Source: Labyrinthula sp. Ha
Lineage: Eukaryota; Sar; Bigyra; Labyrinthulida; Labyrinthulaceae
Direction: 5' to 3'
Assembly: GCA_015227615.1 (NCBI GenBank)
Contig: JAALGZ010000075.1
Coordinates: 45,819 to 109,818 of the forward strand
DNA: 64,000 bases
Position 1 is the first letter of the stretch; every line of letters starts with the position of its first letter. Both the position numbers and the translations under genes were made by a program. This document shows, one piece after another, positions 1 through 64,000 of the stretch. A model generated the notes under the pieces. The model was not told the DNA's origin, did no database searches, and worked only from the letters and a program-made list of their open reading frames with translations.

Positions 1-3000
1 CACATGGAAACAATTTCTTTTTGACAGTTTTACGAGGTTTGGTTATATAATACTAAGTTTACACTGCAATAGAAAAACGAAAACTTTAGAATTCTTATGA
101 ATATAAGTTTTTAAAGCTGCTATTAATCTTGCGTAGTAAACGGTCTCTAACAACGAAGAATAAATTTCTATTTTGAGTTGAAAAATGCATATTCTCACAG
201 ATATATGAAAAGATAAAGCAATCTTCTATGAAAAAAATAAGCATTCTAGTGATTTTTAGCTACACAATATTGTATCGTAATATCGCACAACTTTAAGCAC
301 CGCCTAACAATTAACGAATCAACCAAAGATAATAATTAGCTATTTAGTTCACGAATCATAGCTTAATAAATACTATGGGTTAAATTAAAATATTTATTTC
401 GATATAAGAGTCTTAAACTGATATTTAAGCTGTTGCAATTCCTTCGACGTATATCTACATCTTTGTTTCAGAAGAATCGTTTTTTTTGCTAAGTGTTTAT
501 GTACAAATTGATGTTAATATGAATTATTAAAACAACTATCAGATACTCATGGATAATGACACCCGCCAAGTCTGTTTATAAACATTTTGACTGTGTAGTG
601 AGGAGTATTCAATAAGAGATTGTGTAAAACATCGCTACATGAAAATAACCTTAGATATATTTAAGTTCCAACATTTCTTGTCACAATACTATGATAGAAT
701 GGAGGAAGAAAAGTAGCCATTTATCAAATATATATGGGAGCAATTGGTTCATCTAACCATAAATATTAATAAATGAGTATTATGTCGAAGAGAAATATTT
801 ATAAAATAGCAGATATGATACCCAAAATACATAATACCCCAAGACAATTCAAGTTTTGTCATGAAAATACAACGATAAGTTTCATAAATTATTTCCTAAA
901 AAATAAATAAAAATTTCAAAATATTTGTATAAGAAGACAAGGTAGCATGTAAAATATGTTTGAAGTGGTTGGTTTTAATATATATATATATGCTCATTAA
1001 ATACCATAGGAAATGAGTAACACATGGATTGGATATATCATTATTCTAACAGAAAGTAAAAATAGATATATTTTGTCAAATTTAAATTACATATTAGAAA
1101 GGGTTAATAGATATAAACAAACACAATATTTCAGAAAACGGCACTAACAATATATTTCTATGTTGCATAAAATTTCGGAACATCTAATAATAAGAAGTTT
1201 AACCTAAATTATAGTTCTAACCCCATTTTATCCAAAGTTAAGTTCTCACAAAACCATCTTCAAACTATCAAATATATACGATTTTCTTGTTGAGAAGCTA
1301 AACTTAATAATCTATATAATCTAGTAAACAATATTCTTCAGCTAGAGTGGTAGTTACATTTTTTAATAGAAACTAAATTAAATCAAAATTTTGTATCAAG
1401 ATAAAAACGGTAAACTTATTGAAATAGAGCAAATGCTCGTGCACGATTTAAAACTATGATCACTTAATCATTAAGTGTTTCAGAGATATTTCATTTCTAT
1501 AAAATTATAAGCCTAGATGGAGAGATTCCATGTATTGCTCGAAATATTACCTCCTTAAAGTAAGAACTAGAGAACAATTGTTGTGTATCACGAGGCGAAT
1601 AAGTTCGACAGCACAAACCAAGGATTAATTCAAGTAAAATAACCAAAACTTCGAAGTGCAGATAGAACTTCTTTATTAATATAATTTCAAGTCAACAAGT
1701 TCTAATGTAGTTCAAGAAAACTTATATCTCTCTCGGACCAATTTATCAAAGTAAAATCAGTAAAGTACACATAATTGATATAAATATATGACGAATTAAA
1801 ACAAAAAGAAAAAACAGAACTTATGGATTCAATTATATCAAAACAATAATCAGGATAACGATGCTTTAAGATGTTAACCTTGTTATTGCAAGATATAATG
1901 GCGCGTAAACTGCAGAAATTGTCTACTTTTAAGAAAATTATACACAGTGTACAAGCATCAGGAGCTCAGCAGAAACATGAATAAAAATATGAATTTATTT
2001 ATAAAAATAACTTCAAAAGTCTCTAACACTAAATATTGAGTAAATAAGTAAGACCCCTCTTTATTCAAAAAGTCATTAATTATTCTCCGAATAATATTAT
2101 AATTCATTATATAAGCTTTTTTTCAACACCCAAGAAAATATAGCTATGACACATATCAAAAACAGTAATCGAATAGAACAATGATCAACAACGAGAAAAA
2201 TAAAATATGTTACTTCCTGCTGACATACTATGTAGCTTAACACAAAATGCAACTACCTAATTTCTTTATGTAACCTCTATAACTTAAATACAATAAAATA
2301 AGAAAAAATTAATACCATATAAGATTTTTAATATTAGGAAATTAAATGTGTTCTATTATTATAGTTCATAACCTGATATAATTCTATCTAACAATTAACA
2401 AATAATCTAAGAATTTAAATACGTTTTTATCATTCTGAAACTCTCAGTTGATTAGCAAGATTAATATATTATTGAGGAACTGAAATCACATAATGAATTC
2501 CTTATTGAGTCATTTTGCTTTTCAGTTAAATAAAACATCGATCGAAAGGTGCTGGTTTCCAAAAATACAATTATAAAGATCATAGGAAACATGAAAGAGT
2601 AGAAAAAGTTATCAAAAATATGAGATCAGTGGAATGAAAACTGAGATATCTTTTAATACAAAGAAATATATGGCCTATGCACAATTTAATACTCAGTATT
2701 ATATTTCATACCAATTATTTAATGAAATCAACTAATATAATAGGCATTGAAGTTGTGATGCAGTTTCAATACAGAGATTCCACGTGTGTAAGTAACAGAA
2801 CCGATGGCATTAATCCATCAGACCGTTACACTCTAATTGATTCATATTATAGGTGTAATCAGCTCCAATAACCACGCTTATTTGATATTTGCCAAATTCC
2901 CTGACCATAACCAAATTTCATCATAGTATAACACCATTTCTACAATAAGAGTGAAATATGGGTAAAGTCTCTTTATCTTATATTGATTAATCATCTTAAA

Positions 3001-5700
3001 TAAATATATTCCAATAATTTTTTAATTATGAATAATTAGAGAATATAGCTATAGACTGCAGAAAAATTGCCCACAAATAAGAAATAACAAGTTCACATAA
3101 CTGTCTTAAACTAAATTTAGCCCCTTCAAGTTCGCCTCATTAAGCCAATACTAATGTAATATGAATTATCCCTTAGAGGTCTTTAAAAGAGTTTTTGCAA
3201 TCACGGTTATCTCCTTTAAACATGATTAGTTTCATTTATTTGTGGACGTCTAAGAATTACATATATTATATTAAAGTTTGGGAGAAATAATTTTGTTCCT
3301 TGCTCTTGCAGATACTATTTCCCAATATTGTTTTTCTAAAACAGTACGATATTCAGTTATACGAGAGCTATAGGTGATGAATCTCAGTTTCATGAAAAAT
3401 GGGAACATTATATTCTAAGAGAACGAGACCCAAGTAGGACTTCTTACTATTCCAATATTTGATTATTGCTCCATATTTTTTGTCTCATCTGAAAAATCGA
3501 AATATGTGAAATCATTTATTATAATTTTTTATTCAACTTGAGTTATATATGTATATATTTCATATGTAGATTGGGTTAGTATTGATGATATTATGAGTAT
3601 AATTTACACTATTTGCGGCGCGATGTAAGTTCTAATGATACTTTGAGTTTTTCACATTTTTTGGAATTGTAGCTTCTTTGCACGTTTTTGATAATCCTAG
3701 TCCTACTTGTATTTTTGATCAATTTATTCTGATTAAATTTACTACATCCTTCTCGGTATCAGTTGTCTTAGTAAACGTCATAAATATTAGTGATGAGAGG
3801 TGTAAGAAATTTGAAATCTCAAATAGTTTATATCTGGAATTAGTTATTATACAACATTCTTGTACTAATTGATCTGTTTCTTGAGGTTTTTCGTAATATC
3901 CAAGAAATAGGTGAAACCTTTTGGTGATTTGCACAGCTGCCCGTGTAGAAAATTCCCACTTGGATTATTATGATGTATCAAAAATATATAAGATATCATT
4001 TTAAGAGTCGAAGAAATCGTGTAGAAAATGTAATAATTCTCAGCTGTTGTCTAGAGTATAAGTACTTGATTATTTATCATATTAGAAAATGTCTATGCAA
4101 AACTATATTAACAACTTGATTTAAATGTTAACAGGAGATTATAGCTCGTTTGTAGCCCTTAAGAGTTATTTGAAATACAATGTGACTCCGCAAGCTTGTG
4201 CAGGTTCTATAATATTACTCTGTCTTATGTAAATCAATTCCAACGTCCTTCAGTTATGGAATTTAAATTATGTTCTCATTTTGCCTCTTGGTCTCGAGGA
4301 ATATCGTGGTACTGAATTCTTTTCTTTGTAATATTTTCCTAGAATATAATTCTTTTATTGACAAAACTTAGTGATCTGGTTGGCCCGGTTTATCAGTCTG
4401 TTGGAACTTGTATATTGAAGTGGGAGGTCCCCAAATCAATCATTTTCCGAATCTGATTGAAATTAAAACACAAATCAAAATATCACCAAGAATCAATCCA
4501 AATCACCAGACTGGCAGATCGTACCAAAAAAATATGAAAGTCCAAGAAGTTTTGTTCATATTAATAGGGGGTTATATCTCAAACATTTTTGAAGCTTTGA
4601 ACCCACTGCGGTCATTTAAAGTTGATTTTCTAAAGGTAAGGGTTATTTGTGCTAATCATGAGAATAGTGGTGTATGGGATGAGATTGAGTTAGGGGAAGA
4701 GTCTTTGGCATTAAATAATGGTTGGTTTTTATTGTTGTGTATCATTCCGTTCCTGGTTATTATTGTTTCTGTAGTTATGTTTGGAGTATTATTCTTTCAT
4801 GGATTGTTTCTAGTTCTTCATTACTTCATATAGATGTAGTCATGAGGGATAAGAATAAGATTATTTGAATCAAGGCTTATAGTAGCTCTTTGAGAGATGC
4901 TTTGGGGTTAGAAGGGAGACTTCGGAAGATATTCATTGGGTATTTTATAAGTCTGTGTTGTGTTCTGGAGGATAATGATTGAATGGCTCTCATAGTTTTT
5001 ATATTGCTCAGAATTTTCCAGTCACTATTCTAAACTGTATGACTCCTCACTTAAATTCAGGATTTTGAGTATATATTGGAGAAGGGAAGTCAAGCTTCTG
5101 TGCCTGATATTATCTAGATGTTGTATTACTTCAGGAGGAATCCTTCTTCTTGGCGCTTGAAGGTTTCGTAGGATAGAAATGACGGTTCATTTGGAACTCC
5201 ATGGCGAGGTGAGAGAGGATGGTGGGTAGATTCAGTCCATTCAAAGCTTGTAGATATTCGGGTTAAACTTATTACTTTGATTTTTGAAGTATTTAGAGGT
5301 AGTTAGTGCTCTGGCATTGATGGCGTATCTTCGAACTCTAGGATTTTCTTTGCCTCCTCATATGTTACAGCCTCGTTTTTCTTGGAAGGAGCTGGATTTC
5401 ATTGGATACGTTCTTTTAGCTGCTTTGCTTATTCGTTCAATATAGTTTGTGCTACATCGATATATTTTTTTGTTGGTTGAGAAGTTTCAAAGCGATGAAG
5501 CTTTACGTTTCTATCTTAGAGCTATTGGTTTGGCTATTTTCAACTATTCCTCGGTACTTCTGGAGAGTGATTTAAGCTTGGCAATTACATTTTAATTTTA
5601 GCTCCAGCTTCAAATGTTATACAAAGATGATACAAGAGCATTACCTATTATAAGACTCAATTTACCTTTTATATAGAAAGAGATAAAAGAACACTTCTAT
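1..5700. other. AT-rich stretch without a convincing gene
   Basis: Only short open frames occur here and none resembles a known family. A short TA microsatellite lies near 978-991. From about 4.1 to 5.6 kb the base composition changes: the plus strand is richer in G and T, like the adjoining decayed LINE. On the minus strand, 5100-5560 reads with few stops. That stretch may be more of the same dead element or another relic, but no motif identifies it. An open frame at 4408-4833 begins at TTG, has its first ATG at 4534 and ends in a hydrophobic segment. I do not accept it as a gene. Confidence 0.5.
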
Positions 5701-5759
5701 ATTTATGTTTTCTCTCCTGACAAAAAAAAACAATTTCTGTGTTCCAACACAAGAGAAAT

Positions 5760-8330
5760 TATATCATAGCTGTTGAATTTAGCACCAAGATAATTATATC
5801 TTCTTGCAGGTCAAAATTTCCCCTTTTAACCATATGAAGTTTGCTTGGAGTTACAGCTTTGTCTGAATTATCATTTTTACATGTTTCACAGCCAAAACTC
5901 CCTACCGAATCATATTTGGAATACCGTCGCAAAACCTTGAACGTTGATGACACTTTTCGAACCGCTCAGTATCAAAGTAAATGTTGAAATTTTCGTAAGA
6001 AGCTTGTTCCAGAATATTATTTGTATATCCATCTCATACCTTGTTCGAAACTTCGAGTCCGGGGTCAATAAGAAGTATCTTTGTTTCATAAATACTTATT
6101 TAAAGTTCAGAGATATTTTCTAGTTATCATATTTGAGATTTGAAGTTGGATATGCGTTAATCTTCTCTACATATGACGACAATATTGTTAGCAAAAGAAA
6201 AATAATCAAACTTTCTGTTATTGGTCTCTAGGCTGTAGAATACGCTGTGTTGGGTATGTCTTATAATGAAGATGATGCAGAGAATATATATTTATACCTG
6301 GAGATAGAGAGTCAACTTGAAGATCTCTGGACAAAAGTTTAACAGGGTTAGAAAATTCTTTTCACCCAGTCGCTTTGGCTGTTGCCATTTCTTATAGACT
6401 TCCTATTATCAATTTTATCTTTTTAGGTAAGTTCTGCTCATAGAGTGAGTGTTGAATAAAATTAGGGTCTATACTGTCAAAGGCTTTTCTAAATTGAATA
6501 AACATGGTTTTGAGTTTAGTATCATCCTTGAGAATATTTTTGATAAGTTTTTGGAGTACTTATATCTTGTTTGCAGTTGACCTGTTCTCCCTGAAACTAA
6601 CCTGATATGCTAGAAGCAACTGGATAATTGCCTTTCATCTGTTGTCATTTATTTTTTTTGAGAAGTTTAAATATACAGCTTAACAAAGTAGTGAGGCAAT
6701 AGGAGCTAGGATTATTGTTTAATGCTTTCTGTTTGTATATATGAATTATATTCTCTGAAGAAGCTTTCCTTAGGACCTCTGTGGCATTTCACCTGTTCCA
6801 AAGACGTTTTTTATAGTTTGAGTTGCAACTTCTAGAAGTACTTAAGAATATTCCGGTATTTCATTCTACATCTCATTTTATCCAGGTACTCTTTTTTTTA
6901 TCTAATATTGGGTTAGGTATTTTAGTAAAGACAGACATATATCCAGGTCGTTTCTAAGACCATTTTCAAGATTAGACTGATGAGAATGGACCCTTCGTTT
7001 CAAAATATTTAAATTGGTGGAATAGAAATTTGTTCATCTTTTTCAATGTATTCTCTCAGAATGTCAAGTCCTTGCTATTTGTTAATTATAATTCTAGCTT
7101 TATTTTGTCTTACTGGTGCATTGTTTATATATACTACCTTTACTAACTTGATAAGCTTGCATGCTCTTCTAATGCTATGTTGGGGAAATCTTGATGCATT
7201 TCTGTTACTTCAATTTAAATCCAGGTATTGATTTGTGCTTTCTCGGGTCTCTTGTATTATAACTTTTCTATTTTTCAATGCTGTTGCATTCCATTAATTA
7301 CAATTTCTTGTCCAAAGTTCAGCCTTATCCGTATATTTTATCTCTCTTGCAGGCTTGTGAATGATTGAAGGGTGGTATTCTTCTGAACCCTAGAAACTTC
7401 TTTGGTTATCTTAAGTTTGTCTTGTTTGTGCCCGGACATAGTTTGTAGGTACTTCATAATCTCAACAACGACTAGTTTTACAAATGTAGAGCTATTCGTG
7501 AAGATAGCAAGATTAGTAGTAGATTGGTGAGCAGGCGAAGGTGTACTGTTGAGGATTGTTGCAGAGAGTTCAAATTAAATAGCGGCATGGCTGTGTTACT
7601 CTTCGCCCAATGACTTTCAGAGTTGTCTAATCTCGGCTTAGGTCCGCACACCGTAGGAACATAATTTTTAATTAACAGGTCAAATTGAAATGAATTGAAC
7701 TTAGTTTTTACTTAGAATGTATATTATGAGGTTCTGAGAGCCCTTCTTTACTTTGACTATTGTGTAATCATTGATAGATAGTTTGTAGGTTCTTAGTAGA
7801 TTCGACCTTAAATTTCGTAGGATATTATCTATGTTAGAATATCGAACTTTATTTTTATATCTAACTCTTTTATAGCTACTTGGGTGTTAAAATCACCAAA
7901 AGAATTACTGACTTTGCTCTTTATTAATCTGCCAGGTGCTGATAGAAATTTTAGGCACTGTTCAATTTCTAACTTGGACTGAGATGTGTAGCAGTTATAA
8001 AGGGAGATAATTAGTTTCTGGCCAAACTTCAAAGCCAGGCCTAAGATTCTTTCGCTAAGTTCTCTGGCTTCAGAAACTCGGCCAGCAAGTTTTTCCGCCA
8101 TGAACGTCGCTACGCCTGCAAACTTCATAATAGTTATGAAAAGGACCATCTATCTACTTCTCGGCTGATTTTACCGGCTACTGGAGTCTCGTGAAGTCTT
8201 TTATTTGTGGCTCTGGGAGAAACAGGATATATTTTTCTCCGCCCCTGTTAATTTTGGTTATTAGATAAGAGCTTAAACATGATAAAACCTCCAACATTCA
8301 TAAAAATACAATTAAATCTCTGTTTCTGAG
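5760..8330 (-). mobile_element. Decayed LINE-type (non-LTR) retrotransposon
   Basis: Both catalytic halves of a LINE ORF2 can be read on the minus strand in the expected order. An APE-type endonuclease remnant lies at about 7829-8280 and a reverse transcriptase remnant at about 5800-6600. The palm motif FIQFRKAFDSID lies near 6469-6504, preceded by RENRSTANKI near 6560-6600. The active-site box reads FANNIVVICR (about 6165-6195) where a live element has F/YADD, so both catalytic aspartates have become Asn. Stops and frameshifts are frequent between the motifs. No target-site duplication or A-tail could be defined, so the ends are approximate. The clade (Jockey, CR1 or other) cannot be decided by eye. 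Confidence 0.8.
7829..8149 (-). pseudogene. LINE endonuclease (EEP/APE fold) fragment
   Basis: This open stretch of about 106 codons matches the middle of the exonuclease-endonuclease-phosphatase domain found in LINE ORF2 proteins. It shows a GVA(T)F motif, a segment of the type 'SERILGLALKFGQKLIIS', and near its end the GDFN box (read as SFGDFNTQVA), which carries the conserved catalytic Asp and Asn. The usual YAP-type motif after the second strand reads YNCYTSQS, so it is altered. The fragment is part of the dead LINE whose reverse transcriptase lies downstream on the same strand, not a cellular nuclease gene. Confidence 0.75.
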
Positions 8331-10480
8331 AACTAAAATAGCATGGATGTCTTTTTGGGTAGACAATTAGGACGTGTTTCGTTAAATATGATATTTTGGT
8401 CTTATGATTCTCAGATTCAAAATCTAGCGGTTCTCTTATAATCCAATAATAAATATCGTCATATCTTATTACTCAAGGTATTATTAGTTTGTAATCGATT
8501 AGGTTTGGATCTTTAGTTGACTATATGACATAAATTCATGAGAAATGATAATTTATGCAACTCTTGCTAACTTGATTAAATCTAAATCAGATTTTAATTC
8601 CACATTGACTAGTGATATTCCATCATTATAATGTATCTGAATCGGGATATAAATTATACTGCTCTTTACCAACAATAAGCTCTGAGTACAAATTTTGCTC
8701 TCTCTGCAGTCTTCTATGAATTTTTATTTCTTAACTACAATTTCCTATAAGGATCGAACACATGTAATTACTATATTAACTATTAATACAATGTATATAA
8801 AACAATTAATAATAATAAGTTACTAGATTAGCCTCTCACACAAGAGTCAAAATTAATGATAATATAATTCAAATTTTCAGAAAGATTTAGAAAATAGTAC
8901 CAATACTATTCTCCCTTGTCGACATTTCTTGGAGCCTGGAGCAACTAGTTTTTTCTTCGATTCCTGCTCGAAAACAAACTAAGTGGAGGTATTTTTTTCT
9001 TATATATTGAAAACTCAATAAGAAATTCTTGAGTCCACTTAAATCCGGTAATTTGATTTTTTAAGAAATTGACATATTAGATCTTGCTGAAAAACAGTTA
9101 TTTAGGCATTATTCCATTAACAAATTAGCCCACTAGTATTTTCTACTAACAAAAAATATAACTAAACACCAATATCTATTATGCCGGATATAAATATAAG
9201 ATGAACCTCGGCTCTATAGCTATTCAAAGTAAATTTATTGATGTGAAAACTATAATACCACTGTTTTGAAAGATTCTGCTAAATAAATGGTAGTGAAGGG
9301 AATCAATATTAGTAGCAATATATTTCCAAGTTTAATATTTCCGGACTACAGTTTTTAATCTATGGAGTTTAATACGCCAAAAAACCAGATTGGTTGGAAC
9401 ATATTTTGAGAAATTTAAATATTCATGTTTTGGCTGGATTTTCAACTAGGACAGACAGAATTCCCGTAATTGGACGAAAACTTGAATGAGCAGAACAATT
9501 ATTGGACAAATTCTGAGTCACAAGATGGAAATTTAGAACATAAAACTCCAAGAATAAATAAGAAAATACAAAAAACAAAGAAACAATAAACTTATATGAC
9601 ATATGGACCCTATATAGTACAATTTCAACTAAATAGATAATAGAAACATCGAAAAAGTCTGTTGCAGGATAAATTAAGGTGGTTAAACGTAGTTCACACT
9701 ACTTTACTTAGGCATAAGCACATAACAATCCCAATTCAGAGAAAAGAAAGCTTCAAAGATCTAAAGATACATGTGGAAGTTGCAAATTTTGTTCTTTTGA
9801 GGTAACCGTTAAGTTTGTTTTGACAAGAAAAGTTTACGGTTTTTTTAATTCAGCTCAATCATAGTTCATATGAGCTTAAGACAGATCTTAACATAATGAA
9901 TACACTTTAGGGCCGAGTGGCTGTCAAAGAATCCCCATCAAAACTCTTCAAAAGGGACAACCTACTTTCAGTCACGTGGAGTTTGCAATTTCTCGAGAAT
10001 TCCTGGAATTTCATTGAAAAGGAGTCGATTGAAAAATAAGTAAAAAGAGCTGAAGATAAAAAAGTAGACATAGCAGATAAAAATACACGAGTCTTAATGC
10101 AATTTACTAAAAATATGCTTAGCAATAGGTGATGCATTTAAGATTCGCCTTATCAAACTTAAAACTGTTTAGATCAATTGAAACGAGTAATGACCCAAGA
10201 TATTCTTTCGAAAATGATGACAATTGTGTATTTGGAATGTATACAGATGGATAGATAGTATACACGATATTTCGAATTTCAATTGTTTTCGTCATGTTAC
10301 CAGTTGGGGTTGTTTTCTTTATAAGCACAATGTCTTTTGGGTACATATTTATGAAAAAAACGACCTAGATGTTATAACAGGTCGTCAAGATCTACGCCTT
10401 TCAGGCACAGGAGTAAGCACTGCCAATTTCTCTAAAGCTATAGCACGAGTTGTCAAGCAATTGCATGCAATATATATATA
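8331..10480. other. Intergenic, no gene seen
   Basis: AT-rich sequence with short frames only. Overlapping 75-120 codon frames on both strands at 9.9-10.7 kb have no recognisable content. Those from about 10.25 kb onward overlap the Mutator-like relic that follows. Confidence 0.5.
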
Positions 10481-10489
10481 TACAACGTG

Positions 10490-11240
10490 TTAGACATGCG
10501 CTTGCGTCTCTATATTCTTTATGTAATACTTTGTCTGATGAAGAGAAGAGCAAATATCGGATTGACATAAGCAGGGCGTGATTCGAGAACTTTGAGCACC
10601 CATTCACCTTGGCACATTTTGTACAGGAACGATTGCTAAAATTTCCATGCAGTGCACAACAGAACTTCCAAAGAAAATTAATAGAAAAAATAACTATATA
10701 TTGGATTTTGCTTAGAAGATTTAGACTTTTGAAAACAAAACTACTCAGCGAGTAGAATCTATCCAAAGTAAGTTTAATCTTTTGGAAATATAATAAAAAT
10801 CTTAGAAGAAGTGAACTTTAGATAAGGTTGTCACATATCTTGATAGTTTAGTACCAAAATATCAAATTAAAACGTTGCGTAAGTTTAAGAAATTGATTCG
10901 TAAGGATGTACCATTATTATACGAGATTAAGCAATACCTTCAAAATTAAATGCATGATTTATACCGGTGCACTATTGCAATAAAGATAACAGAGATGTAT
11001 GAATCAATTCTTGATGATGAAGACAAGAGGAGCTATATTGCGAGAATCTTATATGGAAGAAAGGTAAAAATTGTACCAAGTTATTCATGTTCAAGTTTGA
11101 GCAATATGCGTCTTCCATGCAGACACATTGGCTGAATCTGTATCAATAAATATTAGTCCATTCATGAAAAGAGTTTTATTTTCCCCAGATGGAGATATTA
11201 CGAGTTGCCTCTCTATGAAGTTAGTCTACAAAACCTTGGG
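10490..11240 (+). pseudogene. Decayed Mutator-like (MULE) transposase with SWIM finger
   Basis: A set of frameshifted plus-strand segments reads like the C-terminal half of a MULE or ZSWIM-type transposase. The segment at about 10490-10570 is helical and includes LCNTLSDEEKSKYR. It is followed, after a stop, by FENFEHPFTLAHF. At 11082-11129 a SWIM zinc-finger core reads YSCSSLSNMRLPCRHI. The C...LPCxH part is intact, but the first Cys of the C-x-C pair is Tyr. Just after it, in a shifted frame, FPRWRY matches the aromatic/proline box that commonly follows the finger in MULEs. At least three frame changes or stops separate these pieces, so it is dead. Terminal inverted repeats were not found. 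Confidence 0.6.
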
Positions 11241-12222
11241 AGACTTCTTGTTTCAAGGCCCAACAGTATAGAGATCAAGGTTCAGGTTACTAACTTAGGA
11301 AGTTTATAAGCTCCAGAGAAATCTTCGTCGAATTAATCAAAACTGATGACAGAGTACAAGGCACTTCGCCAGAAAACTTATGTTTTGATGAAGGATGGAG
11401 AAAGACCTTCGCTTCAGTAGGCATGATGCGTAAGTCTTTGCGTGTCAATCTAGATGGTTTGTTTGTAACTAATTAAAATATTAAAGAACCTCTATCCAAG
11501 GAATCTGTATTGATTTTGGAATCGACAATACGAAAAAATGAGGGATTTAAGGGTGTGGGCGAGAGTAAGCTTTCTCGCTTGAATTTGGCCTTAACTTGAA
11601 CTACTTTTTATCATTGTCTTGATCTCATCCTGTGCTGGTGCCTAGCGTTAGATCTTTCTTCAAAATCAAACCCTGGCCCTGTTCCCTAGTCCCTTCGTGA
11701 AAATCCATTGAACACGATGCCTTTTTTTTAATTGTGATAAAGAATCTTGAGCTGCATGTCTTTTATTGTATTGATTAACCGCCCACCTCCCGTTTAGGCT
11801 ATTGAAAATAAACTGGAGGTTGACAACCCACAACCTCATACTTAAGATATTGATAACAGATTCAGTAAGCGGTAACTTTATAAACCTTCTAAAATGCAGT
11901 CTTCATTTACGAAAATCATTTTCAAAAAGTGTTTACCTTTTGAATTTTCACCCTCAATTTGTATTTACATTGGCTTTGTCGTGCAAACTGTTGACTAAAA
12001 TAAATGAAATACATGTTTACTTCTGAATTCCACTTCTTTAAGTAGATTTTCGTATTATTGTTTTTATGTTTGTTGTCCTGGAAGTCTCTTGGACTCAAAG
12101 CTAAAAATAATTAAACAGCTCTGCACTCGGAGAACTCCCTCCCTTCACACAACCATGAAATTACCAATAGATCTGTAGTTGTCTATGATATCTGAAGCTG
12201 GGGTCTTTATTTGATATCAAAC
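11241..12222. other. Intergenic, possible tail of the MULE relic
   Basis: Short frames only. The left part may still belong to the transposase relic. Its true end could not be placed. Confidence 0.4.
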
Positions 12223-12225
12223 CTA

Positions 12226-12795
12226 GAATGTTTCTCCTTCATTCACATTTGCCTGATCAAAGCTTGAACCCTTGAAATAAAAAATATTTTTGTATATTTG
12301 AGCATTGTTGTGGTAGAAAAACATGTATTTGTAGTGTTTCACAGGTTTTCCAGCTACATGAACAGCTTTCACCATAAACACAAAGGAATCTTCAGAGTTT
12401 CTAATCATATCTCTAAAATGTGAAGTTAAAATCTTGACACAAAGTTGGGTTTAGTAGTCTAAAGTGAAAAAAAGATGTGAAAATGTACCTTGACTTAATT
12501 GATGACAGCTTTCATCTTTTCTCCCTTTTTCCCTGGGTTTAACTCTAGCTTCTGTGAAGTTTGAACCTTTTTCTCTTATACTTTTTCTTACTTCTGAGTT
12601 TGGATTAATATTTTGGGAAATTTGAAATTTAGCCAAAGAGAAGTCGGGGTGGGAAAGTCCGACGTGCAAAAGCACTCTCCTTAAGTTTCTTAATTGCTGG
12701 AATAATACAGTAATATAACATTGTAATTCAGTATAATAAACGCTACAAACACATATACAATACGATACAAATACACTAGAGGTGAGCGATTTCAT
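12226..12795 (-). pseudogene. Weak candidate gene or gene remnant
   Basis: Two minus-strand open segments may belong together. The upstream one (12451-12795) ends near a good donor. Just downstream is a 30-nt stretch that starts GTAC, is pyrimidine-rich and ends in TTTAG, resembling the tiny introns of the neighbouring Roco gene. The downstream segment (12226-12408) reads as a compact soluble sequence containing KPVKHYKYMFFYHNN and ends in a stop followed within about 20 nt by AATAAA. Joining the two through the 30-nt stretch hits an early stop, so the model fails as it stands. No family is recognised. It is a dead gene, a mis-modelled gene, or chance. Confidence 0.25.
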
Positions 12796-12991
12796 TCCAG
12801 AAAAACAGCAAACGACAAATCTTTAATTGAGAATAAAATCATATCCAAGCTATAATTATTATCCCTTTCTTCTACTTTCTTGTATTCCCTTTATATTCTA
12901 CTAGTTCGTTTAATCTCAAGAAACATTCTCATACTCTTAACGTGTTTATCTGTTTTCTTAGAGAAATTTAGTTAAACAAAAACTTTTAAAT

Positions 12992-15849
12992 ATGTATGGC
13001 AAATTGGATAAGCGTGTAGCTCGTCTTCTTGAAAAAAACTCTCTAATTAATCAATATGAGAGACAAAAGTTTGAAACATCTGTTCGCTTACACAGGTATG
13101 CTTAGTGTTGTGTTGAAATTTAGAGGTACTTGGTCACAGCCACAAAATCGAAAGAAAAAGATTAAGGTGATTGAACAGGATGTTGAAAACTTTGTTGAGA
13201 AAGTTAAGGTAAATCCAGGGGTTACAAGACTAATGTAATTTATGTATTTTCGTTTAACCCTAGGTTAGTCGCATTTAACCTGCTTGAGATTCACTCCCTG
13301 TTAAAAAATATGGACCGCATTTTCCCTTCACTCTTTTCTCTTGAGTACAACTTTATTTTTTTTATGTTAGGCTGTGTGGTTGCTATGGTCAAAAATCGAT
13401 AAAATGGAAAAGCTTCAAATTCTCTTCAAATGTCAGAACTTTGTAGTACTTCTTTTGTCTTGTAATTACCACATAGTATTGGCCCTAAGGAAATGGAAAC
13501 AATACGAACATTTTTCTGGAAGAAGAAAAACATAAATAGGTTGTTAACATGTTTCCCTTATTTATCAATGCTACAGTATTCTTATCTTCTTCATTAACTT
13601 AGGATAACACCAATGTCCGTTCCGATAGAGAAGCAGTTGAAGATTTTCCAGTCGTTGATTTTTCCTAACACTCTTCGTGTTCTTATGTAAATTTCATATT
13701 TAAATGAATTTTAGATTTGATAAAGGGTTTGACGGTAGAGCAATGGATCCTGATATTGAAAGATTAAAGCTAAACCAGAAGGCTGAGTTAATGGCAATTT
13801 CTACGAAATTAAGAATGTTAAGTAATCTGAGAACTCTCATGTAAATAATTTTTTCTTATTATCAATAGATTTTATTTAAGAGGTGGAGGAATATCTGATT
13901 TCTCAGAGATTGAAGAAGTATGTAAAACTCATCCAAACCTAATGTATCTTGAAATAGATGAAATACGTAATGTACTGGAACATTGTTATAAAGCTAATAC
14001 AAGACGAATTATAAAGGCGCAATTACGTAGTGAGTATAGTGTATTTAAGCAAATTGCTGAAACTCGAATTGTCTTTATTGGGGATGGCAGATCTGGAAAA
14101 ACATCTACCATAAAAAATATGGTAGGATTGGATTTTCACGTAAAGGAGCGTTCAACTTTGCTGCTTGATCTGAAGTACATAATAGAAATAGAAAATTTGA
14201 TAGAGATTCCTTTAAACCCAACACAACTAACAAGACGTGATATTTCTTTACGCAGAATCTGGCGAAGCGTCCCAGGACGCATTCAACTAGAAGATGATGA
14301 AGAGAAACCGAATAACTATGTCTTTAGTTTCGAAGATGAATTAGTTGATACTGTCTCGGAGATACATGTTCAACCGGGGCATTATTGGAATCACGCAAGA
14401 AAAAATTTTTTTGAAAAAGCCTCTGTAAATTATCTTCTCGTATCTGATTTCGGTGGACAAGAGAGCTTTTATGCGGCTCATCATCTATTTTTATCTTCAT
14501 TTGGTGTGTTTTGCGTTGTCTTTGACGCTTCTAAACTAGATGAAAACCATCTAGAAAGATTCAAATTTTGGTGCGATAGTTTGTTGGAAAATGCAAATGG
14601 AGCTACTATTTTTGTCATTGCTACGCATTGGGAAAAAGCAAAAAAAACATTTGGGGCCAAAGTCTATGAAATTGTAAACACTTATCTTTCGCAAGTAGTT
14701 AAGAAATTGAGGGCAAAGGTTGGAATAGTTATGAATGAAAACTTTTTGTTTTTTCCCGTGGAAAATTCAGAGAGTAAAGAAAAGAAAGAGCTGCTTGTAA
14801 ACCTAAAACAAAAGCTGCACTCAGAAGTAATGGAAAACAAGTACACGATGAAGAAGCAGTTCATGAAAACTGTTCCATTGGCTCATATAGTTTTCATGGA
14901 TAACTTAGAGCAAGAGCATACTCATGTTTCATTGGCCGTGTTTGAACAGAAAGCTTTGAAATCTGGTTTTACCTCTGACGAAATATCTTCTCTGCTGATC
15001 GCATATTCTGATTCAGGACTTATATTATTTGAAGAACGAGTGAAAAATCTCCCCAGCAACACTAATCTAGTTATTTTGTCGCCTTCTTGGCTGGCAAAAG
15101 CTATTTCTAGGTTTATCCATGATCCAGAATTGCACAACTTTGCTTTGCAAATATCCAAATCTAGTTATTCTGAATATCAGAAATATATTTCAACTGGAGT
15201 TCTATCTTTGCATTTACTTGAAGACACACTAAAGAGATATACTTCACTTGAAAGGAAGTTCATCATTGAGTTATGCTTACAAATGCACATTTTCATCAAA
15301 CATCCTAAATCTGAAGTTGGTGAAGTAAGTTTTATTGTGCCAACAATTATCCCAAAGCTAACTAAAAAGGAAGTAAAAGATTTGAAAATACAGAAAAAAT
15401 ACAACTTCAAAATATTATCTCAGAAAACGTTTTCCAACTATGATTTTGTATCATTTATACTTGTTGTTTGGATGAAAACAGAGAATGAAAGTTTTTCGGA
15501 TGAGAATTTAGTTTCAAGGTATTTTGCTCGAATCATTATTTCAAACAACTTACAGATTAGTATCACCTTCTTAAAAGAGGAAAATAGTTTTGGGGTTGGT
15601 GCTCATGGATACCTTGGTTTTAACAAAATTAAACAAGAATGTTTACTATGGAAACAAGATTCCCTTCTCAAAAACTCTGCAGTAGAATCTGCTAATAACG
15701 TTGCGGTAGAAAGTTCACTGAGAAGTTCTGAGGACTACATTTCAACTGAAGGACCTATGAGCGAGAACGATGAACTGAACCTAACTGAAATACAGAATGG
15801 CAATGGTCCGGTTTTTTTCAGAAAGAAAACCGTTTGTATAGTGTCATGA
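12992..15849 (+). CDS. LRR-Roc-COR (Roco family) GTPase, eight exons
   Basis: Exons are 12992-13095, 13124-13234, 13264-13344, 13371-13442, 13477-13575, 13603-13686, 13715-13840 and 13869-15849. Spliced, they give 2658 nt and 885 residues. All seven introns are GT-AG, in phase 2 and 26-34 nt long. Exons 3-7 and the start of exon 8 encode leucine-rich repeats, each interrupted at the same point. The Roc GTPase follows, with P-loop GDGRSGKT (about 297-304), switch II DFGGQE (about 419-424) and the G4 position THWEKA (about 478-483). A COR-like region containing LSPSWLAKAISRF comes next. Roco proteins couple GTP-driven dimer switching to signalling. No kinase domain follows. The C-terminus RKKTVCIVS is a basic patch plus CaaX box, predicting prenylation and membrane attachment. 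An in-frame TAG at 12959-12961 precedes the chosen ATG. Oddities: about 115 residues separate P-loop and switch II, and G4 has Glu where Asp is usual. Confidence 0.85.
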
Positions 15850-16662
15850 AGAGAGTATTTTTTCCTTAATACAACTGTATTTCTAAATTGACTTTCAGCG
15901 ACTGTGGATGGAATTAATATCTTGCTAGTGTCATAGGGACTCTGCAAGAGTGTACAAAGCAAAGACGTTGGAGAAAATATTCTGAACTGGTGTTAATGTT
16001 TCTACCGAAAAATGAGGTTCTGTCTTTGAAAGGTTCATATTAGCTTTATGAATGGATAGTCCTTCGGCTTCAACTAAGTACTCGATTCAATGAAGCTTAT
16101 GCTTCTTTATAATTTTAGTGTTTCAGTTGCAAAAGTTAATTTTTTACACTAAAGCTATGCGTAAACGTTGCTCTAACTTCATAGAATTAAATTGTTCTTT
16201 TATTAAGAAAATATAAGGAACAAGAACTATGCTTTTGTTTCTTAGTAGCAAGTTGCTAAATATTTAGAGAAGATCAATAAATATAAAATGTGGCAACTGT
16301 TTAAGAATTAACAATCCAGTATAATACTGCTAATTCTTTAATAAAATAATATCTCATGAGTTAATTAATTATCTGAATATAATTCAATAACATCAAGCAG
16401 CGTTTTTAATGCAAAAGAACAACGATCACTATATGGCAGGTGCTGAAACATCGAAAACGTAACCTTCTTTTTTCAGTCTCAAAACGAACTCCCAATATAA
16501 CAGAGAGAATACTCATGAGGAAAAATTATTTAGAAAAACTAGAGCACTCATATGTGTACCAAATTTCCAGACAAAGTTATAAAAAAAGTTAAAATAAAGA
16601 CCATTTATGCTTAATCTAATAAAGACCTTCAAATACAAACCAAACTTGACTTTAAAATTAAT
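15850..16662. other. Intergenic between the Roco gene and the first 8-Cys gene
   Basis: The 3' regions of two convergent genes meet here. No further gene is seen. Confidence 0.5.
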
Positions 16663-17517
16663 TTAGGCTGGACAACTCGAGTCAGAACATAGGTCAAAAA
16701 TATTCTCAACTTCAAAAAACTGCTCATCAGGACAATTACATCCTCCGGAACATTCATTGAGATTAGCTGCTCCATTCGGTTGGCAAGCAACCACAAAATT
16801 ATCCGGGGTACAAAATATGTAAATCGCAGAATCATCTGGTTTATCTTCACAAACTATTTGTGCGAAGGATGTTGGAGATTGAGTAGGATTTGCAGTAGGA
16901 GAAACCGTCGGACTTGTTGTGGGTGAAACACTTGGTGATGCAGTTGGAAAAAACGTTGGACTTAATGTAGGGGATGTGGAAGGACTGTTTGTAGGTGTTG
17001 GCGATGGAGCTACAGATGGTGCAAATGTTGGTGATGTTGTTGGGGAGGTGGTTGGAGAAGAAGTCGGGTGTGTAGAAGGACTATTGGTAGGTAGTGGTGT
17101 TGGTGATATAGATGGAGCAGCGGATGGGGAAACAGTTGGGGAAGTGGAAGGTGCTTTACTAGGGGAGACTGTTGGAGCGTCGGATGGAGCAAGTGTTGGG
17201 GTTGTAGATGGGCTTAATGTAGGTTCTAAGGTTGGAGAAGCAGTAGGAAGAGGAAATGTTGGTGCTCCTGTAGGTCTTGAAGTAGTTGATCCAAGTCCTA
17301 AGTTTGTCGATCCGGTTGCTGCAACTGCTACTCCGTACGATCCAGCACTGAAGATAACGAATATAAGAAGCAAGGTTGCAGCTGAGAGACCAAGACAAAC
17401 TCCTTTAGTTGGTGTAGCTGCATTGACTTCTTCTTCTTCAGCTTTCTTTTCAGCGGCGTCTTCGGTTATTGGATTTTTTACTGCGACTTGTGCTTCTGGA
17501 TCAAGATTTTCAGACAT
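16663..17517 (-). CDS. 8-Cys head, PT-stalk type II membrane protein (member A)
   Basis: This is the longest intact family member, 284 residues from the ATG at 17517 (MSENLDPEAQ). The open frame continues 45 nt upstream, but only to a TTG. Residues 1-40 are charged and acidic, and VCLGLSAATLLLIFVIF begins the single membrane span. The stalk has about 25 PT/SPT units such as SPTTSPTVSPTANPTQSPT. The C-terminal head has eight cysteines: VC, FC, AC, EC, GC-x-C, LC and SC. An N-in, C-out surface protein with an O-glycosylated stalk is predicted. A database search would probably return other low-complexity SPT proteins. The head is not a domain I recognise. The upstream region has AACTTCT (17594-17600 in reverse), as in its paralogues, but no CCCGGT was seen. 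Confidence 0.85.
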   Translation of the reverse strand: MSENLDPEAQVAVKNPITEDAAEKKAEEEEVNAATPTKGVCLGLSAATLLLIFVIFSAGSYGVAVAATGSTNLGLGSTTSRPTGAPTFPLPTASPTLEPTLSPSTTPTLAPSDAPTVSPSKAPSTSPTVSPSAAPSISPTPLPTNSPSTHPTSSPTTSPTTSPTFAPSVAPSPTPTNSPSTSPTLSPTFFPTASPSVSPTTSPTVSPTANPTQSPTSFAQIVCEDKPDDSAIYIFCTPDNFVVACQPNGAANLNECSGGCNCPDEQFFEVENIFDLCSDSSCPA

Positions 17518-20500
17518 TGTTTTTTCAGTTATGTTTATTGGGTTTAGTTTAATTCTACACAATTATTTATCGCCAGTTTTTTTGGAAGTTATGAGAAGTT
17601 GAATTCACTGAATGTCATGAATATGATGGAACACTTGTCGCATATTATAAGAACATAAACGAAATTTCAGCGTACAATTGATACACGATGCACCATTTTT
17701 GGGGAAATTACCAGATTGTTTGCCTGTCCCAATACTGGTATAATTTATACAGCATATTTGCACTGTATATTATATTCTAAGAAATATGTAAAGTATAGAG
17801 CTGGGCGTGTCAGCTTAAAAGAACCCGAAGTCGAAGTCCAAGGGCATGAACTAGGGTCTTGCTTCATGAATATGTACAAGGCTGAACTAGTGAAGAATTA
17901 CAAAGCAACTTAACTTTGTCTAAGTGTCAATAGCTATATTCCCGTCTTATCTTGGGGTTTCTTTTCCTTCGTACAACTTTAATATTGTTGTAGTCTGAAA
18001 GATATAAAGAGGTAAGTCAAGGTTGTGAATTAGGTCTATCCGATGAAATATTTGACCAGAAAAACGTTTCTGGATATACAGAACGACCAACTAATCGCAT
18101 TTAAGAAAACCACTAGTGTCTTTCAAGAAACTGAGATAAACTGTGTGGAGGTATATTCATTAAAATAACAGCTGACAAATGGAAGACAATAAGTTAGATA
18201 AGTATAGTAATCACTTATCCAGACTAGGTTTTAATATCTCCTTTTCTTTGGCATATTAGAGCTACGCAACTAGTTTCTCTGGAAATAATTAAAGATCTTC
18301 AGCAGAATTGCAACATTTCTTTTAGAACCAACCCTTAAAGCTTATGCACTTGCTACCGAAGATACATACTTCAGGTCTGAGTGTTGAGTATGATTGCTTA
18401 GGTGCTAGAGGCTATGATTTAACTTTCACTTTGATAGTATATTACATGAATATGTCTTAATATAAAAAGTTCCATTTTAATTCTTGTTCAACCCTACCGA
18501 AATGTTTTAAACAAATATGAAGCACCTGGTGAGGTACTTTGTATGATTCATTCAATATGACTGTTGCGACATATTAGCACTCGCCCTCACCAAGAGTAAA
18601 TACAACAGCACTTACTGTAGGCGAACATTCCTCAGGTCAACCTCCTAGAATTCAATGCCGTGTAATACAGTACCAAAGAAATGGCTAATTTTCGAGGCCA
18701 TGTTTATTCATGTGCTTTGGGTAAATAGTTGTTACTGAGTTTTTTTTCTTAAATGAAATTTCCCAAATAAACTGGAACCAATCTCATCCCATGATGATGT
18801 AAATATTTTTGGTGCTTGTAAATGATATTCTTATAGATATGTCACCATAACGGCATAATATTTTAAATTTATGCGAACTTTGCTTCAAGAAACACACTTT
18901 CATAGTTTGCTCATGCTTCTTTTTATTAGAAGAAACTGTAACAATCTGTTTTGCTGTATAGAGAGTTCATATAGTTTTAAACCAGTAAAACTTAAGAATC
19001 TGCTCTCGTCTCGAGGCATAACATATCAATTGATCATACAATAACCACTCATTGCTGGCATCCTTGCGAGAGCTCTTGAAACAATAATTTCATTGCGCCT
19101 TATGATGTGTCTTCTGACGTGCTTTACAAGAACTAAGCCCTCGGGCGAAATATAAAAATGAACAGATAAGATACTTATGTTTCTTGGAAAAAATAAGTGA
19201 TTGAAACTAAGACAAACGACGGTGGGATCTAAGTATATATGTCATCATGACAGAATTGTTAATATTTAGTCTTCTTCATGCAGAAGGATTCCCATAGCTA
19301 CATCTGATTCACTAACTGATATTATTCGAAGGGATAAACAATCCTGTCAGAGTTCTGAGAGATATTGATTTTTATCAAGAAAACCTTGGATTAATAAAAT
19401 CAGAGAGAAAACTTATTCTAACTTGAGTATAAAGATGTACTTGGTTACTTTTTACTATATAAGGTGGTGTGTCTCATAAATAGTTGCTTTCACATGCGTA
19501 ATGCTTAAATTTCTTAGCTTTCATTGGAGTTGGCTTGACTTAATAAGACGGCTCATATCGCAGAAAAAATATTTCATGACCAATTTAAACATAACCATAT
19601 GAATGTTAGTTTGAACAGCTTAGACCTACCAAATGAAATCCACTGACCAAATAGAATATTAATATTGTTTTACAGAAGTATGTAATGTAGGATGTGGAAC
19701 TACAAAGGTTGAAACCAAGTATCTTTTCGTACCACTTGCTTTCTGTATCTAGCGTATGCAGTAGGATAAACACGTTGATAAGAATTGTTTTCCTTTTTAT
19801 GTATGCATATTTGCCTTGGTTATATCATTTGGATTTAGGTTTGTATCCTGTGCCTGATTAAGGGATTTCAGTTTAATAAATACGTAAGGGTATTGAAAGT
19901 ACTGAATGATTTAGCAATATTATAGAAATACAGAAGTTATGGTTTCAAAACTACATATATGTTTCTATTTAGGACAGTCAGCTCATGTATTAAGTTAATC
20001 CTTCTCATTTACCGGTTATTTTTAATATGGATAGTAGGAACCGACTAAGAATAAGCTCCTTCCAAAGCTAAGGAGTTGTATATTCCACTATTCTGCTGGT
20101 AATCTGATAGTGTCAACTGTTTATGAATCTAATTATGCTGTAATATATAGCCTGTTGTTAGTACAGCCATTTTTATATAAGAGCTGACAGCAAGTGATGA
20201 TTATCTTTCAAGGAGCTGTGAAGGAAAATCAATCGGTTCACAAGTACATTATGCTCTTTTACTCATTGTAAACGTTCAATTGACGCGCGTTTATATGAAT
20301 TTGTTAGGAACCATATTATACCTTGAAAAAGATTTTGCCAATGAAATCCTGAGATGTTGCCCTCTCAACAGAAAAACTCAAATTAGTTCGTTTTCAAGAA
20401 GTTTTGCGCTAAGTGAACATATCTTTCCAGATTTATTACCGCAACAAGACAGGATAATGTTTTCATTAACTCTCAAAATAAAACTAAGTAAGATATAGCT

Positions 20501-21350
20501 ATGCCAATTATCTTACACTATAATAGTAGTATAATCAATGAAAAAAACTTTATAGCTGTAACTGAACCAAAACAAAGTGTGTCTAAATTACTTTTTGAGT
20601 CATCGCTGTTACCTGAAATTTAGGTTACAGTTCTGTTCACTTTTGGTTACTTACAGTACCGAAAGATCACTATGCTTCAGCATTTACCATGATTACCCAA
20701 GAATAATTTTTGATTTCCACGGTTATGAATTGTACTTACATGTCCCCATTCTACTTCAAATAAAGATCCAGATTCAGAAATGAAATATAAAGAGGAGAAC
20801 TGAACCTTAAATTAGAACTCAGAAAAGATCTACTTTCTTACCTACAATTTCTTTGCATAGATGCTATTTAAAATAAAACTTAGCAAAAGGAGAAATACTT
20901 CTCTCACGATTTATTACCTTTCTTTCCAAATACTCGTCTTCTTTATTCTATTCCTCACTGTAACATGTACATTTGCTATATCCTCACAATCTTGTTTGAT
21001 TACTCTCAATGACGAAGTTTATAGAAATAAGAGAAACAAAATAAAGTAATTCCCTAAAAAATGATGCTTGTTGAAATATACTTCGTCGTCAAACCACTTA
21101 TACATGATGTGGCTATGTTGATGTGTTTTCTACAATCTATAGAACGTTGTAGTTAGGCTCAACAACTGAAGGAAAGGGCACAGCCGTTTCCTTAAGACTG
21201 TTTTTATTCACCATCTCCAGTTCAGAGTATTTAGAGTGCTATGTTAATATTGAGATAGCTGAAGAGTATGTACCTCTATATGCTTTTGACATTTCTGGTA
21301 CTCGTATTATTTTCTCAATATTGCATTTCTGCAACCACAAAGTAAATAAT
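17518..21350. other. Intergenic, no gene seen
   Basis: Nearly 4 kb of AT-rich DNA. Frames of 60-75 codons at 17716, 20280, 20577 and 20861 carry no family signature. The one at 20861-21049 has a hydrophobic centre but no continuation. Confidence 0.5.
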
Positions 21351-21390
21351 CCCGGTTCCAAACTTTAGAAACACAATAACTTCTGAATAT
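21351..21390 (+). promoter_or_regulatory. Bipartite upstream element of member B
   Basis: CCCGGTTCC at 21351-21359 is followed 27 bp later by AACTTCTGAATAT at 21378-21390. The start codon is at 21406. The same two boxes, similarly spaced, stand in front of member H and in weaker form in front of member E, in otherwise divergent sequence. The element probably contains or adjoins the transcription start, which is an inference from position. Confidence 0.55.
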
Positions 21391-21405
21391 ATAAGAATAA
21401 AAACT

Positions 21406-21963
21406 ATGCAAACGAATAAAGAAACTGATACTCTTGTGAAGATCGAAGATATAAATAATATAGACCAAACTATATCAAAAACAGAAAATAAAACAACTTG
21501 CCTGGGTTTCTCTGCAATCACCATTGTCTTGCTCTTTGTTCTTTTCACTGCTGGATCTTATGGCATAGCAGTTGCAGCAACTGGATCAGGAACTGTTGGA
21601 TTCTTTTCAGCCTCATCCTCAATAAAACCAACTTCTTCTCCGACTTTAACCCCTTCCGTGAGTCCATCACTATCTCCTTCTCCCCATCCAATAAATAGTC
21701 CAACAAATTCACCTACAAGAAATCCATCTGAAGCTCCTTCTTCGTTTGCTTTGAACATCTGCATAGAAAATCCAGCTAGTGGTGTTAATGTATTTATGTG
21801 TTTGGAAGATGAGTTTTTTGTACGCTGTTCTACATCAGGAGATGCTGAACTAGGTCAATGCGACGTAGCTTGTGGATGCACAAAAAATGAGTTCTTTTTT
21901 GTCTCTAGTTTGGATGATATTTGTGAAGATCCTGATTGTTTTGATCCTGTAAATATAGGATAA
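21406..21963 (+). CDS. 8-Cys head, PT-stalk type II membrane protein (member B)
   Basis: 185 residues with the family layout. A cytosolic N-terminus of about 35 residues ends in the juxtamembrane TTCLGFSAI. One span follows (IVLLFVLFTAGSYGIAVAA), then a short stalk rich in SPT/PSxSPS, then the head with cysteines IC, MC, RC, QC, AC-G-C, IC and DC. The span and the VAATGS linker after it are close to member A, so the two are recent paralogues although they lie 4 kb apart on opposite strands. It is intronless. A role at the cell surface or wall is inferred from topology only. Confidence 0.85.
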   Translation: MQTNKETDTLVKIEDINNIDQTISKTENKTTCLGFSAITIVLLFVLFTAGSYGIAVAATGSGTVGFFSASSSIKPTSSPTLTPSVSPSLSPSPHPINSPTNSPTRNPSEAPSSFALNICIENPASGVNVFMCLEDEFFVRCSTSGDAELGQCDVACGCTKNEFFFVSSLDDICEDPDCFDPVNIG

Positions 21964-22643
21964 CTTGGTTAAGAAATTAGAGCAAACCAAATTTTGGCAT
22001 AAATTGAAATAAGACAGAATATTTCTTTGAATATATTTTATTAAATCTATAATTATTTGCATTTGAAAATCATTCTTATCGAGGATTTCTTTGGGTATTA
22101 TCCATGAAAAGAAAACTAAAAACTTCTCTCTGCACTTGCTGTCTTTAAAGATGACTTAATTTTTTCTATGGATTGTTTTATTCTCTGTTTGAAAAAAATT
22201 AATTCCAAATAACTTTTATTTACAGGAAGTTTCTATTTATTTGGAACATATTGCCTTCTATTCTTCAAAACTTATTTTCCACATAGTTTTAATGTATTTT
22301 AGTTCGTTAATGCTGACTAACAAGCTATACGCAACGAAATGCAACAAAATCACAGATGGACTTTCATCTCAAACTTTGGTTGCTAACTTAGTCAACTATT
22401 TGAAGGTTTCACTCTTAAGTCATAGACGAGAAAAGTTTATACTATTAATCTTAAAGTTTCTGCTACAAATTAAACATTTTCAATCCATCAAAAGTGCAGT
22501 CTTTTACCCCTTGAAGATCTTAAAAATGATTTTTTTTATGATATCCTTAAAATACTATTATAAAGGACATACGAAAAAGAAAGTATCCAAGAAAAGGGAG
22601 ACATACAGAAACTAGAACACGACATGCTTAATTCTGGTCGGAG
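21964..22643. other. Intergenic between members B and C
   Basis: An open frame at 22241-22615 (TTG start, 124 codons) is Lys/Leu/Ile-rich and matches nothing. It is probably chance in AT-rich DNA. Confidence 0.45.
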
Positions 22644-22653
22644 TTCCCGGTTC
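22644..22653 (+). promoter_or_regulatory. TTCCCGGTTC box upstream of member C
   Basis: The box lies 138 bp before the ATG of member C and is preceded by GAG, as in front of member G. A weak match to the second box (TTACTTGATAG) follows about 25 bp later. Confidence 0.45.
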
Positions 22654-22790
22654 TTGTAGTAGTTTTGTAATATTACTTGATAGTTGTTGTACAGTTAGCG
22701 GAGTAATAGAAATAAAATAGGATAATAAGAATAAGTAACAGAAGTTACAAAATAGAACAAAAAAAATATTTGCAAACAAAATAATAACAA

Positions 22791-23309
22791 ATGTATCATT
22801 CTGAAAACCATTACCCTAAACAAAACGTGCTCACTATTGAAAATACTCAGAACACCAATACTGAGGGAAATGGGAATAAAAATGACCACTGTTGCTTCTT
22901 TTCCATACCTAGTGTCCCCTTTGCCATCTTTCTAGCATTAATTGGCATGTATTTTACTGCATTTGCAGCTACTGGTCAACCTGATTTAGGTTTCTCGTTC
23001 CCTTCAAGAACATCCTCACCTACCAGTGCTCCATCTTTACGCCCTACAATTTCTCCATCAAAATCGCCTACATTAACACTAACTTTTCAACCTACTTCTT
23101 TTGCAGATACGATTTGCGCGGAGAAACCTTTCACTCGACCAGATTTGTTGATATGCTTACCGGATGAGAGTTATGTAATTTGCAATGAGGATGGAAGCAG
23201 TGCCTCTGGTATTTGTGCATCAAGTTGTAACTGTGAGGATAATGTATTTGTAGAGTTTACACTTTTTGTAAATCCTTGTGAAGAAAATATTTGTCAAGTA
23301 CCAATTTAA
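22791..23309 (+). CDS. 8-Cys head, PT-stalk type II membrane protein (member C)
   Basis: 172 residues. The N-terminus is Asn-rich and polar and ends in two cysteines next to the membrane (DHCCFFSIP). The span reads VPFAIFLALIGMYFTAFAA, followed by the family linker ATGQPDLGF. The stalk is short, about 35 residues, with APSLRPTISPSKSPT. The head keeps all eight cysteines (IC, IC, IC, IC, SC-N-C, PC, IC). The ATG at 22791 is the first in the frame and has an A-rich leader. It lies downstream of member B in the same orientation and looks like a tandem duplicate. Confidence 0.85.
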   Translation: MYHSENHYPKQNVLTIENTQNTNTEGNGNKNDHCCFFSIPSVPFAIFLALIGMYFTAFAATGQPDLGFSFPSRTSSPTSAPSLRPTISPSKSPTLTLTFQPTSFADTICAEKPFTRPDLLICLPDESYVICNEDGSSASGICASSCNCEDNVFVEFTLFVNPCEENICQVPI

Positions 23310-26300
23310 TAACATTTTATATTTTGCAGTGTCGTTCAGGTACTAAGAAAATAATAGTTTAGTTATTCCATTAATTCATAAGAACTAAATATGGTACAAA
23401 AAGAAATTTAAAACAAATTATTCACATTGAAGTATTTTCCGCTTGATAACCCTAACAAAACTAATTGGTATCTAATTAAAAAGAAAAAGCTCATTTTTCT
23501 GTACATATTCTCAATAAAAAGAATTCTAGGATCAGTGAATACGTGTAAAGAACCATAAATAGTGAATTCTCAATTCAATTGTTTAAAACTTACCAATCAT
23601 TCTGCTGGGTACCAGTTCTTCTCTTACAATATTTGTTTATTAGATTCGTTGCTTTGACTTATTTTCTGAGTTTGGGTTTGCTTGAGATCACTGATTAAGT
23701 TCAAAATCATGTGAGAAAATATTCTTTGTAAAATAGGTACTAGAAACATCAGGAAAAAATAATTTAGTTGGGTTCATCGTATCTTAAATGAACTTGATTC
23801 TTTGATGGAATGCTTATTTCCCATTCTACAGGTTTGAAGTTTCCTTTCAGCCTATACAACTATCATCTGACATTATCCTGGGTATAATTGTTCATGACGT
23901 GAACAATAGTTTCACTAGCATATGCATAAAAAAACAATAAAAAACATAAAAAAAATGCTCTGCCATAATCCATTTAATCTTCGATTAGCCAATAGCATCA
24001 TGTATTATACTTACTCCGAGTTTTCGATAGTCGATCCAAGTTAACATAAACATTTGCAATGATTGAGAATATGGCATGCTAGTCTTCTGGGGAAAGGTTA
24101 TTCCTGAACCTTGTAATTTGGGTAATTTTTTACTAAGCATCTGCCTAAAGGCACCCCAGAGTATAAAAAAATGTATTGCTTCCCTGATCGATAACTTTGG
24201 ATTTAGGTAAATAACTATTTTTTCCTCAATTCTAAGAAAGTATTTGCTCCTCTGAGCTGCCAGATTCGGTTAGCTAGAAGTTTTTTATTGTTTTTCTTAC
24301 GTAGGTTCTTTGGCTTGGTATACTTAAAATCACTTTTTTTTAATTTTCCTAGAGTTAGAAACTATAGGGCATCCAGAGGGCAATATATTTAAGATTCCAG
24401 AAAAATCAATTATATAATACACCTAGGAAAATAAATTTAAAGTATATTAAATTTGAAATCTTGTCAATCTATCAAGGTTATTAGTGAGCTACTAAGCAAC
24501 GAAATATAAAACTCTTGCCATACTGGCTGTTTGCTTTTTAAATGGTTATACAGCAATAATATGTTAGTGCACACTTGGTGCAACTTTGCATAATACATAT
24601 GCACCGGGAAGAATAAATCATAAAGCATAGATGATGTATATACCTGATCAATTATCGATAAAAGATATAATATTGTTATCAATTGATAGAGCTAAATTGT
24701 TAGGTGTTTTCTGGGGAGTAATAGCATAACAAATCTTATCACAGAAAGCTTATGATGAAGTAACCAAGGAACAAAGCCTAAATCAGACCAATGACCAAAA
24801 AAAAATCAAGACTCAGTTAGAGTAATAAAACTTATTGCAATGATAGTCTAAGTAGTACCACACTTTTTATAATACTAAGGAACCTCTTACGGGTTTATTA
24901 TTTGGCCTCAATTGAGTTAGAAGCTTCAGATTGAATTCTTCGTCACTGAAAATAACGTGAAAGCCTTCAGCCTATGAGCCAAAGGTTCTGTTAGTTTTCT
25001 TGACTCACTTCCGAGTATGTGACTGCTCCATAGTCTCCCCCGAGAGGAAAAAAGATCTCAATAACTACTGTGAATTATTAGAGGTTGCTTATACAATTTT
25101 AGACTCTCTTTGACTTTCAATATTCCATATTTAAATTTATGTATCCTGATGCGGATGAATATTCTATTGACATATCATAATCTCACCACAATTGTCTATT
25201 TTTATTCAAAAATATTGCTAAAAAATGCAATCACTTTACTTTTTCGTGGCTAGGTAACATTTTTTGAGCTCACGGAATTTAATATACAGAGGATAGTCTA
25301 TATCAAATGTCTCGGACCACCAACATTTTTTTTGCACAGCATAACTTTAGGTTTGCGTGGTTCTAGTATACAATAGTAGGAAAAACCCTTTTAAGCTTAC
25401 ACTCTTTCGAAGAAGTATCATGAATAAAACCTGTTTTTAGCTACAGTTCTCTTGATTGCTATGTGAAGACTAATATTTATTGGATAGATTATCGCTGTAC
25501 CTGTAATTTAATAGAATATGGTGATAAATGAGATAACACTAGTACAGTTGAAAGTATCTATTCTCTTATGTCACCAAAGGAACAAATATATTACCAGCCA
25601 ACAGCAAAATAGATTTGAAGCAATATAGAAGTATGGTTCTTCTTTTATTTAAAACATTAAAACAGATTAAAACCAGAGCAAATAAGGATACTTTAATAAA
25701 AATGCTAGTATAATAATCAAACTTCAACCTCGGTTACTTATTTTAAATCTGTAACTATTAGAAGCCAAAAAGGTAAAAAACTTTAGTACAACGACTTGGA
25801 ACTGAGTATAAATGTACAAGATTCTTATTGAATGAACAAATGATATTAATAATAAGACCACTGATATTACTATAGTTACCCTAGAAGAAAACTCACAGTT
25901 ATAAAAGGAAATTTATTTCTTCTCACAAATTTTTTAACACTCGGTAATTATTGATGAGGGATATTGCAATAAACTGAAAATATCTCAAAGACCACAAATA
26001 AATAGGATGCAATAGCGAAAAATTATTTTAACAAACTACAAGAAATATATGTTCTTCAGTTAGGTAGTGATAACAATTTAATTCTTCAATCATCAATTTC
26101 AAAGGTATGATGTAGAACTGTAAAAAGTCATAAGGGCATCTGATTCAAAATGGAAAATTTAAATATCCACAAAAGAAACTGCACACACAACAAACATCTA
26201 TTATCCGGAAACATAATTGCATAAGAGCCCTGCAGATCAATATATTTTGCATTAGCCAAAAGTTATTTCTTTTTCTCTTTTTAATAAGTTTTTTAAACAT

Positions 26301-29300
26301 ATTTTCCAATACTAATAGGTCTTGATTTAAGTATACAGTTCATTCGTATTTCAGAACTATATTGTTTGATCCGAATTCTTAATAAACATACCATATCCAG
26401 AGGGCCAGAGAAGTGAAGATAGTTAAAAAGTAATCCATACTTACTTCCCTCAGAAAACATTTAGATAAAACAATACTAGAAAATTTAGTATTCTTCAAAA
26501 CAGAAATACTGTCTAAAATATTTTTATCACTTTGAATAAAACTAGTGGTTGATATCCGAGGCGTAAAACCATTAAGAATAAAAGATTCGTTATTTAGTCA
26601 TTCTTAACGACAAATGCTCTGCTTCTAATCATCATGCACAACGAAGCCATTAAGATTTATCCTAAATTATTTTTCATGGACATATGTAAATAGATATTTA
26701 CAACAAAGTAACATATCAAATCAATAATCCAGTCAAATATAATCGTAAGAAATTCATCGGTTGTACCGATCACTCATCGTGTAAATTCTAGAAATCAATA
26801 TCCATCTTAAAAAATACTTTTTAAGCAAAAAGAATACCATATTCATACGAAAATCAATAAAAACACAATTTTGCTAGAACTTGATCAGTAAATTATTTTA
26901 TAAGTAGTCTATGAACACGAATCGAAACAAAAAATAACAGGAAATTAAAAGAAAAAATAATAGAAAAATAAAAACTTATCTGTTGTAACCAAAAGGTCCA
27001 ATAAAATGGATAGAAATTAGATAAAAATATTAAAATGAACCTAACTCAGTGCCATGGCCAAGAAGAAAAATATAAGAAAAGTTTGAACGAACAAATGGAT
27101 AAAGGTATTATTCCAAAGAAATCCATAGATCGATATATAAAAGAATGAAGCAGTTTTACAGAGTGTATAAACAAAAAACAGGGAAAAATAGAAGAAAACC
27201 GCATTCGAACATATTTTTTCATTTAAACAGAAAAATACGATACAAGCTCATTGTGGAGCAAGAATATCATATGGAAATAAATGTTAGAGAAACTCAATCG
27301 ATTTATGAATCTTATTCAGGACTATTATAGTAGTTGGGTTAACATGAAGAAAATATAAAAAAAAGTAAAAATAAAGAACTCAGAAAAGAAGAAGCGATAA
27401 ATTATGAAAAAAATGATATGGAAAACATCGTTGACATCTAGATAAAATTTGACAGCCTAGGATCATTATATGGAGTCTTAAGAGTAGGAGAAAACTATAC
27501 AGTAAGAATACACAATACAAAATTTGACAGAAAATATGAAAGGGTGGCCATATTTATTTACAAAGTTAATATTGCTTTAAATATATCAGAATTCTATGTG
27601 GAAAATTCTTTTGCACAAATATTTCAAACGATATATAGCAAAATAAAATAAGCTTAAGCTTGAAGGGTATCCATTGTTTAATCTGAAAAACGTTGAAATT
27701 TTCAAAATTTTATGAAGAATATAAAGAAAACTCTGTTTAAAAATCTATCAAAAATCTAATAATTTTAATTATCTCAACAAAGATGAGTATATGTACTACA
27801 GATTCGGGAGGGCATCGGCTACTATATTGCGTGCTAATATTGCAACAACTAATCAAGCAATGAACACAGTTGGTTGAGTTTTAAGCGCTGTAGCACATCA
27901 ACATTTTAAACAATCATATAAAAAAACATTTATGAGTAAAGAACCAGTAACTTAGATCCAACGCCATATAAAAGAGAAATAAAAAAAATAATTTAACTAC
28001 AGAGTGAGGGGAGGTGGTATCAAGAACGTGATCAAATATTCAGCCCATGAGATTGGATTTTGGAAACACAATAAAATAGATTTTCCATAATTCGCAATTA
28101 TTTTAGCCAAAGCGAAGAAAAGTAAACAATGCAAAGCAAATAAAAAAGAAAGCAAAAACCGTTCCAGGAGATAATTCAATCAATAGCAAAGAAAAATAAT
28201 ATACTAACATCTAACGTACAAACAACAAGCTCTATATTTAAGAATAAATGGTTCTTCACACAACTTTGTTGGTTTCGTTCGAATTCTTTCCAGTACCTTT
28301 AAAAATTACCTGAAAGAAACGGCAAATAGCCCGATATAGGCATGGTTATGAAATTTTGCGTATACATTATATCAATTTTTCTTTTTAACTTGGATGCTGG
28401 TGAAACCTATTTCGGTGAACAAAATTTACAGAGATCTATTTCGTAAACAACTATTACAGAAATTAAACTAATATTTGATTAGCTATATACTCTTAAAGGT
28501 TATGTTTAACTTAACAAAGTAAAAAAAGAATAAAACTAAATCAAATCCAAGGTAATAAAACTTAACTATGCCGTGGTTGTGATACAACCTCTGGATTATC
28601 TGCTACCATGAATTTAATGTGCAATATGAGTAAAATTAAGCAAACTATGCTCAAATATTTAAAATAATATATAAGTCAGAAGTTAAGATTCAATAAATTA
28701 TAGAACAACAAAACTAACGCTAGAGTCGTAAAAATTATACCAGAAAGAGAGATTTTATTTAAATCGATATCTATATCACTTTAGGTTAAAAATGTTTCGT
28801 TAAAAAATGAAAAATAATTAGATTGTTGAAAACATCACAACATAAATTCATTACTTTGCTTTGTTTATACATATGAATTTGTCAGAATTAATAAAAAGTA
28901 TTAGTGGGTTTAAATAGGACGTATCATATCACATAAGAAAGCATATATGTGATAAGAAACATATATTGATACCAATAATCTCTACCTTTGTAAAGTCTAG
29001 AAGATAAAATTAAATATCTGTCATAGAGACGTATTTCTAAATATCAAATATATAAAAAAAATAGTACAGATGAAAATATTACCTGAAATAAACCCATTAT
29101 TTTAGTTGAAGACACCAATGAGCAATCCATTAAATAACTAGAAAGCTTCAAGAAGTAGGGTTCAAAAAGTAAGATGATATTAAATGCCTAGGTTGACATC
29201 TAATTTCAAAATATATTATACCAATACTATCTTCATAGGAAATATTTGATTCTAGTCTAACGGCAACGCTACAACGTACATCGTATAATTGATGGTAGAA

Positions 29301-31680
29301 TTTGTATTTACACTTTGCATTTTATATTATTCTGCAGAACTATACTTGTAGATCAAATCCTTAATATAAATAAAACTGATAATACGTTGATCAAAAATAC
29401 ATTATCCATGCTACGAATATAATAGAACTATGGCTACAAAATAATCGAGTTATTGACTTCAGTATAATGCTTATATAAGCAAATACGAGTGAATTTTACC
29501 TAGTAGCATTAGAAAATTAGTATACAAGAGAGGTTCCTGTATGATAAGCATAAGATTCTTAGGTTTGAATATGAAAACATGAATAGTAATTATAATTATT
29601 AATAGCAATGAAGATATCGAAGATATCATCGCCATGAATCGAAGACCCCATTTAACAAGACATCTACATCACTCAAAGAATAGAAGTCGTAAATCAAAAT
29701 ACGACAATAACCAAACTATATGCACATTTAGTTAGTGTTTATTATTAGTTCAATATGATATTTTTCTATTCTACTCATAATAGTAATAAGCACACTGAAA
29801 TTATAATAAAATAGAATGTTTAATTTCTTAAGTAGTTCTCGACATGTACAGGACAAAAGTTGTTATATAAGTTATAAGATTTTATTTGATAATAATTAAA
29901 TTATTTTTAATAGCACTGAGAGTTAAATCCAGAACGTTGTAAAATGTTGCTACAGGGTATTATGAGTAAATTAAAGAGTAGATTTAAAACTTAAAGATAC
30001 GAATCGTTATTTAATCAAAATCAGATTTCGTTGTTTTAGGCATTACTTTCACAGAAAACCTGGATAAACTCTCATATACATTATTCAAATAATTTTTCAA
30101 CTATTCTTATCATTTTTCCAGCTCTAATAGAAAACCAATTAAACTCACCCTCTGTGAGTTTCCAATTAGTAATCCTTATATTTAAAGTTTTAATTTCAAG
30201 TATTCAACTGGGAAAATATACAATATTTTTGGAAGAATTATTGTCAACCCAAGAGCAATAAGAAAATTCCACCCAAGCATCAGTTCAATCCTGTTAGGCG
30301 GAAAGATATAAATGATCTTTATAGCATGCAGGTAATTATTATCATAATATTAGAAGTTACCCAGAAACCGTTAATTAAGTAAAAAAAATTAAATCTTGTA
30401 CACAATCTTGTTAAAGGTTTAGTGTATTTATATACATAGGTTCTACAGATATACCAACCTGATTGTTTCTGCCAAGTCACATATCTCCAAACTGAAAATA
30501 GCAGTCATTAATTTAACTCTATTATATCAAATATTAGGCCAATTGTCGAATTGCTGGGGCACTCAGTTCATGATATATACATAGATCTTGGAGAGTTCGT
30601 TTTATAGAAGAACAACGTACAAATTTCACATAAAAAGGATGTAACCAAATCCGTATAAATAGAAAGACAAGGAAACTGCAAAAATATCTTGCGATAAAAT
30701 TTCCCAAGAATTTCTACCTCATAATCATGATTCTTCATAATGAAATTAAATAATTTTACAATCAATAGCTAAGAACCGGAATAACGTTTCAAATACATGG
30801 ATATGTTGAATTTATATTTAAATTATACAGTTAATGTCTTAATATAAAGAACATATTAGCATTAATATTCAAAAACTTTTTCAATAAAAAATAATATTCT
30901 TGCTTTAGAAACATTACTTAATAGATCTTTAGAATATAGTTCACTACTTAGTACTCAAGGCAATAAAGATATGAGAATAGCTTAGAACCCATGCTCCAAT
31001 ACCAATTTTGATAATAAATACAGTATCATATAGTTCTTAAGCAGTGAACTTGCTAAAAGTTAAGATTTCATAAGACTCGGAAACATGCCGACAAACAACA
31101 CAAAAAATCAAAATCTATAGGAACGAAGGAAATCCGTTGTTTTCGAATAACTCATGCGTGTCCTTACTGTGGAAAAGTGGTGCTCATCAAGAAAATATAA
31201 AAATCAATATTTTTTATATGTACTAAATGTTTCTCCTATACCAGTCAAATCAACATATGTGCAGATAAACCCAATAACGGAGCTAATTCTCATGTATTAC
31301 AACATATTTTTTCTGCTTATCCTACAACAGCTTGGTATTTACAAATAGTAGAAATGGACAAAGTGTGAATTCAAATCAATTTTACTGATCTGCCTGAAAG
31401 ACTTGTCCTATTCAAGAAATTATCTTAATGTTTACTAAAGCCCAGATTATCTTATAGTAATCAATAAGGATTATGTTTTCAGTTGGGGTTGGCTAGCGAT
31501 TAGAACTCTCCTTAAGAAGAAAATGTGATTTAACGCTTAAATATAAATCTGATTCATTTAATTCAATTTCTAATGATTGCAATATTATAAAACTCCTGCA
31601 TCTATTGGGCTCTTGCTTTACTAAAACTGAATAACCATTTCAGTTAAAGAAATATTTCTTAATTGTTGAAAACACTTCTA
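23310..31680. other. Gene desert, AT-rich
   Basis: More than 8 kb without a supportable gene. Open frames do not exceed 75 codons and none matches the family or an element found elsewhere in the window. Stretches at 27.1-28.2 and 29.1-29.6 kb look faintly like decayed coding sequence (stop-broken frames of mixed composition), but no motif could be confirmed. Confidence 0.5.
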
Positions 31681-31684
31681 GCTA

Positions 31685-31930
31685 TGCTTCGTATCCGCTG
31701 GAACCATTATTATCATTCGATAGCTATTATCATTGACGTAAAAAAATCTTTCCTTCAGTTGTTTCAGAGAAGTATGTTTATAAGCATCTTCTTAATCCTA
31801 TTTTCCTAGTGCCGCACTCAAACCCTGTCGACGCTCGAATAGTTGCCGCAGACTAAGTAGAGGAATAATCGTCCGAGACATCTTCAACCTCTTCTTTAGC
31901 TTCCTATAATACAGAAAACAACAATTAAAT
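31685..31930 (+). other. GC-richer patch with possible micro-exons
   Basis: Base composition rises sharply compared with the flanks. From an ATG at 31685 a 19-codon frame (MLRIRWNHYYHSIAIIIID) runs into a GTAA...TTTCAG stretch of 30 nt that resembles the tiny introns of the Roco gene. Beyond it two overlapping frames are mostly open, one containing NPVDARIVAAD. A complete gene could not be assembled. It could be an unassembled small-intron gene, the start of a longer transcript, or a relic. Confidence 0.2.
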
Positions 31931-32030
31931 TAACGCAATTCATACCGGTAGTATTCAACTCGTAGACATCTTAGCTCAATTTTCAACGCCAAGGGTTCGC
32001 GAATGTGGAATGGGAACCTAAGTACTCTAA

Positions 32031-32038
32031 TGACGTCA
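32031..32038. promoter_or_regulatory. Palindrome TGACGTCA (bZIP/CRE-type site)
   Basis: A perfect 8-bp CRE palindrome lies 238 bp upstream of member D. About 35 bp before it is a second palindromic core, TTCGCGAA. CRE palindromes are binding sites of bZIP factors of the CREB/ATF type. Whether this one works is unknown, since a single 8-mer can occur by chance. Confidence 0.25.
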
Positions 32039-32275
32039 TTTGGAAAATTAGCGGAGTTATTGAAACATAGTAGGAGAAATATAATAGTCCCGAAAATGCT
32101 AGGGTAAATTTTCCCTTACCCCACAATCATTCCAGGCTTGACTGCTGGAAAATAGTTTTAAAACTTTATGCCTACAGTTATGTTATTTCTTACTCTTATC
32201 AAAATTTCATAACCAATTGAGAAAAAACAGAAACAGAAACAGAAACAAGTATCTAGGAAGGAGTATCTTACAGCA

Positions 32276-33010
32276 ATGACCAACAAGCAACTAGAGCTAA
32301 GTTTAGAGGTTGGAGCCATACCAAGCGCTAAAAAACCGAAGAGACAAAATAGAAACGGGAAAAATCATGCAAATCAAAGATTGAAGGTGCTACTTCTATT
32401 CTTATTAGTTGCCCTTTTACTCGTAGTCCTAACAATATTTTTCTTTGGACCCAATTTGAGCAATCACTTTGATGAAGAGGGTACAATAGATTCAATTTCA
32501 CCAACGGCGTCTACTTTTGCGGATCCATCTACACTTCCAACAACTTCTCCAGTACTTTATCCAACTGAGTATCCCACTCGTCACCCTACAGCTCAACTAA
32601 CTCAGTCTCCCTCAGTTTCCCCAACACCTCTGCCTACATCAAACCCTTCGACAACTCCGTCACACAACCCCACTTCTCTTCCAAGCTATTCTCCAACCAA
32701 TCAACCCAGTAGTTTTCGTTCCGCTCCTCCAACATTTGTTCCATCCACATCACCCACACAAATTCCCAGTTCTTCTCCCTCTTTAACAACTCCAGCTCCT
32801 ACACTAGACCCATATGAAGTTGCAGAATTGTTGTGCAGTAGGAAACCAATAGTTGGATTATACCTGACGATCTGTCTTTCAGATAGAGTAGGAGTTCTGT
32901 GTGACCCAGATGGAGATTTTACCCTTTTTGGCTGTCCAACAGGATGTAATTGTCCACTATACGAGTTCAACGCGCTTTTTAATACAGTTGATCTTTGCTT
33001 AAACTGTTAA
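32276..33010 (+). CDS. 8-Cys head, PT-stalk type II membrane protein (member D, divergent)
   Basis: 244 residues. The N-terminus is strongly basic (KKPKRQNRNGKNH), so N-in topology is well supported. The span is a plain leucine/valine helix (LLLFLLVALLLVVLTIFFF) without the SAGSYG/VAATG signature of the other members, and there is no juxtamembrane Cys. The stalk of about 110 residues is rich in SPT, NPT and TPT. The head has eight cysteines (LC, IC, LC, GC, GC-N-C, LC, NC), with only two residues between the last pair instead of four. It stands with member E (207 bp apart, same strand) and appears to be an older branch. Confidence 0.85.
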   Translation: MTNKQLELSLEVGAIPSAKKPKRQNRNGKNHANQRLKVLLLFLLVALLLVVLTIFFFGPNLSNHFDEEGTIDSISPTASTFADPSTLPTTSPVLYPTEYPTRHPTAQLTQSPSVSPTPLPTSNPSTTPSHNPTSLPSYSPTNQPSSFRSAPPTFVPSTSPTQIPSSSPSLTTPAPTLDPYEVAELLCSRKPIVGLYLTICLSDRVGVLCDPDGDFTLFGCPTGCNCPLYEFNALFNTVDLCLNC

Positions 33011-33146
33011 GAATAGAAAGAAAACACTAAAACATTCTTAAATATCTAAGTTATATTATTGTACTGAATAAATAACAAAATATTGAAATATTTTTCTAAT
33101 TTAAATTCATACAAGTAAAAATTAAACCGACTAGTTTTAAGAAAAT

Positions 33147-33184
33147 CCCAGTTTCATATTTTATGTAATTTTAACTTCTAATAT
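33147..33184 (+). promoter_or_regulatory. Bipartite upstream element of member E (variant)
   Basis: CCCAGT at 33147-33152 (one mismatch to CCCGGT) is followed 26 bp later by AACTTCTAATAT at 33173-33184. The ATG is at 33217. Spacing and order match the elements before members B and H. Confidence 0.4.
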
Positions 33185-33216
33185 TATAATAATAAAACAA
33201 TACTAAAAATAGAAAC

Positions 33217-33852
33217 ATGATGCGAGATAAACAATTACGAGACTTAGAGGTAACTCTTGATATAGAAAACTCACATCATTCAATGCATGAAAGAAAACAA
33301 AAATCTACTTTATGCTGTGGACTAACTACATCTACTTTCCTCCTCTTGTTCCTTATCTCATGCGCATCATACGCAGTCGCCGTTTCTCAAACTGGTGAGA
33401 TTAACCTTGGATTAAGTTTTAGTAATTCACAATCAAATTCAAACCCAGCATCTTCACCCACGTATCTTCCATCTGCATCTCCAACTAACTTACCTACTGA
33501 ATCTCCTTCTCAATCTCCATCCAATGCTCCCAGCAGATACCCTACATCTTCACCAACAGTACAGCCATCAAATTCTCCATCATTTTCACCTTCAAGAAGT
33601 CCTACGAAAAGTCCATCTTCAAGTCCAACAACATTTGCAGATGTAGAATGCGAGAATAAACCATCTTCGTTGGGAAATAGTTTGATGGTTTGTATAGGTG
33701 ATATTGCAGTAGCTTGTCTTATTAATGGAACAACATTTTCAGAACAATGTTTAACTGGATGTTCTTGTTCTGACAATGAGTTTGTTGCAATTACAAATAT
33801 AAATAATATATGTTCAGAATCTCAATGTATTCCAGGAGAAGCAATAGAATAG
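33217..33852 (+). CDS. 8-Cys head, PT-stalk type II membrane protein (member E)
   Basis: 211 residues, starting at the first of two adjacent ATGs (MMRDKQ). The cytosolic part of about 35 residues ends in STLCCGLTTS, again with membrane-proximal cysteines. The span is TFLLLFLISCASYAVAVS and the linker is QTGEINLGLSF. The stalk has about 16 SPT/SPS units. The head keeps eight cysteines (EC, VC, AC, QC, GC-S-C, IC, QC) and one NGT sequon. It is the cleanest representative next to members A and B. Confidence 0.85.
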   Translation: MMRDKQLRDLEVTLDIENSHHSMHERKQKSTLCCGLTTSTFLLLFLISCASYAVAVSQTGEINLGLSFSNSQSNSNPASSPTYLPSASPTNLPTESPSQSPSNAPSRYPTSSPTVQPSNSPSFSPSRSPTKSPSSSPTTFADVECENKPSSLGNSLMVCIGDIAVACLINGTTFSEQCLTGCSCSDNEFVAITNINNICSESQCIPGEAIE

Positions 33853-34527
33853 TTTATATATTAAGTTTTTTCTCTATTTTCTATTATGTACATAGACTTC
33901 AAAGTTTACTTTATGAATAGTTTTCTTATTTTTACTTTTGATTCTTTTTATCTTAACAATAATATAGTAAGAAAATAAAGTAAATTGCAGCAAAACAAGA
34001 AGAGAGTCTGTAATATCTAACTAATCAGAACTATATTCTAGTTGCAACAGCTTTTAAGTCAATTAAACATTGGTATCTAATGAATTATCTATAGTTCTGG
34101 CTTTAATCTTTCTTTTTTTGTATTCTAAGTAAAAGAATATTATACTAAATAATAATATTCCTCTACTTTTAATGCAAACCTTACATGAAAAATATCAAAA
34201 TCACAGCTTATTTTCTTCAACTGGATAGCCTCCCAGTTCTAAAAGTAGAAATTTTGCGAAATGAAAAATACTAAAATTTACAAACAATTACTTTTAACAT
34301 TCATGGTATCTGCTACTTAAAATAAAACTTGGTATTTGATGTGATATTATTACTTTTTTGCTTGGTTTTCATAAGTTGCGCATGTGAAAGAGAAAAAAGC
34401 CTAAATGCTGAACCTAAGCTTCAGTTTAAAGCAGGATGTTTTTTATAACTTCAATTTAGTTCTTCTTCGGTTTTTTATCTTGAGTATTAAATAGTGAAAA
34501 TAGTGTACAGAAATTAGAAAGATCATT
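33853..34527. other. Intergenic between convergent members E and F
   Basis: Shared 3' region of two convergent genes. It is very AT-rich and no gene is seen. Confidence 0.5.
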
Positions 34528-35151
34528 TTAAATTTTATGGTGTTCTGTTAATCCAGCGGATGCGCAGTATGTTTCTTTACATGCATCAGGAGGTGCAGTA
34601 ACATAAAAATATTTATTTAATCCACAAGGACAAGTACAATTAAATATTCTATTATCACCATTGAAACCACAATAATACAAGAAACTTTCATCTTCACAAT
34701 ATAAAGTTTCGTAGTAATTTAAGCTGGATGGTAAATAACAGATTTCATCTAATCTTGATAGAGGTTTTGATGTTGGTGAAAAAGAAGGACTACTGCTTGG
34801 AGCTTGAGATAGTAATTTTGTTGGTGGTTCAGTAGGGGAAAAGCTTGGATTAGATGTTGGTTTTGGTGATGGCGTTGACGTAGGGGAGGAAGATGTTGAT
34901 GCAGTTGGAATGAAAGTAGATTGAGTCGAGGAACCTTTATTGGAAACAAGTCCAAGAGAAACACTACCAGTAGAAATATAAAGTGTAGTGAATATTCCAA
35001 GCAATACTAAAAGTAATGTTGCGCTCAATCTGAAGCAGGAACAAAGATTTGGTCTTCCAGCTTCTTGCACTTCAAGTGGGATTTGACTTTCAATAGCAAA
35101 TTTTGGGTGCAGTTCTAGCTCGGGAGGATTTTGATCCTGGGTTTTTTTCAT
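34528..35151 (-). CDS. 8-Cys head, PT-stalk type II membrane protein (member F)
   Basis: 207 residues. The N-terminus of about 36 residues is acidic and ends in NLCSCFRLSATLL, with two cysteines at the membrane. The span ends LGIFTTLYISTGSVSLGL. The stalk is Ser/Pro/Thr-rich. The head has eight cysteines, but the middle is compressed: the fourth to sixth read NCTCPC, so one residue rather than three lies between the fourth and fifth. Tyrosines are unusually frequent in this head. Upstream, AAGTGTATAG at 35194-35203 (minus-strand gene) is shared with member I. Confidence 0.85.
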   Translation of the reverse strand: MKKTQDQNPPELELHPKFAIESQIPLEVQEAGRPNLCSCFRLSATLLLVLLGIFTTLYISTGSVSLGLVSNKGSSTQSTFIPTASTSSSPTSTPSPKPTSNPSFSPTEPPTKLLSQAPSSSPSFSPTSKPLSRLDEICYLPSSLNYYETLYCEDESFLYYCGFNGDNRIFNCTCPCGLNKYFYVTAPPDACKETYCASAGLTEHHKI

Positions 35152-35350
35152 ATTTTTTATTGTTTTCGTTTTGTTTTTTTTTATGTTTTTTACAAGTGTA
35201 TAGAATAGACATATAGTATTGGTTAAATGGTCCCCTCTATAGATATTGGTCCTATCTATATATACAGTAATGTACCATTTGTTTAGAAATATTCTAACAT
35301 TTCAATGTGGCATTTCTATATCCATTGGATACAAAACGGAATTTTAGGAG
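35152..35350. promoter_or_regulatory. Intergenic between divergent members F and G
   Basis: About 295 bp separate the two divergent starts, so the promoters lie back to back. Apart from the AAGTGTATAG box near F and the CCCGGT box near G, no element stands out. Confidence 0.4.
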
Positions 35351-35360
35351 TTCCCGGTCT
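35351..35360 (+). promoter_or_regulatory. TTCCCGGTCT box upstream of member G
   Basis: The box lies 87 bp before the ATG and is preceded by GAG, as in front of member C. The second box is weak here (AACAGTATTC about 18 bp later). Confidence 0.45.
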
Positions 35361-35446
35361 CAGTTTTTCAAACAGTATTCAAGGACAAGGTCTGATACTT
35401 AATAAGAAATAAACTGGGAAATAAACAGATTGAACCAAAATTAACA

Positions 35447-35917
35447 ATGCAAGTTTCAACAAAACAACAAAAAGATAACCAGAGTGAACTCCAAGCAGAT
35501 ACAAAAACGTTCTGTCCATCTCTTCCCGTACTCTTAGTTGTCTTGTACATCATCACCTGTGCTATATACGGAGTTTCTGTCGTAATCTCAGGAAATCTAG
35601 ACTTAGGAATATCCTCTCCTTCTATGAGGAATCCGACGCTATCACCTTCGTTTTCCCCTTCTCATTCCCCTACTGCTTCTCCTAGTTTTATCCCAGCTGG
35701 TCCACCTAGATCACCAGCTGAAGTTTTATGTGACGAAAAACCAACAAGTGATGTGGATCTCATAGTTTGTGCTACAGCTAGAAGACTTATCTTTTGCGGT
35801 GCTGATGGTGGTGCAGATATTGAGTTTTGTACTTGTAATTGTAACATAAATGAGTTCGTTATTGCCACTGATTCAGAAGATCCTTGTTCAGAAACAGCTT
35901 GCGAAGTTTTTGTATAG
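35447..35917 (+). CDS. 8-Cys head, PT-stalk type II membrane protein (member G)
   Basis: 156 residues. The shortest intact member. The cytosolic tail of about 25 residues ends in TKTFCPSLPVLL, with one membrane-proximal Cys. The span is VLLVVLYIITCAIYGVSVV and the linker SGNLDLGISS. The stalk is only about 35 residues and has few SPT units. The head keeps eight cysteines, with FCTCNC in the middle, so like member F it has lost two residues between the fourth and fifth. It is oriented with member H, 139 bp upstream of it. Confidence 0.85.
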   Translation: MQVSTKQQKDNQSELQADTKTFCPSLPVLLVVLYIITCAIYGVSVVISGNLDLGISSPSMRNPTLSPSFSPSHSPTASPSFIPAGPPRSPAEVLCDEKPTSDVDLIVCATARRLIFCGADGGADIEFCTCNCNINEFVIATDSEDPCSETACEVFV

Positions 35918-35994
35918 AGGTTTTTAATCTATTTTGTTTTCTTTTTTTTGCCCAAAATAACGCCCAGCAAATAATTCGTATGTGTAATATTATT

Positions 35995-36031
35995 CCCGGT
36001 ACCAAAGTTGTATTTTTAAACTTCTGAATAT
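35995..36031 (+). promoter_or_regulatory. Bipartite upstream element of member H
   Basis: CCCGGTACC from 35995 is followed 24 bp later by AACTTCTGAATAT at 36019-36031. The ATG is at 36057. The second box is identical over 13 bp to that of member B, 15 kb away, while the sequence between the boxes differs. Confidence 0.55.
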
Positions 36032-36056
36032 AAAAAGAATAAAACAAAATAAAAAT

Positions 36057-36569
36057 ATGGCAGAAGAAGAAAAAGATCCTGAATCACGACTTGCTATTGA
36101 AACCTCCCAAAGGAAAGAGATTAAGACTTTGTGCCTTGGTTTAAATGCGCCCAGTCTCTGTGTAGTTTTTTTTATCATCTTCTGTGGAGTTTATGGAGTT
36201 TCAGTAGCTTTTTCAGGAGAAATAGCACTTGGAATCGGATCAAGTACTATAGAAAGAACTAAGGAACCTACTCATGAACCAACTTTTATTCCATCCAATT
36301 CACCTACACAAAGTCCAACAAGTAGTCCTTCTATTCCCCCAACTACCACTGCAGAGGGAGTTTGCGCAACAAGACCAGGAATAGCAGCCGATGTGATGAA
36401 ATGTATTCCTGCATTTGAAGAAGCAGTATTTTGTTTTGATGATGGAACAATTATACATCTGGAATGTGATATTGGTGCATGCCAATGTGATGCTGATACA
36501 TTTGTACTTGTTTCGAACCTTGCTGATCCGTGTTTTAATAGTGATTGTATTGGTGCAGTTCCATTATGA
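36057..36569 (+). CDS. 8-Cys head, PT-stalk type II membrane protein (member H)
   Basis: 170 residues. The N-terminus MAEEEKDPESRLAIE is acidic and recalls member A. The membrane-proximal Cys is in KTLCLGLNA and the span ends in FFIIFCGVYGVSVAFSG. The stalk is about 35 residues. The head keeps eight cysteines (VC, KC, FC, EC, AC-Q-C, PC, DC), with one extra residue before the C-x-C pair. The segment FVLVSNLADPC is close to member G (ATDSEDPC), fitting a tandem G-H duplication. Confidence 0.85.
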   Translation: MAEEEKDPESRLAIETSQRKEIKTLCLGLNAPSLCVVFFIIFCGVYGVSVAFSGEIALGIGSSTIERTKEPTHEPTFIPSNSPTQSPTSSPSIPPTTTAEGVCATRPGIAADVMKCIPAFEEAVFCFDDGTIIHLECDIGACQCDADTFVLVSNLADPCFNSDCIGAVPL

Positions 36570-39500
36570 GTAAAAGCTTATTTTTTATTTGGTGTTTTTT
36601 TTTCTAAAAGTTGAGAATTTATTTTAAAATAACAACCATCTAAGACAGAGATAGTAATAGAAACTTATAATTATGAAATAATCAACCAGGAATTGCAGCT
36701 CTGTTTATAAAATTTAATGTATCTTGCACACTAATGTAGGGTAGTAGTTATCGAAGATAGCTGTATAAAGGTTCTCTTAATCTGTTCTCTCAAGTTTTTA
36801 GATATATTAAACTTATAAGGAAAAATACAAATAAAAACCAGTTAGACAGAGATTGAATCAAAGATAAAAGATACTGCCAAGGAAGAATACTACCACTAGT
36901 TACAGAAAAATAATATTATTTTCTATGTTTTTCATAGTGGAAGCTAAGTTGATATATTTAGAAATATTTTCACAAAAAACAGTGTCTATGGATTTAAGTC
37001 ATAGCTTTGATCGCTTTCATTTAAATGAAACAACAGAAATAACCTAACCTATCTGTTGTGAGAAGTTGTTATATAGTATAGGTTGGTTAAGTAGTTAGCA
37101 TTTGAGATAAGCCTTAAGTAAGTTGAAAGAACAGTCTGAACAACACTATTTGAGGAAACAGTGAATACAATACGATAGTTTATATTTATGTATTATTGAC
37201 CTCACTTGACACATTGACAAACATTTTCGTAGGAAATCAGATCCAGTTGAGTGAAGATAGAGATTCCAATGCTAGAATCAACGTTATCTCTCTCTTGAAT
37301 ATAAAGGCTGCCATTTTTTCTCAGAAAAAAATATTTTCCAAAATATCAGAAAAAACTATGAAATCAAGACCAACAGGAAATTGAAATGCGGAATGAAAAG
37401 TAAACGAAATTTCAGATAGAGAAAAATGGAAGGAAAAATATTTAAAATGGTTTCCTAGTTGATGGATAGATTCTCCTATCAGATGTTTGTTTTTCTTTAG
37501 CGATTGTGAATAGAGTTTCATACTTTGTTTTGCAAGACCATTCAATCAACAAAATAGATCTTATTAATTTTCTAGAAGTTTTTCTATGTTTATTGTTATG
37601 TATTAGAATATGAACAATAGAATATGAAACACAACATCAACGAGCAAAGGTACATATAATATACATGAAGTCAGGTTTCATCTCATATGATTTAAACTAA
37701 ATCTAATAAGAGAAGGTTACATAAGAAATTGGATCCCTTTAAATTGGGGGGGATGGATTTAAGAAAAAAAGTTTATATTAAGAAAATTATAAGGTAAAGA
37801 AAGCGATTCAAGTTGAGAAAGAGCGAAGGCAGTGCAGTGTGGAGTTTTCATTTTGTAGAACAGTGTAAAATTTTATATTAAAGAACACAAAAAGAAAATT
37901 CCGTTATTTCCTTAATTTTCTTTTCTTACACTTACTATGAGTAAAGTTGTCTTTTTAACGCATATTAATCTTCTTTGAAACAATAGCGGCAACACAAAAT
38001 GTTGGGAGATGGAAATATCCACATCTAAAAAGTACCCATCGAGGATCTGTCTCAAGACATGAGCTACCATTGTGAAAGTAGTATAAACCTTCCTTCAACC
38101 CTCTTCCGTGCTATATTTTGAGGCTTGACACAGTATTTTACATACAAAATTCTGGATCTATAATTTACACAATGTTTTCTTGGTACTTTGATGTCATGAT
38201 ATCCTGAAACAACCGCAAAAAAAGTGCAGGGTGCTATCTTTAATATTCTCATCTTAACCTAGTTCACTCAGAGCTGTTCTAAAATATTTGGTTAATTAAA
38301 ACTCCATGGCAGCAACGGATGACTCTTCATTATATATTAAACTTCTAGCTTGAGATATAGTAGTGCATAATGACAAAAAGAAACTTGTTTGAGCCTTCTC
38401 ATCTACCACAAATACAGCTTAGAAAAGCCATAATCATATGATGAAAAAACTTAATTTAAAGCCGTTCCGCCTTTTTATTGACATAGAAGCTTCATTTTAT
38501 CTGATCTAAAGTATTATAACACGCGGCTGTTTAATCTCTTCGGTCATACCCACTGCTATGTCTCTTGGAATGTCTTTTCAATCATATATATTCATTTTCC
38601 CTTGTCCGCGTGGATTTCATCTTTTGACTGATATACTTGTCATTGAATTAGTTTTACTGATCAAAAATCTGTGACTACTATTCCAGTTAGTGTTGACTCC
38701 TTCCATTGGTAACTTACTCAACACCACCAAAACATGCTGTAAACACAAACAAAACGTGAGATATCTAATCTCATATGTCTAGCTTATCATTTTCCTTATT
38801 TGTATTAGTATTTTTTAAATATTGTCACTACGTCTAGACAAAATTATTTAGTATTTTGTAGAAGTCTTGTTCATGATCAGCTTCAGATGCAAAGTTTGCT
38901 CTAACAGCTTCATTCAATAACTCTAACTAATCTCTTAATGGAGAGCCCACTAAACCTTACATAATCTGAGCAAAGGAAATAGTATAATATTTCACGGAAA
39001 GAGCAGAGGTATTCCGATTCCATATGGTGTGTTTATTAATGCGGATAAATCATGATACATTGCTTCTGCAACTTTTAATTATCAACATATTTCAAGTATC
39101 TACTCACCTTGACCTAATTATCGTTATACATTAGGGGAAAATTGAAATCCTGTGTTCTAAAGTAGCCTTCAACATCCGCGGAAAAAATTACCAAGAAGAT
39201 AACCCATGTGATTTGTGGGTGATATAAGAATATATTGAAGCTGAATACTGGTATTTAATTAAGTTTGTAGGGAAATTTGAAATAATAGGCCGTTCAGCAT
39301 TAACGTTTTCATGACTGTTTTAGGAATTAAATCTTAAATTTGAGACTGTTACTAGAATATCATTGCGGAGTATATATTAGAAATTATTTATTTATACCTG
39401 GATAATGTTTCACTTCTTGTAAGAAAATTTATCTTATACTTATGGAGAGAGCTGGTTAACCAAACGCCTATAAGCTCATGGTATAGCGCAGCATGCTTGA

Positions 39501-42500
39501 CTTTTAAGGATACGGCGGATGACCCTAGGTACCTAATCAGCTTAGCTGCTTTACGTTTTTTTTTCCGCAAAACAAATCTTATCCTTTATTTATTTGCAAT
39601 TAAGGTGTTAGATACTTTAGTGACTTCATTCGAAAAAAAATATTTTCAAATCTGAAATTCCAGTTTACTATAAAACCTAAAAGTAAAAGGTGTAAACTTA
39701 ACTAACATCACATTGTCTTACTATCATGGCACTTGTACAAAACATTATTGATTTTAATTCTTTAGAAAGCCAGTGGGACAAGGCCATATTCACCTAAAGA
39801 GGTATGTAGTAATATTATACAGTACATGACTGACTTATTTCATTATTGATGATCTGCAAAGACCTCACTATTAGGGTGAGCAATGTCTCACGACTCTTGG
39901 GAGCTTGCTTTTTCTGTTTGATGCTCCATCACCAGTAATACCGTATTTTTCATTATTGGTTTATTTTCCCCACAACTTTAAGCCTTGTTCATCGAAGGTC
40001 AAATTTAAAATTACTGGATGTGGTTCTTCAAAGGACGATGTCTTAATATCTGGTCACCAGTGATGTAATTACAACTTCAGAAGAACATTAAACATATTTT
40101 CAGGGCAAAGCTAAGCAATTATTTTTTGAATTAGTCTAAATTCGAGAATCCAAGAAGAATCATATCAAAGAACAAAACAAAACCATGAAAAAAGATATCA
40201 ACTATTTCTTATATAGATTTAAACGTCACAGTTAAGATGACGGAAGGGGCATAAAATAAATATTCCAAAACCTGAGATGGAGGTCTAGAATATTATTCTC
40301 GTTAGGCAAAAAAAGAAAATAGTAGAGATATGCTGCTGAAGCATTTTTTTTTCTTGAGACATAAAGAAATTTCTCTATTTAAGTACTATATTCTTTGTAA
40401 ACATTCCGACCTTGCAGTTTATCTAAGAATCCACAGTTTACAGTAAGGTGCCGTACTTATATTATCTTTGCTTCTACGGCTCATAATACCATAGCGATCA
40501 ATCATTCCTTGTGTTGAGGAGTTAAGGGAGGAAACTCAAAATATCTACATGAGAGGCTACTGGAGCACCCTGCCGATATGTGGCAGTTATCATAGAGTAT
40601 TGTTAGCTTATTCCGTTAGTTAAAAACATATTATTATTTTGGACAATTAAGGTTAAGCAATAGACACGCCATAGAACACTCTTAGGAATCAAAATTCGAA
40701 ATCAGAGTTTGTTTTAGTTAAGAGACCAAGTTCGTTTACATCTTGATGCAAAAGCATTTGATAACTCCAGTAGTAGTATTTTTAATGGACTGAAAACCTG
40801 AATCACTTCTAAATAAGTTGCTAAAAGTCTAAAAACTATTTCTTTCATATACAGGAAATTAGTTAGGTGAATTAGGCCCAAAATCTTTGTGATGATAAGC
40901 AAAAAGAGAATAAAATCAGTTATTTAAGCCAATGGTACATGTTGGAGTAGGAAGAAACTACTACTAAAATGGTAATCAATTTCTTCTTCTGTAAGTCCCA
41001 CATGTGATTCACAAAATACAGTTACGGCAGTTTTCATCAGTTATATGACAGCTAAAAATTATCAACGTTATCACACTCCAAGGATAGCTCTTACTATCTT
41101 TGAACTTCATGACTTCTCTTATCTAGAACTTGTTTAATCAAAACAACAAGAATATAGGGATCCAAGCTCGAGGACACTAGATAATAATGGATATCTGTAA
41201 CGGTAAGGTCTTCAATGAATCCAATTGAAAATTTTTGTTTAGAGATTATCATATTTTTTTACAGATATTTTTGCATTTAGTTTTGTCGAGAGTAACACAT
41301 GGAAAACCCTCTTTCAGCAGTACCAATGACATGTTTTCCCAAAATTAGTAATCAAAAATTAATAAAGAGAAAAAGGAATGATGCAAATAATGAAAGAATA
41401 AGGGTTTGATGGAAAGAAGCCAATAATCAACCAGATGGATAAGAAACTGACAAGAATTATTTACAGATCAAAGAGGAAAACGAATAGACACAGTTTTAAT
41501 ATAAATGTATGTATGAAAGCGCTAATGAAGATAGAATGAACCAGATGATCAGGATCACATTTGATGTATTTTGTTTAACATGAACGTCATTTCTTTTTGT
41601 TGGAAATGTATACGTAGTTCGTGTGTTAACTAACTCCTTGTAAGCTTAAAGTTTCTACGCTGTTAAGAAAATTGAATTTTCTGAATTTTGGAATTTAACT
41701 TCAGGTACTAAAAACTGCCGTTGCACTTTTTCTAGCTCCTTAATCATATCTTATGTGTACATTCCAAGGTATTTAAGCTTAAAACAAGGAAGATAATATA
41801 AATTAATCCTCATCTTGCAGGGCCGAGCCATGGGGGCCATTTTTAAAGACGCGGGTGCAATGAAAGGCCCGCCGCTACGCAAGGATAGAAGAGCTTCACA
41901 CTTTAGTATAGCTTAGCTTTGAGTAAATATAGAGGGGGTTGGGAAGAAAGTGAACTGCACTGGAAGGTGCCAAGTAAATAGTTAGTATGGGGTTGAAGTT
42001 CAGAATGTTGAACCTTGGGTGTCTACCATTAAGGTATTGGTAGTGATTGTGTTTCTCTACTAGAGATAACTATTGGAACACCTGTTCAAAATCCAATCAC
42101 TTCTGCTAACGTTAGTGTAACATTCCAAAGACTAGCCTATGAAAATCCGATCCTGATATTTTCCAATTCCCCAAAATCCAGTAAATGTCATTTGGTCATC
42201 ATTTGTCCGTTAATATGGTTGGTCTGGTTCTCATAAATAGCAAACCAAAAATGAATAATTTGTTCAAGAACAAAATAAAATCATGAAATATAGATGACTC
42301 AGTTGATTTTTTACCTCTTTCCAAGCTGGTTGATATTTTTTCAGCTGTCTGAATTAGTGATTCCTGAGTGTTACCCTGTCTATGTTTTGGAAATATTTTT
42401 TCTCCACGTTTATTTTTTAGGTATAAATAAGATAAAAATATTTTTCACTCTTTGAACACTCAGATCATATTTAGTAAGAGGTTTAAATATTAACTATAAT

Positions 42501-43022
42501 TATCAACTTGAAATATTTGATTTTCTTGTAAGACCAAAGTTTCTTTTCTTCCTTATTTTTCAAATATTCCTTATTCAAAACTTTCTCCTTTTTTTTCCAT
42601 CTCTGGAACAAAAACTCATTTATTAATATAGTAACCTTACTCTTCCTATATTAAGAAATTTATAGCTTGAGTTCTAAGGTTGATGAAGTGCAAGAACCTA
42701 TTTAAAAAAATACGTAGTATTAATTTGCTTGAACAAATTAGTAGAAAGGAAAACATACTTTAAGGCAGTTTTACCAAAATTCGTCTCCAATTAAAAAGTA
42801 TTCTGTTTTATATTTAGCTCTTTATGAAGTTTCTAATTCTAACCCTGAGAGTATACTTTCAGGTTCTTGATTCTAGAGCTTAAAAGCTGAAGACCAATAA
42901 TTTCTGATAAAATTAAACAAAATTAAATCATTTTCACTGAAAAAACTATTTAAATACTCAGAAAAACGAAAAAAGAACAAGAAGATACAAACATTAATTA
43001 TTAAGATTGTAAAACTCTATAG
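36570..43022. other. Gene desert, AT-rich
   Basis: About 6.4 kb with no supportable gene and no frame above 75 codons. At 39470-39520 a stretch vaguely resembles a tRNA but has no proper stems. At 41818-41880 a GC-rich block stands out and is listed separately. Confidence 0.5.
41818..41880. repeat. GC-rich block resembling a DNA-transposon terminal repeat
   Basis: In a region of about 30% GC this block is well above 55%. It begins CAGGGCCGAGCCATGGGGGC, which resembles the G-rich ends of many hAT-type and related DNA transposons (CAGGG-CGGAGCC-GGGG style). No inverted partner was found within the window, so it may be a solo end, a MITE remnant or something unrelated. Confidence 0.25.
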
Positions 43023-44021
43023 TTATGCTTGAGCTAAAACATTTCCAACATATTCTTCTCTATGCTCAATAAAATGAGTTAAATTAAGATCTCTTTTTGG
43101 AACTTGATTATCAACTGCCTGAAAACAGTCACAAAATTTATCTTTTTTTTCTGAATATAAACCAAAAGTATTATCAAAAGGTTTAATATATCTTTCTGGA
43201 AAATATATTGGTCTTATAGCCTTTTTATGATCAGAAACAACAGTCAAAAGTTTTTTTGTAATAGATTTTCTTGGAACTGATAAAAGAAGAATAATTTTCT
43301 TTTGAAATATTTGAAGAAATAAAACTCCAAAAAAACATATAATTAATTCAACTTCAGATTTTGCAGTTTTTAAAAAAACATAACTAAAAGGAAACAATAA
43401 AAAGTTATAAAATAAACCTGGAAGAAAAAACAAAATATAAAAAGAACCTTTCAATTTTTGTTTAAATGAAACATTCATATTTGTAAATATTTTAAAAGGA
43501 ATATAAAAAATATTCACAAAAAGATAAATAACTCTTTTCACTAAATTAGAACTCAAAGCTTCATTTAAACCAGGACCAAAACCAAAATATCCATTTAAAA
43601 AAGGTTCTTTTCTGCCAATAGAAATAAATATTTTTTTATTTACTAAAGAAATTAAACTGATTAAAGTAAAAGCAGCAGAATTTAGGGTTTGAGGCAATAG
43701 AAATAAAAAGCAGAGCGATATAAACACAGGTTCTAAATTAAGAGAATTTTCAGTTTTTTCTTCCAATTTAATATAAAGAAATAACAATGTACATAAACAA
43801 CTGTAGATGAAGAAATTGAGTACAATACTTGAATATGAAAAAACTCTTTTCTCATTCTCTTCTCCAGTTCTTGCAGGTTTTAAGTTTTTTGGTTGAGGAA
43901 ATTTAAGAAAATCAGTTTCATCAAATTCTTGATCAAAACAAAAGAATCTTTCTAAGCAGAAATCGAAATAATCTTCAATTCTTTCCATTCTTGAATACTT
44001 TGGTAATTTTTCGTCATTCAT
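43023..44021 (-). CDS. Multi-pass membrane protein of unknown function
   Basis: 332 residues from the ATG at 44021 (MNDEKLPKYS). The frame runs 27 nt further upstream only to a TTG. The N-terminal 75 residues are soluble and rich in Asp, Glu and Phe. Four to six hydrophobic segments follow, including IVLNFFIYSCLCTLLFLYI, FISLCFLFLLPQTL, SFYILFFLPGLFYNFLLF and LIICFFGVLFLQIF. Lys-rich loops lie between them and a soluble tail of about 80 residues ends ...YVGNVLAQA. There are no PT repeats or Cys head. I do not recognise the family. Only 109 bp separate its start from that of the divergent RCC1/EF-hand gene, so the two may share control. Confidence 0.65.
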   Translation of the reverse strand: MNDEKLPKYSRMERIEDYFDFCLERFFCFDQEFDETDFLKFPQPKNLKPARTGEENEKRVFSYSSIVLNFFIYSCLCTLLFLYIKLEEKTENSLNLEPVFISLCFLFLLPQTLNSAAFTLISLISLVNKKIFISIGRKEPFLNGYFGFGPGLNEALSSNLVKRVIYLFVNIFYIPFKIFTNMNVSFKQKLKGSFYILFFLPGLFYNFLLFPFSYVFLKTAKSEVELIICFFGVLFLQIFQKKIILLLSVPRKSITKKLLTVVSDHKKAIRPIYFPERYIKPFDNTFGLYSEKKDKFCDCFQAVDNQVPKRDLNLTHFIEHREEYVGNVLAQA

Positions 44022-44130
44022 GTTTTTGAAAATGTGAAAAGATGTCAAAAACTAATTGCCCAAAATATGAATTTTGTGAAATCATTTCATAGTTTATATA
44101 CGTTAAGAAAATGATGAGAGAAAGAATCTT
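44022..44130. promoter_or_regulatory. Putative bidirectional promoter
   Basis: The 109 bp between two divergent start codons must hold both leaders and core promoters unless the transcripts overlap. AT-rich, with TTTATATAC near its right end. No CCCGGT or AACTTCT box is present, so control differs from that of the 8-Cys family. Confidence 0.4.
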
Positions 44131-47100
44131 ATGAAAAAAGAAGAGACCGGAAGAGATTCAAAAGTCAAGAGAAGATCTTCAAGAATTGAAAAGACTGGCT
44201 ATTTATTGAATATTGGTGTTAAAATTCAAAAATTGGCGTGTGGAGTTTCACATTGTGTTCTTCTTGATGAAAGCTTTTGTGTCTTTACCATGGGCAGCAA
44301 CGAGTTTGGACAACTTGGGATAATAAACTCGAAAAGTGGAATGATTGAATGTGGAAATAAATTAGATACCATCCATCGCCTTTCATTAAAAGATATGAAT
44401 TATGTTGCAGCAACTGACTATACTAGCTGTTGCTTTAAAGAACAAGAGCAAACATTTTTTTCATGGGGGTACGGTAAGCATGGAGAACTAGGACTTGGGT
44501 TAGATATTATAAAAAGTCATCAACCGAAAAAAGTAAATTTTGCTTTAGAAATAAAAGGTGGCTTCTGGGTTCAGTCTACGGCTACCTCTGTTATTTTGCT
44601 TTCAAAGACCTTGTTGTCAATGGTCGTGTTTGGCAAAGTGTCAAAGGCGTTGATAAAGTTTATTGGGCCAGGTTCAGTTTATTTGGAGCTTATGCAGGAA
44701 AAAAAGTTCATTTGCTTGTTCAAACCTGTTTTATTTTCTGACTGGTGCAAGAATGACTTTGCTTTTAGACAGGGAAGGAGTTTGCTCTTTAGAAAGTTTA
44801 TAGAAATGAATAACGTTTTCATCTTAATTCCAGCGGATCTAGGTCTGCAGTTTATTAGGATTATGGAGAAGACCTTGACTATCCAAACTATTATTACTAT
44901 GTTTTCTTTCGAAAACTCTAAAGTTCTTCAAGTATTGTCATTGAAAACGGATATTCTATTGTTGCTGATCCAGAGTTTTGGAACTAAGAAGGGAATTCGG
45001 TTAATTGCTGTTCAAATTGATAAAACCGTTATTCATAGGATCTTAGTTCGCCCCAAGGTTGTGCTAGATGGCTTTACTTTTTGCCTAACACGTACAACTT
45101 GTTTGTGCAAAGTTATTCGAGGTGACGAGGTTCACGTTCTTCTGATTTCTGATGCTGCAGCTTTGCTACTTTCATCTGATTGGCAATTCCCAGAACTGTC
45201 ATTTCAATTTAACAGGGTCTTCTTGTTTTCGAATTTAGGATCCTACAAGTCTACAACAGTAAAAGAATCTGTTACTATTGCAAATTTGGAATATGAAGTA
45301 CCAAGAAATCAGAATAGAGAACTCTTGAATAAAATAACAGCACAGGGAAATTTTGTTACTTTAGATGAACATTATGATTTAACCGCTTTTGGTAGGAAAC
45401 TGTTTGATGATAATCTTGTGCTTGAAGCGAGAAGGATCTTTTACTCGTTTGATACGGATTTTTCAAATGAACTCGAAACAAGTGAATTTAAGAAAGCTTT
45501 AATACGCTTTGGATTTAATAGTAAAATACCTTTTAAGAGGCTGACACTGAAGAGGTGTCAAAACCTAATTCGAAAGTTTGACGAGAACAACAATGGAAAG
45601 ATATCCCTCGAAGAGTTTTTATCCTTCGCTTATTTTTATAAATGGCAAACCTACGATGGCAACAGAAAATTTCATATTGTGCGTAAGATTTCCCGAAGCC
45701 TTTTTTCCAATTATTCTCTTACATATAAAGAAAGAAGGTTATCTCCAAAGACGTATCTTTTCTTTGCTGAAATCTTTTTGAAAATACTAATAAAACTGAA
45801 CATGAGGAGCAGCATAAAAGAGGAAAACCTAACTAAAATTCTGTACCCTATCAATCAGAAAAAGCTGTGCTTTGGAGAAGTTGATTTTTCGAACCTCGAT
45901 CTCGCTGATGAACATATCGAAGCCTTGAAGATTGCATTAATCTGTGTTCCGGTCATTAAAAAACTTGATTTGCGAAGTAACAAGCTCACACCACTCGGTG
46001 CCAAGAAGCTGATCGAAATTCAAAAAGTTCATGACTTGCTTGCCAACTATCACGGATGTGCGCAATGCATTATATGCAAAGATATTCTTCCCTTTAGCAA
46101 TATACGGAACGTTGAGGACAGTGATCTAATATCTTGTAAGTGCTCACCAACTTCTAAGGGCGGGTTGTTTTATCGCCTCCCAGTATTTTGGTTGGAAGAA
46201 GTTAGGATTACACAGAGAATCACATGCATTCAAGTTGAAAGCTATTTGTGTTTCCAGTTACGGAATAGGATTAACATTATAAGCAGGAACATATTATCCA
46301 GAAAGAATAAAGGAATCTCAAGGGAAAAAGTGCTTAACCAAGCTCATAAGCTTTTTGCTGAGGTTATTGTAAAGCTAAAGTCTATGCTTAGAAATGAATT
46401 TTCAGAAAACACGTTTCGCAAAGAGGTGCAAAGGGTATTCCTAGAAGCTGATACTGATAAGTCAGGGTTCCTTGAGCTTTCTGAAGTTGGAAAGTGCCTT
46501 TCTTTGCTCGGGGAGAAAAGATATTCAAAGGAAGAGTTATTGCTATTATTCAAAGATATTGATGCTGACAATAATGGAAGGATAACTTTAAAGGAGTTTA
46601 CTGAGTTTGCACTTTCTTCTGGGAACAAGAGGAAACGTCAGAAGCATTTACTTGGAAGTAAAACCTTTGAATTGGTGGCTTGTTCTTATGATGAGCAATT
46701 TACTGAAGCTGCAATAATACTTAGGCTCAATTTTGTTTTTGATGGGCTTCGAGAAAACTTATTGATGGTTTACGAGCGAAAATGTAAGAATATGCTGCGA
46801 GGGCTAGAAGTGGAAATTAGATCTGAACTCAATGGTTGTGGCCCCGAACTTTTTAACAGGAGCGTTTCCGAGTCTACAGAAAATACGTTTCCAAAATTAA
46901 GACTCAATTTTTTAGAATTACTTCAGAATAAGTTATTATACTGTACTGGAAAAGTCAAAGAAAGTGATTGGACTTTTGAGGTTCAGGAAACGAGTGTATT
47001 GTTAGATATGATAAATCATTTGGGACACTCATTGAGAGAAGAACAGTTCAAGAAATATATTTCCTCGATATCTGCTAGAGAAGCGTATCAAGTAGACGAG

Positions 47101-47181
47101 AAAGTACTGATTCATACTGATGATGGTCAAGTAACGGTTTTAGATGTCTCTTTCATTGGTTTACAGAAGGAACTCTCATAA
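44131..47181 (+). CDS. RCC1-repeat / EF-hand / LRR fusion protein
   Basis: 1016 residues in a single exon. In-frame TAA at 44104-44106 precedes the chosen ATG. Residues 1-25 are basic. RCC1-type repeats at about 30-150 show GSNEFGQLG and WGYGKHGELGLG, and a degenerate stretch follows to about 400. EF-hand loops DTDFSNELETSE (about 440) and DENNNGKISLEE (about 484) form a first pair. An LRR-like segment (LDLRSNKLTPLGAKKL) lies near 610, then a Cys cluster CAQCIICKD...CKC (about 635-670) that could bind metal. A second pair has loops DTDKSGFLELSE (about 774) and DADNNGRITLKE (about 811). Three of the four loops have a full set of calcium ligands. The first is weaker. RCC1 repeats usually form a seven-bladed propeller, and only two are clear here. 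The sequence suggests a calcium-responsive scaffold or exchange-factor-like protein. Its partner is unknown. Confidence 0.8.
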   Translation: MKKEETGRDSKVKRRSSRIEKTGYLLNIGVKIQKLACGVSHCVLLDESFCVFTMGSNEFGQLGIINSKSGMIECGNKLDTIHRLSLKDMNYVAATDYTSCCFKEQEQTFFSWGYGKHGELGLGLDIIKSHQPKKVNFALEIKGGFWVQSTATSVILLSKTLLSMVVFGKVSKALIKFIGPGSVYLELMQEKKFICLFKPVLFSDWCKNDFAFRQGRSLLFRKFIEMNNVFILIPADLGLQFIRIMEKTLTIQTIITMFSFENSKVLQVLSLKTDILLLLIQSFGTKKGIRLIAVQIDKTVIHRILVRPKVVLDGFTFCLTRTTCLCKVIRGDEVHVLLISDAAALLLSSDWQFPELSFQFNRVFLFSNLGSYKSTTVKESVTIANLEYEVPRNQNRELLNKITAQGNFVTLDEHYDLTAFGRKLFDDNLVLEARRIFYSFDTDFSNELETSEFKKALIRFGFNSKIPFKRLTLKRCQNLIRKFDENNNGKISLEEFLSFAYFYKWQTYDGNRKFHIVRKISRSLFSNYSLTYKERRLSPKTYLFFAEIFLKILIKLNMRSSIKEENLTKILYPINQKKLCFGEVDFSNLDLADEHIEALKIALICVPVIKKLDLRSNKLTPLGAKKLIEIQKVHDLLANYHGCAQCIICKDILPFSNIRNVEDSDLISCKCSPTSKGGLFYRLPVFWLEEVRITQRITCIQVESYLCFQLRNRINIISRNILSRKNKGISREKVLNQAHKLFAEVIVKLKSMLRNEFSENTFRKEVQRVFLEADTDKSGFLELSEVGKCLSLLGEKRYSKEELLLLFKDIDADNNGRITLKEFTEFALSSGNKRKRQKHLLGSKTFELVACSYDEQFTEAAIILRLNFVFDGLRENLLMVYERKCKNMLRGLEVEIRSELNGCGPELFNRSVSESTENTFPKLRLNFLELLQNKLLYCTGKVKESDWTFEVQETSVLLDMINHLGHSLREEQFKKYISSISAREAYQVDEKVLIHTDDGQVTVLDVSFIGLQKELS

Positions 47182-47456
47182 CATATATCTCCTATCTTAG
47201 CTAAAACGCAACGAATCTAAGTTATTAGAATTTCAACTGTTTAGATACGGGTTCTGTTTGTATTTCTATATACAGTTGGATGTAGTAGCCAGTTTGTAGC
47301 ACGAAGTTTGTTGTTTTACGTGCTTGGGTATTCCGTTAAGCTACTGTTACGTTGTTTGTAGTGTGAATTGGGTCGACTTGATGTCTAACTTGGTACATGC
47401 AGTTTTAAACAAAAATAGTTTCATATTTTATAGAGTCTAGAAAATGTGCTTACCAG

Positions 47457-48712
47457 ATGAACATTGGTGTATGTGTACAAACTTTATTTTGTGTTAGACC
47501 TTTCTGGGGTTATTATTTTTTCATTTGTTCACTCTGCACATGGTTGAAGTTCAAATGGATATTAATTTCTATCAGAATATTTCTTTTGAAGGGTGCAAAA
47601 CCACAATCGCAAAGGCTGACATTAGAGGAGTTACGTTCAGAAATAATTGTAACTTCCTTGAACAAACTTTTTCAACATTAGACCATTATATTCGACCAGC
47701 AAGGCATAATATGGTTTCCCTTGCTTTGTTCTATGAAACAAGATTGAACGTACGTGAAAAGCTATCTGAATATGTTAATGCTACTTTGGATGTGGAATTC
47801 GAAAGTTGTAACCAATATATTTCCAAACAAAAGGCTACGCTAGATGTTTATTTTACTGAGGTTCTTGAGAATTTGAAAGAAGATGATTTGGTTAGGCACT
47901 ATCCCACAGGTTTTTTCAACGTGAACAATACTGAAATAATGCTTTTAGACCAATGTGCTGACTATACAACTTTCCCTGAACCCTGCGTGGAGACCTTTTC
48001 ATTTGCTGTATTGAACTCATCACTTCTTGTTCGTGGGGAAGTTGACTCTCTTTTAGATTTTGTGCCTGACGAAAATATGGACTTATTGCTTCGAGTGTGC
48101 GAAGCTCAAGAGAGATCAAATATTAATCAAATAAATCGTCTTTTGCACGGATTGTTTTATGGTAACATTTTCTTAGGATTTTTAGTTCACATTGTGCTAT
48201 TATGTGTTGTTGAAGACAATACAGATGTTTTATCCAGACTAGACGATTGTGAAAATTATTTTGGCAGCATGTACTTGGTGTCGCTGTTTCTGTTTCTTAT
48301 TTTTCTACCATTATTCTTATTTTATAAGTATTGGAGAGCTGGGGTAGAAGCGATGGGTCTGGAAGCGATGTTAGTTTCTTTCACAGTTGATAGAGGATAT
48401 GATGTGAGAACCAATCTGTTTAAAACGTTGGCATGGTGGTATTGGGTGAACCAGATAATTATATTAATTATCATGCTGTTTGAAAGGCCACTAGTTTATG
48501 CTCTTAAAAAGCCAGAAAGTATCTTTCGAACTCTTCCTCGCTATGGCTTTGACAAGAAAAATATCTCAGAAGATATACTAAGGGGAAAGTTTTTGACCAA
48601 CAACAAACAACTTGAAATCTCATTTCGTTCTTACTTTTCTATTGCTAGTGTTTTTCTTCTTATATATATACATTTCAAAATATTTTGTTCTAGCTTTTAT
48701 AACTCCATGTAG
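47457..48712 (+). CDS. Secretory/multi-span membrane protein, unknown function, possible 12-nt first exon
   Basis: The long open stretch has its first ATG at 47540. A better model starts at ATG 47457 with a 12-nt exon (MNIG). It removes a 29-nt GT-AG intron (47469-47497, phase 0) and continues at 47498 with TFLGLLFFHLFTLHM, giving 408 residues with a signal-like N-terminus. The following 170 residues look extracellular, with NAT, NNT and NSS sequons and several Cys. Hydrophobic spans then include NIFLGFLVHIVLLCVV, MYLVSLFLFLIFLPLFLF, WVNQIIILIIML and SIASVFLLIYIHF. No family is recognised. It lies 276 bp downstream of the RCC1/EF-hand gene on the same strand. If the short first exon is wrong, the product is 390 residues from 47540. 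Confidence 0.6.
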
Positions 48713-49390
48713 TTAAGGAAATAGGTTACAAACAATATATTTCCTTAGTCTCTCCATACATTAAAATTATCATTGTGTATGATCATTGAGATTTATCCAA
48801 TATCTAAATTTAGTTAATGAACTTGAATTTTGGGAATTAAAAACTATCTTCCATTTAATTTAAACTCTTTTCTCAGAGGTTTAACCATGCTAAACCATAA
48901 AAATTCTTCGCAGACAGAGATCACTTAGTATTGAAACAATTATTAGGCAATAAGAGCCTTAGTCTTCCTCTTTCTTGTATTAATATTATGCATATTTATT
49001 CTAAGTTTAACTTTGACAGCTTAATTTATTTATCAAGAACTATTTTTCTCATTTCAAGTGTATAAGTTTAACTCTTTAGTTATGAAATATTTCTTAATAT
49101 TGAAAACAATTATTCTTTAAAAGTTCAATATTGGAAAACAAACTATTACTCAAGTATTAACATATTTACTAACTCATATTTTCTAGAGTTAAACAAAGAA
49201 TAACTTCTAAATATCTATTAATATCCAACAGAGTAATATCTTTTTTTGTTTTACTAATTAATTCTTACTAGTATCAGAAATGAAGAGTAAAAAAACATGT
49301 TTTAGAAAAGGGTTAAATTAAAAAAGGAACAAAAATATGAACAAAACTATATTTTTCATTTGGTTGGATAAGAAAGAAACCAACTTATAA
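48713..49390. other. Intergenic, no gene seen
   Basis: AT-rich shared 3' region between convergent genes. Confidence 0.5.
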
Positions 49391-49864
49391 TTAAGATTCT
49401 GGTGCACATTCAATTACACTACAAGAATCAGCTGAATTTTCTACAAGTACAAATTCACCAATCTCATACGGACAAGAAGGTGTACAAAGTGCTATAGCAT
49501 TAACCTCATCTTCTATGCAAACTGCTAACAGTTCTGAACTAATGCACATCATCATATTTAGGTCAGCTGAAGGTTCTTTGGCACAAATATCATTGATGGA
49601 AGTGGATAAAGCAAAAGGAGAAAAAACTGGTGACCTTGATAGAAAATATGTTGGTCTTAGACTTGAAGTATTTTCATTTGAACTCAAATTAGAGCCACTT
49701 TGACTAAATGTTGCTACAGAACTCCAAAAACTGTTGAACAAACCAAGAGAAACAAATACTTGTTTTAGATATGGATAGGGAGATCTGTGTTGATGATTTT
49801 GAATCTTTTTTTTTACATTGGTGAGTTCAAGAGTTGAGTTGATGTTGTGTTGAGTTGTTTCCAT
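49391..49864 (-). CDS. Degenerate 8-Cys family protein (member I)
   Basis: 157 residues with a family head but weak everything else. The hydrophobic stretch YLKQVFVSLGLFNSFWSSVATF is short and interrupted, there is no membrane-proximal Cys, and the stalk has lost its PT regularity (SSLRPTYFLSRSPVFSPF). The head keeps the order IC, MC, VC, LC, SC, then SC and EC, but the second residue of the C-x-C pair is Tyr (SCPYEIGEF), leaving seven cysteines. The frame is intact, so it is either a recently released copy or one with a changed role. AAGTGTATAG at 49900-49909 is shared with member F. Confidence 0.65.
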   Translation of the reverse strand: METTQHNINSTLELTNVKKKIQNHQHRSPYPYLKQVFVSLGLFNSFWSSVATFSQSGSNLSSNENTSSLRPTYFLSRSPVFSPFALSTSINDICAKEPSADLNMMMCISSELLAVCIEDEVNAIALCTPSCPYEIGEFVLVENSADSCSVIECAPES

Positions 49865-50100
49865 AGTTTATTTTGTGTCTTTACTGAAAAATTAGCTTTA
49901 AGTGTATAGAGAACAAATATCTAATCTATTTAATTGTTTTTATTCAATTGCAGAGTTTTCAAAGCTTTTATGATATTAAAAAAAATGTTTCCTATTTTTT
50001 GCAGGGATTTTAAGAAGAGAAATTATTAAATTGTAGGAATATTAAGTTCTTGCTGGGAAAAAGAGTTTACAGAAATAGAATAAGTTTTTCAAAATAAAAT

Positions 50101-50310
50101 ATGCCAGAAAAAAGAAAATTAAGTGTTTTTGAAAATATGAATAGGGATATAAAGAAAGAAAATAAATTATACTTTGATTCAAGAGATCTGCGTTCAAGTG
50201 TTTTTGATTATATAGTTTTTACCGGGTTTCACAGAGCAATGATTAAGAATACTGAAGAGATACTGTTTCAACCTTCATATTCAGCTGATCAAACTACTTT
50301 TATGAGCTGA
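50101..50310 (+). CDS. Short ORF with a family-like leader
   Basis: 69 codons, mostly charged at the N-terminus (MPEKRKLSVFENMNRDIKKE), with no membrane span, PT stalk or Cys. The A-rich leader ending in AAAATAAAAT before the ATG resembles that of member H (36057), and the opening residues have the same charged character, so it could be the stranded 5' end of a lost family gene. It could equally be chance. Confidence 0.25.
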   Translation: MPEKRKLSVFENMNRDIKKENKLYFDSRDLRSSVFDYIVFTGFHRAMIKNTEEILFQPSYSADQTTFMS

Positions 50311-50756
50311 ATTCAACTAAAAGACTACATCCAGCAAATCTACAAATATCAGGCGAAGATGGTTATAAGTTTCAATACTAATTTTGTGGTTGGTGAAACA
50401 ATTCATGAAAACGTTTCTTTAATGGTTGTATATATATATATCTAGATAGATCATATACTTATAGTTGTAAAATATAAAATATAAAGTCATGGTTAGTTTG
50501 CTCTCTAATACTTAAATCAAAACAGAAAACGTCGTCTTGCTTTATTCTTTTGTATGATTTTTTTCATTCGTATTCATGTTACTGATTGTTTTTCTGATTC
50601 AATTAACTCTCAATATCTTGAAAAGTCTTAAGAATAAATGAAAACTCTGAAAAAAGGCTTAATGCTAATTCTAAACTCATGTATTAAAAGAAACATTCAC
50701 AAGAGATAACAAGAGAATTTGTTAACCTTAAGCTCAGCTTAGTATATTTACATAAT

Positions 50757-51320
50757 TTATTGTGAAACTTCTTCACAACTCGTGGTTGCGCAAAGATCAA
50801 ATATATCATTGGGTACAACAAACACGTCAACTGGGCATGTGCAGTTACCACAAGTAAGGACAGCGCCATTCCCATTTGATTGACATACTATTAAACTCTT
50901 TCAACCCAAACAGAAAAAAAATAAGACTGTTGCCAGCAAATTCTACATCCTTACATAAATATTCATCAAAAAAGGTAGGTGCTGGAGAAGGAGAAATAGT
51001 GGGAAAATCTGTTGGAGAAACTGTTGGAGAAAAACTTGGCTTAGAAGTAGGTGATGGAGTGGGTGACAAACTAGGATAAAAAGTAGGAAATGTAGTTGAG
51101 TTATCACTAGTAGAGTTTGTAGGGGGAAAGATGGATAAGAAGTAGAAAATGCAGTTGAGTTATCATCAGTAGAGTTTGCAGGGGAAAAGATGGATAAGAA
51201 GTAGGAAATGCAGTTGAGTTATCATCAGTAGAGTTTGTAGGAGAAAAGTAGGATAAGAACTAGTAAGTGCAGTTGAAATATCTCCAGTAGAGTTTTTAGG
51301 AGAAACACTTGGATAAGAAG
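50757..51320 (-). pseudogene. C-terminal part of a broken 8-Cys/PT-stalk gene (member J)
   Basis: From right to left this minus-strand segment holds stalk repeats (SPANSTDDNSTAFPTSYPSF and relatives, 51070-51320), then a classic family stalk (SPTPSPTSKPSFSPTVSPT), then the Cys head from about 50990 down to the stop at 50757. The head starts LCKDVEFAG and ends NCTCPVDVFVVPNDIFDLC...SC. Between them the frame shifts by one base at an 8-T run near 50920, and the continuing frame meets a TGA before VCQSNGNGAVLTC. Another one-base shift lies in the repeats near 51240. The 5' side ends at the Copia LTR. The same repeat resumes beyond the element at 55633, so this was one gene before the insertion. 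Confidence 0.75.
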
Positions 51321-51501
51321 TGTTTTGAAGAAAAGTATGTATTTTTATCTTGTTTTAAACTTTAGGTGGTTTTGCCTCCCTTGGGTAAGCAATAAAATAT
51401 ATGTCAACTCTGTGCCTTTTATTTATATAACGCTACTTATAGGAAAGCGAAGAAAACCTCTAAGACGTTTCCCATATCTAACTATTATTTTATAGGAAAT
51501 A
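51321..51501 (-). repeat. 3' LTR of the Copia element
   Basis: About 181 bp, from TGTTTTGAAG to TATAGGAAATA on the plus strand. It matches the right LTR along both edges and differs by substitutions and small indels in the middle. Beside it at 51502-51508 the minus strand reads GGAGGAG, a short polypurine tract where second-strand priming would start. Confidence 0.8.
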
Positions 51502-51512
51502 CTCCTCCGTAG

Positions 51513-52973
51513 TTAAATAGAACTACATAGAATATTATTCCTAAATTTCTCAAATTTAATCTTGTCCAAACTCTTTGTAAGTAAATCTGTTGTGTTATTC
51601 TCTGTGTTAACTTTTTTCACACTAATTAATTCTTCTTCAGTTGCTTGTTGGATCATAAAATATTTTGTCCCAAGATATCTAGTAGCATTTGCAGGGGTTT
51701 CAGCTCTCGAAATATCTCTTGCTGCTTTTGAATCACAATAAACTTCTGTACAAACAACGTCAACTTTAAATCCTTCCTTTAAAATGTATGATAAATGAAT
51801 GACGTCTTTGGCCAACATATGTAAAGCGAGGTATTCAGACACTCCTGATGAGGTTGCAGCCCATTTCATTTTCTTATATTTCCAAGATATCGGTACATCT
51901 CCTATGTAAAGCATAAAACCTCCAGCATATTTAAGCTTGTTCTCAATACAATCAGCAACTGAGGCATCACTTAGAGCCTTGATGTTGAACTTTTCTTCTC
52001 GTTTCACCTTGATTGCAAAATGTCTAGTATTTATCAAATATTTCAAAATCCTCCTCGACATACGTAGGAGTTCCAGCCTCTCATTTTGTAGATTTCTGGC
52101 AATAAAGTTAACTGCAAAAGATATGCCAGGATGTAAACAGTTTGCAATATATGACAATTCACCTACGATTTTTTTAAATTTGCGTATTTCCACGATATCA
52201 CCAGTCGGAATTACTGGATTTACTATAATCGGAGTAACTATATTGGTAGCTTCATCTTGATGTATGTTATATTCTTGAGCCATTTCTAATATCTTCCCTT
52301 CTTGGTGCAGCCATAATATATCTTTTTCTTGTTTCAGTTCTAAACCTATGAAGTTAGTGGTAATTTCAGCACATTTTATCTGGAACTTTGTAGATAACTC
52401 TTCCTCAAACCACTTAGTTAGCTCCTCTGTGCTGCTAGAATACGCTAGATCGTCTACATAAACTATCAAAAGAATTTTGTTCCCGGAATTTTCCAGGTGG
52501 TAAACACCTCCTTCGTTAACTGATGCCTGAAATCCCAGCGGTTTCAGGAAGGTGTGTATAGCTCTGAACCAAACTTTACCACTTTGTTTGAGGCCATAAA
52601 TTCTGGCTTCACACTTATATACCTTCGCGATATCATGGGTTCTCAGTTTGTGACCTTGAGGTAACTGCATAAATACAGGGGTATCTAAATGACCATATAG
52701 ATATGCACTGGTAACATCAGCCTGTCTAATGTTCCAGTTTCTGCTCCAGCTAATAACCAGGAACATTTTTATAAATTCTAATGCAACTACCGGGGTGTAG
52801 TATCGTTTTATGTCGTTTATAAGATCTCCCCGGGCAGTTAGATGTACCTTGGGCCTAGTAAGATGGCCATCTGGCTCGTTTTTTAACTCGAATACTTTAT
52901 GAAAAGGAATAACTTGAACCCCTTGAGGTCTGTCAACAACAGTTAGCTCACCCACGCTTTCTAAAACTCCCAA
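51513..52973 (-). pseudogene. Copia reverse transcriptase-RNase H
   Basis: A 486-codon open stretch, the best preserved part of the element. The RT starts with the usual Copia block (VVALEFIKMFLVISW, then RQADVTSAYLYG) and has YGLKQSGKVW and the catalytic box LLIVYVDDLAY. The RNase H part contains ALSDASVADC, the WAATSSGVSEYLAL block and CDSKAARDI, followed by a C-terminal segment with TKYFMIQ. Key aspartates are present. The frame is open, but upstream parts of the polyprotein are broken, so a full polyprotein cannot be made from this copy. Confidence 0.9.
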
Positions 52974-53081
52974 CTCTTTTCCATAGGCACTAACCCATTT
53001 ATCCTTGTCTTCAGAAGCATATAGTTCCTTCCGTTTTTTAATTCCAGAGCCAGCAGCTACATTTCCTTGTTGAGTTCTCCT

Positions 53082-54367
53082 TCACCTGTGTTCGATGATA
53101 TTTTCAAAAGAGATGTTGAAGTTTCTATTATGGTAAGGAGTTTCAGGAGTTTCTTTTTCAAGTTGCTGAATATTTTCTTGAGGTTCTTCAATATTTTCTT
53201 GAATATTTTCAATAATTACTTGCTCAGTTTCTTCAGAAAAAGGCACGTTATTTTCAATCAATATATTTCTTTCTCTAGTTGACTCGGTTGCGTCTACCTC
53301 TTTCACTTCTGTGAATTCTCGAGGATCATTTGCATCATAAAATTTAGTGTCATCTAGAATTAATGAAACTGTTGGAAAAATTCTCCTAGTCGTAAGGTCC
53401 ATCACCATCCAACCTGGATGGTGTTTTGGATATCCCACAAATCTGACTTTTACGCCTGTATCTTGCAGTTTTGACCTTGCTTCTTTATTCACCTGAGCGT
53501 AGCCAATACTACCAAATACTCTGACATTTGAAATATCAGGAGAATGACCAATAAATTTCTGATAAGGTGTATGTTCACTTTGGATACCACAAATACGGGT
53601 TTGTACAAATTTAGAATAATGTAAAGCCAACGACCAAAAACCTACTGAAAGGTTTGTGTCTTTCAACGGACTTCTCATCGCTTTTACTAGCAGGTTATTC
53701 TTACCCTCTGCTCTTCCATTTTGTTCGTGGATATGTGGGATTGACTATCTCCTCTTGAACTCGATTTTATCAAAGAAAGAAATATGGTCATTCTGTATGA
53801 ACTCTAAAGCACTATCACTTTGAAAATGCAGTATCTTCCCAGGGAACTGTCATTCTAATTTTGCGATATGTTTGATAATCATCTGCGGTATTTCGGATCT
53901 GCTTTTAAGACTGAAACCCCACGAGAAGTTTGATTGAGCGCAACTTAAACCCAACGCTACTACAAAACCTTCAATGCTTTGTGGAAAGGGCCTATTGAGT
54001 CTGCTACAATAAGTTCCAGAGACTTTCAGATTGTTACAAAGTTACTATGTTTCTGTTTCTCCCTTTTGAATCTACCTTTTCCTCACCCCTCACAAATATT
54101 CTCATTCTCTGAGAATTCAAGTCCATCGACTTTTTCTTGCAATTTGTCAATACTATTTTCTGCAATATGGTTTAACCTAATATGTCATATCTTATTTGCT
54201 GCTGCAAAAGTTGGATTCGATCTAGAACGTAAAATTGCAACTCCATGTTCAAATGGGATTTGCATGGAGAAGTTTGACGTAATGCTTTCCACGATGCAGT
54301 ATTCATTTTCAAATAAAACAGTGCAACCTTTTGAGTTTAACTGAGAAACTGAAAATAGATTTGGCAT
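53082..54367 (-). pseudogene. Copia integrase region, interrupted
   Basis: In translation order it begins with the pre-integrase segment (MPNLFSVSQLNSKGC, 54185-54367). The integrase core follows at about 53690-54050, with FQSDSALEF and HEQNGRAEGKNNL, which hold the second Asp and the Glu of the DDE triad. It is interrupted by several stops and frame changes. From 53678 to 53082 an open 198-codon stretch gives the integrase C-terminal part, with HTPYQKFIGHSPDISNVRVF and VRFVGYP, and then the acidic linker typical of Copia before the RT. Confidence 0.8.
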
Positions 54368-55423
54368 TTCTTTATGGTAAAAAAGACTTCTCTAAGCTCA
54401 ACTTCCCGACCATCCTCAGAAATGAAATTGATTGCTCCTTTAAAGATGCAGGAAATGTTGCCGTTGGCCGTTGCAACCCGTTGAGGTTCACATTCGTCCA
54501 ACCACTGGAACAGGTTCTTTTCTCCTGAGAAGTGGCAAGATGCTCCTGAGTCCATGATGAAAACGTTTCAGAAAGATTCATTTTCCTTTTCCGTTGAAAA
54601 AGCAATAAAGATCGCTTTGGTTTTCTTATTTGTTTCTAGGTTCCCAGTATTACTTCTAACGTTGTTGGAGTTGTTGGAATTTTTACCAGCATTATGCCTC
54701 CTGTCCGGACAATATCTACGTAAGTGCCCGGCTTTTTTTACATTCATAGCATTTTGGACACCTTGAGCTCCTATGTGTAAGGTTACACTTTGGACATCTC
54801 TTACTTTTTGCCACGGAAAAATACACGGTGGTTTTTTCAGTGGATCTATATACCCCACGTTGTACTAAATATCGCATTACTGCATCTATTTTCTGATCAA
54901 ATACCAAACGATCAAGAACAGAGTACTCAATTGTTAATTTTTGATTGTAAGAGAGGTCGAACATTCCCTGTGGAAATTTATCAAACAACATTAGTAAAAG
55001 GTTTTTGTAATCAAGAGTATTTCCGAGGTTCTCAAGTTTTGATGTAAGCTGGAAAAAGGTGTTGATCAACCAATAATAACTTTCTTCAAATTTTAACTCA
55101 GAGAGTTGCTTATTTACTTTGAAAAATTCTGCAGTTTTGTTCCCGAGAAACAACAGTCTTATTTTCTTATATATCTGATGAGCGTCACTGAGATGAACCA
55201 AGTGGATTGCGAGGTTGTTATCTATAGAGTTCGTTAGTGTTCTTAAGCACTTCGCTTTTCGGGCGGCAACTGTCTCATGGTCAGTCGCTTCCAGCGCTGT
55301 GTCTTCGGAGACCCAGTTCCATACACCTAACTCTACGAAGTAGGTACGAATATGCCACTCCCAGAGGTGGAAGTCGCCATGAAGTTCAAGACGTGGGATT
55401 TGGTAGTTCTTTTCACTTGTCAT
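54337..55423 (-). pseudogene. Copia gag and protease, frameshifted
   Basis: Gag begins at ATG 55423, just inside the 5' LTR, with MTSEKNYQIPRLELHG, followed by the gag helix bundle (SDAHQIYKKIRLLF). It ends in a zinc knuckle of type C-x2-C-x4-H-x4-C, split by a frame change (CYECKK in one frame, GHLRRYCPD in the next, near 54700). The protease follows at 54555 with DSGASCHF, where the DSG triplet holds the catalytic aspartate. Confidence 0.8.
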
Positions 55424-55435
55424 GGATATTGTTTA

Positions 55436-55446
55436 GGCTCTTAACC
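55436..55446 (-). other. Putative primer-binding site of the Copia element
   Basis: Directly inside the 5' LTR the minus strand reads GGTTAAGAGCC. In Copia elements a tRNA-complementary site lies at this position. Which tRNA would match was not determined. Confidence 0.4.
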
Positions 55447-55632
55447 TGTTTTTGAAGAAAAGTATGTATTTTTATCTTGTTTTAAACTTTAGGTTGTTTT
55501 GCCTCCCTTGGGTAAACAAAGCAATTTAAACTGACTACCAGACTATATATATATATGAAACGCTCCTTAGAGGAAAGCTAAGAAAACTTCTAAGCCGTTT
55601 CCCATATCTAACTATACATTTTATAGGAAATA
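55447..55632 (-). repeat. 5' LTR of the Copia element
   Basis: About 186 bp. The outer and inner edges match the left LTR. The middle differs and includes a TA microsatellite (about 55541-55555) missing on the left. Confidence 0.8.
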
Positions 55633-58600
55633 AGTAGGAAATGCAGTTGAGTTATCTCCAGTAGAGTTTGTAGGAGAAAAAGTTGGAGAAACTGTTGGAG
55701 AAAAAGTTGGAAAAAAAGTAGGAATTGCAGTTGAGTTATCTCCAATAGAATCTGTTGGAGATAAACTTGGCTTAAAAGTAGGAGATGTAGTTGAGTTATC
55801 TCCAGTAGCGTCTGTTGGAGATAAACTTGGCTTAGAAGTAGGAGATGTAGTTGAGTTATCTCCAGTAGAGTTTGTAGGGGAAAAAGTTGGATAAGAAGTA
55901 GGAAATGCAGTTGAGTTATCACCAGTAGAGTTTGTAGGAGAAAAAGTTGGAGAAACTGTTGGAGAAAAAGTTGGAAAAGAAGTAGGAATTGCAGTTGAGT
56001 TATCACCAGTAGAGTTTGTAGGAGAAAAAGTTGGAGAAACTGTTGGAGAAAAAGTTGGATAAGAAGTAGGAAATGCAGTTGAGTTTTCTCCAGTAAAGTT
56101 TGTAGGAGAAAAAGTTGGAGAAACTGTTGGAGAAAAAGTTGGAAAAGAAGTAGGAATTGCAGTTGAGTTATCTCCAGTAGCGTCTGTTGGAGATAAATTT
56201 GGCTTAGAAGTAGGAGATGTAGTTGAGTTATCTCCAGTAGAGTTTGTAGGGGGAAAAGTAGGATAAGAACTAGGAAATGCAGTTGAGTTATCTCCAGTAG
56301 AGTTTGTAGGGGAAAAAGTTGGATAAGAAGTAGCAAATGCAGTTGAGTTATCTCCAGTAGAGTTTGTAGGGGAAAAAGTTGGATAAGAAGTAGGAAATGC
56401 AGTTGAGTTATCACCAGTAGAGTTTGTAGGAGAAAAAGTTGGAGAAACTGTTGGAGAAAAAGTTGGAAAAGAAGTAGGAATTGCAGTTGAGTTATCACCA
56501 GTAGAGTTTGTAGGAGAAAAAGTTGGAGAAACTGTTGGAGAAAAAGTTGGATAAGAAGTAGGAAATGCAGTTGAGTTTTCTCCAGTAAAGTTTGTAGGAG
56601 AAAAAGTTGGAGAAACTGTTGGAGAAAAAGTTGGAAAAGAAGTAGGAATTGCAGTTGAGTTATCTCCAGTAGCGTCTGTTGGAGATAAATTTGGCTTAGA
56701 AGTAGGAGATGTAGTTGAGTTATCTCCAGTAGAGTTTGTAGGGGGAAAAGTAGGATAAGAACTAGGAAATGCAGTTGAGTTATCTCCAGTAGAGTTTGTA
56801 GGGGAAAAAGTTGGATAAGAAGTAGCAAATGCAGTTGAGTTATCTCCAGTAGAGTTTGTAGGGGAAAAAGTTGGATAAGAAGTAGGAAATGCAGTTGAGT
56901 TATCACCAGTAGAGTTTGTAGGGGAAAAAGTTGGATAAGAAGTAGGAAATGCAGTTGAGTTATCACCAGTAGAGTTTGTAGGAGAAAAAGTTGGAGAAAC
57001 TGTTGGAGAAAAAGTTGGAAAAAAGTAGGAATTGCAGTTGAGTTGTCTCCAATAGAATCTGTTGGAGATAAACTTGGCTTAAAAGTAGGAGATGTAGTTG
57101 AGTTATCTCCAGTAGCGTCTGTTGGAGATAAACTTGGCTTAGAAGTAGGAGATGTAGTTGAGTTATCTCCAGTAGCGTCTGTTGGAGATAAACTTGGCTT
57201 AGAAGTAGGAGATGTAGTTGAGTTATCTCCAGTAGAGTTTGTAGGGGAAAAAGTTGGATAAGAAGTAGGAAATGCAGTGATATCACCAGTAGAGTTGTAG
57301 GGAAAAGTTGGAGAAACTGCTGGAGAAAAGTTGGAAAAGAAGCAGGGAATTGCAGCTGAGTTATCACCAGTAGAGCTTGTAGGAGAAAAAGTTGGAGAAA
57401 CTGTTGGAGAAAAAGTTGCACCAGTAGAGTTTGTAGGAGAAAAAGTTGGAGAAACTGTTGGAGAAAAAGTTGGATAAGAAGTAGGAAATGCAGTTGAGTT
57501 TTCTCCAGTAAAGTTTGTAGGAGAAAAAGTTGGAGAAACTGTTGGAGAAAAAGTTGGAAAAGAAGTAGGAATTGCAGTTGAGTTATCTCCAGTAGCGTCT
57601 GTTGGAGATAAATTTGGCTTAGAAGTAGGAGATGTAGTTGAGTTATCTCCAGTAGAGTTTGTAGGGGGAAAAGTAGGATAAGAACTAGGAAATGCAGTTG
57701 AGTTATCTCCAGTAGAGTTTGTAGGGGAAAAAGTTGGATAAGAAGTAGCAAATGCAGTTGAGTTATCTCCAGTAGAGTTTGTAGGGGAAAAAGTTGGATA
57801 AGAAGTAGGAAATGCAGTTGAGTTATCACCAGTAGAGTTTGTAGGAGAAAAAGTTGGAGAAACTGTTGGAGAAAAAGTTGGAAAAGAAGTAGGAATTGCA
57901 GTTGAGTTATCACCAGTAGAGTTTGTAGGGGAAAAAGTTGGATAAGAAGTAGGAAATGTAGTTGAGTTATCTCCAGTAAAGTTTGTAGGAGAAAAAGTTG
58001 GAGAAACTGTTGGAGAAAAAGTTGGAAAAGAAGTAGGAATTGCAGTTGAGTTATCTCCAGTAGCGTCTGTTGGAGATAAACTTGGCTTAGAAGTAGGAGA
58101 TGTAGTTGAGTTATCTCCAGTAGAGTTTGTAGGGGAAAAAGTAGGATAAGAACTAGGAAATGCAGTTGAGTTATCTCCAGTAGAGTTTGTAGGGGAAAAA
58201 GTTGGATAAGAAGTAGCAAATGCAGTTGAGTTATCTCCAGTAGAGTTTGTAGGGGAAAAAGTTGGATAAGAAGTAGGAAATGCAGTTGAGTTATCACCAG
58301 TAGAGTTTGTAGGGGAAAAAGTTGGATAAGAAGTAGGAAATGCAGTTGAGTTATCACCAGTAGAGTTTGTAGGAGAAAAAGTTGGAGAAACTGTTGGAGA
58401 AAAAGTTGGAAAAGAAGTAGGAATTGCAGTTGAGTTATCACCAGTAGAGTTTGTAGGAGAAAAAGTTGGAGAAACTGTTGGAGAAAAAGTTGGATAAGAA
58501 GTAGGAAATGCAGTTGAGTTATCTCCAGTAAAGTTTGTAGGAGAAAAAGTTGGAGAAACTGTTGGAGAAAAAGTTGGAAAAGAAGTAGGAATTGCAGTTG

Positions 58601-61600
58601 AGTTATCACCAGTAGAGTTTGTAGGAGAAAAAGTTGGAGAAACTGTTGGAGAAAAAGTTGGATAAGAAGTAGGAAATGTAGTTGAGTTATCACCAGTAGA
58701 GTTTGTAGGAGAAAAAGTTGGAGAAACTGTTGGAGAAAAAGTTGGAAAAAAGTAGGAATTGCAGTTGAGTTGTCTCCAATAGAATCTGTTGGAGATAAAC
58801 TTGGCTTAAAAGTAGGAGATGTAGTTGAGTTATCTCCAGTAGCGTCTGTTGGAGATAAACTTGGCTTAGAAGTAGGAGATGCAGTTGAGTTATCTCCAGT
58901 AGAGTTTGTAGGGGAAAAAGTAGGATAAGAACTAGGAATTGCAGTTGAGTTATCACCAGTAGAGTTTGTAGGAGAAAAAGTTGGAGAGACTGTTGGAGAA
59001 AAAGTTGGAAAAAAAGTAGGAATTGCAGTTGAGTTATCACCAGTAGAGTTTGTAGGAGAAAAAGTTGGAGAAACTGTTGGAGAAAAAGTTGGAAAAGAAG
59101 TAGGAATTGCAGTTGAGTTATCACCAGTAGAGTTTGTAGGAGAAAAAGTTGGAGAAACTGTTGGAGAAAAAGTTGGAAAAGAAGTAGGAATTGCAGTTGA
59201 GTTGTCTCCAATAGAATCTGTTGGAGATAAACTTGGCTTAAAAGTAGGAGATGTAGTTGAGTTATCTCCAGTAGAGTTTGTAGGGGGAAAAGTAGGATAA
59301 GAACTAGGAAATGCAGTTGAGTTATCTCCAGTAGAGTTTGTAGGGGAAAAAGTTGGATAAGAAGTAGCAAATGCAGTTGAGTTATCTCCAGTAGAGTTTG
59401 TAGGGGAAAAAGTTGGATAAGAAGTAGGAAATGCAGTTGAGTTATCACCAGTAGAGTTTGTAGGAGAAAAAGTTGGAGAAACTGTTGGAGAAAAAGTTGG
59501 AAAAGAAGTAGGAATTGCAGTTGAGTTATCACCAGTAGAGTTTGTAGGAGAAAAAGTTGGAGAAACTGTTGGAGAAAAAGTTGGATAAGAAGTAGGAAAT
59601 GCAGTTGAGTTTTCTCCAGTAAAGTTTGTAGGAGAAAAAGTTGGAGAAACTGTTGGAGAAAAAGTTGGAAAAGAAGTAGGAATTGCAGTTGAGTTATCTC
59701 CAGTAGCGTCTGTTGGAGATAAACTTGGCTTAGAAGTAGGAGATGTAGTTGAGTTATCTCCAGTAGAGTTTGTAGGGGAAAAAGTAGGATAAGAACTAGG
59801 AAATGCAGTTGAGTTATCTCCAGTAGAGTTTGTAGGGGAAAAAGTTGGATAAGAAGTAGCAAATGCAGTTGAGTTATCTCCAGTAGAGTTTGTAGGGGAA
59901 AAAGTTGGATAAGAAGTAGGAAATGCAGTTGAGTTATCACCAGTAGAGTTTGTAGGGGAAAAAGTTGGATAAGAAGTAGGAAATGCAGTTGAGTTATCAC
60001 CAGTAGAGTTTGTAGGAGAAAAAGTTGGAGAAACTGTTGGAGAAAAAGTTGGAAAAAAGTAGGAATTGCAGTTGAGTTGTCTCCAATAGAATCTGTTGGA
60101 GATAAACTTGGCTTAAAAGTAGGAGATGTAGTTGAGTTATCTCCAGTAGCGTCTGTTGGAGATAAACTTGGCTTAAAAGTAGGAGATGTAGTTGAGTTAT
60201 CTCCAGTAGCGTCTGTTGGAGATAAACTTGGCTTAGAAGTAGGAGATGCAGTTGAGTTATCTCCAGTAGAGTTTGTAGGGGAAAAAGTAGGATAAGAACT
60301 AGGAAATGCAGTTGAGTTATCTCCAGTAGAGTTTGTAGGGGAAAAAGTTGGATAAGAAGTAGGAAATGCAGTTGAGTTATCACCAGTAGAGTTTGTAGGA
60401 GAAAAAGTTGGAGAAACTGTTGGAGAAAAAGTTGGAAAAGAAGTAGGAATTGCAGTTGAGTTATCACCAGTAGAGTTTGTAGGGGAAAAAGTTGGATAAG
60501 AAGTAGGAAATGTAGTTGAGTTATCTCCAGTAAAGTTTGTAGGAGAAAAAGTTGGAGAAACTGTTGGAGAAAAAGTTGGAAAAGAAGTAGGAATTGCAGT
60601 TGAGTTATCACCAGTAGAGTTTGTAGGAGAAAAAGTTGGAGAAACTGTTGGAGAAAAAGTTGGAAAAGAAGTAGGAATTGCAGTTGAGTTATCACCAGTA
60701 GAGTTTGTAGGAGAAAAAGTTGGAGAGACTGTTGGAGAAAAGGTTGGAAAAAAGTAGGAATTGCAGTTGAGTTATCACCAGTAGAGTTTGTAGGAGAAAA
60801 AGTTGGAGAAACTGTTGGAGAAAAAGTTGGAAAAGAAGTAGGAATTGCAGTTGAGTTATCACCAGTAGAGTTTGTAGGAGAAAAAGTTGGAGAAACTGTT
60901 GGAGAAACTGTTGGAGAAAAAGTTGGAAAAAAAGTAGGAATTGCAGTTGAGTTATCACCAGTAGAGTTTGTAGGAGAAAAAGTTGGAGAGACTGTTGGAG
61001 AAAAAGTTGGAAAAAAGTAGGAATTGCAGTTGAGTTATCACCAGTAGAGTTTGTAGGAGAAAAAGTTGGAGAAACTGTTGGAGAAAAAGTTGGAAAAGAA
61101 GTAGGAATTGCAGTTGAGTTGTCTCCAATAGAATCTGTTGGAGATAAACTTGGCTTAAAAGTAGGAGATGTAGTTGAGTTATCTCCAGTAGCGTCTGTTG
61201 GAGATAAACTTGGCTTAGAAGTAGGAGATGCAGTTGAGTTATCTCCAGTAGAGTTTGTAGGGGAAAAAGTAGGATAAGAACTAGGAAATGCAGTTGAGTT
61301 ATCTCCAGTAGAGTTTGTAGGGGAAAAAGTTGGATAAGAAGTAGGAAATGCAGTTGAGTTATCACCAGTAGAGTTTGTAGGAGAAAAAGTTGGAGAAACT
61401 GTTGGAGAAAAAGTTGGAAAAGAAGTAGGAATTGCAGTTGAGTTATCACCAGTAGAGTTTGTAGGAGAAAAAGTTGGAGAAACTGTTGGAGAAAAAGTTG
61501 GAAAAGAAGTAGGAATTGCAGTTGAGTTATCACCAGTAGAGTTTGTAGGAGAAAAAGTTGGAGAAACTGTTGGAGAAAAAGTTGGATAAGAAGTAGGAAA

Positions 61601-64000
61601 TGCAGTTGAGTTATCACCAGTAGAGTTTGTAGGAGAAAAAGTTGGAGAAACTGTTGGAGAAAAAGTTGGAAAAGAAGTAGGAATTGCAGTTGAGTTATCA
61701 CCAGTAGAGTTTGTAGGAGAAAAAGTTGGAGAGACTGTTGGAGAAAAAGTTGGAAAAAAAGTAGGAATTGCAGTTGAGTTATCACCAGTAGAGTTTGTAG
61801 GAGAAAAAGTTGGAGAAACTGTTGGAGAAAAAGTTGGAAAAAAGTAGGAATTGCAGTTGAGTTGTCTCCAATAGAATCTGTTGGAGATAAACTTGGCTTA
61901 AAAGTAGGAGATGTAGTTGAGTTATCTCCAGTAGCGTCTGTTGGAGATAAACTTGGCTTAGAAGTAGGAGATGTAGTTGAGTTATCTCCAGTAGCGTCTG
62001 TTGGAGATAAACTTGGCTTAGAAGTAGGAGATGCAGTTGAGTTATCTCCAGTAGAGTTTGTAGGGGAAAAAGTAGGATAAGAACTAGGAAATGCAGTTGA
62101 GTTATCTCCAGTAGAGTTTGTAGGGGAAAAGGTTGGATAAGAAGTAGGAAATGCAGTTGAGTTATCACCAGTAGAGTTTGTAGGAGAAAAAGTTGGAGAA
62201 ACTGTTGGAGAAAAAGTTGGAAAAGAAGTAGGAATTGCAGTTGAGTTATCACCAGTAGAGTTTGTAGGAGAAAAGTTGGAGAAACTGTTGGAGAAAAAGT
62301 TGGATAAGAAGTAGGAAATGCAGTTGAGTTGTCTCCAATAGAATCTGTTGGAGATAAACTTGGCTTAAAAGTAGGAGATGTAGTTGAGTTATCTCCAGTA
62401 GCGTCTGTTGGAGATAAACTTGGCTTAGAAGTAGGAGATGCAGTTGAGTTATCTCCAGTAGAGTTTGTAGGGGAAAAAGTAGGATAAGAACTAGGAAATG
62501 CAGTTGAGTTATCTCCAGTAGAGTTTGTAGGGGAAAAAGTTGGATAAGAAGTAGGAAATGCAGTTGAGTTATCACCAGTAGAGTTTGTAGGAGAAAAAGT
62601 TGGAGAAACTGTTGGAGAAAAAGTTGGAAAAGAAGTAGGAATTGCAGTTGAGTTATCACCAGTAGAGTTTGTAGGAGAAAAAGTTGGAGAAACTGTTGGA
62701 GAAAAAGTTGGATAAGAAGTAGGAAATGTAGTTGAGTTATCTCCAGTAAAGTTTGTAGGAGAAAAAGTTGGAGAAACTGTTGGAGAAAAAGTTGGAAAAG
62801 AAGTAGGAATTGCAGTTGAGTTATCACCAGTAGAGTTTGTAGGAGAAAAAGTTGGAGAAACTGTTGGAGAAAAAGTTGGAAAAGAAGTAGGAATTGCAGT
62901 TGAGTTATCACCAGTAGAGTTTGTAGGAGAAAAAGTTGGAGAAACTGTTGGAGAAAAAGTTGGAAAAGAAGTAGGAATTGCAGTTGAGTTATCACCAATA
63001 GAATCTGTTGGAGATAAACTTGGCTTAAAAGTAGGAGATGTAGTTGAGTTATCTCCAGTAGCGTCTGTTGGAGATAAACTTGGCTTAGAAGTAGGAGATG
63101 TAGTTGAGTTATCTCCAGTAGCGTCTGTTGGAGATAAACTTGGCTTAGAAGTAGGAGATGCAGTTGAGTTATCTCCAGTAGAGTTTGTAGGGGAAAAAGT
63201 AGGATAAGAACTAGGAAATGCAGTTGAGTTATCTCCAGTAGAGTTTGTAGGGGAAAAGGTTGGATAAGAAGTAGGAAATGCAGTTGAGTTATCACCAGTA
63301 GAGTTTGTAGGAGAAAAAGTTGGAGAAATTGTTGGAGAAAAAGTTGGAAAAGAAGTAGGAATTGCAGTTGAGTTATCACCAGTAGAGTTTGTAGGAGAAA
63401 AGTTGGAGAAACTGTTGGAGAAAAAGTTGGATAAGAAGTAGGAAATGCAGTTGAGTTGTCTCCAATAGAATCTGTTGGAGATAAACTTGGCTTAAAAGTA
63501 GGAGATGTAGTTGAGTTATCTCCAGTAGCGTCTGTTGGAGATAAACTTGGCTTAAAAGTAGGAGATGTAGTTGAGTTATCTCCAGTAGCGTCTGTTGGAG
63601 ATAAACTTGGCTTAGAAGTAGGAGATGCAGTTGAGTTATCTCCAGTAGAGTTTGTAGGGGAAAAAGTAGGATAAGAACTAGGAAATGCAGTTGAGTTATC
63701 TCCAGTAGAGTTTGTAGGGGAAAAAGTTGGATAAGAAGTAGCAAATGCAGTTGAGTTATCTCCAGTAGAGTTTGTAGGGGAAAAAGTTGGATAAGAAGTA
63801 GGAAATGCAGTTGAGTTATCACCAGTAGAGTTTGTAGGGGAAAAAGTTGGATAAGAAGTAGGAAATGCAGTTGAGTTATCACCAGTAGAGTTTGTAGGAG
63901 AAAAAGTTGGAGAAACTGTTGGAGAAAAAGTTGGAAAAAAGTAGGAATTGCAGTTGAGTTGTCTCCAATAGAATCTGTTGGAGATAAACTTGGCTTAAAA
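55633..64000 (-). repeat. Expanded SPT/N-sequon stalk repeat array of member J (runs off the window)
   Basis: More than 8.3 kb of tandem units that read, on the minus strand, as family stalk sequence. There are three main unit types: SPTNSTGDNSTAFPTSYPTF (60 bp), SPTDATGDNSTTSPTSKPSL (60 bp), and an 84-bp type adding SPTVSPTF. Most units carry one or two N-S-T sequons. The sense frame contains no possible start codon, so simple ORF calls report instead a second stop-free frame, rich in Leu and Gln (ITQLHFLLLIQLF), which is an artefact. Units are arranged in longer blocks, for example a block of about 490 bp near 55.91 and again near 56.40 kb, and larger ones of about 1.3-2.1 kb. One-base losses shift the sense frame at about 57.03, 58.75, 60.05, 60.75, 61.01, 61.84, 62.27, 63.41 and 63.94 kb. 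Any N-terminus lies beyond the right edge. Confidence 0.85.

Follow-up and report, generated by a model that had tools for sequence, protein, structure and literature searches.

A clustered family of genes for predicted stalked proteins with a conserved cysteine-rich head

The 64,000-base stretch of DNA analysed here (the window) carries a family of genes for stalked, cysteine-headed proteins that, as judged from their sequences, is a real one. A paralogous family with nine readable heads had been proposed in a first-pass annotation, and the homology of the heads confirmed this. A profile built from the nine heads gave members A to I scores of 72-86 bits among the 2670 six-frame segments of the window and also found one piece of the tenth member, J (50760-50900, minus strand; E 3e-8), with all remaining segments at E values of at least 1.2 and the best reversed segment at 0.29. 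Because this profile was built from those very heads, each head was left out in turn. All nine were recovered (9/9), with E values from 2.1e-7 (F) to 1.8e-15 (B and G) and with every head except F at or below 6.6e-10. The best non-member in these searches, with the J piece set aside, had E values of 0.93-1.7; the J piece ranked above F.

The family and its setting

The GC content of the window is 0.27-0.38 (in 2-kb steps). As it encodes a Roc protein (13942-15849; COR-A below the cut-off) and an EF-hand/RCC1 protein (44131-47181) and contains a copia-type LTR element, we consider it eukaryotic by content; tRNA and Rfam scans of the window gave no matches.

Ten like members had been described, and nine open reading frames, A to I, were indeed found at the places given for them, but I has only seven cysteines and a weak span, and J is broken. 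Member A (16663-17517, minus strand; 284 amino acids, head at 16666-16866) has the longest open stalk, of about 149 residues. On the plus strand lie B (21406-21963; 185 amino acids, head at 21745-21960), C (22791-23309; 172 amino acids, head at 23100-23306), D (32276-33010; 244 amino acids, head at 32819-33007), E (33217-33852; 211 amino acids, head at 33634-33849), and the short-stalked G (35447-35917; 156 amino acids, head at 35714-35914) and H (36057-36569; 170 amino acids, head at 36348-36566). Member F (34528-35151; 207 amino acids, head at 34531-34755), whose head was the weakest of the nine in the leave-one-out searches, and member I (49391-49864; an open frame of 157 amino acids with a degenerate stalk) lie on the minus strand, as does the 3' part of J (50757-51322), which consists of a stalk remnant and a head divided between two frames and interrupted by an in-frame stop. 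The clustering on both strands was borne out, with tandem (B-C, D-E, G-H, I-J), convergent (E-F) and divergent (A-B, F-G) pairs. Member I is probably a decaying copy.

The head

In A to H, the cysteines of the head are spaced as C-x(12-13)-C-x(7-9)-C-x10-C-x(1-4)-C-x-C-x14-C-x(2 or 4)-C, and the eight-cysteine order of the first-pass annotation holds for these members. It fails in I, which has seven cysteines and no C-x-C, and in the broken head of J, so that the strict pattern is true of eight of the ten members. A slightly broader cysteine pattern than the one originally given, derived from the heads of the family, had eight matches in the window, confined to A-H, and none in 20 Markov-1 windows. 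An [EN][FY] segment had also been claimed after C-x-C; the aromatic residue is present in 9/9 heads, but the residue preceding it is E in 5/9 and N in 0/9.

The absence of a named domain, the other claim made for the head, was upheld for Pfam, PDB sequences, PDB folds and the viral fold library BFVD, none of which gave a significant match to it. At E values of up to 10, the nine heads had three matches in Pfam, to one member each and with a best E of 0.1, and the head profile had no match among PDB sequences; on these grounds, neither collection was considered to contain a convincing relative. When the full-length members were compared with NCBIfam, five families matched one member each (best E 0.015), none of them a convincing relative. 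No relative was found in viral contigs with B, H, G and E as queries or in prokaryote genome contigs with A as query, C, D, F and I having served as query in neither set. The literature, as judged by titles and the openings of abstracts, yielded no description of such a stalked, cysteine-headed family.

AlphaFold2 models of the head, made from the nine-row alignment, had pLDDT values of 87.1 with A as the first sequence and 90.1 with G first; as the same nine sequences stand behind both, the two models are not independent. They show the same order of elements, a helix of 5-6 residues reaching the first cysteine and then four short strands, with strand ends at the second cysteine, at the third and just before the fourth, and one strand after C-x-C. 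The prediction is thus of a small head domain built on short beta strands, in which the eight conserved cysteines would presumably form four disulfides. In Foldseek searches at E 0.001, neither model had a match in the PDB (best 0.74 and 1.5), and the model of A had none in BFVD (best 0.12).

Because the weak BFVD matches included an Ac150-like protein and two baculovirus ORFs, we tested whether the head might be related to the chitin-binding CBM14/peritrophin domains and might tether the membrane to chitin, a reading that we judge very improbable. By eye, the order C..C..C-xx[DN]G..C-xxG..F..C..C is similar, and the Ac150-like protein had the highest TMq (0.46, E 0.84) among the 50 BFVD matches listed for the model of A, with the two baculovirus ORFs at a TMq of 0.41 in the same list; these matches, obtained with the model of A only, are weak (E 0.5-1). 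We take Ac150-like proteins to hold CBM14-type domains, and for the two baculovirus ORFs this is a guess. However, CBM_14 was not matched in Pfam by any of the nine heads at E values of up to 10, and profile-profile comparison, with a seven-sequence set, gave a score of 9.25 and a probability of 0.2%, a score equalled by 65/200 cysteine-fixed and 54/200 full shuffles. Among the 50 PDB fold matches listed per model (of 621 and 168 in total), no CBM14 chain was recognised. The likeness to peritrophin-A (PF01607) thus amounts to a loose match in the order of cysteines, glycines and aromatic residues, whereas the head has two cysteines more (eight versus six), and as neither Pfam nor the profile-profile comparison gave support, a CBM14 head was rejected.

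The tail, span and stalk

The type II architecture that had been proposed is the best reading of A-H by hydropathy, although net charge is mixed and I has no clear span. In A-H the strongest hydrophobic stretch is N-terminal (Kyte-Doolittle mean 2.0-3.4 in a 19-residue window) and follows a tail of 21-39 residues; the next-best stretch reaches 0.5-1.5, except in E, where it reaches 1.81 and lies inside the head. Member I has an N-terminal peak of only 1.25. In the 15 residues flanking the span on each side, A-H have 1-5 lysines or arginines before it and 0-1 after it, and the number is higher before the span in 7/8 members, with equal counts of one in G. By net charge, three members (D, E and H) favour an inside N-terminus, two (B and C) are balanced, and the remaining three (A, F and G) speak against it, being more negative before the span.

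A cysteine at the predicted cytosolic edge of the span is found in 7/9 members (A, B, C, E, F, G and H; absent from D and I), and the same seven share a segment [ST]-G-x3-[LV]-G after the span. When the N-terminal modules were left out in turn, A, B, C, E, G and H were recovered significantly (E 3e-6 to 5e-16), F was marginal (0.077), and D (1.2) and I (72) were not recognised. The N-terminal part of D, with its basic tail and a span of 3.42 on the hydropathy scale, therefore has no recognisable homology to the others, and it is the head that unites the family, the membrane module being common to most members. A tail motif was present in 9/9 members (shuffle mean 2.3; 0/2000 shuffles), with the pattern made after looking at the sequences and its matches in D and F lying at other positions.

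The stalks of the open copies, with boundaries set by hand, are 36-149 residues long in A-H and 30 residues long in I; in A-H, their content of serine plus threonine is 0.36-0.47 and that of proline 0.19-0.25, with the same boundaries. Member I has no P[ST]xxP unit. The only matches of the members above a Pfam cut-off were those of the A and E stalks to the PT disordered repeat PF04886 (38.4 and 34.5 bits, against a cut-off of 26.2); B, D, F and H matched it below the cut-off, and C, G and I had no PT match. This likeness is to a low-complexity repeat that implies no function, and the head lies outside it. According to the excerpted account in PMC10084794, PF04886 is also present in a cysteine protease that an oomycete secretes.

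The P-S-x-x tetrapeptides of OCM3 (PDB 9ufe) aligned to the A stalk with an E of 1e-8 for the stalk alone, but this is a low-complexity match only, and the Plasmodium circumsporozoite repeats scored better than OCM3. We take OCM3 to belong to a mastigoneme; no paper naming it was found in the literature as judged by titles and the openings of abstracts. As the low-complexity stalk alone aligns and no PDB sequence matched the head profile, homology to OCM3 or to the circumsporozoite protein was rejected.

The J locus

Upstream of the split J head, the minus strand from 64000 to 55633 reads FSPT/GDNST in runs of shifting frame, an array of 8.4 kb that runs off the window and is built of 12-, 60- and 84-bp units (FSPTVSPTFSPTNSTGDNST). 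It contains nine frame changes, all in one direction. Seven of these occur with one unit variant, of which the array holds exactly seven copies, and two with another, of which it holds exactly two. Five of the seven also have neighbouring substitutions in common, which indicates copying and argues against sequencing error at these places; the remaining two of the seven and the two of the second kind may still be sequencing errors. The frame-broken stalk units thus seem to have been copied themselves.

A copia-type LTR element (51321-55632, minus strand) lies in the array, with J stalk repeats on both sides of it. Its LTRs (51321-51501 and 55448-55632) agree in 158 of the 178 bases that align. 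The gag (54716-55432) lies in one frame and the SH3-like (53082-53744) and RVT_2 (51513-53081) regions in another, with a stop between these two. Because of this element, the nine frame changes and the split head with its stop, J is a pseudogene, dead in its present form, and has left the kilobase stalk as a relic.

The first-pass annotation had given stalks from about 35 residues to several kilobases. Variable length was confirmed for the open copies (30-149 residues), but the kilobase stalk exists only in the dead J. A functional stalk of this size was rejected in view of the nine frame changes, always in the same sense; kilobase stalks are therefore not established, and the argument from long stalks rests on a pseudogene.

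Proposed role and alternatives

We propose, giving this reading an even chance, that A-H are type II glycoproteins of the cell surface, with O-glycans on the stalk and a head that binds a ligand or serves in adhesion. Their source would be a eukaryotic microbe, and a guess from the style of the stalks makes it perhaps a stramenopile. After the cytosolic tail of 21-39 residues, the single span would act as an uncleaved signal anchor, and the edge cysteine of A, B, C, E, F, G and H might be S-acylated. We infer the orientation in the membrane and the surface location of A-H. The stalk, 36-149 residues of P-[ST]-x-x, is probably stiff and O-glycosylated and would carry the C-terminal head of about 65 residues outside the cell. 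There the head would most likely serve as a knob for adhesion or ligand binding, or else as an anchor in the cell covering, and the paralogues would differ in head surface and reach. Surface display of the heads is plausible. A more specific proposal, which we regard as tentative and rather doubtful, is that the head represents a disulfide-rich beta domain not described before, with a fold of its own, and that the family is specific to a poorly studied eukaryotic lineage, in which it diversified as a clustered set of genes for type II surface receptors or adhesins, S-acylated and used in cell-cell recognition or in assembly of the cell covering.

The main rival is that these are secreted wall or scale proteins, in which a long-tailed signal peptide is cleaved after a small-residue stretch and a soluble, PT-rich glycoprotein locks into the covering by its head. 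A proline-rich part followed by a C-terminal eight-cysteine domain is also the design of plant hybrid proline-rich proteins (HyPRPs), putative cell-wall proteins, in the excerpted account in PMC2216038. Consistent with cleavage, A-V/F-A-A directly follows the span in A, B and C, and AVAV in E, and the mixed net charge around the span agrees with it as well. However, the 21-39 residues that precede the hydrophobic stretch are long for a signal peptide, F, G and H have no small-residue stretch, and the same seven members have both the edge cysteine and the [ST]G-x3-[LV]G segment; we consider secretion unlikely, though a serious candidate. Residence in the Golgi or ER, with the stalk as a luminal stem and the head as an enzyme partner or lectin for wall building, would account for the order tail-span-stem-head, in which type II Golgi enzymes are also built, but a glycosyltransferase would not fit into the roughly 65 residues of the head, no convincing match to a catalytic family was obtained in Pfam or NCBIfam, and stalk length differs about fourfold within A-H. 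We think this reading quite improbable and prefer that of type II surface glycoproteins.

How microalgae and other protists adhere, mate or build their coverings can depend on surface proteins of this stalked, cysteine-headed kind, many of which escape annotation owing to a low-complexity stalk and a short head. The head profile and the cysteine rule would allow such proteins to be searched for in other protist genomes, and the J locus provides an example of a stalk array in which frame-broken units have apparently themselves been copied.

The closest design that we know of is that of the plant HyPRPs. HyPRP/8CM families were not among the three Pfam matches of the nine heads at E values of up to 10. 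The 8CM order contains an adjacent Cys-Cys pair, whereas the A-H heads contain none. As far as the excerpted account in PMC2216038 describes them, HyPRPs combine a proline-rich, repetitive N-terminal part of variable size with a C-terminal eight-cysteine domain whose sequence is poorly conserved, and have a secretory signal and an 8CM domain assumed to be four-helical; some of their genes are clustered. The proline-rich variable part, the C-terminal eight-cysteine domain and the gene clusters are thus common to both, but the secretory signal of that account may differ from the hydrophobic stretch that follows a tail of 21-39 residues in A-H, and the assumed four helices contrast with the short helix and four short strands predicted in both of our models. 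Because its predicted head has short strands rather than the four helices assumed for 8CM, the family is HyPRP-like in layout and not a member of the HyPRPs.

Divergence and upstream regions

With the stalks left out, dS was at least 0.99 in all 36 pairs of members and infinite in five, and pN was lower than pS in 35/36 pairs, the exception being C-I; this hints at constraint on the members, with dS saturated. The tree of heads had no supported fork, and positions 16000-51000 contained no direct repeat of at least 30 bases and one inverted pair (107 nt at 70%), between A and B. Recent duplication was rejected on the basis of the saturated dS, the missing direct repeats and the unsupported forks. 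With synonymous sites saturated here, decay is visible and recent birth is not. Of the ongoing birth and death suggested earlier, decay was therefore found, in I and J, but recent birth was not, and the old divergence together with the two decayed copies fits long-term birth and death rather than recent expansion within the window.

Blocks of similar sequence lie upstream of B (21342-21402, first noticed by eye), E (33138-33197) and H (35984-36044), all on the plus strand. In pairwise alignments of upstream regions (35 pairs, F-G left out, uncorrected), three pairs had at most 6/300 shuffles as good; for B-H and E-H the count was 0/300, and for B-E it was 4/300. These blocks suggest that some members may be regulated in common. 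Shared upstream words showed no excess over Markov shuffles. The word TCCCGGT, which was picked by eye, occurs five times in the window (shuffle mean 1.23; 0/100 shuffles with five), and it is present in the 150 bp that precede B, C, G and H.

Upstream sequences and neighboring genes

A shared block, with the sequence TCCC[GA]GT..CA.A followed by AACTTCT(G)AATAT..AATAAAA, was found 5' of the start codons of the open family members B (21342-21402), E (33138-33197) and H (35984-36044), and TCCCGGT was also present upstream of the open members C and G. The 635-aa Roc GTPase encoded at 13942-15849 (+) had a COR-A match that fell under Pfam's cut-off. At 44131-47181 (+), a single 1016-aa frame encodes several EF-hands fused to RCC1-like repeats; it is flanked by two open frames, 43023-44051 (-) and 47498-48712 (+), for which Pfam returned nothing at E 0.01 and in which hydrophobic stretches were seen by eye.

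The stalk array of pseudogene J

The 8.4-kb array encoding the stalk of pseudogene J (55633-64000, (-)) is built of units of 12, 60 and 84 bp, with a GC skew of about 0.6, and contains two kinds of frame-breaking unit variants, one occurring seven times and the other twice. This array was the insertion site of a copia-type LTR element (51321-55632, (-)) with an interrupted coding part, for which no clean target-site duplication was seen in the stretches of flanking sequence inspected. Its LTRs, of about 180 bp, are identical at 158 of 178 aligned bases.
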